DNA of 64,000 nt from Cannabis sativa (taxonomy: Eukaryota; Streptophyta; Magnoliopsida; Rosales; Cannabaceae), in the NCBI RefSeq assembly GCF_029168945.1, contig NC_083602.1, forward strand, positions 77,892,600-77,956,599. Direction: 5' to 3'. The notes below the pieces were generated by a model. It ran no database searches. It was not told where the DNA came from and saw only the letters and a program-made list of their open reading frames with translations. The position numbers and the translations under genes are program-made. Positions 1 to 64,000 of this stretch are shown piece after piece (the stretch's first letter is position 1; every line of letters begins with the position of its first letter).

Positions 1-1
1 A

Positions 2-259
2 AAAGCTCTTGATTGTGCTGAGACCATTGCTGAAAAGGATCTGGTAAAAATGTGTATCAAAGGCATGTTGGATGAATATCGATTACACATTGAAAACCAT
101 GCCATATACAATTTTGCAGAGCTTATAGCTAAATCAAGAAATACGGAAGCCACTGTTTTCCGTTTGACCAAGCCGTCCAACCAAAACGACCAAACACATC
201 GGCCATGGATAAGTTCAAAACGTGGTGTTGACATAGCACTAGCTCAAGACAGACAAAAT
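2..259 (+). pseudogene. Tat-1 gag, N-terminal part of the fragment
   Basis: Open frame running from the window edge (codons start at base 2) to the Copia-1 insertion. It holds the capsid-like segment with motifs KGMLDEYRLHIEN and FAELIAKSRNTEATV, as in the Retrotrans_gag region of plant Ty3/gypsy elements. Structural protein that packages element RNA in the cytoplasm. The frame ends at codon 257-259 and continues exactly in phase at 10618 after Copia-1 and one AAAAT copy are removed (DRQN then FEAHKK). The start codon lies outside the window. Confidence 0.75.
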
Positions 260-2161
260 TGTTATGTTTTATGCCCTAAATAAAACTCTTTACAATCTGA
301 TTAGTTATCAATATAAGAAATTTGAAGTGATTGATGTTTGCATGAATTTTACATGCTAATGGTTTAATATGTTTATTACATTCATACACACAAAATCAGT
401 TAAATCCAGATCATATGTTTATTCACAATTACAGTATCGTCAACACAGTGGAATGTGATTGTGATCATATGAATCAAAAGTTTTGGTCCCTGTTTCATCA
501 GTGTTATTGGATTTACACTAATGTGATAATCAGCGATGATGTGTACTTACACTTGGAGTAAGTGTTATGTTCTTTCCAGGACATTAGTAAAGTATACTAG
601 TTTCGAATGTATGGAGTATACATTGGACTGGACCGATATTGCAACTAAGTTAAGATATTACAAACTTACCGTTATACATATCTTTCCAAGTCAATATCAG
701 TAGTTGATCTTAAGATTAAAAGAATCTAAATCCTGATATGCTTAGGCTCAACTCAGGAGTGTTATTCATGTTCTTAGATTTATTAGTTAAGCCTACTTTC
801 GGGTCAGGGTGATACGTATATTTTGGGAACATGATAGTATGATTGAGTGGGAGTGCTGAACATAAATATGGAATCTATAGCTTCTACTGGTGTATAGAAG
901 TTAAGTGATGATTCCCTTTGAGCTTAGCAAATAGAAGTAAATGGATGAGCTCTTGTTTAACTGACTAATTATTAGATCACTAAACACCATTTACAGGTAG
1001 CTAAGTGTTTTAAGGGGCAAAATACATTGAGGGGTGAGAACGGTAAAGAAATCCCATCTCGATGTAAATCATCTGTATAGAGGATCTTTAAATCACAATA
1101 AGATTATAACAATGGTTAAATGAGATAGTATATTGGTATCGTGAAACATACAATATGCTCTATATAAGTCTGAGAGTGCAATTCTAAGTTCTAAGAGTGG
1201 ATTCAACGAAGAATTAATAAGTAGGAATTTACTTGGTAAATTTGGTTCACTTATTGGAAGCTCAGCATATAGATCCATGGTCCCCATTCTAGTTGAGAAC
1301 ATTCTGCTTGTAAGACTCATTAATTGATTCGTGATTGATCAATTATAATTCTAAAGTTAGACTATGTCTAATTTTATGAATTTTCACTAAGCAGGGGTGA
1401 AATTGTAAGGAAAAGAGTTTTCTAGGTTTATTTATTTATTAATAGACTTTATATGTCTAATTAATAATTAAATTAAATGACAATATTATTTAATAATGTA
1501 TTTTAGTTATTAAATAATTAGTTTTGGCATTTAAAAGGTTAGAATTGGAAAATTGGCATTTTTGAGAAAATAGAGATAAAATTTGATAAAATTGCAAAAT
1601 TAAGTGAGGCCCAATAACACCATATGGCCGGCCACTTAAATAGATTTTTCAAATTAATATTTTCATTATTTTAATGCCAAATAAATCCTAACCTAAACCT
1701 AGTAGTTGCCTATAAATAGAAAGTGATGGCTCAGTCACAACACATGCTTTCATTAGCTTTCTGACAGAATTTTCTCTCTTCAGAAAAACTGAGCCTTCCC
1801 TCACTTTCTACCTTGGCCGAAATACCTCTCTCTCTTTTCCCTTCATCTTTTTCGTGACCCTAGTGAAAGAGTAAGTGCCCACACACAGCAAGCAGTAACT
1901 CAATCATAGATTGGAAGACTGTGAATGATCAAAGCTTGAAGAAGAAGGAGATTCGGGCTCAGATCTTGATTATACTCTGCTACAGAAAGGAATCAAGGGT
2001 TAGAGATCTGAGTGGAAGGAGACATTTATTCCGCTGCATCAATGTAAGGTTTTCTTAACTTTATATGTGTTTATTTTATCGTTTTAGAAAGTTCATATTT
2101 AGGATGTTTAAACAACATACTTGTGAGGAGATCTAAGATCCTGGTAAAATAATTCCCAACA
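260..2161 (+). repeat. Copia-1 5' LTR
   Basis: 1902-bp direct repeat of 8560-10612. It begins TGTTATGTTTTATGCCC (3' copy TGTTAGG...) and ends CCCAACA. A TATAAATA box sits at 1711-1718, followed by a short CT-rich stretch around 1828-1845. The minus strand of 1093-1320 can be read as a 75-residue frame that is identical in the other LTR, showing how little the two copies have diverged; I do not regard that frame as a gene. Confidence 0.95.
1711..1718 (+). promoter_or_regulatory. TATA box of Copia-1 5' LTR
   Basis: TATAAATA, about 450 bp before the LTR end, in a segment (CTATAAATAGA) that recurs in every LTR of this family here. It probably sets the start of the genomic transcript. Confidence 0.7.
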
Positions 2162-2163
2162 AC

Positions 2164-2176
2164 TGGTATCAGAGCC
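2164..2176 (+). other. Copia-1 primer binding site
   Basis: TGGTATCAGAGCC two bases after the LTR end, complementary to the 3' end of plant initiator Met-tRNA, the usual minus-strand primer of Ty1/copia elements. Confidence 0.9.
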
Positions 2177-2748
2177 ATGGTAATTGATTTACTTACATGT
2201 AATTTGGACTTTAAAACGATTGTTTGTATGTTCTTTGGATGGTATCATGTTGTATTGAGTGTTATTTGATGATTGATTGATGATTGTGAAATTTTCGTGA
2301 AAAATAATTGTGATTTCGTTTCTGGAATTTTTTTTATTTGATAGTATGGAAAAAGTTAAGCAAGTTAGCCTTTTACAGAACTCAATTTGGATTTTATTTG
2401 AATTAGTTATGATTTTTTGAAGATTTGACAAAATCGGGGATGTGCTGATAGTTTCCTGCGATCGCAGAACTGTCCGTACAGTTTCGAATTTTTTCTATTT
2501 TCTTCAATTTTTCATACTTTTTCATGGAATTAACTTCCAATTTTTTGTATGGTTTTGTATATATACTATTACTATTCCTAATTCAATTCTAATTATCATT
2601 TTGAATTAATTTAATATTTTTTTTAATTTAATTCAAGATATTAGTGTAATTTGAATTTGAATAGAATTAGTATTTATCCTTTTGCTTAAAAATCTATCTT
2701 ATTTTTAAAATTTGATTATATTTTTTTTAAATTTAAGGTCAGATCTTT

Positions 2749-2880
2749 TTAAGATATTTATAATATCTTTCAAGATATTTAAAAATATCTTATCTTTTAA
2801 GATATTTATAATATCTTTTAAAGATATTTAAAAATATCTTATCTTTCAAGATATTTTAAAAATATCTTATCTTTTAAGAT
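2749..2880 (+). repeat. Array of AT-rich palindromes in Copia-1 leader
   Basis: Tandem near-palindromes of the type AAGATATTTATAATATCTT and AAGATATTTAAAAATATCTT recur at least four times with short spacers. Each can fold into an 8-bp stem with a 3-4-base loop. They do not code for protein. Confidence 0.7.
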
Positions 2881-3324
2881 TTTTTAATTAAATCTTTTTA
2901 GATATTTTGACCTTATTTAAATTTAAAATAAGATATTTATAATCATGTAATTTTAAATAGATATAAGATATTTTGCTAACTTTTGAATTTTGTTATTTTA
3001 TTTATTTAAATTAAATTTAAAAATCTGAAAAGATATTTTATTTATCTTTTCTATTTTTATTTAATTTTTATTTTTAAAATAACATTTAATTTTTAAAAGT
3101 AGTTAGCAAATTTTGAAATGATATTTAGGTTGGTTGAAACCTAATTTTTCAAAATAGTAGGTTTAATTTTAAATATTTATTTTTTAAATAATTTTGATTT
3201 TTAAATTTATTTTTATTTTATTTTCGAAATGAATTAAATTTTTTAATTTTTTTTTTATTTTTCGAAATTAATTAATTTTTTTTTTAATTATTTATTTTTT
3301 GAAATTATTTAATTAAAATTAAAT

Positions 3325-3890
3325 AAATCCTACTTCCAACTATCCAGCTAACCTTGTTGCAGGAGTATGTGTTTTTAGCTTGTGTGTAAGTTTTAAAAAC
3401 CTATTATTACTTGATTGCAAATAGCCATGGTTACTTTTTGCCAGATCTAATGATCTGATGGCTCTCTTGGTCAAGTTAATAATTTGTAACGGGTATATTT
3501 TACAATCTTCTTTCATCTGTGTATGACCTAGCAACATGATAGGATCCATCCAAAGTGTGCCTGTGTGAGCCTATATGTTTATTTTATTATATAGATGCAT
3601 ATAGGTTGTTGTTAAATAAAATGTCACACCATGATAGATTTTATTTAGGTCCATTTAGTTTTTGGACCTATTCAATTAATAACAGCTATTCATTTTAAGG
3701 TTAAATTCCTCTCTTTTGGGCCTTGTGTGAGAGTTGGGAGCCATAGAAGTGGGTACGACATACTGAACCCAACACCCCCTCACATGAACTACCCCAATTG
3801 TGAAGGCCCATTTGCCTGATTTGAATAACTGTACTAGGTTAATTACATTAGTTTGACCTACTAAAATTGAATTAGCAACATACTTAATTT
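3325..3890 (+). other. Conserved leader module A (Copia-1)
   Basis: Island of mixed composition inside the AT-rich leader. It contains recognisable blocks (AGATCTAATGATCTGATGG, CTAGCAACATGATAGGATCC, GAAGTGGGTACGACATACTG) that recur in the same order in Copia-2 (about 17110-17650) and Copia-3 (about 53021-53590). No frame is conserved, so the constraint, if any, is on RNA or DNA. Confidence 0.75.
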
Positions 3891-5339
3891 TTAAAATATA
3901 TGAAAATTAATTTTCATTTTAATATTTTAAAGTTAATTTTTAAGAAAAACACTTTTAGTTTAGATATTATTTCTAGATAAACTATTTGTATTTTTCTTGT
4001 ATTTAATTAAATATAGAATTTTAACTAACTAAGATTCTTTCTGGAGCTTATTTAATTAAATATTCCTATTTAAGTTATAAATTAGTTGTATCAACTGATT
4101 TTTCTTAACTAACTTAAATTTGAATATTTGATTTAAATTTTAAATCAAGTTGAGGAATCTTAGGCATTAGTTATTAAAGATTCTTAAGATATTTTTTTTA
4201 AGTTAATATCTTTTCAAATATTAACTTGAAATGGAATATCTTAGATATTTTTTTGGTTAATATCTTTTCAAATATCAACTTCAAAAGATATCTTCAAATT
4301 AAGTGGTTACAACTTAATTTGTGATATTTAATTAAATCTAGATTTGAAATTATTTAAGTTTTAGATTTTTTCTATATAACTTAAATTAGATATTTTTCAA
4401 ATTTTTAAAAGATACTTAGTCAAATAAGATATTTTCTAGATAGTAATTTCTAGACTACTTATTATTTCTAATATTTAAATAGGAAAATATTATACTTTTG
4501 TGAAATTAATTATTTAAATAATTAATTTTGGTACAATTTTATTAAGTTTATTTTTCCTAGTATTAAATAGAAATTAATAATTAAGCCTTATCTACACTTA
4601 ATTATTTATTTCTTGAATTTAATACATTTAATTAACTTGAAAAATCTAAATATTTAAGTTGATTTTCATCATGATACTTAAATATTTATTGATTTTTCAT
4701 GACACTTAATTAAATAGAAAATTATTTTTAGGTTGAAATTTAATTTTTCAACTTAAATTTAAATAATTTTCAATATATATATTTTTCTTTATTTTATTAA
4801 TCAATTTCGAAATTTGCATTATAATTATGCAATATTTTCGAATTTTTTTTGAAATATAGATTGAGTTGTAAATTAATTATTTATTTTAATTAATTCTTGG
4901 ACCAACTCAAGTCAATGATTTTTTCATTTAATTGATTAATTTAAAATGAATTTAAAATATATATATTATTAGAAATTGAATTAACTAGTCAAAAGAATAT
5001 CTAGATAGGTGATATTTTTGCTTGAAGTATTTCTTTTCTATTTTTATTATTTTCGAAAATTGTATTGTTTTTATACTTAATTTTCGAACTCAATAAATAT
5101 ATTCTCAAAGGAAATTTTTAAGTTGCTAATTATTTATTTAATTCAACTTAAATTAATTTCCTTAATATTTATATTTAAGATTACTACTAAGATGGAAATA
5201 ATTAATTTTATTTCAATCACCATCTAAGTATAATTTTATAAATATTATATTAAATTCTTATTTTTGAATTTTAATTCTTAAATAGAATTTAATGAGATTT
5301 ATTTATTAGAATAATAAAGAAAATACATTTTAAACAATG

Positions 5340-5715
5340 AGCTTTATTATTATTTAGATATTCGATCTCCATTGTGGGTTTTACACCGCGTTTGTTTTAG
5401 TGAGTAATCCTCCCTAATGGAGGAACGTTCATTAGCAATTTCGCACCGTTTAATCTCGCATGATAAGTGGTTTGTAAGTGTTTTATATGGTATAGATCAC
5501 CCTAATGGTGGCGACCATATTTGACTTGCAAATTGCGAAACAATGGTAGAAGCTCATGGGATAGAATAGCCTTGACTCTCGCCTAAACGGGACAACGCTG
5601 GATTCTGATCTTGATCGAATAAAAGGTTGCTAGAATGTTTAACATTTTAGATGAGCTGACAACTCTATTCAATGGATGGTAGCTTTGACTCTCGCCTAAA
5701 CGGGACACTGATATC
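5340..5715 (+). other. Conserved leader module B (Copia-1)
   Basis: Block directly upstream of gag with two small hairpins whose loops read CTAAT (5409-5423, CCTCC/GGAGG stem; 5498-5510, CACC/GGTG stem). It also holds two copies of the 22-mer starting TTGACTCTCGCC and ending AAACGGGAC, at 5572-5593 and 5685-5706. Copia-2 (18836-19200) keeps almost the same sequence. Copia-3 (54318-54700) keeps the repeated motif and the outline. It is not coding. Confidence 0.8.
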
Positions 5716-5884
5716 AGTTTGTTTAAAACCTTGGAAATTATTTAGGATTGAATTTTTTAAGTATTTTCTCATATCATTCCTACTTGCTATGTGCTTATAA
5801 TTTCTGAATTGATTGTGTGTGTTAAACCATTATTAATTTCTATTTGTTGATTTCTATTATTTTGTAGTATCCCCTTTTGTCAAA

Positions 5885-6742
5885 ATGAATCCCATGTTAT
5901 CACTGTTGACTGAAAATAAGCTGAATGGATCTAACTTTAATAAATGGAATGAAAACATTAATATTGCTCTCATAGGAGAAAGTGCCTTGTTTGTTTTAAC
6001 TGAGCCGTCACCTGAAGTGCCTGGGGATAATGCATCCAAAGCTGTGAAAGAAAAGTATGAGCGTTGGCAGAAAGCAAATGACAAAGCTCTATACTTTATG
6101 CTTTCTAGCATGGTTGACACCCTCAAAACTCGGTTTTCTAAAACTGAAAAGGCTGATGAAGTTATGACGAAGTTAAATGAGCTATTCGGTAAGGCATCAC
6201 TTCAGTCACGCTTTGACGCGACGAAGAAGTACATTAACGCACGGATGGAACCTCATCAAAACGTGCGTGATCATGTTCTCCTCATGTCCAGTTATTTCCA
6301 AGAAGCCCAGGATCATGGTGCTGAAATGGACAGTGCTACTCAAGTTAGTCTTATCTTGAATAGCCTGACTCCAGCATTTCTACCATATACATCAAATTAT
6401 GTCATGAATAAGAAGGAAATTGACTTTCATGAATTAGTCAATGACCTTCAAACTTATGAAAATTTGATTGGAGGACCCAAGAAGAAAGGGAGTAAACCTC
6501 ATCCTGGTAATGGTAATGGGACGATAAAACCTGAAGCAAATGTTGCCTCTGCTTCAAAGCCCAAATCAAAGAAGAAGTGGCACAACACCAAGAAGCGAAC
6601 AAAAGCCAATAAAAAGGCTGTTCCTTCTGGTGATGCTACACTTAAAGGAAAGTGTTTCTACTGCAATGAAAAAGGTCATTGGAAACCCCAGTGTCCTAAA
6701 CTTCTTGCAAAGAAACAAAGTATTTCCATTAATAAACTTTAA
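5885..6742 (+). CDS. Copia-1 Gag (nucleocapsid polyprotein), intact
   Basis: 285-residue open frame, the only undamaged retroelement gene in the window. Residues about 1-60 form the gag N-terminal module (NKLNGSNFNKW). Residues 60-200 are the UBN2/Retrotran_gag_2-type capsid region, with QSRFDATKKYINARMEPHQN. A basic Lys-rich linker follows (about 200-250), then one CCHC zinc knuckle CFYCNEKGHWKPQC at about 257-270. The frame stops 15 residues after the knuckle. In autonomous copia elements protease follows in the same frame; here the protease start survives only as a short scrap (about 6755-6790). Gag coats element RNA into virus-like particles in the cytoplasm. The ATG follows module B and a T-rich stretch ending TTTTGTAG. 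Family resembles Tork/Angela-type copia (tentative). Confidence 0.9.
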   Translation: MNPMLSLLTENKLNGSNFNKWNENINIALIGESALFVLTEPSPEVPGDNASKAVKEKYERWQKANDKALYFMLSSMVDTLKTRFSKTEKADEVMTKLNELFGKASLQSRFDATKKYINARMEPHQNVRDHVLLMSSYFQEAQDHGAEMDSATQVSLILNSLTPAFLPYTSNYVMNKKEIDFHELVNDLQTYENLIGGPKKKGSKPHPGNGNGTIKPEANVASASKPKSKKKWHNTKKRTKANKKAVPSGDATLKGKCFYCNEKGHWKPQCPKLLAKKQSISINKL

Positions 6743-8550
6743 AAGTTTTAGTGAATTATTATCCAATTGGATTTATGATTCTGGACTAAACTTTGTTTAT
6801 TTTCTTCTTCTGATTGGCCAAGCTACTTGAACTCAATTGAGTTGATCAGAAAGCTGGACCAAGGGTGAAATCGTCCAGATGAAGATGAAGCTCTTCAATT
6901 TTTGAATTAATTGTTTTAGTTTAAAGACAATTTGGATTTCAAATTTTAGTTAGGGATATTTATCCCTGTTTCTCTCATATTGTTGCAATACATTTTTTTT
7001 ATTAATAAAGTTTTATTTTTTTCGAAATTCACTATTGCAAATTATGAGATTGAGCTTCATTTATTTTATCTTCATCAATTATTACCACATTATATTTGTA
7101 TGTTTGTATGTGTAAGTGTTTTTATTATTGATGCAAATTCTATAATATTTACAACTCTTCATAGAGTTATATTATATAAACACTAGAAATTATTTCTATG
7201 TTTATCAATAATTGTTAATTCTCAAACAATCATTAAGAATTTGTTTAATAAAAGGATCTTATGATCTGATAGGGGTGGAGAAAAGTTAAGAAAACTATGC
7301 AGTTCAACGATCTTTTATATCTAATGAACTCTGGATAGTATTCAACTCCACATAAACTCTATCACACTAAGAGAATCATGATCTTTACAACCTTTAGGGG
7401 TGGATCATAATCTCTATATACTTAGGGGTGGAGGTTATCCATAGTACCCTATATGTATATTCTTAGGGGTGGAGTCTATTCCACAATTCCCTATGAAACA
7501 CATATCTTGTTTAAACATAGAAGTAATATAATGAGTCAGCTATTGTCAATATAAATTCTTGATCTTGATTGTATGTTCCATTTCGTTTATACTGTTGTAA
7601 GTAAAAGTATGATACCTTTGAAAGTTCTTTGTTAAAGTTTCACACTACCTTAATTGAGTGGGAGAATTTTAAAGTTCTATACCCATCTTCATTAGGTTGA
7701 TAATTGTGATAGGTACTTAAGAACACTACTGAAAAGCAAATCTAACCATTCACATGGATAGGTATAGCTTATCAGAATTATGAGAATAAGATAAAGAACT
7801 CTAGTTCAGTCCATTCGAATGACTTGAACCAAGAATTCTTAATCCTCATAAAATTTTATGGTATCTTAATCTTGATTACTTTATCTCTGGCATGTATTTT
7901 TCACTTCAAATACTAGTCTGCTATGTTGATGACTTAGTCTTGACTTAAAGTTTTAAGACTAATACAAAAGTCACAACTAGGTAACTCTCTAAACAATCAG
8001 AGGTTAAAAGTATTATTTAACCAGACATCTGCTATTGAGTGGGAGCTATCTGAGATGTAATCAAATAGGGAACATTAGAAGATATTCAAGAAGGATTTAT
8101 GTAAGTGATCTATATGTCAGATATTAAGGAACTGTGTATCAGTTGTCTTTGTATCACACCATCTAATTTCGAAATTCTATAAGATGGTGCTTACTTTGGG
8201 GGTGGAGGAATTATTGTATAATAATTCAAGCTCCACCAGAGAAGAACTATAACTTGGTCTATTCGAAAATACCAGAAAGTTATATCACTGAAGAAAAGTC
8301 TACACTGTATTATCTCAATTACATATTTTAAAATATGAGAGATATGTCCTCTGTTAATTCAGATGTACTTTTAAAACAGTAAAGATTTCAGTATCCCTTG
8401 ATGAGTAAAGCATATAGTAAAGGATGTTTCATAAAGAGTTTTTATGGACTAGTTTCCAGAAGTTTGGGTGGATTCAAATATACTACACTTGATCTGAAGA
8501 TCAAGACATCAGATTGACCTATTTGCGCAGTTTGTTTTATATTAGTGCAA
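6743..8550 (+). pseudogene. Copia-1 pol remnant, heavily deleted
   Basis: About 1.8 kb where roughly 3.5 kb of pol is expected. Scraps match Copia-3 pol in order: protease start (6755-6790), the integrase DRGG region (around 7257-7310), and the RNase H segment with TTTGGGGGTGGAGG (about 8196-8210). There are many stops and no frame. Three spaced copies of AGGGGTGGA between 7395 and 7475 suggest local duplications of one pol segment. No function is left. Confidence 0.75.
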
Positions 8551-8559
8551 GTGGGAGTT
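8551..8559 (+). other. Copia-1 polypurine tract
   Basis: GTGGGAGTT immediately before the 3' LTR, within TTAGTGCAAGTGGGAGTT, which is identical in Copia-1, Copia-2 and Copia-3. Presumed plus-strand primer site. Confidence 0.75.
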
Positions 8560-10612
8560 TGTTAGGTTTTATGCCCTAAATAAAACTCTTTACAATCTGA
8601 TTAGTTATCAATATAAGAAATTTGAAGTGATTGATGTTTGCATGAATTTTACATACTAATGGTTTAATATGTTTATTACATTCATCACACAAAATCAGTT
8701 AAATCCAGATCATATGTTTATTCACAATTACAGTATCGTCAACACAGTGGAATGTGATTGTGATCATATGAATCAAAAGTTTTGGTCCCTGTTTCATCAG
8801 TGTTATTGGATTTACACTAATGTGATAATCAGCGATGATGTGTACTTACACTTGGAGTAAGTGTTATGTTCTTTCCAGGACATTAATAAAGTATACTAGT
8901 TTCGAACGTATGGAGTATACATTGGACTGGACCGATATTGCAACTAAGTTAAGATATTACAAACTTACCGTTATACATATCTTTCCAAGTCAATATTAGT
9001 AGTTGATCTTAAGATTAAAAGAATCTAAATCCTGATATGCTTAGGCTCAACTCAGGAGTGTTATTCATGTTCTTAGATTTATTTATTAACCCTACTTTCG
9101 GGTCTGGGTGATACGTATATTTTGGGAACATGATAGTATGATTGAGTGGGAGTGCTGATCTTAAGATTAAAAGAATCTAAATCCTGATATGCTTAGGCTC
9201 AACTCAGGAGTGCTATTCATGTTCTTAGATTTATTTATTAACCCTACTTTCGGGTCTGGGTGATACGTATATTTTGGGAACATGATAGTATGATTGAGTG
9301 GGAGTGCTGAACATAAATATGGAATCTATAGCTTCTACTGGTGTATAGAAGTTAAGTGATGATTCCCTTCGAGCTTAGCAAATAGAAGTAAATGGATGAG
9401 CTCTTATTTAACTGACTAATTATTAGATCACTAAACACCATTTACAGGTAGCTAAGTGTTTTAAGGGGCAAAATACATTGAGGGGTGAGAACGGTAAAGA
9501 AATCCCATCTCGATGTAAATCATCTATATAGAGGATCTTTAAATCACAATAAGATTATAACAATGGTTAAATGAGATAGTATATTGGTATCGTGAAACAT
9601 ACAATATGCTCTATATAAGTCTGAGAGTGCAATTCTAAGTTCTAAGAGTGGATTCAACGAAGAATTAATAAGTAGGAATTTACTTGGTAAATTTGGTTCA
9701 CTTATTGGAAGCTCAGCATATAGATCCATGGTCCCCATTCTAGTTGAGAACATTCTGCTTGTAAGACTCATTAATTGATTCGTGATTGATCAATTATAAT
9801 TCTAAAGTTAGACTATGTCTAATTTTATGAATTTTCACTAAGCAGGGGTGAAATTGTAAGGAAAAGAGTTTTCTAGGTTTATTTATTTATTAATAGACTT
9901 TATATGTCTAATTAATAATTAAATTAAATGACAATATTATTTAATAATGTATTTTAGTTATTAAATAATTAGTTTTGGCATTTAAAAGGTTATAATTGGA
10001 AAATTGGCATTTTTGAGAAAATAGAGATAAAATTTGATAAAATTGCAAAATTAAGTGAGGCCCAATAACACCATATGGCCGGCCACTTAAATAGATTTTT
10101 CAAATTAATATTTTCATTATTTTAATGCCAAATAAATCCTAACCTAAACCTAGTAGTTGCCTATAAATAGAAAGTGATGGCTCAGTCACAACACATGCTT
10201 TCATTAGCTTTCTGACAGAATTTTCTCTCTTCACAAAAACTGAGCCTTCCCTCACTTTCTACCTTGGCCGAAATACCTCTCTCTCTTTTCCCTTCATCTT
10301 TTTCGTGACCCTAGTGAAAGAGTAAGTGCCCACACACAGCAAGCAGTAACTCAATCATAGATTGGAAGACTGTGAAGGATCAAAGCTTGAAGAAGAAGGA
10401 GATTCGGGCTCAGATCTTGATTATACTCGCACGTAGAAAGGAATCAAGGGTTAGAGATCTGAGTGGAAGGAGACATTTATTCCGCTGCATCAATGTAAGG
10501 TTTTCTTAACTTTATATGTGTTTATTTTATCGTTTTAGAAAGTTCATATTTAGGATGTTTAAACAACATACTTGTGAGTAGATCTAAGATCCTGGTAAAA
10601 TAATTCCCAACA
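8560..10612 (+). repeat. Copia-1 3' LTR, with internal duplication
   Basis: 2053 bp, starting TGTTAGG and ending CCCAACA. It matches the 5' LTR with few differences but is 151 bp longer because bases 9005-9156 are repeated at 9157-9308. The target duplication AAAAT follows at 10613-10617, and Tat-1 gag resumes at 10618. Confidence 0.95.
9005..9308 (+). repeat. 152-bp tandem duplication in Copia-1 3' LTR
   Basis: Two adjacent units, 9005-9156 and 9157-9308, each starting GATCTTAAGATTAAAAG and ending GAGTGGGAGTGCT, nearly identical. The 5' LTR has one unit only. Confidence 0.9.
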
Positions 10613-10617
10613 AAAAT

Positions 10618-11103
10618 TTTGAAGCCCATAAAAAAGGAAAACGAAGTGATAAACCAGCCAAATTTCCTTGTGATAAAGACAGAGTTTGTAGCTTGTTAGA
10701 AGCATGGATTCGAGATGGAGAAGTAGTATTACCATATGTCACAAAATTACCCACTCCACAAGAAAAGAAACATGATCTCTATTGTCATTTCCATCGAAGA
10801 ATTAATCATCCAACAATGAGGTGTTACACGTTAAGGAAGATTTTTCATGAGCGACTAGAAAAAGGAGAGATTATTTTGGATCAAAATGAGGTGGAGCAAA
10901 AGCCGTTTCCCCAACATCACAATGGAGGAGCCGCTATGACATGCACAGAAGAGTTTCCCCTCATTTCAATAGGGATATCACGGAGCATACGTATCGAGGA
11001 AATTATAGAAGAACAAGAACAACCGAGAGAAGACAGCATGGTAGAGCCATTGTTAAAAATTAAATTGTTTCGTAATTTCTTCGATTGCTTAGAATTTGGC
11101 TAA
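10618..11103 (+). pseudogene. Tat-1 gag, C-terminal part
   Basis: Continuation of the gag frame broken at base 259. It includes a CHHC-like knuckle YCHFHRRINHPTMRCYTLR (about 10780-10836) as in Tat-type Gag, then an acidic, Glu-rich tail. The frame ends at TAA 11101-11103, just before the protease; related elements read on, so this is probably a premature stop. A further in-frame TAA lies near 11200. Confidence 0.75.
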
Positions 11104-11965
11104 GATGCAAGGACTGAGGCTACAGAAAATTTGCTTAAAATTTCCCAACAACATGGCCCTTCTTGTTATATGGTAGGGCGCCTAATGCATAATATTGCTT
11201 AAAAATCTGAAGGAGCGATTGTCTTTACCAATGATAACATACAAACTTCTCCGTTCCTTCACAATCGACCATTATATGTCGAGGCAAAAATCAATGGCTT
11301 AAAAGTGAAACGTGCTTTAGTAGATAACGGAGCTTCAGTAAATCTCATGCCAATTGGAGTATATTCTGCTATGAAAGAGGTCAAAGGGGGGTTGATCCCA
11401 CAACCGATTACACTCACTGGATTTGCTGCCAAGTCTGTAAAAAAACTATGGGGTATGTGACTGTTGAGCTAGAGGTTGGACCAATCAGAGGACCCACTCG
11501 ATTCCATGTGATAGAAGCAGATAAAAACTATGGGGTATGTGACTGTTGAGCTAGAGGTTGGACTAATCAGAGCACCCACTCGATTCCATGTGATAGAAGC
11601 AGACACTTCGTACCATCTCTTATTGGGATGACAGTGGATTCATACACATCATTGTGTGCCATCGACGTAGCATCAATGTGTCAAGGCACACATCCGGGGA
11701 AAAGATGTTCATATCACGGCTACCAAAGCACCATTTGCTAGAGAAAAAGCTCACATGGCGGAAAATGTTCTTTGATGAGCTTTCAGAAAATAACATGGAA
11801 ATGGTCACAAGGCCACGTGCGGTGCGCTTACCCAAATGGGAAGAATACGCAGTAACAAATAATCCTTCAATTGCCAAGCCCAAAAGAGAAAAGAAGGTTC
11901 AGAAAGTCACATTACCTAATGGGAAAAGAGCATATCGTTTATGACGGTATGCGGGGTCGGCTATA
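11104..11965 (+). pseudogene. Tat-1 aspartic protease and linker, broken
   Basis: After gag the same frame encodes a retropepsin-type segment: RALVDNGASVNLMP, with the catalytic Asp codon at 11323-11325. A D-N-G triad in place of D-S/T-G is common in plant gypsy proteases. At 11441-11604 an 82-bp duplication shifts the frame. Downstream, a different frame resumes the family pattern (YHLLLG, WIHTHHCVPST, AHIRGKDVHI) up to about 11780. The protein would cleave Gag-Pol, but this copy cannot. The stretch from about 11780 to the RT start is poorly conserved linker. Confidence 0.65.
11441..11604 (+). repeat. 82-bp tandem duplication in the protease
   Basis: Units 11441-11522 and 11523-11604, both starting AAAAACTATGGGGTATGTG, with two or three mismatches. 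82 is not a multiple of three, so it disrupts the frame. Confidence 0.9.
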
Positions 11966-13390
11966 ATGCCTGGCCCCACCATTGCTATGGCTGAGGAGGT
12001 TGAGAATAACTTCGTTCTACCCCATCCACAAGTTGATAGTCTGTTAAAAGATGTGGGAGAGAAGTCAATATCACTTGAGCTACCAGAAGAGCCAAAACCC
12101 GCGTCTAACAAATTGGAAGAAATTAATTTATCAGAAAATCCCGAAGAGAAAAAACCTGTGTTCATTTCAACTGACTTACCTGTAGCTATACGAGCTGAAT
12201 TGATGGAGTTATTATACAAATATCGAAATGTGTTTGCTTGGACATACGAAGATATGCCTCTGCTAGATCCTAAACTAGTCACTCACAAGTTAAGAACACT
12301 ACAGGAAGCGAAACCAGTAAAGCAAACCTCAAGGAATTACAGGCCAGAGGTACAACTTCAAATCAAGGCAGAAATTGAAAAATTACTAAAAGCAAGATTT
12401 ATTCGTACATGCAAGCATCCGATATGGTTAGCTAACATAGTGCCAGTAAAGAAAAAGAATGGGAAAATAAGAATCCGTGTTGATTATCGAGATCTTAATA
12501 AAGCTTGTCCAAAGGACGACTTTCCATTGCCAAATCTTGAGACTTTAATTGATGCAACAGCAAATTGTGAGATGTTTTCTTTCATGGATGGGTTTAGCGG
12601 ATATAATCAAATTCAGATGTCTCTAGAAGATGCAGAGAAAACGGCATTTCGAACCCCGTTCGGAAACTTTTACTACACTGTCATGCCATTTGGTTTGAAA
12701 AATGCTGGAGCCACCTATCAAAGAGCAATGACAGCAATATTCCATGATATGATACATGGGAACATAGAAGTGTATGTTGATGATATCATCGTCAAATCAC
12801 AAAATAAATTTAATCACATTCGCGATCTCGAGAGAGCATTCCAAAGGTGTGAAAGATACAAACTTAAAATGAATCCTCTTAAATGTACCTTTGGTGTGAG
12901 CGCAGGAAAATTCTTAGGGTTTGTTGTTCACAAAAAGGGTATAAGCATAGATGAAGACAAAACTAAGGCTATATTAGCCATGGGAGCACCACAGTCAACA
13001 AAAGAACTAAAAAGCTTCCTTGGAAAAGTATCATACTTACGACGTTTTATACCACCTTTAGCGGAACTCACAAATCCACTACAGGCCATAATGCGGAAGG
13101 GTGTATCATTTTGTTGGGGAGAAAGACAGCAAAGTTTATTTGACAGGATTAAAAGTGTGTTGTCTTCTCCTCAGGTTACGATGTCACCAGTAAAAGGAGT
13201 ACCATTGCTATTGTATTTAACTGTTACCAAGACATCTATCGGGACACTATTAGCACAAGAAGTCGAAGGGAAAGAAAAGCCTGTGTATTATCTTAGCCGA
13301 AAACTGAAAGGCACCGAGACAAATTACCCCTATGTTGAAAACAATGTTTGGCTTTGGTATACACCGCCTAACGATTACGACATTACTTAG
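11966..13390 (+). pseudogene. Tat-1 reverse transcriptase and first RNase H
   Basis: 474-codon open frame. Residues about 60-140 are the RT lead-in. Then come WLANIVPVKKKNGKIR, the VDYRDLNKACPKD block, FMDGFSGYNQI and MPFGLKNAGATYQ, with the catalytic YVDD at residues 270-273 (12773-12784). The thumb/connection follows (SFLGKVSYLRRFIPP) and then RNase H begins (about residues 410-470, VYYLSRKLKG). The frame is lost near 13345: a shift and a TAA in the new frame separate it from the rest of RNase H, which resumes in the next frame before 13408. The enzyme would copy element RNA into DNA inside particles. RT itself is uninterrupted; the polyprotein is not. Confidence 0.85.
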
Positions 13391-13407
13391 TAGCACATAA
13401 AGTAATA

Positions 13408-14019
13408 GTGATGACCAAGGCAGATCCCATAAGATTTATGTTAAACAAACCTATACCTTATAGTAGAATAGCCCGGTGGATACTAATGCTTAGCGAGTTT
13501 GATATCACTGTCATGTATCCAAAGGCACAGAAAAGTCAGGCCTTATCTGATCTATTGGCATATTTACCTGATAATGATGAAAATTTACTCATGGAAGAAA
13601 TCCCTGGAGAGTTACCTGAGGGTATGATTTGCAATGAGAGAACACAAGAATGGTGGGCAATAACATTTGATGGGTCGTCAACTGCTAAAGGAGGAGGTGC
13701 AGGAATAGTATTAACTGATCCTGCGGGTAAGAATCATATTCAAGCTTATAAGTTATCGTTTGACTGTACTAACAATGAAGCTGAGTATGAGACACTTATT
13801 CTGGGAATGACGGTCGCGCTAAAAGTGGAAGCCAGAAAAGTTATGATTAGAGGGGACTCCAAACTTGTTATCCAGCAAGTCAAAGGGGAATTTTCTGTGA
13901 AAGAGCCATCATTGGCAATATATCGAACAATGGTCCAAGAGCTAGCAAAGAATTTTGAGGAATGTCAATTCGAACATATGCCTCGAACACAAAATAGGTA
14001 CGTCGATGCTTTGGCTACT
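13408..14019 (+). pseudogene. Tat-1 RNase H tail and second, archaeal-type RNase H
   Basis: The first ~60 codons complete RNase H 1 (TKADPIRFMLNKP, SRIARWILMLSEFDITV). The rest is a separate RNase H with the full carboxylate set: D88 in FDGSSTAKGG, E126 in NNEAEYE, D150 in IRGDSKLVIQQ and D200 in YVDALA. A second RNase H of this type between RT/RNase H and integrase identifies the Tat lineage. The frame is cut after codon 14017-14019 by Copia-2 and resumes in phase at 23770 (VDALAT then MTSKIEV). Confidence 0.85.
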
Positions 14020-15872
14020 TGTTTGGTTTTGTGCCCTAAATAAAACCCATTTCAATATAATCAGATTTACTTATTAATAAAGATCAGAAATAACATTTTA
14101 TGTTGCATGGTTCACATGATTTATTTCATGATTATATATATAATGTATGAATTCCATTTAAGTCCAGAACATAGGAATTTGTTAATGATTATAGTGTTGT
14201 CAGCACAGTGGAATATAATCTTAATTATATGTTCGAAAGTTTATTCCCTGATTTGTCAGAACACTGAATTTAGACTGACATGGTATAATCAGCGATAGGT
14301 ATTCTTACACCTTGGAAAAGTGTTATGTCCTTTCCAAGACATTGGCAAAGTTTACCAGTATCGGATGTGTGGAGTATACATCGGAAGGGACCGATATTGA
14401 ACTTTGATTAGATATATTAGAATTTACCTTAATATCTATTCAATTCAATATCACCTGTTGATCCTAGATCAAATGATCTTAATCCTGATATGATTAGGTT
14501 CAATCTCAAGAGTGTTATTCGTGTTCTTTGATTTGTTAGTTAAGCTTACTTTTGGGTCAGGGTGATACGTACATTTTGGGAACACAGTAGTGCAATTGAG
14601 TGGGAGCGCTAACATAAATATGGAATCTATAGCTTCTATCTGGCGAATAGAAAGTAAAGGATGATTTCCTTCGAGCTTAACCAAACGAAAATAAATGGTG
14701 GAGTACTCATTTCACTTAGCTGAAGTATCATTTATACAGGGTTAAGTGTTTTAAGGATAAAATACATTGTAGGGTGTTACGGTAATTTAATCCCTTTGCA
14801 GTGTAAATAATCTATATAGAGGATCATTGATCTAATTAGGATTATAATAATGGATAACTAATGACGTGTCTATATCATGGAACATATAGAGCGTTCTATA
14901 TGACTGAGAGTGCAATTCCAAGTTCTAAGAGTGGATTCAATAAGGAATTAATAAGTTAGGGAATTTATTTGGTAAATTCGGTTCGACTTATTGGAAGCTC
15001 GGTTATATAGACCCATGGTCCCCATACTAGTTGAGACCATACTGCTTGTAAGACTCAGTTAATTGATTTTAATTAATCAATTATAATTCTAAAAGTTAGA
15101 CTATGTCTACTTTATGAATTTTCACTAAGCAATGGCGAAATTGTAAAGAAAATAGATTCTATGTTTATTTATTAATTAAGATACTTTATATGTCTAAATT
15201 AATAAATATATTAAATGACAATATTATTTAATAATTATTTTTTAGTTATTAAATAATTAGAATTGGCATTTAAAAGGTTAAATTAAAAAATTAGCATTTT
15301 TGAGAAAATGGGAATGAAAAATAACAAAATGGGAAAGTTGCAAAGTGAGGCCCAATTTTCTTATATGGGCCGCCCACTATGCAAGAGGTTTACCATTTTA
15401 TTTTTTTCATTATTTTAATGCCACACAATTCTAACCTAAACCTAGAGGGCATTCTATAAATAGAAAGTGTTGGCTTCAGGAAACATATAACTTTGCACAT
15501 TGTTTCCTTTAGAGAAAAGCCAAGCCGCCCCTTCTGTCTCTTTTCTTCTCTTCCAATTTTGAAATTCCCTTGAGTGATAGAGTACTGCCCACACACATCA
15601 AGTGGTACCTCAATCATAGTATGTAAGACTATGGAAAATCAGCATCAAAGAAGGAGAGAAAGAGATCCAGATTCAGATCTTGATAATGCTCTGCTACAGA
15701 AAGGAATCAAGGGCTAGAGATCTGAATGGAAGGAGTCATAATATTCCGCTGCTCCCAATGTAAGATCTTCTTAAACTCTTATGTGTTTATTTCATTGTTT
15801 TAGAGTTCATATTAGGATGTTAATTAAACATACTTGGTAGTAAATCTAGATCCTGGTAAAATATTTCCAACA
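14020..15872 (+). repeat. Copia-2 5' LTR
   Basis: 1853 bp, TGTTTGG... to ...TTCCAACA. TATAAATA at 15455-15462. It pairs with 21912-23764 with few substitutions and the same overall length. Confidence 0.95.
15455..15462 (+). promoter_or_regulatory. TATA box of Copia-2 5' LTR
   Basis: TATAAATA in the same context (TATAAATAGAAAGTG) as in Copia-1; its partner in the 3' LTR is at 23347-23354. Confidence 0.65.
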
Positions 15873-15874
15873 AC

Positions 15875-15887
15875 TGGTACCAGAGCC
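15875..15887 (+). other. Copia-2 primer binding site, one mismatch
   Basis: TGGTACCAGAGCC; differs from the initiator-Met-tRNA match in Copia-1 by one base (T to C at the sixth position). Confidence 0.8.
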
Positions 15888-18800
15888 ATGGTAATGATTT
15901 ACTTTCATGTAATATGAATTAAAACGATGTTTTATATGTTTGTGTTGATTTGGATGGTTTCATGTTGGTTTATGTGCTTTTAATGATGAATGTTTGTGTT
16001 GTACGAAATTTTTCCATAAAAAATAATTTTTCTATTTTTAAAATATTTTATTTGGATTCTTTGTGAAAAATTAAGCAATTTTGTTTTTTACGGAACTCGA
16101 TTCCGATAAAAATTGAAAAAGTTATGAATTTTGGAAAATCGGGATTCAAGGCTATCAAGTGGGTACATCAATTGCGAATTTTGTGGTTTTTTTCCTCAAA
16201 AATCCAATTTTTTATGTGATTGTTTCCCAAAATTCGATATTTCCAATTTTAGATTTTTCCAATTTGAAATATTTCCAATTTTAAATATTTTCAATTTGAA
16301 ATATTTCCATTTTTTAAATATTTCTAATTTTAAATATTTCATATTATGGTCAGATTTAAAAATTTGTTAACTTATTTAATATTTATATACTATTTAATTA
16401 TAATATTAGATATTTTGATATTTAACATATTTTAAGTTAAAGAATAACTTTGTCTTTTTATTTAAAATATTATATTAAAATTATCTTATATGACAAATTA
16501 AATAATTAATAAATTTGAAATTAACATATATATTTTTATAGATACACTTACCATAATATTTTCAAATTCAAAATTTGTTATTTTGTAAATATTTAATTAT
16601 TTATAAATTATAAGTTTAAAAATGATATTTTTCTATATATATCATTTTTTTACTTATTGAAAATTTATAAATCATATCTTAAATATTTAAATAACTTAGA
16701 TATTTTTGTAGAAATTCGAATATTGCTTAATTTAAGATATTTTGACATATAATTATGGTAATTATTATTTATTTATTATTTTATTCCTAAAATAATAATT
16801 ATCTAACCAAATTTTTTTTTTAAATTGGTTTATTTTATTAAATTATAAGATTTGAAAGTAATTTTGAAGATTCTTTCCTTTCAAATCATTGATCTTATTT
16901 GATATTTAATTTAATTTGATTCAAATAAACCTAGATATTTTAAAATTAGTTTCCTTTATTTTGAGATTTTAAGGTTTGTTTTAACAACCCTAAATTTTCA
17001 AAATTTATTTGGTTAGTTTAAGAATAATAATTTAATCATATTAATATCTTATTTCACATCTGTTACATGGACAATGTTTGTTTATTTATATTGTTTATTC
17101 AATTTTTTTTTACAAACCTATTATTTATTTGATCTAAATTGCTATGATTAACTTGTTGACAGATCCAATGATCTGATTTTAATCGTAGTCCAATTGTCAA
17201 TAGATCTTATGAATAATTTGTAACAGGTAAATTTTGTACTTCTTTCATCTGTGTAAACCTAGTAACATGATAGGGCCCATCCAAATCATTTGACATGTGT
17301 GAGCCTATATGTTTGCTATTAGGCTTAGATGCATATAGGAAGCCCATTTAAGTTTTACTAAGTAAATGTACTAGGTTGCTAAAATAAAATTTGACATAAG
17401 TAATTTTATTTAGGCCCAATTAGATTTGGGCTTATTTAATGAATAACAATTGTTTATTTAAAGGTTAAATTCTTCTCTTTTGGGCCTTGTGTGAGAGTTG
17501 GGGGCCAATAGAAGTGGGTACGACATACTGAACCCAGCTCCCCCTCACATGAACTACCTCAATTGTGAATGCCCATTTGCCTTATTTAAATAATTGTATT
17601 AGGTTAATTATATTTGTCTAACCTAATTAAAATTGAATTAGCAACATAATTAACTTTTAAAATATATGATTTTTTTTTTCATTTTAATATTTTAAAGTTA
17701 ATTTTAGAAAAACACTTAGTTAATGATATATATTCTAGATAGTTATTTCTATACTAGTTATTGTTTCTAATATTAAATAGGAAAATATCATTGATTATGA
17801 AATTAATTGTTTATTAATTAATTTTGGTACAATCTAAGTTTAGTATATTTTTCTAGTATTAAACTAGAATTAATAATTAAGTTTCCTTTATACTTAATTA
17901 TTTATTTCTTGAATTTAATATATTTAATTAAATTGAAAATTTCAATATCTAAGTTGATTTTCGTCATGATACTTAAATATGGTTATTTTCATGTTATTTA
18001 ATGAAAGTGGAAAATTATTTTAAGTTTGGAATCTTATTTCAGAATAACTTAAAATTTCAATAATTTTCAAAATATATTTTATTTTAATTTATTAATCTTT
18101 TTCCCACAATTTCGAAATTGCATTTCTTTAATGCAGAAATTCGAATTTTATTTGAAAAATAAATTAAAGTTGAAAATTATATTTAGACCAACTTAAATCA
18201 ATGATTTTTTCATTTAATGATTAATTAAAATAAATGAACTAAAATGTATTATAATTAGAAATTGAATTAATTAGTCAAAAGAAAATCTAGATAGATATTA
18301 TCTGTTTTGCTTGAAGTATTTTTCTAGTGTATTTAATTAAATAGAAAATTAATATTTAAGTTGATTCTTAATCATGATACTTAAATATTTGAAATTTTTC
18401 TTTAATATTTAATTAAATAGGAAAATTATTTTTTTTTGTTGTAAATTAATTTTGGGCCAACATAAAATTAAGATAATTTTTCCAGGGTTTATTTTTATTT
18501 TATTTTAAAGCATTTTTGAAAGTAGTATTCTTATACACTTTTTTTTTCGAAATGCAATATATATTTATAGAAAATTAAATTTGAGTTGTAAATTAATTTA
18601 AATTAATTTTGAAACAACTTAAATTGAATAATTTTCTAAATATTTATTGGAAATTATTACTAAGATGGAAATAATTCATGTTATTTTCATATCCATCTAA
18701 GTATAATTTATAAATATTAAATTAAAATTTATATTTAGAATTTTTATTCTAAATTGGAAATTTTAATTAAATAAATATATTTAAAATTAATATTTGAAGA

Positions 18801-19370
18801 AAATACAATTTTCTTTAAATAATGAGCTTTATTATTATTAGGACATTCGATCTCCATTGTTGGTTTTACATAGCTTTTGTTTTAGTGAGTAATCCTCCCT
18901 AATGGAGGAACGTTCATTAGCAAGTTTGCACCGTTTAATCTCGAAAGATAAGTATATTTGTAAGTGTTTTATATGGTATTGATCACCCTAATGGTGGCGA
19001 CTGTATTTGACTTACAAAATATGAAACAATGGGAAGCTCATAAGATAGAATAGCCTTGACTCTCGCCTAAACGGGACAACGCTGGATTCCAATCTTGATC
19101 GAATAAAAGGTTGCTAGAATATTTATCATTTTAGATGAGCTGACAACTCTATTCAATGGATGGTATCACTGATTCTCGCCTAAACGGGACACTGATATCA
19201 ATTTGTTGAAGACCTTGGAAATTATTTAGGATTGTATGTTTTAGTATTTTCACTTGTCATTCCTACTTGCTATATGTTTAATAATTTCTAAATTGTGTAT
19301 GAATTTATATTGAACCATGTTATTTTCTGTTATTAAATTTTAGTTTAATTTCGAATCTTCATTGTTGGTC
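15888..19370 (+). other. Copia-2 long non-coding leader
   Basis: AT-rich, with repeated short stretches (AATTTGAAATATTTCCA type around 16250-16350). Module A lies at about 17110-17650, its left end degraded. Module B at about 18836-19200 has the CCTCC/GGAGG hairpin at 18894-18908 and 22-mer copies at 19056-19077 and about 19169-19190. No coding frame. Confidence 0.75.
18836..19200 (+). other. Conserved leader module B (Copia-2)
   Basis: Nearly the same sequence as 5340-5715 of Copia-1 despite divergence of the flanking leader. It keeps both CTAAT-loop hairpins and both copies of the TTGACTCTCGCC...GGGAC motif. Confidence 0.8.
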
Positions 19371-21902
19371 TAACTTGGTTTGTTTTTCTAATGAGATAAA
19401 TCCCTAATGGATTTTCACCATTAGACAAACATAATAGTATTAGATCTCGAAAGATAAATATTGTATATGCAACATCTAGCTGTTCATCAATTGATGACAC
19501 CTTAGACTAGTATTTTACAATATGAAACAAGAAGATTGTATAAATAAGATTACTTTGACTCTCGCTAATCGGAGCATCGTTGGATTCTTATTTAAAATGA
19601 AATTATCCTAATTCCTCTTAGCTTATTCATTTCGAATTAGCTCAATGACATATCATTGGATGAATGGTCTATAAATCATATAGTGTCATTTTATTTTCTC
19701 TTAAGAAATTAAATGACGCATTTGATTATATTCCCGAAATTCTATCCCGAATTGATATAAATCCTCAATCTTAGAAATCTCCCACTTGTATAGGCAAATC
19801 TTAGAGTTAAATTAGTAGTGGTGGTCCAAGAAAGAATTACTCATTATACAGTTACACTTTCACAGGTGTTTAATAACCATTTTCTTTCAATGGATTCAAA
19901 CTGTATGAGTTTAGTATTCTGTGACCAGAATCCACTTGCACTATTCTAAGAACTCTTTGTTGTAACTAAACCTAAGTCATCAAAAGACTACAACAATTTT
20001 TTTTAATCTATGGCATTTGTATCTTGTTCATAGTGGTTTTGACAAGATTATTCTCTGCAAAGAGTTAATATGCCTATATCCACTGAAATTAAGTTCACCT
20101 TATTCATAGATGGATGTACATTCAGGGGTGGATATGAGTTTTCGTTGTATTCTTAAAACGATCACTCTAGATATATTACCTTATGCAAAAGAAATTTGAA
20201 ATGTTTGAAAAATTTCATGAATTTCTAGCAATGGTGAAAAACCATCAAGGTAAGTGGTTAAAGATCTTGCGAACTGATAGGGGTGGAGAAATAGTTAGTT
20301 GATATGCAGTTCAAAGATCATTAATTTGATTTTTGAATTATATCCAAACTTACCTCCCCAGAAATTCAATTTGCATATTGATAATTAGTTACTAGTCGTT
20401 GCCTAAATTCTTCTATGGTAATATAATTTCAGAATGATGCAATGGTTGTATACTTAATGTAAATCATTACTAAATTCATGGATGACCTAATCGAAATCTT
20501 AAGAAAAGCTAGAACTGCTAACCCTAGTTTGCATGTTTGTTAGCTATTCTAAGTGATTAGGGGTGGACCATCCCATAGTTATTAGATAAAAAAGTGTTTG
20601 TTTAAACAAATACTACTTTTCTAAGAAAATGACTAAGTCTATAAATAAAGTAGCAAAAGAAGGAGATAATTTTTCTTGATTCCAAAAGTATTCTATCATC
20701 TTTCTTTACAAGATGATCCCACTGCCTCTGTTGTCTTAACACAACCGAAGAGGTCAATACCATTTAGTTTTCTTAGACATAGTTCACGGTACCTTGTCGT
20801 AGTGGGAGAGTTTCTAGGAACTCACTCTTTTTATGACTTGGAAGACACTAGTGATTAAAATCCATTGTGAGTTTAAACAAGTAATGGATTGTCAAGATAA
20901 GAAACTAAGAAGAAAGCCAAGAGAACTATGATTTAATCCATTCACATGGAGTAAACTAAAGTTTTCGATTACAAGGACATAAAAGGAATTCAATGGACTT
21001 AACAAAACTTCATGTTCCTAGTATTATAGATTTGAGTTTATCTAAACCTATGGCTTATGGTATACCTGGTTAATTACTTACTCTAATGCAAGCAACTTAC
21101 TTTAGTAAGATGCTGAAGCATTTTCTTTCCAAAGGCAATCTATGAAAGCTTCACAATTTCTAGGCATAGATTTTATTTATCTAAGGAAAAGTCTCAACTA
21201 TTCCAGAAAAGATAAAGCCAAGAAAGAATTTCTTAAATCAACAGTGAGAGGTCTCAGATATGCTTTAGTATGCCTTAGACCAGACACCTACTGTTGAGTG
21301 GGAGAAATGAGTAGGTATCAGATTAATCAAGGAGAAGAACATTGGAAGACAATCAAGTAAATCTTAAGATTAAGAAGATGAACTATATGTTTGTCAATAA
21401 GAGTGTATTTAAAACTCTTAGACTACACCACATCAGATTTGAAGACTTGCCTTTGTGCTAGAAAGCCTGCTGATAAAATGGTGATTACTTTGGGGGTGGA
21501 GTAGTGATTTTGGAGAAGTGTAAAAACCTATCTGAAGTCTCTTAGTCTACCAGAAAGAGACTGAATGTTAAAGTTGCAGGAAAGGTACTTATTCAGTCTA
21601 AGGAAAGTTCTATACATTTGTGGCACCGTTCCAACTTTCCTTAACTACTAGTGTTACTTCCTGAATAACCAAGAAGTAGTTGCAAAAAGTATAGAATCCA
21701 GTATCCCAAGAGAGTAGACATATAGAGAGGAATTTCACATTATCAAGGATTTTGTGATTAAGGAAGAGTAATGGTGGAGAAGAGGTTGTGTTTAATTCAA
21801 CCTGTCAGATCCTATTACGAGGAGGTTACTACTATATACTTGATTTGTATATCAAGGTGTTGAGATTATTTAAAATGCACATTTTGTTTTATATTAGTGC
21901 AA
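19371..21902 (+). pseudogene. Copia-2 second module-B copy and pol remnants
   Basis: About 19355-19640 resembles module B again but is degraded (one motif reads GACTCTCGCTAATCGGAGC). From about 20170 there are pol scraps colinear with Copia-3: integrase with LKILRTDRGGE (20250-20293), a piece with TAGTGGGAGAGTTTC (about 20800-20815), and the RNase H segment TACTTTGGGGGTGGAG (about 21485-21500). Gag is not seen. Stops throughout; no product expected. Confidence 0.7.
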
Positions 21903-21911
21903 GTGGGAGTT
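21903..21911 (+). other. Copia-2 polypurine tract
   Basis: GTGGGAGTT directly before the 3' LTR, in the same 18-base context as the other two copia elements. Confidence 0.75.
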
Positions 21912-23764
21912 TGTTGGGTTTTGTGCCCTAAATAAAACCCATTTCAATATAATCAGATTTACTTATTAATAAAGATCAGAAATAACATTTTATGTTGCAT
22001 GGTTCACATGATTTATTTCATGATTATATATATATAATGTATGAATTCCATTTAAGTCCAGAACATATGAATTTGTTAATGATTATAGTGTTGTCAGCAC
22101 AGTGGAATATAATCTTAATTATATGTTCGAAAGTTTATTCCCTGATTTGTCAGAACACTAAATTTAGACTGACATGGTATAATCAGCGATAGGTATTCTT
22201 ACACCTTGGAAAAGTGTTATGTCCTTTCCAGGACATTGGCAAAGTTTACCAGTATCGGATGTATGGAGTATACATCCAAAGGGACCGATATTGAACTTTA
22301 ATTAGATATATTAGAATTTACCTTAATATCTATTCAATTCAATATCACCTGTTGATCCTAGATCAAATGATCTTAATCCTGATATGATTAGGTTCAATCT
22401 CAAGAGTGTTATTCGTGTTCTTTGATTTGTTAGTTAAGCCTACTTTTGGGTCAGGGTGATACGTACATTTTGGGAACACGGTAGTCCAATTGAGTGGGAG
22501 CGCTAACATAAATATGGAATCTATAGCTTCTATCTGGCGAATAGAAAGTAAAGGATGATTTCCTTCGAGCTTAACCAAACGAAAATAAATGGTGGAGTAC
22601 TCATTTCACTTAGCTAAAATATCATTTATACAGGGTTAAGTGTTTTAAGGATAAAATACATTGTAGGGTGTTACGGTAATTTAATCCCTTTGCAGTGTAA
22701 ATCATCTATATAGAGGATCATTGATCAAATTAGGATTATAACAATGGATAACTAATGACGTGTCTATTTATGGAACATATAGAGCGTTCTATATGACTGA
22801 GAGTGCAATTCCAAGTTCTAAGAGTGGATTCAATAAGGAATTAATAAGTTAGGAAATTTACTTGGTAAATTCGGTTGACTTATTGGAAGCTCGGTTATAT
22901 AGACCCATGGTCCCCATACTAGTTGAGACCATACTGCTTGTAAGACTCAGTTAATTGATTTTAATTAATCAATTATAATTCTAAAAGTTAGACTATGTCT
23001 ACTTTATGAATTTTCACTAAGCAAGGGCAAAATTGTAAAGAAAAGAGATTCTAGGTTTATTTATTAATTAAGATACTTTATATGTCTAAATTAATAAATA
23101 TATTAAATGACAATATTATTTAATAATTATTTTTTAGTTATTAAATAATTAGAATTGGCATTTAAAAGGTTAAATTGAAAAATTGGCATTTTTGAGGAAA
23201 TAGGAATGAAAAATAACAAAATGGGAAAGTTGCAAAGTGAGGCCCAATTTCCTTATATGGGCCGCCCACTATGCAAGAGGTTTACCATTTTATTTTTTCC
23301 ATTATTTTAATGCCAAACAATTCTAACCTAAACCTAGAGGGCATTCTATAAATAGAAAGTGTTAGCTTCAGGAAACATATAACTTTGCACATTGTTTCCT
23401 TCAGAGAAAAGCCAAGTCGCCCCTTCTCTCTCTTTTCTTCTCTTCCAATTTCGAAATTCCCTTGAGTGATAGAGTAGTGCCCACACACATCAAGTGGTAC
23501 CTCAATCATAGTATGTAAGACTATGGAAAATCAACATCAAAGAAGGAGAGAAAGAGATCCAGATTCAGATCTTGATAATGCTCTGCTACAGAAAGGAATC
23601 AAGGGCTAGAGATCTGAATGGAAGGAGTCATATTATTCCGCTGCACCCAATGTAAGATCTTCTTAAACTCTTATGTGTTTATTTCATTGTTTTAGAATTC
23701 ATATTAGGATGTTAATCAAACATACTTGGTAGTAAATCTAGATCCTGGTAAAATATTTCCAACA
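21912..23764 (+). repeat. Copia-2 3' LTR
   Basis: 1853 bp, TGTTGGG... to ...TTCCAACA, followed by the target duplication CTACT. Confidence 0.95.
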
Positions 23765-23769
23765 CTACT

Positions 23770-24159
23770 ATGACTTCAAAAATTGAGGTATCAGAAATAA
23801 AAAACTTGACATTTAAAATAGTCAATCAAAAGTGTTCAATCACCTCGGGGTATGGAAAAGAGTCTGCCAGCAAGAAGTGGACACAACAAATGATTGATAA
23901 GCTCGCAAAATTGAAAAAGACTCATCTTAAAGAGATGCAACGCTTTGTTGTTATAGGTGGGACACTTTATTACCGATCATTGGATGGGGTGTTAGCAAGA
24001 TGTTTAGACCAAGAGGAAATCTCTACTCAGATGGAAGAAATTCATAATGCTGCCTGTGGAGTCGAAGGTCCCAAGTTATCAAGAAGATTACAAAGGGTCG
24101 ATTATTTTTGGCTAGAAATGGAGGAAGATGCTGCAAGATTGCAAAAAGATTGTCCGTAA
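23770..24159 (+). pseudogene. Tat-1 region after RNase H and first H2C2-like zinc module
   Basis: The second-RNase-H frame continues directly after Copia-2. From about 23950 it encodes GGTLYYRSLDGVLARCL, then EIHNAACGVEGPKLSRRLQR and YFWLEMEEDA...QKDCP: a His/Cys module like the N-terminal zinc domain of integrase. It stops at TAA 24157-24159, between the two cysteines of the final pair, a nonsense change. A second such module follows at 24340-24470. Confidence 0.7.
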
Positions 24160-25344
24160 TGTCAACTCTTATTTAATAACCATGAGGCAATTTTGATAAC
24201 CGAAGATTACAATTGGAGGATACCATATAAAGAATATTTACAGGACAAAATAACACCATGTGATAAGAAAGAAAAAGAAAAACTACTCAGACACATTAGT
24301 AAGTATTTCTTGAAAACAGATGATGAAGAAATTGCCGAAGTCCATCGCGGGGATTGTGGTGAACATCAAGGAGGAAGAAAATTATATGAAGAAATTGTTC
24401 GTATAGGATATTATTTGCCGACCATGGAAGCGGATGCCATGAAATTCGCAAAAGAATGTCAAAAATGCCAAGTTTTTGGAGACAAAATCCATGCGCCAGC
24501 TATCCCTCTCCAATCCATTACCACCCCTTGGCATTTTCACACTTGGGCTATGGACCTCATAGGTCCAATCTCACCACCCTCTCAGGGAAGAATTTGGATT
24601 TTAGCCGCAACAGAGTGTTTCACAAAATGGTCAGAAGCAATCCCATTGAAAAAGGCCTCTACGGAAGCTGTGGCCACTTTCATCTTGGAACACATCATTT
24701 GTTGTTTTGGCATTCCAAAAAGAATCTTGTCAGATAATGGCACACCATTCACCGGCAAAGCAACAAAAAAGTTACTAGAAGATTATCAAATTTTCCATGG
24801 GAAATCAACCAGGTACTACCCGCAAGGAAACGGAATAGCAGAAGCATTTAATAAACTATTGCTGCGGGTATTAAGTCGTATGGTACATGACAGTCCCACA
24901 ATTTGGCATGAATTTATTCCTCTGGCTTTATGGGTCTATCGTACCTCAAAACGTGGGTCTACGGGGTCTATAGCGTTCTCCTTAGTGTATGGATCTGAAG
25001 CGGTATTGCCTGCCGTAATAGCTGCGCCGTCATCTAGGCTAGCCATGTCTGCAGGAATGGATGTACATCAAGCACGGTTAGAAGAATTAGAATTAATTGA
25101 TGAATGTCGGGAAAAAGCCCAGAATAATTTGCTACAATACCAACGACGTGTACCTTGGGCATATGACAAACTTGTACGACCAAGGACGTTCCAAGAAGGT
25201 GATATGGTTCTGAAAGCTGCAGACCTTGTGATGCGAGGAAACAAAAGACACATTATTCTCCAATTCTCTGACAACAAAGAGCAATATGTCTTTGAAACTG
25301 CGTATTCAAACTGGAGCAACGATAGCACAGGAGTGATCAATTGA
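24160..25344 (+). pseudogene. Tat-1 integrase
   Basis: From 24193 a 383-codon frame encodes an H2C2 zinc-binding domain (EVHRGDCGEHQGG, then FAKECQKCQ, about 24340-24470) and an rve core. The first acidic residue is in AMDLIGP, the second in RILSDNGTPF and the third in GNGIAEAFNK: a complete DDE set. A C-terminal region follows (YRTSKRGSTG, VYGSEAVLP, KLVRPRTFQEGDMVLK). Compared with relatives a short stretch before EVHRGDCG is missing. The frame decays after about 25220. Integrase inserts element DNA into the genome. It is the best preserved part of Tat-1 besides RT, but upstream stops make the polyprotein non-functional. Confidence 0.85.
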
Positions 25345-26525
25345 ATAAAAAATATTTTTTCAGACTGGGAAAGACCTTTGAAGAAGGACGCAAAATATTT
25401 ATCAATTGAAGTATAACGTGAATAAAATTGTGATGCCTGAGGCTCATATGATGACAAATGAATTGCGTCTCTTCCTACTAATGTTGTTAAGTCTTCACTA
25501 CGCTCCAATCTTACATGCGTAGAGCTAGCAGCTAAAAGACCGCTTGGAGGAGTTGGCAAGCATAGTTCATGAGTACTTACATCAGTGTCTATGGCATGCG
25601 TCTGTGATTCATGAGACTCATGTGATGACAAAAGAATTGAATCTCTTCCTACTAATGTTGTTAAGTCTTCACTACGCTCCAAACTTACATGCATAGAGCT
25701 GGCAGCTAAAAGATCGCTTGGGGGAGCTGGCAAGCACAGTTCATGAGTGCTTTGATCAGTATATGTGTCATGCATCTAAGATAAAGAAAACAGATTGAGA
25801 GCTCTAGAGAAACTTGCAAACCCGGTTGCCTGCACAAGATATATACATATGTAAGTATTTATATTATACTACACATATACATGAAATATATATGCCGGAA
25901 AGACTTCCATACCTTTAAAGGTGCAGTTGTGGGAGCTAATTCATGTGTGATAGTACTTTGAATTGTGCTGCTACTAGAAGAAGGGACAAGTGGGTATCAT
26001 GTAGTGACCTTGAAATTAGAAAAAAAAAGGGATATGTAATGAAAAATAATAATAAATGTAAAAATATATATATGGTGAAAACTACGAATAGATTACCATA
26101 AGCAAAATATATATATACATACTACTAATCAAGTTCGTGGTAGCATCGCTGTCACCATTAGTTCCTGAACAATGGAAGGGTCGTGGTTCAGAGTTTGGTG
26201 GAACTGCTACATCATTCCTGTGAGAGTTACCACCCAAAGCGTTAGAAGGTTTACCTACTAAAGCTACAATTACATCATCTCCTATGGACCCGATATTAAG
26301 ATTGGCAGGAGTATGACGCTCATCAACTAAATAGACTTCGGAGGGTGCTAAAGGACGCGACTTTTGCGAAGGAACATACACCCCTGTTTCCAAAAACAAA
26401 GTCATATTATCTTGTATAAACTATCAAAGATTTAGCATTATTAAGAGAAGATGAGCGAGTGAGGAGATACCTGACGATGGACCCACGTCTTTCTCTCGGT
26501 CACAAGCCTCACCTTGACTGATTAA
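25345..26525 (-). pseudogene. Tat-1 antisense spliced reading frame, function unknown
   Basis: Minus-strand frames with consistent splice signals. A first exon ends at 26471 (CAG|GTATCTCC). A second runs 26383 to about 26123 (acceptor GAAACAG; 87 codons rich in Ser, Asn and Gly). A third runs 26008-25913 (donor AAAG|GTATGG). A last exon, entered at 25829 or 25776, runs into the integrase 3' end. The last exon has two copies of STHELCLP(A/T)PPS...LLAASS...LERSEDLTTLVGRD, and exon three ends with a related THELAPTTAPLK. I recognise no family. Tat elements are known to carry extra antisense frames between integrase and the 3' LTR, which fits this position. The left exon is cut by the junction with Tat-2. 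Exon limits are my reading of splice motifs only. Confidence 0.45.
25443..25768 (+). repeat. 174-bp-period duplication downstream of Tat-1 integrase
   Basis: Bases from 25443 and from 25617 match closely (blocks CTTCCTACTAATGTTGTTAA and GTCTTCACTACGCTCCAA, and GAGCT(A/G)GCAGCTAAAAGA). They correspond to the repeated protein module on the minus strand. Tandem repeats in this part of Tat elements are a known source of plant satellites. Confidence 0.85.
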
Positions 26526-26529
26526 TCCA

Positions 26530-27215
26530 GTACAATGATGCCGCATCCATATGTTAAAAAATTTAACAGAAATGCTGCAGTAACAAAAGTAGAGAAGGTC
26601 CCTGAGTCTTCGTTGGTTTGCATGTTAATAATAGGTGTCCTACCATTAATCGACTTTTTGAAGGAGTTGTAGGCTCGAAGGCCTGAATCGTTGGTCGAGT
26701 TTTTCGCTATGGAAAAACCGCATAAAAGGATTGAAAATTCTCTTGTCGAGCTAAAAAAAGGAAAGGATAAACGCGAGTCGCCAGTACTGCGATCACGATC
26801 TCGCAGTCCCAGAGGAAAAAATTCCAGAGGAAGAAGCCCTAGAAGACGCAGTCCCCAAAGATAGCAAAGTCCGAAATTGGCCAAATCCCATCCAAAGAAA
26901 GAGTCGTCTCCTAAGAGGAAGGGAGGTCCACGTTTTGTGAACTATACAGAATTAGCAGTCCCATGGGACCATATCTACTCAATCGAAGAAAATAAGGGGG
27001 TCTTCAGAAAGCCTCCCCCAATCAGGGGAAACCGTGACAAGAGAGACCCAAAAAAATTCTGCAAGTATCATAAGGATATTGGCCATACTACTCTGGAATG
27101 TTGGTTTTTCCATGATGAGATCGAGGAACTGATCAGGCAAGGGAAATTTGGCAAGCACAAGAAAAATGAGGAAGGTCATCCCCTAGCAGATGACAAGGAA
27201 GAAAATGACGATGCG
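26530..27215 (+). pseudogene. Tat-2 gag fragment
   Basis: Starts abruptly inside gag (VKKFNRNAAV, FFAMEKPHKRIENS, about 26550-26740) with a TAG in the first part. It continues with an Arg/Ser-rich stretch (RSRSPRGKN, RRRSPQR), another in-frame TAG near 26860, and then from 26877 a clean frame with the zinc knuckle CKYHKDIGHTTLECW followed by DEIEELIRQGKF. This is the typical Tat Gag C-terminus. It breaks at 27215, where the LTR of the reversed chromodomain element begins (TGTAACGCCC). Frame after that point is LTR sequence read by chance. Confidence 0.75.
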
Positions 27216-29591
27216 TGTAACGCCCTAATAATTAGGCACGCTACCCAAAATACTTAAGAAACCCTAATCCCTAGATGGGATTACTAATCAAAAATAGCGC
27301 AGAATTTAAACTTTTATATTAAACAGAATGAAAATAAAACTTGTAATAGTTTAAACTTTTAAACAGTTGGGATCCCAAAAATATTTACAGCTTTATTACA
27401 AGTCTTTGTCTTTTAGCTGGCCTAAGCGGCAAAACTGAATTTCAAAATACATCACTGGTAGACCCTTAACCTGGTTGGTCTGATATGGCTCGGACATGTA
27501 CATTCTTTGCCTAGCTACGAGACTCATGGCTGATCAGCTAAAGCCTTACCCTTTCCTGCACAGTAGAGCACCCATGAGCCAAGCCCAGCAAGACAGTATA
27601 TATAAAACATTACAATATTAATAATATGCTTATCATATTATTTAATCAAATATGCCATTCACATATGTTTGTATGACACAGAACTGCATATCGCACTGAC
27701 ATGCCCATTTATGTCTACGTAGTGTAGACCTATGTGTTGTGCTCACACATCCATTTAAATCTACGTGGCGTAGACCCACGTGTTGCTCTCACACGTCTAA
27801 ATACATTATGGCCTTAGAATTGGTTCATCTCGGTTATGGTTACCGAGTCCAACCTGATTATGCCTTGAGTGCATAATCCCTAAATCTCATATCAATTAAC
27901 ATGGCATGGCATTTATACACATATATCACTAGGGTAATAACCCTAGGCTATTAGACGGTTCCTATTAGGGTAATAACCCTAATCCCAGTTACTAAACATT
28001 CATACATATCATTCTCAATATAAACGCGACTGCACATACTCTACGTGCTAAGCACTGTCTTACCTGTTGTCCCACAATTGAAAGAGATTCCGAATCCCTG
28101 GGTGTTCCTGATCAGGTGCCGGTAATCCTAGTCACAGAAATTTGGGATTTTCACACATAGGGTTAACCCCTGGTTTTCAACTCATAAAATTTAATCATGG
28201 CATTTAAAATTCAAATAATCATACAGAGCTCGGGACGAGCTTTCCAACGATATAAAGAACTCCCAAATCGGAGTTCGGAATCAAAAGTTATGATTTTTCA
28301 AAATTCAACTCGAAACTGCCCAAAAATACCAGGGCGGGCCGCGACACGCCCAAGCCATGCCGCGACACCTAGGACGAAACCCAGGTTCCACCAACAAGAG
28401 GCGGGCCGCGGCATGCTCAGAGCATGCCGCGGCACCTGGGTTCCGAACCCAGAAACTAGGAAGCATGAACACGATTTTCAGTAAGAAATTCCAATCTTTT
28501 CACCTCAAATTCACAACCAAACTTTCAAGTTAATAAATAGGATTACTAGCAATTAATAGAAGCTCAAATAACATATTTTATGCATCAAAATCCCATAATA
28601 AATCAAAAATTTAGATTGCTCAAAAGCATAGAAAGTCAAGCTTCCAACTTAACAAAACTCAAGTTCATGAACAAAAGCTTATCTTCAACAACCCAAACAA
28701 TTTCCAGCAATAAAAACAATTCAAGGCTACATGATTCTAAGCTTGAAAATACCTTATAATCATAATCCATGCACAACAACTTAAATCATGCAATTCTTAC
28801 AAAAGATCACCAAGATTAACATTCAAAGCTATAAACATGCAACTTCACAAACTCAACAATTCAAAACAATTCACAAACTCAACAGTAGGAAGACAAGATT
28901 AAAAATCTGTAAAAGCTACCTCAAACAAAGCTTGAACTCCCTTCAACTCCAAGCTCAAATATCTCCCAATTCCAAGCTTCAAATTAATCAATTACCAAAA
29001 CCAAAAATGAAATTTTAAGAGAGGGTTTGAGAGAGAGGGGGGTTCGGGTGAGAGGGAGAAGCAACTAGAAAAATAATCTATTTCCCTCAAAAATCAATTT
29101 TCATTAAGTGTAAATCAAATATGGTCAAAAGACCATTTTGCCCCTGGGGCCTAAATACACACATACACCCTCACAAGGGTAATTTAGCCATTTCATACTC
29201 AATTATTTCTAAATAAATTTCAGATTTCATATTATCAAATAAAATGCCAAATAATTCAACCCAATTTACATTTTCGGCCCGAACCCGGTTCGGCCCGAAA
29301 TGCCCGGTTGTGACTATACCGCGCCAACCTATCAGAACACACCTGAAAAGACAACACATGTTTAATATATAATAATATAGTTCCATTAAGCACGTAATTA
29401 AATTAATTTTATCATTTTACCCTTCTTGGGTCATAATTACTAAAATGCCCCTGGCTCACCAACGGGGTCTTAACATATTAAAATTCATATTAAATCACAT
29501 ATACTAAACTAATAATAATATAATTCCTAAATTATTCATAATTATCTAATTAGGGTTTTGCTAATCCATTTCTTAATTCCAGGGTATTACA
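27216..29591 (-). repeat. 3' LTR of the chromodomain element
   Basis: 2376 bp. On the minus strand it begins TGTAATACCCTGG (at 29591) and ends GGGCGTTACA (at 27216), perfect TG...CA ends. It holds a GC-rich island (28330-28440) with a strong palindrome in an otherwise AT-rich repeat. Similar sequence appears in the same order from 62638 on the plus strand. Confidence 0.85.
28405..28433. repeat. 29-bp near-perfect palindrome in the LTR
   Basis: Two 14-base arms around a single A: left arm GCCGCGGCATGCTC, right arm its exact complement read backwards. Lies in the GC-rich island of the LTR. Confidence 0.85.
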
Positions 29592-29592
29592 A

Positions 29593-29607
29593 TTACCCCC
29601 TCCTTAT
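29593..29607 (-). other. Polypurine tract of the chromodomain element
   Basis: On the minus strand ATAAGGAGGGGGTAA directly before the LTR start. Confidence 0.8.
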
Positions 29608-29626
29608 AGAAATTTCATCCCGAAAT

Positions 29627-31081
29627 TTACCTGAACAACTCCGGATATTTCTGCTGCATATCCGTCTCAAGTTCCCATGTTGCCTCTTCCACTTTACTGT
29701 TTCTCCATAGTACTTTCACCAGTGCCACTGTCTTATTTCTTAAGACTTTTTCTCTTCTATCAAGTATCTGCACTGGTTGTTCCTCGTATGACAAATCTGG
29801 CTGGAGTTCCAACGCTTGATAACTCAGAACGTGGGACGAGTCTGAGACATACTTTCGAAGCATTGAAACATGGAACACATCATGTACAGCTGCCAGCACT
29901 GGGGGCATAGCCAACCTGTACGCTACTTGCCCTATCCTCTCAATGATTTCAAAAGGTCCAATGAACCTCGGACTAAGATTTTCTTTCTTCCCAAAGTGTT
30001 TAATGCCTTTCATCGGAGATATTCAGAGAAATACCATGTCCCCGACCTGAAAATCAATATCTCGATGCTTTGGATCAGCGTAACTCTTCTGCGTACTCAG
30101 AGCCGCGAGCATTCGCGCTCTAATCTTGTCAACTGCCTCACTTGTTCTCTGAACAACTTCGGGACCCAAGCACTTCCTTTTACCCACTTCATCCCAGTGA
30201 ATGGATGATCTACACTTTCTTCCATATAAAAGTTCATAAGGAGCCATCCCAATTGTTGCATGATAGTCGTTATTATAAGAGAACTCGATCAGGGGAAGGT
30301 ACTTCACCCATGACCCTTCAAAGTCAAGTACACATGCCCGTAGCATGTCCTCTAAAATCTGTATCGTCCTCTCGGATTGTCCATTCGTTTGAGGATGAAA
30401 AGCTGTGCTGAACTTTAAGTGAGTACCCATAGCTCAATGCAGACTCTCCCAGAATCTTGATGTAAACTTCGGATCTCTATCCGAAACAATGGACTTTGGG
30501 ACACCATGAAGATGAACAATTTCTCTGACATATAACTCAGCATACTGGTCAATGGAGAAATTCATCCGAACAGGTAAAAAGTGAGCTGACTTTGTAAACC
30601 TGTCCACTATGACCCACACAGAGTCAAATTGTCCCGTGGTTCTAGGCATACCTACCACGAAGTCCATAGCAATGTCCTCCCATTTCCACTCTGGTATATT
30701 CAGTGGTTCCAGTAACCCTGCAGGTCGCTGATGCTCAGCTTTCACTTGCTGACACGTAAGGCACTTTGCAACATATTCAGCAATTTCATTCTTCATGCCT
30801 GGCCACCAGAACATGGCTTTTAGGTCTTCATACATCTTCGATGACCCTAGATGAACAGAATAAGGAGTCGTATGAGACTCATTCATGATTTCTTTCTTGA
30901 CATCCTCATCCATGGGTACACAAACTCGATTCTCGAATCTCAACATTCCCACTTCATCCACTGAAAAATCACTAGCCTTCCCAGCCGAAACCCTAGCTCG
31001 GGTTTTTATCAATTCTGAATCTTGCTTTTGTGCTTCTTTAATTCGCTCTAAAAGAGTGGATTGCAGAGTAATATTAGCCAA
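29627..31081 (-). pseudogene. Chromodomain-element integrase with chromodomain
   Basis: One minus-strand frame with two in-frame stops (30434-30436 and 30023-30025). It encodes a zinc-binding N-terminus ([30 protein letters not shown]) and an rve core: D in [11 protein letters not shown] in [13 protein letters not shown] and E in NGQSERTIQILEDM. A C-terminal GPY/F-type module follows (LSPRFIGPFEIIERIG), and then a chromodomain-like tail (PVQILDRREKVLRNK, VEEATWELETDM). The tail places the element among chromoviruses, most like Tekay/Del. Chromodomains of this kind direct insertion into heterochromatin. The stops make it inactive. Confidence 0.85.
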
Positions 31082-31564
31082 TTACCCCACAACCAACTCA
31101 ATCTTAGCTCGAGTAATCTCATTTGCTAGTTGTTGGGAGATTTGCTTCATAGTGTTTAATTGACTCTGACCCTTTCTACTTAAGGCATCAGCAACCACAT
31201 TGGCCTTACCCGGATGATAAAGGCTCTCACAGTCATAATCCTTCACCAACTCAAGCCAACGTCTCTGTCTCATATTCAAGTCCTTCTGGGTAAAGAAGTA
31301 TTTCAGACTCTTGTGATCAGAATATCTCTCACATTTCTCGCCATATAGGTAGTGCCGCAAAATCTTTAGCGCAAATACCACTGCTGCGAGTTCTAGATCG
31401 TGAGTAGGGTACCTCTGCTCGTACTCCTTTAACTGCCGAGAAGCATAAGCTATTACCTTTCCAGCCTGCATAAGCACACAGCCGAGACCCTGTCTCGAGG
31501 CATCACAATAAACCACAAACTTTTCCTTATCTGAAGGAAGAGTTAGTATTGGAGCGGTAATCAA
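31082..31564 (-). pseudogene. Chromodomain-element RNase H
   Basis: Frame continuous with integrase, separated by TAA at 31082-31084. It contains [53 protein letters not shown] and [10 protein letters not shown]: all four acidic positions of a gypsy RNase H are present. It degrades the RNA strand of the cDNA hybrid. Confidence 0.85.
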
Positions 31565-32287
31565 ACGTTGCTTTAACTCCAGGAAACTTTTCTCACACCG
31601 ATCAGTCCAAACAAACTTCTAGTTCTTTCGAGTCAGCTCCGTTAAGGGTACAACAATCTTTGAAAAACTCTCAACGAACCGACGGTAATAACTCGCTAAA
31701 CCCAGAAAACTTCTAACCTCAGTAGCTGATTTCGGTGCTGGCCAATCCCGAACAGCTTCAATCTTGGCCGAATCCACCATGATCCCATCTTTAACTAGTA
31801 TGTGCTCTAAAAAGGATACACGAGATAACTAGAACTCACACTTCTTGAATTTAGCATAGAGCTTATGATCTCATAACCGTTGTAAAACTGCTCTGAGATG
31901 CAACTCATGCTCTTCCTCTGACTCGGAATACACCAAAATGTCATCAATAAACACAATGACGCACCTATATCTAGGTAGTCTTTGAACACTCGATTCATCA
32001 AATCCATGAATGCCGCTGGGGCATTAGTGAGTCCAAAAGACATCACAAGGAATTCATAGTGTCCATACCGAGTACGGAATGCAGGTTTCGGGATATCTTT
32101 CCCTCGAATTCTCAGCTGATGATAGCCTGAGCGAAGATCGATTTTGGAAAAGACTGTCTTCCCCTTCAGTTGATCAAACAGATCATCTATTCGAGGTAAA
32201 GGATATTTGTTCTTAATGGTAAGCTTGTTTAACTCCTAATAATCAATACACATTCGTAGGGTTCCGTCTTTCTTCTTCGCAAGGTTC
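31565..32287 (-). pseudogene. Chromodomain-element reverse transcriptase, truncated
   Basis: Minus strand from about 32287 reads KKKDGTLRMCIDY, a stop where Arg is usual, then [34 protein letters not shown] and [18 protein letters not shown] frameshift near 31975 precedes the catalytic [10 protein letters not shown] (about 31925-31955), which lies in another frame. The thumb region is damaged by more stops. The N-terminal RT fingers and everything upstream are missing, because the sequence joins Tat-2 RT. Confidence 0.75.
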
Positions 32288-33268
32288 CAAGCGCTGAAAG
32301 AGGAAGTAGATCGCCTTTTGGCATGTGGCTTCATAAGGGAGTCTTTCTACCCAAATTGGTCATGAACTTCTCAGTTTTATGGACACATACTCAAGATATA
32401 ACCAAATTCTGATGTATGAACCAGACCAGGAACATACCTCTTTCATTATAGATCGAGGTTTATATTGTTACAAGGTAATGCCTTTTGGTTTGATAAATGC
32501 AGGACAACATATCAGAGGTTAGTAAACATGATGTTCGCAGACCTGGTTGGCGAAACCATGGAAGTATATGTTGACGATATGCTCGTAAAATTTCAACATG
32601 CAAAGGACCATGTCACCCACCTACAAGCAATGTTCGAAATACTGCAACGATTTAAAATGCGACTCAACCCTCTTAAATGTGTCTTTGGAGTCGGATCAAG
32701 AAACTTCCTTGGCTTTATGGTAAATCAGCGAGGAATCGAAGCCAATCCCACAAAAATTAAAGCTTTGGTGGAAATGCAATCTCCAACCAAACCAAAAGAG
32801 GTCCAAAGCCTTACAGGTAAAGTCGCTGCTTTGAATCGCTTTATATCATGTTCCTCAGATAAGTGCAAAGAGTTTTTTCAAATTTTAAAAGGTAATAAAA
32901 AGTTTCAGTGGACTGAGAAGTGTGAAGAGGCTTTTCAGGCCCACAAATTACATTTGGGGCGGCCCCCAATTCTTTCCAAGCCGATGCCTGGAGAAATATT
33001 ATCCATTTACCTCGCAGTGTCTGAATACGCGATTAGTTTGGTACTAATCCGCGAAGACCAGGGGAAGCAGTATCCAGCGTACTATGTCAGCAAGCGTCTC
33101 CTGGACGCTGAATCTCGTTATCTGCAGATGGAGAAATGGGCATTCGCAATAGTAATAGCATCGAGGAAATTGCAACCTTTTTTCCAAGCCCATAGTATTG
33201 AAGTTTTGACAAACTACCCTCTGAGACAAGTTTTAGCAGAACCAGAAGCCTCGGGTAGATTGTTATAA
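32288..33268 (+). pseudogene. Tat-2 reverse transcriptase and RNase H 1
   Basis: Begins with ALKEEVDRLLACGFI (32291-32335), the usual Tat RT start. About 60 codons are then missing: the text goes from FYPNW (about 32350) to SFMDTYSRYNQI (about 32370-32405), probably through a deletion at a short CTTCTCAGTTTT match. From 32465 a 267-codon frame carries the YVDD catalytic motif (32567-32578), FLGFMVNQRGIEANP, the RT connection and RNase H 1 (YYVSKRLLDAESRY). It stops at TAA 33266-33268, where relatives continue. RT lacks part of its fingers and cannot work. Confidence 0.8.
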
Positions 33269-33274
33269 TGGTCA

Positions 33275-33841
33275 GTGGAGCTGAGCCAGTTCGACATCAA
33301 GTATAAGCCTAAATCCGCGATCAAGGGACAAGCCCTTGTAGATTTCATACTCAAATTTCCAAGTACTAAGGTGGCACTTATAAAAGAAAGAATTGATCTT
33401 GACGTACCAAACAATGAAAGATGGACTTTGTATGTTGATGGAGCCTCCAACACTGAAGGCTCAGGGGGAGGTATAATACTCATAAGCCCTAGTAATTTTA
33501 AGGTACATGCTACACTCAGATTTGAATTTTCCGCATCTAACAATCAAGCCAAGTATGAGACTTTGATCGCAGGATTGAAACTCACTCTTAAGATGAAGAT
33601 CAAGTATTTACAAGCCTTTAGCGATTCCCAGATCGTTGTCTGTCAGGTAAACAGGGAATATCTGGCGAGAGGAGGGCGTTTAGCTAAATATCTCGCCCTA
33701 ACTTGCGAGTTGCTACAGAAACTCAAGAAAGTGATTTGTTTCTCGAATACCTCGTGCTCATAACTCTCATGCAGACGCTTTGGCCCGTTTGGCCTCAACA
33801 AGAGAAGCTGAATTACTCGATGTAATTCCTGTTGATGTGCT
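33275..33841 (+). pseudogene. Tat-2 second (archaeal-type) RNase H
   Basis: ELSQFDIKYKPKSAIKGQAL ends the connection. The second RNase H starts with YVDGASNTEGSGGG and continues with NNQAKYETLIAGL (the usual Glu is Lys here) and FSDSQIVVCQV. A frameshift near 33745 is followed by ADALARLAS and DVIPVDVL, up to the solo LTR. After removing the solo LTR and one GTGCT, the frame reads on (DVL then THPMVSRNEV). Confidence 0.75.
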
Positions 33842-34161
33842 TGTTGGAATTTATTTTACCAGGATCTTAGATCTACTCACAAGTATGTTATTTAACATCC
33901 TAAATATGAACTTTCTAAAACGATAATAAACACATATATAGTTAAGGAAACCTTACATTGGTTGCAGCGGAATAATATGTCTCCTTCCACTCAGATCTCT
34001 AACCCTTGTATCCTTTCTTTCGCAGAGTATTATCAAGATCTGAGTCTGAATGTCCTTCTCTTTAATTTGGATTCTTCACGATCTTCCATACTATGATTGA
34101 GGTACCACTTGCTGTGTGTAGGCACTACTCTATCACTAGGGTATTTCTAAATTGGAAGAGG

Positions 34162-34297
<136 letters not shown>

Positions 34298-34392
34298 TCG
34301 GCAATAGAGAGAAAGTGAGAGGCTCAATTTTCTGAAAGGCAGTTTCTTGGATTACTGAATAACTTCTTATTTTGGTGTGAGCCATCACTTTC

Positions 34393-34400
34393 TATTTATA
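34393..34400 (-). promoter_or_regulatory. TATA box of the solo LTR
   Basis: TATAAATA on the minus strand, in the same context as the other LTRs; it points towards lower coordinates, through the CT repeat. Confidence 0.6.
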
Positions 34401-35844
34401 GGCAACTACTAGGTTTAGGTTAGTAATTAATTGGTATTAAAATAATGAAAATAATAATTGGAAAAAGCTATTCAAGTGGCCGGCCATGGTGTTAATGGGC
34501 TTCACTTAGAATTTTGCAGTTTTCACAATTTTCATTTTTATTTTCTCAAAAATGCCAATTTTCCAATTCTAACAATTTAAATGCCAAAACTAATTATTTA
34601 ATAACTAAAATAGATTATTAAATAATATTGTCATTTAACATAATTATTAATTAGACATATAGAGTCTCTTAATTAATAAATAAACCTAGAATCTCTTTTC
34701 TTTACAATTTTGCCCCTGCTTAGTGAAAATTCACAAACTAGACGTAGTCTAAGTTTAGAATTATAATCGATTAAACATAAATCAATTATTGAGTCTTACA
34801 AGCAGTATGGTCTAAACTAGAATGGGGACCATGGACCTATATTACTGAGCTTCCAATAAGCCGAACCGAATTTACCAAGTAAATTCCCTAACTTATTAAT
34901 TCCTTGTTGAGTGCACTCTTAGAACTTGGAATTGCACTCTCAGACTTATATAGAGCACTCTATATGTTCCACGATATAGATACGCTATCACATTTAACCA
35001 TCGTTATAATCTTAATTTGATCAAAGATCCTCTATATAGATGATTTACACCGAGAAGGGATAACTTTACCGTTTCACCCCTCAATGTATTTGGCCCCTTA
35101 AAACAATTAGCTACCTGTAAATGATGTTTTAGTGAACTAAGATATAGTCACTGAAACAAGAGCTCATCCATTTACTTCTATTTAGCTAAGCTCGAAGGGA
35201 ATCATCACTTGACTTCTATACACCAGTAGAAGCTATAGATTCCATATTTATGTTCAGCGCTCCCACTCAGTCATACTATCATGTTCCCAAAATATACGTA
35301 TCATCCTGATCCAAAAGTAGGCTTAACTAATAAATCAAAGAACATGAATAACACTCCTGAGATTGAGCCTAAGCATATCAGGATTTAGATTCTTTTGATC
35401 TAAGATCAACTAGTGATATTGACTTGGAAAGATACAACGGTAAGTTTATAATATCTTGACTAAGTTCAATATCGGTCCAGTCCAATGTATACTCCATACA
35501 TTCAAAACTAGTATACTTTACCAATGTCCTGGAAAGAACATAACACTTACTCCAAGTGTAAGTATACTTCATCGCTGATTATCACATCAGTGTAAATCCA
35601 AAACACTGAAGAAACAGGGACTTATTCTTTTGAATCATATAATCACAATCACATTCCACTGTGTTGACAATACTGTAATTGTGAATAAATATATGTTCTG
35701 GACTTAACTGATTTTGTGCATATATTAAATTATATATTAAACCATAGGCATGAAAAATACATGTTAATATAAATCACTTCAAATCTCTCAAATTGATAAC
35801 TAATCAGATTGTAATGGGTTTTCTTTAGGGCACAAAACCCAATA

Positions 35845-36549
35845 GTGCTAACTCATCCAATGGTCAGTCGGAACGAGGTGATGGAGGTAGATACAGTCAG
35901 AGAAGTCACCTAGATGACCCCGATAATGGATTACTTGGAAAAAGAAGTCCTCCTCGAAGATAAAATAGAGGCCAAAAAACTGCGGTATCGAGCTGATCGA
36001 TATGTCATATATGATGGCAGGCTTTATCGCAGAAGTTTCAGCCAACCGTTGCTCAAATGTATAGATGGAGCTGAGTGCGACTATATACTCTGCGAAGTGC
36101 ATGGTGGCATCTGTGGAAACCACGCCGGGGGTAATGCCCTTGCTTTAAAAATAATGCGGCAAGGGTATTACTGGCCAACACTGCGACTAGACGCCTTAAA
36201 CTTTGCTAAAAAGTGTGACAAATGTCAGCGGATAGCCACTTATGCCAACCAACCACCAAGTCAACTGAACTCTATAACGATTCCCTGGCCTTTTGCAGTC
36301 TGGGGCATAGATTTAATTGGAGAATTACCCAAAGGGAAGGGTGGAGTAAAATACTCTGTAGTCGTAGTTGACTACTTTACTAAGTGGGATGAAGCAAAAG
36401 CCCTTGCGACTATTACAACTGTTAAACTGCGAGAGTTTGTGTAAAATTCCATCATCTGCAGATTCGACATACCTTACAAGTTGATTTTAAATAATGGAAA
36501 GCAGTTCGACTGTAAGGAAATGCGCCAGCTGTGTGATGAGTTCGACTGA
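35845..36549 (+). pseudogene. Tat-2 integrase, truncated
   Basis: After the solo LTR: a TAG near 35911, then IMDYLEKEVLLEDKIEAKKL and the zinc module (CEVHGGICGNHAGG ... FAKKCDKCQ, about 36090-36235). The core start has the first Asp in WGIDLIGELP. TAA follows at 36442-36444, then RFDIPYKLILNNGKQFD, in which the usual Asp of the D-N-G motif reads Asn. The text ends at about 36549 before the third catalytic residue, joined directly to the truncated antisense gene. Confidence 0.8.
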
Positions 36550-38336
36550 GAGAGCTTGGCTTGCAGTTCTACCTGCTCTTTGGACTTCTGAAGATTCTCG
36601 AGATCTTTGTCTTTAGAATTCGCATCCTGCTTCAGCTTCTTGTTGCTTTCTTGAAACTAAGCGATCTACTTTTTCAGAAGATTAACTTCTTTGGAACCTA
36701 CGACGAACGCCCTCGAGAACACGGTCATAAACTGCGCGGCCAGCTCCGCCCCTAGTGATATCATTTCCTCGGTAGGAATCGCTTCCATCCTTGACACGAA
36801 CTCGCCGTTCATGAACTTGTCCTGCAGAGTCACAAAGTCGCGGGCTCTGACAGCCGGGTCAATCATGACCTTCTTTCCCTTGTCCTGGGAAGGTTTAACC
36901 TGCTTCTTGGACGAGTCGGCAGCAGGGGTCACGACAACGTCACTCTTCCTCTTCTGAGGAACAATAGGAGAAGTTGTTGCAGTTTCGGGTTTGGGCTTGC
37001 AGTTGAGTACTGGAGCCTGCTTCAAGAAAGTCATTTCTGCGAGGACGAAAAAAGTTAAGATAATTACAAAATAATTCATAATTATATACCACGTATATGC
37101 AATGAGTTACCTGATGTTGGTCGAGAGGTTTGTTTGGAAAGATGCTTGTCTATCTTCTCCTTTAGTTTTTTAGATGGCTCTTTGTATACCGGCTCCCGAT
37201 GAAGGCTTGCGTTCTCAGGAATTAGCTTATGTTCTCGCAACTTGGAAGTTGTGCACAATAATCGCCTATCGCGTTCTTGAATAGGGAGGCTACCGAGAAC
37301 TTCAGCAACTTCTTTGCGGACTGGGTTTAGAATAGGTCGAGCCGGTTTATCTGCGATCAATGAGGAAGTAAATGTTAAACAATCTCCTAAGATAACGTAA
37401 ATATTAACTAAGTGTTGAAAAGCGCAGTAAACTAGGTCGGCGATTAAAATCAGTCCTAATCCCTGGTACTTTGAACACGTAAAACCACTTAAATTTCTAA
37501 TCTCCCATATTGGAAACCATGCCTTCTACCTCGTTGATTTCAGAAGTGGCCCACTTGCTGAAATAGTAGAAGCCGTTGTGGAGGCCCACGTTCTTTATAT
37601 CGTAGAAATAACTGTAATCCTCCATCGAAGGCTCCCTATGCGCGTACTCCATGTACATCGCATAAAACCTAAGAGCTATGCGATAGCTGTTTGGGGTTAG
37701 CTGGAAGGGAGATACATCATACCGCTTGAGGATAGTAGTAATGAATGGATGGAAGGGAATCGATACCCCACATCGAAGAATGGGTATAAAAACAACCACA
37801 TCCTCTGTGGGGATTATTGCGGGATTGGTAAAGGAAAGATGTGGTCTCTGAGTAGAGCGAGGACACGTGGTGCCAAGTCGCAGCAAATTCAACCTCGTAA
37901 AAGTGGTGAGATCGGATTTGGTGACTCGGGAGACCAGGTACTCGCATGAGAAGGGTTCGTTCAGTTGCGTATTATCCACTGAATCAGTCCCACTTCCCTC
38001 AGCATCTTCCTCTTCTCTTGACTCGCGGTCAGGAATCTCTCAGTCATCCCCCATCTCCTCAACTTTGACGTCAGGAGCATGCCTAGAGTGAACAAGGTGT
38101 TCACGAGCGGACACTATGGATTCGCTATCATGAATCTTGATTGTCCCTGGTTCAGCGAGCTCCTAAACCATTCTTTCTATGTCCTCGGAGGACAATGGAC
38201 CTAAAGTCGCAGTTCTAGCGACTAGGGTTTCTTCTTCAGAAAGTGAAGCCGGAATAAAGCTATCTTCTTTGTCCTGCTCGTCAGCGAAGGCACCACCTCC
38301 TAAGCCGAGCATTTGGCTAAACGACAAGTCGCTCAT
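36550..38336 (-). pseudogene. Tat-2 antisense multi-exon gene, transposase_28-like
   Basis: Minus-strand gene starting at ATG 38336 (MSDLSFSQMLGLGGG), right after an acceptor TTTCAG. Exon 1 (to about 37409) has an acidic N-terminus with two stops, then a domain resembling Pfam 'Putative gypsy type transposon' (PF04195): CGVSIPFHPFITTILKRYDV, SPFQLTPNSYRIALRFYAMY. A TAG at 37497-37499 replaces a Trp expected before KFKWFYV. Exon 2 is 37350-37111 (acceptor GATCGCAG, donor CAG|GTAACT). Exon 3 starts at 37036 and ends in a Lys/Glu-rich coiled coil (KKLKQDANSKDKDLENLQK), cut at 36550. The function of these antisense Tat genes is unknown. Domain call and exon limits are by eye. Confidence 0.65.
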
Positions 38337-39344
38337 CTGAAAGATAGAAGATCTTTTTCAGTGTGGTGAAAGTGCAAAAATAATACAAGTGATCCCACTC
38401 GCACGAAAAATACGAAAATTTTCAGGTTAGCTCGGCCTCTCAAGAAATGGCTGGGTGTCTCTCAATAACCTAATGACCATGTAGATTACATGAGTATTAA
38501 GGTACTGAGATACACCCACCATTTCGAGAAATCCAGCCAACTCTCCCAAGGTATAAATCCCACATGTGCAACTAGTAGAGTGCCTCAAAAAATGGATGGG
38601 GGTTTCCTAGTGACCTAAGGGGCTTGCATCTTTAAGCATGACCATGGAGTTATTGGGAAACACCCACCGTTTTGAGAAATCTAACCAATCACAACATGTG
38701 AACACATCACGCCTATCCAACTAGTAGCATACCTCAAGAAACAGTTGAGTAGTCTCCAGTATCCCAAGGGGCATGCCCATCTCGCATAACCATTGGGTTA
38801 ATGGAAACTCCTCACTGTTTCAAGAAAACCAACTAGTTGAAACATGCAATTATGCAAGAAAAGAGAAAACTGGCCGCACGTCGCAAATGGCTGGGTGTAT
38901 CACAGTGGCCCAAGGAACATGCGATCGCACGCATGAACATTAAGTTACGGTGATACACCCACCATTTGAAAGACCTAACCAGTATTCCCAATAAAAACAT
39001 ACAGAGAACACAAGGAAATTCTAAACAATGGGTTGGGATGACCAAATCCCGAAAATTCCTAAGGAATATATATGCGAGTATTTAAGGTGTTCATCTCAAT
39101 ACTCGCGAGTATTCAAGACAGCAAGCAAAAAAGGTGTGAATACTCAAAATGTTGCTCCTAAGGTTCACGATTATGCAAATTTCAAGCCTATTTTCTCCTA
39201 AAAGTTACCCAGTTTTTAGCAGAGAAATAGATTTCTATATGCATTCCCTACAATGACATACATTTTCCATTCCCTAAAACTCAAAATACAGATTATTTCT
39301 CAAAAATAGAAAGAAAATTCACAGAAAAAGCTTTGAAAACTAAC
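38337..39344 (-). other. Predicted first intron of the antisense gene
   Basis: Donor CCCAAG|GTTAGT at 39345/39344 and acceptor TTCTATCTTTCAG at 38338/38337, directly before the ATG. It contains the four hairpin repeats. A 5' untranslated exon would run from 39345 to about 39500, with TATTTAAG about 39518-39525 as a possible TATA box and a CACGTG box near 39555. Confidence 0.45.
38437..39010. repeat. Four ~147-bp tandem units, each an imperfect hairpin
   Basis: Units start near 38437, 38582, 38731 and 38880, 145-149 bp apart, diverged. Each begins AA(T/C)(G/A)G(C/A)TGGGTG-like and ends with its inverse (ACACCCACCATTT), so each unit can fold back; in unit 1 the arms are 38446-38470 and 38501-38525, in unit 4 38886-38908 and 38945-38966. 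Non-coding. Confidence 0.85.
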
Positions 39345-39800
39345 CTTGGGATTGATCAATGCCTTCTTTGATTGGTTTTTGATTGCTTCTGAAACTCAAA
39401 ATTTTTGGAGAAAAGAGGGTAGAAATCTGGAAAGAGGTTTCAAATCTATCAGAGAGATAAGGGAAGAGGGAAGATGTAAATGAGAGGGAAAATGTGAATT
39501 GTGTTTGTATTATGAGGCTTAAATACCAATAGCCCTCACTAATTGGGATCGTGACACGTGGCAGAAGGAATGCCTAAGGTCATCCCATCTAACGGTTATC
39601 CATGGGCACGCCTACACGGAATCCGAAGAGTTTCGTGACGTGGTACCCTAAATAGGATCAAATGTAATAATTACAACTGTCATTTTTTGAAACCCTCGAT
39701 GGGACAACCAAAGGTCACCACCTCGTGACATCTCTTTGCCTGTCTCTCGATTATAGTTTCCCTCATGACTTCATCTGTCAGTCGCGAAACTAGGGGCATG
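39345..39800. other. Upstream region of the antisense gene and Tat-2 tract before the LTR
   Basis: No reading frame worth noting. It holds the presumed promoter of the antisense gene and, at the right end, the purine-rich tract GAAACTAGGGGCATG (39786-39800), which would prime plus-strand synthesis for the LTR that follows. Confidence 0.5.
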
Positions 39801-40667
39801 TGTTATAGTGAGATTTTTCTCACCTAGAAACTCGAGACCAGACTCCTATTAAAAAAGACACGTGTATTCACTTTCCTCGAGGAGAGCTGATATGTCGATG
39901 AGAGACCCCTCGAGTACAAACCTCGCCTGAACCAGGCTCAGCGAGATGATGCGAATATGACCGAGTCTAATTGCATTCGTATGACTCGCATTATGTAGGA
40001 CCAAGAAACAGCTTTAAACTCGCATATATCAGGATATATGCGAGTATCCCTGCGATCCTTCTGTGAACACATAAAAGATCGATTCTCTATGTTGCGAGCT
40101 GGTCCCGTTGACCCAACAGCCTTGATAAACCAATATAGACTCGCATGTCTTGGCTCTATCAGCTTGTTATATGATGTCTGTATAAGCGACTTTAAAAAGG
40201 ACAAAGACATCCTAGATTTGACTAGTCTCAAATGCATCCTAAGCCTGGGAGCTTATGCAAGAATATGAACAGCCAACTTGCATTATAAAAGTCACATACG
40301 TTGTTGTATTTAGTGAATTAAGCTGGAAACTGTTCTTTATTTATTATGTTTACGTTTTTTAGTTTAATTATTGTAATTCAATGTATGAACAGATTGATAA
40401 ATGCAATTCTTGTGTAAATGATAGGACATTTGCTTTGTATACAAAGAAGTGATCCGCCGTGAAATGGACAAGATAGAATCCTTGCAACAGTGGACTAAGC
40501 ACCGTGATCTGACTAAACCACTATACTCTCTTGTGTTTATTGTATTTCTAGTTTTTGCCAAGTATTTTTGTGTTCTTAATTTGAATACTCGCCACTCTGG
40601 GTCAAGTACTCACATCTTATTATTATTATTATTATTGATTTTTGGTGTTTTAAAAATTCCTTCAACA
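39801..40667 (+). repeat. Tat-2 3' LTR (predicted)
   Basis: Starts TGTTATAGTGAGATTTTTCTC after a purine tract and ends CCTTCAACA. A TATAAAA box lies at 40284-40290 and a (TTA)n run at 40617-40636. The 867-bp length and TG...CA ends fit; no second LTR is in the window to confirm it. Confidence 0.6.
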
Positions 40668-41642
40668 AGAGTAATGCTAGAAGCAAATTAATATATACAT
40701 ATTTTATTATTTATTAAAATTAATAGTTTCAAACTATTGTTGGTACACGATATGTATATATATATATTTACTATTTAATTCAGTTTGCATATTTCCAGAA
40801 GTGAATATATAATTTACTAATATTTGTTAGTGATCCAATATAATCAAAGTGATAAAGAATCACAGAATGATTATTTGAAAAACTTCCTGAAGAAGTCTTA
40901 CATACAATTACTTGGAGTAGTAAAATAATTTTGTATGTACCTAAATGTATAATTTTTATCTAGTTATGCAAGTGATAAGAAATAACTTATTATATATACT
41001 GGTTGTACATTTAAATATATGATATATCAAGTCATGATAATTAGATTGATGAATAGTGTATTAATAAATTAGACGACTTGTTAGAAAGATACAAGAAAAA
41101 ATGAATGATATATTATGGTTATATCTATTTGACCATTATAATAACATGATGAAGTTGTTATGTAAATTTAAATTATACACATTATTGAATTGATGATAGT
41201 GATTCCTGAAGAAATATAAAGTTTGATAAACAAAATAGTAACTCCTGAAGAGTGTATATGTTTTGAAGAATAATATAATTATTTTATTCGTGTATATAAA
41301 AATGGAACTTGTAATGATTGTGTTGTAGTGATTTTACATTGCCTTATGAAAGTTTCATTGAAATACAAATTATAGTGAACCTGAAGTTCATGAATTGAGT
41401 TATTTTGACATGATAAATCATATGCAATAAATTGTCAAAGGATTTGACTAAATTTTATTGAAGAACCAAAAGATTCTTCTCACTGTTAATTTATAAGGCT
41501 CAAAAGAAGAATGTGCATATTTAACAATCTTGAGCCATTGTTAGATTTTTATTGCATAGTATCTTATCGATGTGATAAGATCATATGATCATGGATTTAC
41601 AAAATTTGTAAATTTATGTATTTCTAATTATACACGTATGAC
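40668..41642. other. AT-rich unassigned sequence
   Basis: About 1 kb with no frame. The phrase CCTGAAG recurs (near 40886, 41203, 41242, 41382), which hints at a decayed retroelement, but I cannot assign it. Confidence 0.4.
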
Positions 41643-41830
41643 CAGGGCCAGCCCTGAAACAAAGTGGGCCATAGGGAAAAAAATTGGGCCCTTATGTTAG
41701 AAAAAATGTGGTATTTTTCAAAATTGGTAAAAAATGTATAATTTTAAAAGAGGAAAAAAAAAATTTGGGCCCCTGGGCTGGGTGGGCCCTAGGCACACGC
41801 CTAGCCCGCCTATGCCCAGGGCCGGGCCTG
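41643..41830. mobile_element. 188-bp hAT-type MITE
   Basis: Begins CAGGGCCAGCCCTG and ends CAGGGCCGGGCCTG; the ends are inverted repeats matching at 12 of 14 bases. Flanked by a perfect 8-bp duplication CGTATGAC (41635-41642 and 41831-41838), the hAT superfamily size. The inside is rich in GGGCC motifs and has no gene. Confidence 0.85.
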
Positions 41831-44420
41831 CGTATGACTCATTCTAAGAAATGAATTAAGTTCATAAGTATTGAACTTGAACCTGAAGTTTATTGAACTT
41901 GAAGTTCAATGTCATATGATATATATGAGTTTAAACAAATATTGATTCATTGTGATATATTAAAATCCCTAGAGGTATATTAATATTATTAGATATCACA
42001 ATTTTTAAAAATTCTCCCGATCAAGGGGAGAGAAGCAGTTGGGATCGATGATAATTTTTGAAAAATGATCTTTGCACAAAGTATATAAGAACGATATAGT
42101 TCAAAATAATATATACCAACTACAAATCAACATTATTCAAAGTTGAGATAGAATGAGTTGAATACGCCCGAAGCGTAAATGAACAAGGTAGAAATTATTA
42201 ATAAATGTTCATTTGATATGTCCTGAAGTTGTTAAATATAGAGGTACTCATAGAGATACCTTAATGTTATAAAGTATTAATGATTTAAAAATGATAACCG
42301 TGATGGAAATGGTACTCTAGAAGAGACTCTCAAGAGAAGTTAGACATAACACATTTGATCATAATTGAATCCCTGAAGTGGTTCTCTATAGGTACCTATA
42401 AATGATAAACATATTTGAAAAATATGTAATTTAAAGAGGTTGTATACCGAAATGGTACGTTTTACATTTATCAACTCGCAAGCGCACGAATCTTTATTAT
42501 AGTATAGAGATTGTGAAGAACAAGGTCGAACCCATGGGAATTGCGTGAGATCGAAGAAAATACTAAGTTAATCTAAGCTATTACAACTCTAACCTAGTTC
42601 TGAAAATGGTGAGATTTTCGGTAATAACATAAAATAAAATATTTAAACAATAAAAATGACAGTAACAGATATTTTCAGTGATATTTGGGGATATTATTAA
42701 GGGTTCAGAATCCACTTAAGTATATATAAAAATATTTATGTTTATATTGATTCTCATAATTTAACCAGTAATCAAACCAATTATTTTATAATAAAAAATA
42801 GATTTTCCTTCTCTTTAAAATTATAACTTCTAAGCATTAAATGTCAAACAATTTAATGAAAATATAAAAAATCAAAGAATATTATTTTTAATAAAATGTA
42901 GAACCAAGCATTAATAATTTATAACTAACAAAAATACGTGATATTAAAGATGAAAGAAAATTATTTAAAGAAACGAAAATCATAAGCATATATTGTACTG
43001 AGAATCAAAATAAAAATAAATACTTAATTAAATACACTAGGTTTCATCGTCCACCTTAATAATAAGGGAACTTAGAAACCCATAAGAAAATTAACTAAGA
43101 AAAGCGGTAAACTAACTGAGCGTTTTTTCTGAATTTTTCTGTCTGAAACTCTGAAACTGTAACTGAATTCTAAAATCTTAAACTTCTATTTATAGAATGG
43201 TAAAAGGACTAATGCGCAATTAAACTTATTACAAATTGCATGTGGGTATTTTTGCAATTAAATTAACTTAATTCGGAGCTGCCACGTGTTACTGTCGGAT
43301 TGGTTGCATGTGGACACGTGGCAAGTGGAGAAAGGTGGTGTTGGCTGAATTTGTTGTGTCATTGGACACGTGTCTCGCTGATATTGGCTGAAAGTGGAGC
43401 AAGTTTGACAAAAGGGCGCCACTTGGCGCATGCAGAAGACAGAAGACAAAATGCATTTTTGACTTGTTGACCATCCTTGGTCCCTACGTGAAAGACAAGC
43501 CCACTTGTGTGGGTAGTGTGTGATAAACACACTTGGACAAGCTGTAGAAGTGTTTTACACATGCGCGTTGGGAAGTGAAAGGGGGACAAGGGCTGATGGC
43601 AGCTGACGGAGGGGCTGATTCGCGAATGGAGAGGCGCCACGTGTATGGGCTGTCTTTTGGAGGAGTAAAAAGGGATGGGTGGGCTTGGTCTTTGGGCCTT
43701 TATTTTGCTCTTCAAAAATACCAACTTTCAAGTACTTGAGCCTCATTTTATCATCTTTTATTTTTTTTATTTCTTTCTTTCTTTTTATCAATGCCATTTT
43801 CTTAATCAAACACATACAAAATTAAATCCAAATAAAATATTTTCAACACAAAATATATCACAATAATTTAAATGAAAATATTTATTTAAGATCTAATTAA
43901 TTTGTATTTCTTTAAATAAAAACAATGCATTTTCTTAATTTCTTTTTCTTATTTGTGTCATAAAATATTATTTTCTTACAAAATTAACTCAACACTATAA
44001 TATTTTCAAATAAAAATATATAACATTAATTTCATGAAAATATTATATAGAATTAATTTTATTTTGTATTTTTACACTAATAAATATACATTTTTGACTA
44101 CTTAACAAAGAGATCTTTATAAGTTATGTCAATAGAGGAGGAAATTATCATATAATGAAATTTTTGTCAACAATAGAAGTTGAATGTTTGTATATGCAAT
44201 AAACTAACATGAGATAGCAAAGATCATGGTATTAGATTTGTCGAGAATCATTGACATACATTTTTTTGGCCAAAATATTATGATGCAGTTCAGGCAAGTT
44301 TACTCGCATAAAATTAAAAAAGACCTGTAGGGTGTGTAAATAAATATTTCTAATGAGAAATTTGCATATATGTATTTGTACAAAATGAATTGTTGTACAA
44401 ACTTTGCATAGACAAGTGTC
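41831..44420. other. Unassigned, probably retroelement-derived sequence
   Basis: 41831-42460 continues the AT-rich sequence around the MITE. About 42470-42560 (TCGCAAGCGCACGAATC, AAGGTCGAACCCATGGGAA) looks like a widespread plant repeat. 43060-43700 is less AT-rich and contains four CACGTG hexamers. 43720-44420 is AT-rich and leads into a copia pol end. The short overlapping minus-strand frames in 43258-43815 have no recognisable motif. Confidence 0.4.
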
Positions 44421-44564
44421 AATCTTGCAAACTTATTCACAAAGTTATTACCAACATCAACATTTGAGAAGACGGCAGACAAGATCGAAATTCGTCGATT
44501 AGAAGATCTCCACGAATACCTAAATGAGAGGGAGTTAGTTTACACTATACTCTTTTTCTTTTGA
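44421..44564 (+). pseudogene. Copia-4 pol C-terminus fragment
   Basis: Short frame NLANLFTKLLPTSTFEK, then KIEIRRLEDL, ending at TGA 44562-44564. This is the conserved end of copia RNase H (ADLFTKxLP). Upstream sequence is too decayed to read. It lies just before the polypurine tract and LTR. Confidence 0.75.
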
Positions 44565-44621
44565 CCAAGTTTTTTAGCAAGATTTTTATTAAGCCAATTA
44601 TTATGGACATCCAAGGGGGAG

Positions 44622-44882
44622 TGTTATGAAATATTATTTATGGATGTCCAAATCACCATATTAATTATCACCATTAATACTTGATTGTATTTTCCTTTAT
44701 TACATATTAATTTAGTTTCTCATTCCTTTAGTCAATACTTTTGTATAAATAGGGGTCCACCCCAATATGGGTTCACCCTATTAGAATAAATAACTAAGAA
44801 ATTCTCATTCAGTTTCTCTTTCTCTCTTCTTCTTTTTCTTCTTCTTCTTTTCTTCTTATCTATTTCATATTATTTTATAACA
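44622..44882 (+). repeat. Copia-4 3' LTR
   Basis: 261 bp, starting TGTTATGAAATATT directly after the purine tract CCAAGGGGGAG, ending TTATAACA. TATAAATA at 44744-44751, then a CTT-rich stretch. A small-LTR copia element different from the Copia-1/2/3 family; its 5' part is lost or unrecognisable. Confidence 0.75.
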
Positions 44883-45084
44883 GTTTTTTTATTAAATTTC
44901 GTTCTATATAGTTAATGAAATGCTAACGTAGTTGTTTGGTTACTTATGTAGCATTGTCACGTCAGTACCATATATATAACAAGGCAATATAGTCGCTCTT
45001 CACGCGGCTAATTTAATTTTTTTTAGTATTATAATAAATAATTACTAAAAAATATAATTCTAATATATAGTAAAAGTATAAATA

Positions 45085-45690
45085 TAGGGAAATTTGATTT
45101 TCTATACTTACATATACCTAATATTTTATCCCTAAACTAATATATATCACCATTGAAAATATATGACTACTTTATCTAAAACCCAAAAATACCCCTCTCA
45201 AATTTCCCATACTTTTTTAGTGCAAAAACATTAAAAAAAAAATTGGTAGTCCGATGGGGTCCGATGGTGGTCCGATGGTCACTTGATGCTACTTTTGTCT
45301 GTACAAAAACATAAAGAAAAAAAAAATTGGTAGCAGATCTGGTCCGATGGGGTCCGATGGTGGTCTGATGGTCACCTGATGCTATTTTTTTTTATGTATA
45401 AAAACATAAAAAAAAAATTGGTAGCAGATATGGTCCGATGGGTGGTCCGATGGTCACCTGATGCTATTTTTTTTTATGTATAAAAATATTAAAAAAAATT
45501 GGTAGCAGATATGGTCCGATGGGTCCGATGGGTGGCCCAATGGGTGGTCCGATAGTGTAAATAGGAGTGATGTAAATGGGGGGTATTTTAGGAATATCAT
45601 AAAAGTTGTCATATCCTACAAATATTAGTTATTATTTGTTTAGGAAATTTTTTTTAACCAAATGTAAGCATAAAAAATCAAATTTCCCTA
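45085..45690. mobile_element. ~0.6-kb inverted-repeat element with internal minisatellite
   Basis: Ends are inverted: TAGGGAAATTTGATTTTCTA at the left and TCAAATTTCCCTA at the right, matching over about 28 bases with few mismatches. The target may be TA (element 45087-45688 flanked by TA). No gene. The centre is a tandem repeat (45241-45560). Confidence 0.6.
45241..45560. repeat. GGTCCGATG minisatellite
   Basis: Units of 84, 91 and about 81 bp starting AATTGGTAG at 45241, 45325, 45416 and 45497. Each begins with two to four copies of the 9-mer GGTCCGATG (or a variant) and, except the last, ends in an A/T-rich tail. Confidence 0.9.
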
Positions 45691-46139
45691 AATATATTAT
45701 CGTATTTCATATTATTATTAATAATTATATTTGTTAAAAAAAAAATTTACACCAAAAATACAAAATACGCACTTTATTACATATATACCTACACACGGTT
45801 AAAACAACATTCATACTCATCAACTTTATTTTATTATATTTTTACCACATGCACACACTACATGCAGTCGTACACGTCATTTGATTGATGTCTATATCAA
45901 TCATACATTACATCATTCCCTCCATTTTTCTCTTTGTTTTCTTATTATTTTCCATTTCTTTTCAGTTTTTTTTTTTTTAAAAAAAAAAAATCAAAGCCTC
46001 CATAGCTGAAGTCTTCTCCCTCCACGATCCCAACCCGTTTTCCATCTTCTTTTTGTTCTTCTATTTTTTTAACTCACATTAACCGATTCACATAGCCGTT
46101 TTTCCTCTTTTTATTTTTCTCTTAATCCATTTATAAAAT
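45691..46139. other. Sequence upstream of the Ulp1-like gene
   Basis: AT-rich, with a long A/T run near 45966-45990. This is where the promoter of the gene at 46140 should lie; I cannot point to a clear TATA box or to a MULE terminal repeat. Confidence 0.4.
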
Positions 46140-49100
46140 ATGGCTATTACTCGTTCTCCATCCACTCATTCCCATGTACCAAAGAAAAGTTCTAAAATGG
46201 GGTTGAAAACTGTAGCTAATAGGAATAAGGGCAAATGTCCTGTTGTTGAGAACGGTGATTCCGATTTTGCTCCTCAGTTGTCGAAACGTGAGCGAGCTCC
46301 TCCTAAGAAGAAATCAAAGGTTGCTGCCCATGAAAAACTTTCTCATGATCCTGCTCAAAAAATGATCAGGATGGTGCTGGTCTTCGATCTCAGGTTTGTT
46401 TTCGGTTTCTTTTTGGTTTCCCCCCATTTTTGAAATTTTTCATATTCAACTTTTGTGGGTTTTGTGTTTATTGATTTCATTATTTTAGGTTTTTTATTTT
46501 AGCATTTCTTTTGTTTTTGTTTTTTTTTTTGTTTTAAGGCTTCTGTTTTATTTATTTAATTTATGTGTTATTTTATTGGGTTTTTCATTTTTTGTTTTTT
46601 TAGTTATAATTTTTGTTACATATTGTTTTTTTTTCCATGTTTTTGTTTTCCAGATGTGTTATTGTTTTTCATTTCAGTTTTTTTATTTGATCAGTTTTTA
46701 TTTTTTAATTATTTTTTTATAGTTTTAACACCTTGCTATATGTGTTTGTATCGAATTTGTTGTTATCTAGTTGTTTTCTGTCCATGTATGTATCATCAAT
46801 GCGTAAAAATTAGAATTATCATGGATATTGATGTTGAAGGAGCTTTTCATGTTTGTTTGTTTGTTTGTTTATAGTTGTTTTGTAGTTGTATTATAGTTTT
46901 GCAACTTGCATATGCTAATCATTATATTTACTTTCTTTGTAAAATGCAAGATTGAGTTAGCAAATTTAGTCCCAATGATTTTTTACAGAGTGAAGTGTGT
47001 ATGTACGAGCAATTTCTCTGTTATTGCTAACATTAAGAATACTTTATCTATGAATTTGTTAACAATGTTCTGAGACACCCAGTTTGGGCATTTTTTTTGA
47101 TATCCCTAACTTTGTTTTTCACCCCAAGTAGTTCACAGCCTTCTTTTGAGGGAGGTTTACCAGCCCAATCCCAAAGAATTTTGGGCTAAGGTTGCTGGCC
47201 GTTGTATACGGTTCAGCAACGAGGAATTTTACTTGATCACTAGTTTTGATTGTTTTAGGGATTACAATAAACTGTTGTTTTCTCGGGAATCAAACCAGTT
47301 AATTGAAGTTTGTTTCCCTGGCATAAAAGTGATTGATCATAAGGCTATAAAGGATGCTTTCTTGGGCAGTAGGTGGGGACAGGATGAATCCCTAAGTTTG
47401 AAACACTCTGTGTTGTATTTCATCCAATGTTTCCTTCTTAGCAATACTCCGGATAGGGAAGTTTCTAGGTTTGATTTAGATGTCATTTACAGCGGCCGAT
47501 AGGATGAGTATTGTTGGGGTAGGGAGTCATTTGAGTTGACTATTGATTCTTTTAAAGGCAAAATAGAGCATGGTATTGAAATGAAAAATAAAAAAGAGGA
47601 GAAGGGAGGTCAGTCCTACGATGGTTGGTACAGAGCGTTGGGCTGTCCTTGGGTATCCATAGTATGGTTTTATGAATGTTATCCTGCAATGGTAAACACC
47701 TTTTGCAAAAGAGTTGCATCCAGGATTTCAAGAATTCTGAATTGGACCAATGAGGTTGGGACCAAAAATCAAACTTTTAGAGACTTGAAAGGAAAGATTT
47801 TTTATTTTTCGTTGAACAAGGTAATTTTTCAGTTTCTTTACTGTTTTTTATCTTTATTTTCTGCGAGTTTATTAATCTTTGTTTTTTTTTTTAATTTTTT
47901 TTGTTTCATATTTTATTTTTTTTGTTTCTGTTTTTCAGTTAGTGATTAAGAACATTCGTCCATCTGATGAGGAGAGGCAGAAGTTGCAATAGGAAGGTTT
48001 ATTTTTAGATGAATTTATTGATGATCGTGGTACTACTAAGCAAATATTCAAGAGTGGTTCATCTTCAAAGAAATCAGATTCAGAGGACATAGAAATGTTA
48101 AAATCTAAGTTGGAATTGGTCATTTCCAATCAAGAATCCTTGGGCGAAGATTTTATATCTTTGCGGTGTTTTGTTGATCTTAATTTCAAGTCTGTCATGA
48201 CTGTGATTTAGGATACTCAAGAAAAAGTTAATGTCATTTATGATCGACCTTCTATTGAGGTATTCATTTTCACAGTTTTTGTTTCATATTTTTTCTACTG
48301 TTATTGTTAGTTGTTTTCCTGATTTATTTCAGTTGCAATACTGTTTTTGAACCAGGTTAAATCATCTGATGAATTTGTCACCCAAAATTTTGATGATGAT
48401 GATGTTGATGATGATGATGAGGATGATGACACAGGATTACTTGATCCAAAGAATATTGATACTGATTCCGATGATGGCGATGAGTTGGGTAAAGATGGTG
48501 GTGATGCTTCTGGAGTCGATAAGGTTGTTGGTAATGTTCCTGTTGTTGATGTGATTCAAATTGAGGTTGTTGCAGGCAGTGAAGAAAGGATCAAGGATGT
48601 TGAAAATGTTAAGACCAAAGAGTCTGGTGTAAAGGGAGATGATTTTTTCAATGGTTTAAGCCAGCTTGAAATTGATAATGAGCAAGTTGTGTTGGCTAGT
48701 TTAGAGGCTGTTGCTAAAATCAATGTAAGTGTACTTTTTATTCTTTGTTAGGTTGTGTTAGCATGTCAGTTTTTTTAGTTGTTAGACAGTTTTATGTTAG
48801 TTTTGCAACTTTTACTTTTTTTTTTTTAATTTTTAATTTTCTATTTTAGGTTCCAAATTCTGATCCAAATATTGTTGTTGAAAAGGAAGATGCTATTGCT
48901 TCTGATGAAGAAGCAGATGACACTGTTACTTATACTCCTCTGTTAGATAATAGAAAGCGTGCCCCGTCATTGAAATCACCTTTTGTTGATTTTGGGTCGG
49001 GTGATGTGAGCAGCACTCCAATGGAGGTAATGTCCTCAGGTTCTCAATCTGGAGGAGAGGAGAGAGATTTTAAGATGGCTATGTATGTGAAGGGCCTTTA

Positions 49101-49992
49101 CGCTCTTAATGATTCATTTTCCGATCTCATATCTCCTGAAATCGAGGCTAAGTTGGATGCTTGGATTAGAAAAGGATTGCTAAAATATCCTAGGTGATTA
49201 TTTTCTTTATCCTGTTTTTATTTTTTTATTTGATTGCATTTCTTTTTATTTTGCCAATTTTTGAATTCAATATTGTTTCTTTGTCGTTTGTTTTTTGATA
49301 TAGGCCTTACAATGTTTACGAGGATGGTGCGAAAAAAATTTCCCCGGGGTTCAGATTAGGTGTAGAATATGTTGAAGATAAAACCTTGTTTTATCATTTG
49401 TCTTGCTGTGACATGTTTATCAATGACTCGGTAATATTTTTTTTCCTTTTAAAATTTTTTATAGTTGTTTTATCATTGATTTTAAGTTTAGTTACTGTTA
49501 TTAAGTTTTTGTAATATTTGTTCACTTTTTTTTGTGTTTCTTTATTGTGTTGTTTCAGCATATGAACACTATCTTCTATTATCTTTGAAAAAAGGGAAAT
49601 ATTCTTCTGCTGTAACAGTGAATTTCGCAACAACTGACTGCCTTTTCGATGATTCCATTCAATCCTTATACCACCAATTCTACAAATCCAAGGCAATGAA
49701 AACAAAGATGTCTCACATCCATGCTGCTCACCCAATAGCGCATTATATAATAGGCTTTCAAATTCCTTGTTCTAAGGCTTGGTATGAAGCCGATCATGTC
49801 CTATTCATCATAAATCTTAAGAAAGAAAGCCATTGGGTTTTTGGCCATCTTGATTTGAATGAGGGGATTATATTTCCTTATAATTCTTCGAGGACTGCCA
49901 AAATGAATTCTGCAGTAAATAATGCAATGAAGGCTTATTCTGTTTTGCTCCCTTTGTTTTTGATCTCCTTGGATTTTGGAAGAATAGGTCTC
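46140..49992 (+). pseudogene. DUF1985/Ulp1-like C48 cysteine protease gene, first part
   Basis: Exons judged from splice signals: 46140-46393 (basic, nuclear-like: KRERAPPKKKSK), 46989-47820, 47939-48259, 48356-48724 (Asp-rich run), 48850-49193, 49304-49430 and 49559 onward, cut by Copia-3 at 49992. DUF1985-like region about 47131-47500 (EFWAKVAGRCIRFSNEEFYL). The last exon starts the Ulp1 fold: VTVNFATTDCLFDDSIQSLY, catalytic His in ESHWVFGHLDL (codon 49831). The expected Asp of the YDS motif is Asn (PYNS, codon 49882). In-frame stops at 47500, 47990 and 48209. One base seems lost near 49976, because the downstream exon continues in another frame. Members of this family resemble SUMO-deconjugating proteases; their role in MULEs is unproven. 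Confidence 0.7.
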
Positions 49993-51881
49993 TATTGGGT
50001 TTTATGCCCTAAATAAAACTCCATTTCAATGTAATCTATTTTATTCAACATCAATAAAGAAACAGAAGTATTTTTCATTCATCTGTGTATGTTTTGGTTC
50101 ACCTTATCAATTGCTTGTCTATTTGGTTTATAAATTCATCTGAAACCCTTTTCACATACTTGATCCTGTTTATTGTGTTGTCAACACTTTGGAAAGTAAA
50201 CATGACTATGTGAATAAAGTGTCCTAGATTTATCAGACACAGGGTTTTACTGCTATGATAATCTACAACAAGAGTTTACTTGCATTTGGAGAAATGCTAT
50301 GTTCTTTCCAAAACATTGGTTAAAGTAAAGCTCAGGTTGGATGCAAGGAGTATGCATCGGAAGGGACCGATATTGAACTTTGACTTAGATTTATTAAAAC
50401 TACCGTAAAATCTATTCAAGTCAAGATCGCCTAGTTGATCCTAGATCAAATGATCTTAATCCTGTTATGATTAGGCTCAATGTTAAGAGGCTATTCATGT
50501 TCTTTGATTTGTTAGTTAAGCCTACTTTTAGGTCAGGGTGATACGTACATTTTGGGAACACGGTAGTGCAATTGAGTGGGAGTGCTAACATAAACATGGA
50601 ATCTATAGCTTCTATCTGGCAAATAGTAAGCAAAGGATGATCTCCTTCGAGCTTGACCAAACGAAAATAAATGGTGGAGTACTCATTTCACATAAGCTGA
50701 AATATCATTTATACGGGGTCAAGTGTTTTAAGGATAAAATACATAGTAGGGTGTAACGGTAATCTAATCTCGTTACAGTGTAGATCATTCATATATAGGA
50801 TCATTGATCAAATTAGGATTATAACAATGGATAACTAATGATGTGTCTATATGGTGGAACATATAGAGCATTCTATATACTGAGAGTGCAATTCTAAGTT
50901 CTATGCGTGGATTCAACGAAAAATTAATAAGTCAGTGAATTTAGGTTATAAATTCTTGATCTGCTTATTGGAAGCTCGGTTATATAGACCCATGGTCCCC
51001 CCACTAGTTGAGATAATATTGCTTGTAAGACTCATATAATTGGTTTTGATTAATCAATTATAATTCTCAAATTAGACTATGTCTATTTGTGAATTTTTCA
51101 CTAAGTAAGGGCGAAATTGTAAAGAAAGAGTTTTAGGGGCATATTTGTTAATTATGATACTTTGTATGGTTCAATTAATAAATATGATAAATGACAATAT
51201 TATTTAATAATTATTTATAGTTATTAAATAGTTAGAATTGACATTTAAATGGTTGAATTAGAAAATAGGCGTTTTTGAGAAAATCAGATGCAAAAGTGAT
51301 AAAACTGCAAAATTACAAAAAGTGAGGCCCAAATCCATACTGCCATGGCCGGCCACTTTTATAGGAATTATCCTATGATATTTTCATTATTTTAATGCCA
51401 AATAATTCAAACCTAACCCTAGTGGAATGCTATAAATAGATAGTGAAGGCTTCAGGAAAATAACACTTTTCATTCAGAAAAACCTGAGCCTTCTCTCTCT
51501 ATACTTGGCCGCCCACTCTCTCTCTCTCTTCTTCCTTAATATTTCAAAATACTTAGTGATTAGAGTAGTGCCCACACATAGCAAGTGATACCTCAATCAT
51601 AGTGAGGAAGATCGTGAAGAAAGACTTTCAGCAAGAAGGAGTTTCAACACTAAAGAATCAGAGAAAGAGATCCAGGTTCAGATCTTGATAATACTCTGCG
51701 ACAGAAAGGATACAAGGGTTAGAGATCTGAACGGAAGGAGTCATATTATTCCGCTGCACCCAATGTAAGGTTTACTAAACTTTATATGTGTTTATTTCAT
51801 CGTTTTAGAAAGTTCACGTTTAAGGTATTCATCAACATACTTGTGAGTAGATCTAAGATCCTGGTAAAATAATTTCTAACA
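49993..51881 (+). repeat. Copia-3 5' LTR
   Basis: 1889 bp. Starts TATTGGG (the G of the terminal TG has mutated; the 3' copy has TGTTGGG) and ends TTCTAACA. TATAAATA at 51431-51438, followed by a CT repeat. Confidence 0.95.
51431..51438 (+). promoter_or_regulatory. TATA box of Copia-3 5' LTR
   Basis: TATAAATA, same context as the other family LTRs; partner at 59765-59772. Confidence 0.65.
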
Positions 51882-51883
51882 AC

Positions 51884-51896
51884 TGGTCTCAGAGCC
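51884..51896 (+). other. Copia-3 primer binding site, one mismatch
   Basis: TGGTCTCAGAGCC; one base different (A to C, fifth position) from the initiator-Met-tRNA match. Confidence 0.8.
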
Positions 51897-52149
51897 ATGG
51901 TAATTGATTTTCTTGCAAGAAATTTGGACTTAAAACGATTGTTTGATGTTTTGGATGGTATCATGTTGTATTGAGTGTTATTTGATGATTGATTGATGTT
52001 TGTGAATTTTCGTGAAAAGTAATTGAATATTTGTTTCTGGAATTATTTTTATTGGATAGTATGGAAAAAATTAAGCAATTTACTTTTTTATAGAACTCAA
52101 TTTTAATTTAATTTGAATTAGTTATGATTTTTTGAAGTTTCGAAAAATA

Positions 52150-52340
52150 TCGGAGTCGTGCAACTACACACGCGCGCGGGCACCAGGCTTGTCCCTCGAA
52201 CAGCACGCGCGCAGACAAGAATTTTGTCTGAATTCCCAGCTTCTGCCCGCGGAAATCATGCTGGAACCCCCCTGCGCCGAGAAGCCTCGGCTGTGCACTC
52301 CCCTGCGCGCGCGGACGAGTATGCACAGCATACCGTTCGT
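52150..52340 (+). other. GC-rich insert in Copia-3 leader
   Basis: About 190 bp rich in CGCGCG motifs (ACACGCGCGCGGGCACC, CACGCGCGCAGACAAG) in an AT-rich background. Copia-1 has only a short stretch at the equivalent place (2430-2490). The overlapping frames on both strands here have no motif. Confidence 0.75.
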
Positions 52341-54033
52341 ACAGCTCGCAATTTTTTCGTTTTTCTTCAATTTTTCATGTTATTTCATGGATTTAACTTT
52401 CGATTTTTTGTGTAGTTCTATATTTAGACATTTACTATTCCTAATTCAATTCTAAATATCATAATTAAATTAATTAATATTTTTTTAATTTAATTCATGA
52501 TACTAGTGTAATTTGAATTTGAAAATAGTAAATATCTATCTTTTTGCTTAATTATCTATCTTATTTTTAAATTTGATTATATATTATCTTATTTTTAAAT
52601 TTAAGGTCAGATATTAAATTTTTTAAATTTATTTATTTTTTAAATAATTTGACCTTATTTAAATTTAAAATAAGATAACTATAATCATGTAATTTTAAAT
52701 AGATGTAAGATATTTTGCTAATTTTTAAATTTTGTTATTTTATTTATTTAAATTAAATCATAAAATCTGAAAAAGATATTTATTTATCTTTTTTAATTTT
52801 TATTTATAAAATAACATTAAATTTTTTAAAGTAGTCAGCAAATTTTGAAATGATATTTAGGTTGGTTGAAACCTAATTTTTCAAAATTGTAGGTTTAATT
52901 TTAAATATTATTTTATTAATTTCGAAAATACATAAATTTTATTTTATTTTATTATTTTTCGAAAATAATTTTTTTTTTATTTAATTAATTTTTCGAAATT
53001 ATTTATTTAAAATTAAATAAATCCTACTTCCAACTATCCAGCTAACCTTGTTGCAGGAGTATGTGTTTTAGCTTGTTTGTAAGTTTTTATAACCTATTAT
53101 TGCTTGATTGCAAATAGCCATGGTTAACTTGTTGACAGATCCAATGATCTGATTTTAACTCATGGCTCCCTTGGTCAAGTAAATAATTTGTAACAGGTAT
53201 ATTTACAATCTTCTTTCATCTGTGTATGACCTAGCAACATGATAGGATCCATCCAAATTGTGTGCCTATGTGAGCCTATGTCTTTAATTTTATTATAGAT
53301 GCATATAGGTTGTTGTTGCTAAATAAAATATCATAGTTTTTGATAGATTTTATTTAGGCCCATTTAGTTTTTGGGCCTATTCAATTAATAACAGTTGTTC
53401 ATTTTAAGGTTAAATTCCTCTCTTTTGGGCCTTGTGTGAGAGTTGGGAGCCATAGAAGTGGGTACGACATACTGAACCCAGCACCCCCTCACATGAACCA
53501 CCCCAATTGTGAAGGCCCATTTGCCTGATTTGAATAACTGTACTAGGTTAATTAAATTAGTTTAACCTAATAAAATTGATTAGCAACATAATTAATTTCA
53601 TTTATTTTGAAATTAATTTAAGAAAACCATAGTTTAAAGAATTTTATATTCTAAGCTAAACTATATGTATTTTCTTGTATTTAATTAAATAAAGAATTAT
53701 AACCATCTAGATTCTTTCTGAAGCTTAATTTAAATTTTTCATTAAATATTCCTATTTAAGTTGATATTTAGTTATCTATAACTAATCAACTTAAATCTGA
53801 ATATCTTTTGGATTTAAAATTTCAAAATTAAGTTGATGAATTTTAGGCATTGGTTATTAAGATTCTTTAGATATTTTTTAAGCTGATATCTTTTTTAAAT
53901 ATCAACTTAAAATGGAATATTTTCAAATTAAGTGGTTACAACTTAATTTAAATTTAATTAAGTCTAATTTGAAAGATATTTAACTTGATTTTTTAGATTC
54001 TTCTAAAAACAACTTAAACAAGATATTGTCAAA

Positions 54034-54273
54034 TTTGTTCCATTATATTCGAATTTATTTTTCGAATTTAAATAATAATTGAAATTTAATTAAAGTTGAT
54101 TTTTTATTTAAACCAACTTTAATTTGTAATTTTTCATTATTATAATATGGAACTTGTTCGATATTTATTCGAATTTATTTTTCAAATTTAAATAATAATT
54201 GAAATTTAATTAAAGTTGATTTTTTATTTAAACCAACTTTAATTTGTAATTTTTCATTATTATAATATGGAAC
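54034..54273 (+). repeat. 120-bp tandem duplication in Copia-3 leader
   Basis: 54061-54120 and 54181-54240 are identical except for one base; the whole unit spans about 54034-54153 and 54154-54273. Confidence 0.92.
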
Positions 54274-54317
54274 AGATGATTAAATAAAATACATATTTTT
54301 TTTTTAAATAATGAGCT

Positions 54318-54700
54318 TTAATCAAAAGATATTCGATCTCCATTGTTGGTCTTACAATAGTTAAATATTTTCAATATAACCTCGAGACGCTAGACTTCGT
54401 CCCCCTATGGATGGTTATTCGTTGAACACTTTTAACACCGTAAGATTTCAGTTGACAAGTGTTTTGTGAGTTTTCGTCTCTATTAGACTCTCCCCTACGG
54501 TGACTACTTAGAGATAAACTCATAAAACATGAAGCAATGGTGGAAGCTCATAAAATGAGAATAACCTTGACTCTCGCCTACCGGGACAACGTTGGATTCT
54601 CATTTTGATCGAATAAAAGGTTGCTAAAATGTTTAATTTTAGATGAGCTGACTACTCTATTCAACTAATGTTATCTTTGACTCTCGCCTACCGGGACACT
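54318..54700 (+). other. Conserved leader module B (Copia-3)
   Basis: Diverged version of the Copia-1/Copia-2 block. It keeps ATTCGATCTCCATTGTTGG at the left and both copies of TTGACTCTCGCCTACCGGGAC (54567-54587, 54677-54697) about 110 bp apart; the hairpin part is altered (CCCCCTATGGATGG). Confidence 0.7.
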
Positions 54701-54935
54701 GTATTTCATTATGTTGGAAACTTTGGAAAATAAACTATGTTAGATTTAGTATTTTTATAACATATGTGGTTATTTTGTTATTTTCTGAACTTGTGTATGA
54801 ATTTGAACCAAAACCTTACTTTTGTTTTATTGATGTGTTGTAGTGCCAATAACCCTCTTCCCATTCCACTCCTAGTTAATATCTTGGCAATTGAACTTGA
54901 AGTTATAAACTCCTTGTCAGAGTAATACTTCACAT

Positions 54936-57900
54936 ATGCTCACGATGGACATTAAATTCCAGAAAGCAGGTAAGCTGGGAATTGTTCACTCTGAAGAGCA
55001 AATAGTTCATACCTCCATAAATCCTACTATTTCGAGCTTAGTTGAGAAGATAAGAGAAAGTGATTTCACTTCCTCAAGTTATACTTCACAACAAATTGTA
55101 CCATCAAGAACAACAAATCACAAACGAATAAGCAGTGATGCTTTAGTCTTCGAATCATGTGTGTTAGAGAATGATAAATCCATTTGGATTCTTGATTCTG
55201 GGTCTACAAACCATGTAAGTTGTTCGTTACAATTGCTTGAGAATTGGAATTATTTGAAATTCGGAGAGTTGAAACTTAAGGTTGGTAATGGCGAAATGGT
55301 TTCGGTTAGAGCTAGAGGAAAAGCCAAACTCAAGTTTCAAAACAGAATTTTGGAATTAGACAATATCTTATACACGCCAAATTTCAGTAGAAACTTGGTT
55401 TCTGTTTCATGCTTACAATTGCAACAATACAAATTAGATTTTTCGAGTTTCGGTTCTACCATTTCTCGAAATGACATTCAGATTTGTGTTGCATCCATGG
55501 AATAGGGGGTTTATGTTCTTAGACCAGAAACACCATTTGCCCTACATAACAAACTTTTTAAAGTAGCTAAACCTAGAAACCACAAAAAGCAAAAGATCGT
55601 TGATAATAATGAAACATATCTATGGCATTTACGTTTAGGTCATATAGGCTTTGATAGACTCAATAGGCTAACCAAAGACGGTCCATTGAAAAATGTCGTC
55701 TTAGGTGAACTGCCAGTATGCGAGTCCTGCCTAGAAGGAAAAATGACTAAACGTTCTTTCTCTGCAAAGGGAGAGCGTGCCAAACAACCCCTAGGGTTAG
55801 TGCATTCCGATGTCTGCGGACCTTTGAATGTAAAAGCCTGAGGTGGTTATGAGTACTTTGTCACTTTCATTGACGATTACTCTAGATATGGACATATTTA
55901 CCTTATGCATAAGAAATCTGAAACATTTGCAAAGTTTCAGGAATTTCACGCATTGGCTCAAAACCAATTAGGTAAATCATTAAAGATCTTGCGAACTGAT
56001 AGGGGTGGAGAATATATGGATATGCAATTCAAAGATCATTTAATTGAACTTGGAATTGAATCCCAATTAACCGCCCCTAGCACTCCACAACAAAATGGAG
56101 TTGCAGAAAGACGGAATCGCATGCTTTTGGAAATGGTTAGGTCCATGCTTATTTTTTCAACTCTACCTACGTCCTTCTGGGGATATGCAATTCAGATGGC
56201 AACCGACATTTTAAATGTTGTTCCATCTAAATCAATCCCTAAGACACCTTTAGAACTACGGATTGGTCGTACACCTAGTTTACGCCATTACAGAATCTGT
56301 GGGTACCATGCTCATGTCTTAAGAAAGAAAGACGACAAACTTGAGTCACGAACTGAAGTTTGCATGTTTGTCGAAAATTCTAAAGAGACTAGGGGTGGAC
56401 TATTTTATAGTCGCAAGGATGATAAAGTGTTTGTCTCAACAAACGCCACTTTCCTTGAAGATGACTATATTAAGAATTTCAAATCACAAAGTAAAGTAGT
56501 GTTGGAGGAAATGCTTTTAGATATAAGTCCTTCCAATGTTCCGTCCTCTTCCACTCGTGAAGAAGACAATCCCACTCCCTCAGTCGAACCAACTGAGAGA
56601 ACTACTACCAAAGTTCCTGTTCAGAAGATCACCGCTCCTCGTCGTAGTGGGAGGGTTTCAACCAAACCAGCTCGTTATGGCTTGGATGGTGAAATCAATA
56701 TGGTCGTTGGTGACGGTATTGAAGACGATCCATTAACCTATAAACAGGCAATGGCTAGTCCGCAACGGAAACGATGGTCGGCCGGCATGGATTCAGAAAT
56801 GGATTCCATGAAAAAGAACAAAGTCTGGGAATATGTAGACGCACCTGACGACTATCATCCGATAGGATGCAAGTGGGTTTACAAGAAGAAAAGAGGAGCT
56901 GGAGGCGAAGTCGAAACTTTTAAAGCTATACTTGTAGCCAAGGGTTATACCCAAAGAGAAGGCGTGGACTATGAGGAAACTTTTAGTCCTGTTGCCATGC
57001 TCAAATCCATCCGAATTCTTCTCTCCATAGCTGCTGCTTTCGGTTATGAAATCTGGCAAATGGATGTCAAGACTGCCTTCCTTAATGGGGTACTTGAAGA
57101 AACCATCTATATGGAGCAACCAGAAGGCTATGTTCTTCCAGGGCAGGCAAAGAAAGTTTGCAAGTTAAATAGGTCTATCTATGGACTTAAGCAAGCTTCT
57201 CGCTCATGGAACAAAAGGTTTGATGAAATCATCAAGACCTACGACTTTCTTCAGAATGAAGATGAACCTTGTGTTTATCAACTCAAGGAAGACCAAGTAG
57301 TAGTATTCCTGGTCCTTTATGTTGATGACATTTTGATTATTGGAAACAATATCAAGAAAATGAATCACATCAAGGAATGGCTCAACACTCAATTCGATAT
57401 GAAAGATTTGGGTGAAGTAGCCTATGTTCTTGGTATTCAGATTATCAGAAACCGGAAGAACAGATCTCTTGCTCTCTCTCAAACAACCTACATTGACAAA
57501 GTTTTAGAGAGATTCTCCATGAACAACACCAATGGGGAAAACATGCCTTCTAGATATGGTATTCGTCTATCTAAGGAACAGTCTCCAACTGATCCTCAAG
57601 AGATAGAGGACATGGCAAAAATTCCCTATGCTTCTGCAGTTGGAAGTCTAATGCATGCAATGTTATGCACTAGACCTGACATCTGCTATGCAGTTGGAAT
57701 CGTGAGCAGGTATCAGTCAAATCCAGGACAGCAACATTGTAATGCAGTTAAGTATATTCAGAAATACTTAAAGAGTACAAGGAATCTTGTGTTAGTCTAC
57801 AAGGGTGGTGCTTTAAATCCCATAGGCTACACTGATTCGGATTTCCAGGCAAGTCTTGAAGACAGGAAATCTACATCTGGGATGGTGTTTACTCTTGGGG

Positions 57901-58295
57901 GTGGAGCAGTGGTTTGGAGAAGTGCAAAACAAACCGCGATATCGAACTCAACTATGGAAGCTGAATACATAGCTGCAGCCGAAGCTGCTAAAGAACTTGT
58001 CTGGCTAAGAAAGTTCTTCACCAGTATCGGTGTCGTGCCTGGAATGGAAAAGCCTCTGGTCCTACTTTGTGATAATAATAGAGCAATAGCCAACAGTAAG
58101 GAACCTCGAAGCCACAAGAGAAGCAAACACATTGAAAGGAAGTATCACATCATCAGAGAATATGTGGCAAGAGGGGATGTACTAGTTGAGAAAGTGGACA
58201 CAGAAGATAACTTAGTTGATCCATTCACCAAAGTCTTGGCCGTGACTGCATTTGAAAAGCACCGTCAGAATTTAGGATTAATTGATATGTACTGA
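54936..58295 (+). pseudogene. Copia-3 Pol: protease, integrase, RT, RNase H
   Basis: One frame of about 1120 codons with only two stops, TAG 55503-55505 and TGA 55839-55841, both single-base changes. Protease: ILDSGSTNH with catalytic Asp at 55194. GAG-pre-integrase zinc module (WHLRLGH, CESCLEGK, 55620-55745). Integrase with D at 55809, D at 55998 (RTDRGGEY) and E at 56106 (NGVAERRN). RT from about 56800 with AFLNGVLEETIYM and catalytic YVDD at 57318-57329. RNase H with TDSDF, MEAEYIAA and LCDNNRAIA, ending at LGLIDMY (stop 58293-58295). The first ~65 codons match no Gag. The protein would mature and integrate element cDNA. Looks Tork/Angela-like (tentative). Confidence 0.9.
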
Positions 58296-58315
58296 TTAGT
58301 TTTATATTAGTGCAA

Positions 58316-58324
58316 GTGGGAGTT
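58316..58324 (+). other. Copia-3 polypurine tract
   Basis: GTGGGAGTT immediately before the 3' LTR, same context as Copia-1 and Copia-2. Confidence 0.75.
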
Positions 58325-60215
58325 TGTTGGGTTTTAGGCCCTAAATAAAACTCCATTTCAATGTAATCTATTTTATTCAACATCAATAAAGAAACAGAAG
58401 TATTCTTCATTCATTTGTGTATGTTTTGGTTCACCTTATCAATTGCTTGTCTATTTGATTTATAAATTCATGTGAAACCCTTTTCACATACTTGATCCTG
58501 TTTATTGTGTTGTCAACACTTTGGAAAGTAAACATGACTATGTGAATAAAGTTTCCTAGATTTATCAGACACAGGGTTTTACTGATATGATAATCTACAA
58601 AAAAGAGTTTACTTGCATTTGGAGAAATGCTATGTTATTTCCAGAACATTGGTTAAAGTAAAGCTCAGGTTGGATGCATGGAGTATGCATCAGAAGGGAC
58701 CGATATTGAACTTTGACTAAGATTTATTAAACTTACCGTAAAATCTATTCAAGTAAATATCGCCTAGTTGATCCTAGATCAAATGATCTTAATCCTGTTA
58801 TGATTAGGCTCAATCTTAAGAGGCTATTCGTGTTCTTTGATTTGTTAGTTAAGCCTACTTTTAGGTCAGGGTGATACGTACATTTTGGGAACACGGTAGT
58901 GCAATTGAGTGGGAGCGCTAACATAAACATGGAATCTATAGCTTCTATCTGGCGAATAGTAAGCAAAGGATGATCTCCTTCGAGCTTGACCAAACAAAAA
59001 TAAATGGTGGAGTACTCATTTCACATAAGCTGAAATATCATTTATACGGGGTCAAGTGTTTTAAGGATAAAATACATAGTAGGGTGAACGGTAATCTAAT
59101 CCCTTTACAGTGTAGATCATTCATATAGAGGATCATTGATCAAATTGGGATTATAACAATGGATAACTAATGATGTGTCTATATGGTGGAACATATAGAG
59201 CATTCTATATACTGAGAGTGCAATTATAAGTTCTATGCGTGGATTCAACGAAAAATTAATAAGTCAGTGAATTTAGGTTATAAATTCTTGATCTGCTTAT
59301 TGGAAGCTCAGTTATATAGACCCATGGTCCCCCCACTAGTTGAGATAATATTGCTTGTAAGACTCATCTAATTGGTTTTGATTAATCAATTATAATTCTC
59401 AAATTAGACTATGTCTATTTGTGAATTTTTCACTAAGTAAGGGCGAAATTGTAAAGAAAGAGTTTTAGGGGCATATTTGTTAATTATGATATACTTTGTA
59501 TGGTTCAATTAATAAATATGATAAATAAAAATATTATTTAATAATTATTTATAGTTATTAAATAGTTAGAATTGGCATTTAAATGGTTGAATTAGAAAAT
59601 TGGCATTTTTGAGAAAATCAGATGCAAAAGTGATAAAACTGCAAAATTGTAAAAAGTGAGGCCCAAATCCATACTACCATGGCGGGCCACTTTTATAGGA
59701 ATTATCCTCTGATATTTTCATTATTTTAATGCCAAATAATTCAAACCTAACCCTAGTGGAATGCTATAAATAGATAGTGAAGGCTTCAGGAAAATAACAC
59801 TTTTCATTCAGAAAAAACTGAGCCTTCTCTCTCTATACTTGGCCGCCCACTCTCTCTCTCTCTTCTTCCTTAATATTTCGAAATACTTAGTGATTAGAGT
59901 AGTGCCCATACACAGCAAGTGATACCTCAATCATAGTGAGGAAGATCGTGAAGAAAGACTTTCAGCAAGAAGGAGTTTCAGCACTAAAGAATCAGAGAAA
60001 GAGATCCAGGTTCAAATCTTGATAATACTCTGGGACAGAAAGGATACAAGGGTTAGAGATCTGGATGGAAGGAGTCATATTATTCCGCTGCACCCAATGT
60101 AAGGTTTACTAAACTTTATATGTGTTTATTTCATCGTTTTAGAAAGTTCATGTTTAGGGTGTTAATCAACATACTTGTGAGTAGATCTAAGATCCTGGTA
60201 AAATAATTTCCAACA
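58325..60215 (+). repeat. Copia-3 3' LTR
   Basis: 1891 bp, TGTTGGG... to ...TTCCAACA; target duplication GTCTC follows at 60216-60220. Confidence 0.95.
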
Positions 60216-60220
60216 GTCTC

Positions 60221-60578
60221 ATGTTCCTGATTTAGGTTCTGACCTGAAAGCTCCTCTAAGAGTTGTGGAGATTGCTAGTCTTCCATCTCAGCAGAAAAAG
60301 TGAGTTGTTATTTTTAAATTTTTTTTACGTTGTATAATAGTTGTTGAACTTTTTTGTTTTCCTTTTTTGAAAATAGTAATTGCGGAGCATTTGTGGCTGC
60401 ATTTGCTGAGTTCTTCATCCATGGGAAAGATGTCCCAGGTGACTTTAGCATCAAAGGTTACCGCACTCGACTTGCTGCCCTCTTGTTCTCGTATGGTCAA
60501 AGGAAAAATGATGAAAGTATTGATAGTGAGGATGAGAAGCAGAGCAAGTCTTTCAAGGCTTCTAAATTGAAAAAGTAG
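60221..60578 (+). pseudogene. DUF1985/Ulp1-like protease gene, last part
   Basis: Continuation of the exon cut by Copia-3: SHVPDLGSDLKAPLRVVEI then LPSQQKN, donor at 60299/60300. After a 77-bp intron (acceptor AAATAG at 60376) the final exon 60377-60578 has the catalytic Cys in NNCGAFVAAFAEFF (codon 60381), with Gln just upstream as in the C48 family, and ends in a Lys/Ser-rich tail with stop at 60576-60578. The frame differs by one base from the upstream piece. Confidence 0.7.
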
Positions 60579-61091
60579 GGTCATTTTATGGAAAACTTTG
60601 TTGTTCTTGGTTGATTTTCATTTCAGACAATATTTAGTTTTTTAAAGTTTTTAGGTACTCTATACGTTTTATATTATGGAACTGGTTATCAACTTATAGG
60701 ATATTTGAAATTAACCATTATATTATGTTCATTTCTTTTTATGTTTTAACAGCAACTGTGTTATGATTTTACAATTAATTTTGTTGGTAGTCAAAATATT
60801 TATCATTTAATTTTTGTCATCTTATCTTAATAGGTTACCAACTGTTATGCAACTTTATTTTTCTTCTTATGATACAACTTATAAAAACTCATATCTAACT
60901 TTTAAAACTATTTCTTTTGAAATTCTTTATGTAATAAATTCTTAATAAGTATCACAACTGTCCAGAAAATATTTTGCAACTACTAGTAAATTATTTCAAC
61001 TTTACCAATTAATAGCAATCTATCAAAACTAACATTTCATGCTGTCAAAATTCTCATAGAGATTTAAACAATTCAAATAATTCTTATGTAT
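60579..61091. other. Convergent spacer between the Ulp1-like gene and MudrA end
   Basis: About 510 bp, AT-rich, holds the 3' ends of both genes; TATGCAACTTTATTTTTC-like repeats, no frame. Confidence 0.5.
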
Positions 61092-61526
61092 CTATTTAAT
61101 TGCTTGATTGTTGCATGTCTTTTGATTCTGACCATGTTGACCACATTTGCTGCACCTATTCTGTTTTTTTGTATCCCAATCAGCTAGAAATCTTCTTTTC
61201 CTTGGTCTTCCAAATCTTATTTTCTGATTTGGTGGCAGAACAAGGATATCTTTTATGTTCTGTGGTACATCCCATGTTGTGTGATTGTGTACCAAATATA
61301 TTGACCCATTGTATGTGTCAAGCCATGTTCTTGTTGTGTAATAATGTGAACAGTAATTATAAACATTTAAGTTCATCTCTTTTATCATAGCGAGTGCATG
61401 AGCACACGGTAATTCGTCAATTTGAAATCTGTTGCGACTGCATGTCTTCTCCTTTAGATTGATCACCCATGATCTTGTTAGTTCTACCACTTCGAACATG
61501 CTCTCGTTTATTGGCTTTACCTGCAT
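61092..61526 (-). pseudogene. MudrA-type MULE transposase, C-terminal exon
   Basis: 144-codon minus-strand frame, preceded by an acceptor (TAATATGCAG at about 61527). It carries a SWIM-type zinc finger region (KTCSRNRFQIDELPCAHALA), a YNYCSHYYTTRTW block, the basic motif GRPRKRR and a terminal zinc knuckle (RCSKCGQHGQNQKTC). This is the usual C-terminus of MULE transposases, which excise and insert Mutator elements. Two metal ligands are lost: the second Cys of the SWIM C-x-C is Arg, and the His of the knuckle is Gln. The upstream exons with the DDE core are not found up to 62637, so it is a relic. Confidence 0.75.
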
Positions 61527-62637
61527 ATTAGGTGAGAGAAACGAAACCTAACGGAAGAGGCGTAATTATGTAACAGTTAGATTTTAAGGAGAATTTTTAA
61601 CAAGTTGTATATTTTAAAATGCAAAATCAGGTAGTGTCGAAAGTTCAAGGAGCGAAAAAACTAATTATTCTAAAAAATATGGGTAACAAAAATTTTTATT
61701 TAACATTGTTTTTTTTATTTTATTTGTTAACTTTAAAAGAATATACCATTATTTAATATAATATTTTCAATTAATTTTATATTATTATTATTATTATATA
61801 TCTAAAAGTAGTAATGAATATCAATTCGTATATGGGAATTGTGTATTAAACAATTGGGATTAGGTTCCATCGCAAACTCCTCAATTCTGTATCTTAATCC
61901 ATGATGACTTTTCATGAAAAAAAAAAGAGTTTTGGTTTAACTTTTTTTCATTCCCACCTCCAACGGTTCCTTCATCTTCTAGCTGCATTCTTTTTCTTAT
62001 TCATTTTGTATCTTATGTGGCCCCTTCGAGGGACATCTATAGATTAAGATTTGACAATAAATTTGTTATCTCAATTTTTATACAATGTGAGGTGGCATTC
62101 ATCTGAGTAACACGTGGAAAAGACCCTATAACCTGGGCGGGGAATTCCTCCTACAATGTGCCTATAGAGAAATTTGGTACTTAAATCATAAAAGAAGTTA
62201 GAAATATTTGAGGATTAGTGCAATAACATCTAACAGCTTCCATTATGCAGGAAACTCGCATACACCGACTAGAGAATGTGAATTAAATGCTTTCAGAGAT
62301 ATAACACATATATCTGCAAGCTTGCAAGTTATGACAATATCCCTAAATTCATGGGATAGATTCGCAGTAACAAAGAAGAGAGGAAACCTAGCTAGTTTCC
62401 CATTTTGTTGTATTTATTTAAGGAACATAAATAAGTTTCTTATTTTAGTTCTTATTAGCTTTGGAAAACCAATTTGATGCAATTCTTCCATAAAAATAGT
62501 GGAGTCATTTTACTGTTCGGGGACACGAGAAAAATTAGAGAAAAAAGAATCATAGATTCAAGAGAGAAATACTCAGAAATCATTGTAAGAGCTTTCAAGA
62601 GAGATCAAGAACTTTTTGCATCTCTTCTCACAAATCA
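61527..62637. other. Unassigned sequence between MULE relic and the next LTR
   Basis: AT-rich to 62000, then mixed. The part 62400-62637 has a TATTTAAGG box and GAGA-rich transcribed-looking sequence, but I cannot link it to a gene. The frames at 62208-62656 show no motif. Confidence 0.4.
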
Positions 62638-64000
62638 TGTAATACCCAAAGATTAAGAAAACAGATTAACACACCCTCACTGGTTAAATATGTATTATTA
62701 TAGAATTATATTATTATATAATTTATTATATGTGAAATTAACCTAATAAATGATATGTTAAGACCTCGTTGGTGAGTTAGGGGCATTTTCGTATTTTTGA
62801 ACCAAGAAGGGGAGAACTATAAATTTAATTTAATTACGTGCTCATGGGACTATATTATTATATAGTATACTTGTTTTGTCCTTTTTGAGGTGTGTTCTGA
62901 CTTGTCGGCGCAGTATAGTCACAATCGGGTATTTTGGGCCAAATTGGGTTCGGTGCCAAAATACACTATCGAGATTTTATTTTGGCATTTTATAATTAAA
63001 TGAATAATCTAAATTTATTTGGTAATGTGGAATATGATAGAATGACATTATTGCCCTTGAATGCATGTTTAGGTGGTGTATGGCACTAGGGGCATTTTGG
63101 TCTTTTTGACCATTTAGTGTATTTTCAATAAAATGGAATTTGAAGGAAATTAAATGTTTATTTTTCTGATTTTCCTTGGCCTAAACTGACCCTCTCTATT
63201 TCTCATCTCAATATTTTGGTTAAGTCTTGAAAATTCCTTTGGATCAAGCTTGAAGTTTGATGGTCTTGGTGCTTGGATTTGAGTAGAATTTGAGGTAGTT
63301 TTTCTACCATTTTTAGTCTTGTTTTATTTCTGAAATTGAATATTGGAAAGCATGATTTTTGTTGTAAATGTTCTTGAGATGCATGTGTGTAGGAATTAGT
63401 GTAATTTTTATATTCTATGCTTAATTGTGTTAGAGGAATGGAGTAAAATACTTTGTGTTATGTTTTTGAGAGAATTTTGAGGTTAGATTGGTGTTTTAAT
63501 TCTGTTTTGCAGCTCTGAATATTTTGTTATTCTTGAGCTTGTGTTTTAGTTTTGTGGTTCAAGGTTTTGAGCTTGATATGTGTTGATGTTTAGCTCAATG
63601 TTTGGAGCCTATATTGAATGTTGTTAATCTGAATTTATGATGTATGTTCGGCTGAGGATTAAGCGTGAAATATGTTTCTAATGCTCTGCTTTACTACTTA
63701 TTAATCTATAAAGTACGGTTTTGAGATTTATGCATGATTTGGGTGAGTTAGGTGTGTTTTGGCTCATGTTCTCTAGTTGAAAATTGGGGTTTCCTGGGTT
63801 TGAAACTTAGGCGCCGCGACCCCACTCTTTGGGTGTCGCGGCCTGCCCCTGTTGAAAGTCTGGGTTTTCAACCCAGGTGCCGCGGGAGTGCCGCAGCCCG
63901 TCCCTTGTTTTTGGGCAGTTTCGAACACGTTATTCGAATATTCGTAGCTTGGTGATCCGAACTTCAATTTGGGTGTTCCAAGTATCGTTGGAAAGCTCGT
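62638..64000 (+). repeat. LTR start of a second chromodomain-type Ty3/gypsy element
   Basis: Starts TGTAATACCC and follows, in reverse, the 27216-29591 LTR: shared segments include the TTAAGACCTCGTTGGTGAG region, the TGTTCTGAC...GCAGTATAGTCACAA region and a GC-rich stretch with GTGTCGCGGCC and GTGCCGCGG (63810-63905). It is cut by the window end, so it may be a 5' LTR or a solo LTR. The five bases before it are AATCA. Confidence 0.75.

What the first reader, a model, noticed from the sequence alone, without database searches (positions are those of the whole stretch)
260..60215. Gag-only and Pol-only copia elements of one family
Copia-1 has an intact 285-residue Gag but a collapsed pol. Copia-3 has a nearly complete pol frame but no Gag. 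Both share LTR ends, primer site, the 18-base polypurine context and both leader modules, and both have clean target duplications with closely matching LTRs. A split system, where one subfamily supplies Gag and another supplies Pol, would be unusual. The plain alternative is two different deletion derivatives of a full autonomous parent.
Basis: partly seen in the sequence, partly recalled or inferred. Interest (0 to 1): 0.75.

Follow-up and report, generated by a model that had tools for sequence, protein, structure and literature searches.

The report
Split Gag and Pol retrotransposon families
In this cannabis genome one family of jumping elements carries the shell protein and a sister family carries the copying enzymes, and among the copies examined none carries both, so the two probably depend on each other to move.

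Summary
Confirmed. Copia-1 has an intact 285-aa Gag and no recognisable pol; Copia-3 has a pol frame (two stops) and no Gag. Genome searches (Cannabis sativa, by named Gag hits) show two families, not two odd copies. The 136 scored Copia-1-type Gag copies have frames of 285-323 aa; in 20 of 20 fetched, gag is followed by the same pol relic. The 55 scored Copia-3-type Pol copies have frames up to 1181 aa, most often 1128 (15 of 55); 150 hits of its N-terminus never exceed 1128. A full-length Gag-Pol probe scored 35 copies, none complete; the usual frame is 1245 aa, lacking Gag residues 1-120, and the one copy read has this family's LTR start, polypurine tract and leader. Gag and pol show purifying selection, and both layouts moved recently (lowest LTR divergence 0.002 and 0.007). 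Best reading: a two-part retrotransposon whose Gag and Pol come from different elements. Related partnerships are in print (BARE1/BARE2, Cereba/Quinta, wheat Fatima), so this is a new, stricter variant. Trans-supply is inferred; searches score only top candidates, so a rare complete copy is not excluded.

The parts
255..259 (.). Copia-1 target duplication AAAAT (second copy 10613-10617)
260..2161 (+). Copia-1 5' LTR
   Evidence: self-alignment and ends TGTTA...CCCAACA
2164..2176 (+). Copia-1 primer binding site TGGTATCAGAGCC (initiator-Met tRNA type, from recalled knowledge)
2180..5867 (+). Copia-1 AT-rich leader (GC 0.22, 47 ATGs, both counted over 2162-5884); possible intron: donor-like ATG|GTAATT at its start, acceptor-like TTTTGTAG at its end (splicing inferred, not shown)
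5885..6742 (+). Copia-1 gag ORF, 285 aa, intact, stop shortly after the zinc knuckle
6743..8541 (+). Copia-1 pol relic, no protein-level match to Pol; the same relic follows gag in 20 of 20 copies fetched
8542..8559 (+). Copia-1 polypurine tract context TTAGTGCAAGTGGGAGTT
8560..10612 (+). Copia-1 3' LTR with a tandem duplication of about 152 bp
14020..23764 (+). Copia-2: same LTR ends, closely similar primer site, same polypurine tract, no gag match, decayed pol; duplication CTACT; LTR K2P 0.0225
33842..35844 (-). solo LTR of the family, duplication GTGCT, 86-89% identical to the Copia-1 5' LTR over the aligned parts
49988..49992 (.). Copia-3 target duplication GTCTC (second copy 60216-60220)
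49993..51881 (+). Copia-3 5' LTR
51884..51896 (+). Copia-3 primer binding site
51900..54843 (+). Copia-3 leader sharing modules with the Copia-1 leader; ends in acceptor-like TGTTGTAG
54909..58295 (+). Copia-3 pol frame with two in-frame stops and no Gag; intact relatives have one 1128-aa stop-to-stop frame here (protease-side, integrase and RT domains by Pfam)
58307..58324 (+). Copia-3 polypurine tract context, identical 18 nt
58325..60215 (+). Copia-3 3' LTR

Best explanation
Copia-1 and Copia-3 belong to one Copia LTR-retrotransposon system of Cannabis sativa whose coding capacity is split between elements. Gag-only elements carry an intact gag followed by a long-dead pol relic. Pol elements carry the pol domains either with no Gag (1128-aa frame) or joined to a Gag without its N-terminal half (1245-aa frame). 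LTR ends, polypurine tract and leader are shared by the copies read of all three kinds; the primer site was read in the gag-only copies and in Copia-3 only. The likely cycle is inferred: both kinds are transcribed from related LTRs; the long AT-rich leader is probably spliced out so that gag or pol lies near the cap; Gag from gag-only elements builds the particles; Pol from the pol elements enters them and copies and integrates RNAs of both kinds. Having Gag on separate elements could also give the Gag excess that particles need (copy numbers and expression were not measured). Elements like Copia-2, with no intact frame, would ride along.
For: Gag-only is a conserved state: 136 of 136 scored Gag copies end at 285-323 aa and 127 of 136 have no stop inside; in 20 of 20 fetched copies gag is followed by the same relic and no relic has a Pol match; a second Gag type gives 132 of 132 frames of at most 336 aa. 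Pol without Gag is a conserved state: frame of 1128 aa in 15 of 55; 150 of 150 N-terminal hits at most 1128 aa; in the 4 copies read, leader sequence directly precedes pol (at least 1.3 kb of it in 3, the last 69 bp in 1), with no Gag by tblastn and none by Pfam in the 2 scanned. No complete relative among 35 scored hits of a natural 1332-aa Gag-Pol, although the genome does hold Copia frames over 1250 aa (at least 20 of 150 by my count; their Gag content was not checked). Same cis signals: the 18-nt polypurine context in all three window elements, in 14 of the 16 gag copies printed (the other two were printed out of register), and in the one 1245-type copy read. Purifying selection on gag and pol. 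Both recently mobile: gag-only LTR K 0.0024-0.0159 in 15 datable copies, pol-only 0.0066, 0.0066 and 0.032 in 3. In the scored lists compared, no Gag hit lies within 10 kb of a Pol hit.
Against: Only the top-scoring copies of each search are reported, so a rare complete copy could be missed; copies were chosen by similarity to Copia-1 or Copia-3, which also lowers apparent pN. 43 of 55 scored Pol copies have stops in the matched part, against 9 of 136 Gag copies, and two of the four dated pol-only copies (Copia-3 0.029, L042 0.032) are older than all 15 dated gag-only copies, so the pol-only family may be fading and not the main enzyme source. Copies with upstream stops cannot show whether a gag frame lies further up. 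The 1245-type keeps part of Gag and might be self-sufficient. Flanks and LTRs of the second Gag type were not read. An unrelated complete Copia family could supply the enzymes. No expression, particle or transposition data were available. The 1128-type start codon is unclear (first Met at residue 10 of the stop-to-stop frame).
Confidence: 0.6

Rival explanations
1. A complete autonomous master exists (rare, in an unassembled stretch, more diverged, or another Copia family) and moves both kinds, which are ordinary semi-autonomous derivatives, as in wheat Wilma/Sabrina/WHAM or Cereba/Quinta.
For: Such partnerships are in print. Each search scored only 35-150 of 9,018-52,720 candidates. Other Copia families here keep frames over 1250 aa, and the cis signals of plant Copia elements are alike (recalled).
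Against: The full-length probe found only Gag-truncated relatives among its 35 scored hits, and the one read has this family's LTR. Pol in the gag-less family shows purifying selection, which a mere passenger of a complete master would not need.
Confidence: 0.25
2. The 1245-type is self-sufficient with a shortened Gag and is the autonomous master; gag-only and 1128-type elements depend on it.
For: Frame of 1245 aa in 20 of 35 scored copies, 12 of 35 with no stop in the match, with its own ATG after the leader in the one copy read; the 201 nt read across its polypurine tract and LTR start are 91% identical to Copia-3.
Against: Its alignment to a complete Gag-Pol starts at residue 120-123 in 34 of 35 and 156 in one, so about 100 residues of the Gag N-terminal half seem to be missing; a full Gag is kept under strong selection in the gag-only family, which would be odd if the short one sufficed.
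Confidence: 0.12
3. Two unrelated dead-on-arrival deletion copies of one parent, with no system behind them.
For: Copia-3 itself has two stops in pol and Copia-1 a dead pol.
Against: Each layout recurs in tens to hundreds of scored copies, with the same junctions where read, and shows selection.
Confidence: 0.02

Closest known systems
TR-GAG elements (Arabidopsis AT5TE33540 of ATCOPIA63; passages of PMC8704663; the founding 2015 paper is recalled, the id I tried is not held)
   Same: Two LTRs, a single gag ORF, no pol, shown to transpose in ddm1 plants.
   Different: There a potentially complete family member (AT3TE48480) is reported; here none was found, and the partner pol family lacks Gag.
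BARE1/BARE2 of barley (passages of PMC3735527)
   Same: BARE2 cannot make Gag but keeps pol and its RNA is packaged in particles of BARE1; BARE1 splices RNA to favour Gag.
   Different: BARE1 is complete; BARE2 lost only the start of gag. Here the Gag donor has lost pol altogether.
RLG_Cereba/RLG_Quinta, and Wilma/Sabrina/WHAM, of wheat (abstract and passages of PMC11302176; passages of PMC9744471)
   Same: A family that encodes Gag but no RT or integrase shares key cis signals with the enzyme donor.
   Different: The enzyme donor is complete and the elements are Gypsy.
Wheat Fatima subfamilies (passages of PMC6097303)
   Same: Only one subfamily keeps RT and INT while others keep gag and protease, and the authors suggest the proteins are supplied by different subfamilies: the closest precedent seen for a full split.
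   Different: Gypsy, protease on the Gag side; here the protease is on the Pol side, the family is Copia, and the Pol element has a recurring Gag-less frame.

Membership tests
Ty1/Copia LTR retrotransposon | integrase upstream of RT in pol; LTRs TG...CA; 5-bp target duplication | tested here: met
   integrase 293-393, RVT_2 637-880 of 1128; LTR ends and duplications; Copia-3's 5' LTR begins TA, its 3' LTR TG
TR-GAG | LTRs enclosing only a gag ORF, no pol domains | tested here: met
   Copia-1 and the fetched copies, no Pol match in 20 of 20 relics; 136 of 136 frames at most 323 aa
BARE2-type Gag-less parasite | intact pol frame, no Gag frame, primer site and leader shared with a Gag-making element | tested here: met
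   1128-aa frames without Gag; shared leader; primer site read on the pol side in Copia-3 only; packaging not testable
BARE2-type Gag-less parasite | a complete autonomous sister in the same genome | tested here: inconclusive
Autonomous / gag-only pair (Cereba/Quinta) | enzyme donor with full gag and pol | tested here: inconclusive
   none seen, all capped lists
Split system (wheat Fatima type) | Gag and RT/INT encoded by different subfamilies sharing cis signals | tested here: met
   within the copies scored or read
Split system (wheat Fatima type) | proteins actually exchanged between the elements | not testable with these tools
   needs expression, particle or mobility data

The most novel reading that the evidence does not exclude
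An obligately two-part (segmented) LTR retrotransposon: no complete copy exists in the species, Gag and Pol are made only from separate elements, Pol enters particles without a Gag-Pol fusion (as in foamy viruses, recalled), and the Gag:Pol ratio is set by copy number and expression of the two kinds.
Probability: 0.4. Interest if true: 0.8.

Novelty: new variant of a known kind. Interest (0 to 1): 0.6.

Why it matters
Cooperation between defective retrotransposons is usually described as one complete element plus dependants. A family that seems to persist and spread with both partners incomplete would show that an LTR retrotransposon can live as a two-part genome, like a multipartite virus, and would make Gag:Pol balance, packaging rules and partner co-evolution testable in one plant. 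It also warns that TE annotation which looks for complete elements may misread such families as dead, or annotate their gag as host genes, as the Cannabis Gag proteins listed seem to be.

Tried and rejected
Read as two chance deletion copies: rejected, because the layouts recur in many copies. Read as gag and pol in one element but different frames: not seen in 20 of 20 gag copies or 4 of 4 pol copies read, and no Gag hit within 10 kb of a Pol hit in the lists compared (the 150 hits were not compared); not excluded for unread copies. The repeated AGGGGTGGA motif in relics was looked at as a possible second polypurine tract; by my reading some copies sit on Gly-Gly codons of intact pol, and it was left as a side note. 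The first eight RVT_2 loci (L001-L008) are another lineage, 31-43% identical to the larger Copia-3 Pol piece. A structure prediction was not run, as it would not have decided the question. The LTR DNA search asked for did not complete and was not repeated. A search with a further Gag type (P0009) was asked for repeatedly and never answered. The ratio of gag-only to pol copy numbers could not be measured, because candidate counts are not copy counts.
Full report
What is in the window. Self-alignment and reading of the ends give three full Copia elements and one solo LTR of one family. Copia-1 (260-10612) has an intact 285-aa gag with a Copia-type Gag domain and a CCHC knuckle. Behind it lie 1.8 kb with no protein-level trace of Pol; only short DNA stretches, such as the protease DSG site, still align with Copia-3. 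Copia-3 (49993-60215) has a pol frame with two stops and no Gag. Copia-2 (14020-23764) has no gag match and only decayed pol. All three have 5-bp target duplications, the same 18 nt before the 3' LTR and closely similar primer sites. Their LTR pairs differ by K2P 0.0117, 0.0225 and 0.029.

The organism. The window lies on contig 2 of a 770-Mb assembly. The closest Gag proteins in the database, 97-98% identical, are named Cannabis sativa. The species name rests on those hits.

How the frames are read. In the genome searches I take the reported open frame to be the match extended to the nearest stops outside it, with stops inside the match read through; this is my reading of the outputs, and the values for single copies agree with it.

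Gag-only is a family, not an accident. A search of the genome with the Copia-1 Gag scored 136 of 11,648 candidates. All 136 are 96-100% identical, their frames are 285-323 aa, and 127 of 136 have no stop inside. I fetched 20 of these 136 with 10 kb each. In all 20, gag is followed directly by the same relic (interrupted by an insertion in L038), and the Copia-3 Pol has no match in any relic (the one weak hit, in L036, lies in the flank before its 5' LTR). The leader could be followed back to the primer site in 16 of the 20; in the others it is broken off or runs out of the fetched stretch. The gag ORFs of these copies, and of L016, L017 and L019, end at the same place (24 distinct copies with Copia-1). 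In 15 of the 20 the two LTRs could be compared, giving K 0.0024-0.0159 (L023 over only 446 nt). I dropped L028, whose left LTR piece seems to belong to another insertion, and four copies without two usable pieces. A second Gag type, 74% identical, gave 132 of 12,003 candidates scored, all with frames of at most 336 aa and nearly all with the same in-line TGA near the end of the query; its LTRs and flanks were not read. In a tree of 35 Gag sequences the 12 Cannabis rows form one group (support 100/100) beside hop Gags. The Gag searches of the protein database admitted only proteins of 0.55-1.75 times the query length, so that tree could not have contained a long Cannabis polyprotein found through its Gag.

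Pol without Gag is a family too. The larger Copia-3 Pol piece (817 aa) scored 55 of 40,892 candidates at 93-100% identity. The commonest frame is 1128 aa (15 of 55), which equals the Copia-3 frame read from 54909, and the longest is 1181 aa. Only 12 of 55 have no stop in the matched part, so most of these copies are broken. A query with the first 198 residues of the frame scored 150 of 9,018 candidates. All 150 match from residue 1-3, and no frame exceeds 1128 aa. Four copies were fetched, chosen because they were open (three frames of 1128 aa, one of 1125). In three, at least 1.3 kb of leader lies directly before pol; in the fourth (L043) only the last 69 bp of leader do. No Gag was found by tblastn in the four, nor by Pfam in the two scanned. 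LTR divergence for three of them is 0.0066, 0.0066 and 0.032 over 761-762 nt. Together with Copia-3 (0.029) this makes two of four dated pol-only copies older than all 15 dated gag-only copies.

A third type. A natural 1332-aa Gag-Pol protein (P0029, organism not named; 69% identical to the Copia-3 Pol) scored 35 of 52,720 candidates. None aligns over the whole protein: 34 start at residue 120-123 and one at 156. The commonest frame is 1245 aa stop to stop (20 of 35), the longest 1268. For one such copy 751 nt around the start of the frame and 201 nt after its end were read. The 201 nt, which hold the 18-nt polypurine context and the LTR start, are 91% identical to Copia-3, and the leader part matches the leaders of Copia-1, -2 and -3 at 75-87% in its longer pieces. 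An ATG follows shortly after the acceptor-like site; after it come about 20 residues and then what looks like Gag from about residue 120 (Gag beyond that was not read). So the Pol side seems to have lost the N-terminal half of Gag first, and the 1128-type the rest; the start of the 1128 frame still resembles a worn piece of Gag. The direction of change is inference.

Selection. Among 24 gag copies the mean pN/pS is 0.197. Variants found in two or more copies have a ratio of 0.11, singletons 0.40. The relic of 20 copies, cut into artificial codons in three frames, gives 0.59-0.78 for shared and 0.60-0.85 for single variants. Of 43 gag columns with a shared variant, 33 are third positions. Because copies were taken from the top of a protein search, pN is biased downwards; the strong excess at third positions is still hard to explain without selection. 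For pol, pN/pS is 0.24-0.52 among four copies and 0.25-0.27 for three of them against Copia-3.

How it may work. The leader is AT-rich (GC 0.22 in Copia-1 against 0.39 in gag) and holds 47 ATGs. Right after the primer site it reads ATG|GTAAT in all three window elements and in the 16 gag copies printed; it ends in TTTGTAG before gag in 20 of 21 copies, and in TTGTAG before pol in 5 of 5. This looks like an intron that would bring gag or pol close to the cap, but no RNA evidence was available. Particles would then be built by Gag from gag-only elements, with Pol from the other elements. BARE2 RNA is reported in particles made by BARE1, and a gag-only element has been seen to transpose in Arabidopsis, so each half of such a cycle has a precedent.

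What is known. Passages read show gag-only partners of complete elements (Cereba/Quinta; Wilma/Sabrina/WHAM), a Gag-less partner of a complete element (BARE2), and one suggestion of a full split in a Gypsy family (wheat Fatima). The listings of the paper searches showed me no report of such a split for a Copia family or for Cannabis; they cover open-licence papers only, and most listed papers were not opened. I therefore call it a new variant of a known kind.

Limits. Every genome search reports only its best-scoring candidates, so absence of a complete copy is shown only for those. The compared Gag and Pol lists do not come within 10 kb of each other (nearest 11.1 kb), but these are short lists. 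The genome does hold Copia frames over 1250 aa (at least 20 of 150 by my count), so the method can see long frames; whether those are Gag-Pol was not checked. A complete helper of another family cannot be excluded.

Noticed in passing
window 14020-23764: Copia-2, a third full-length insertion of the family with no intact frame; it appears to lie inside a Gypsy element, whose frames end near 14043 and resume near 24160.
   Followed up: partly
window 2162-2176, 15873-15887, 51882-51896; L020-L039: The primer binding site varies within the family at positions 4-6 (TGGTAT, TGGCCT, TGGTCT, TGGTAC before CAGAGCC), although reverse transcription should rewrite it from the tRNA; 11 of the 15 datable gag copies carry TGGCCT.
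   Followed up: no
window 7269-7473, 8196, 20122-20567, 21490, 55999, 56389, 57895: The motif TTAGGGGTGGA with up to one mismatch (12 matches against 0.9 expected) is kept in the decayed pol of Copia-1 and Copia-2, by my reading partly at sites where intact pol codes for Gly-Gly; it might be an internal polypurine tract.
   Followed up: partly
window 9004-9316: About 152-bp tandem duplication in the 3' LTR of Copia-1, absent from its 5' LTR, so it probably arose after insertion.
   Followed up: no
L022, locus 1-5660: The leader of this gag-only copy holds a stretch of about 1 kb four times in tandem.
   Followed up: no
G000, list: A different Copia family (about 275 bits to RVT_2) has 1032 aa as its commonest frame while a few copies reach 1388 aa; it may be another family with separated Gag.
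   Followed up: no
G000:C7:27486645/27494696 and C7:52253166/52261170: Second-type Gag copies lie 8.0 kb apart on one strand, as in tandem elements sharing an LTR; that spacing would leave little room for a full pol behind gag.
   Followed up: no
window 34157-34321: Short tandem repeats inside the solo LTR on the minus strand.
   Followed up: no
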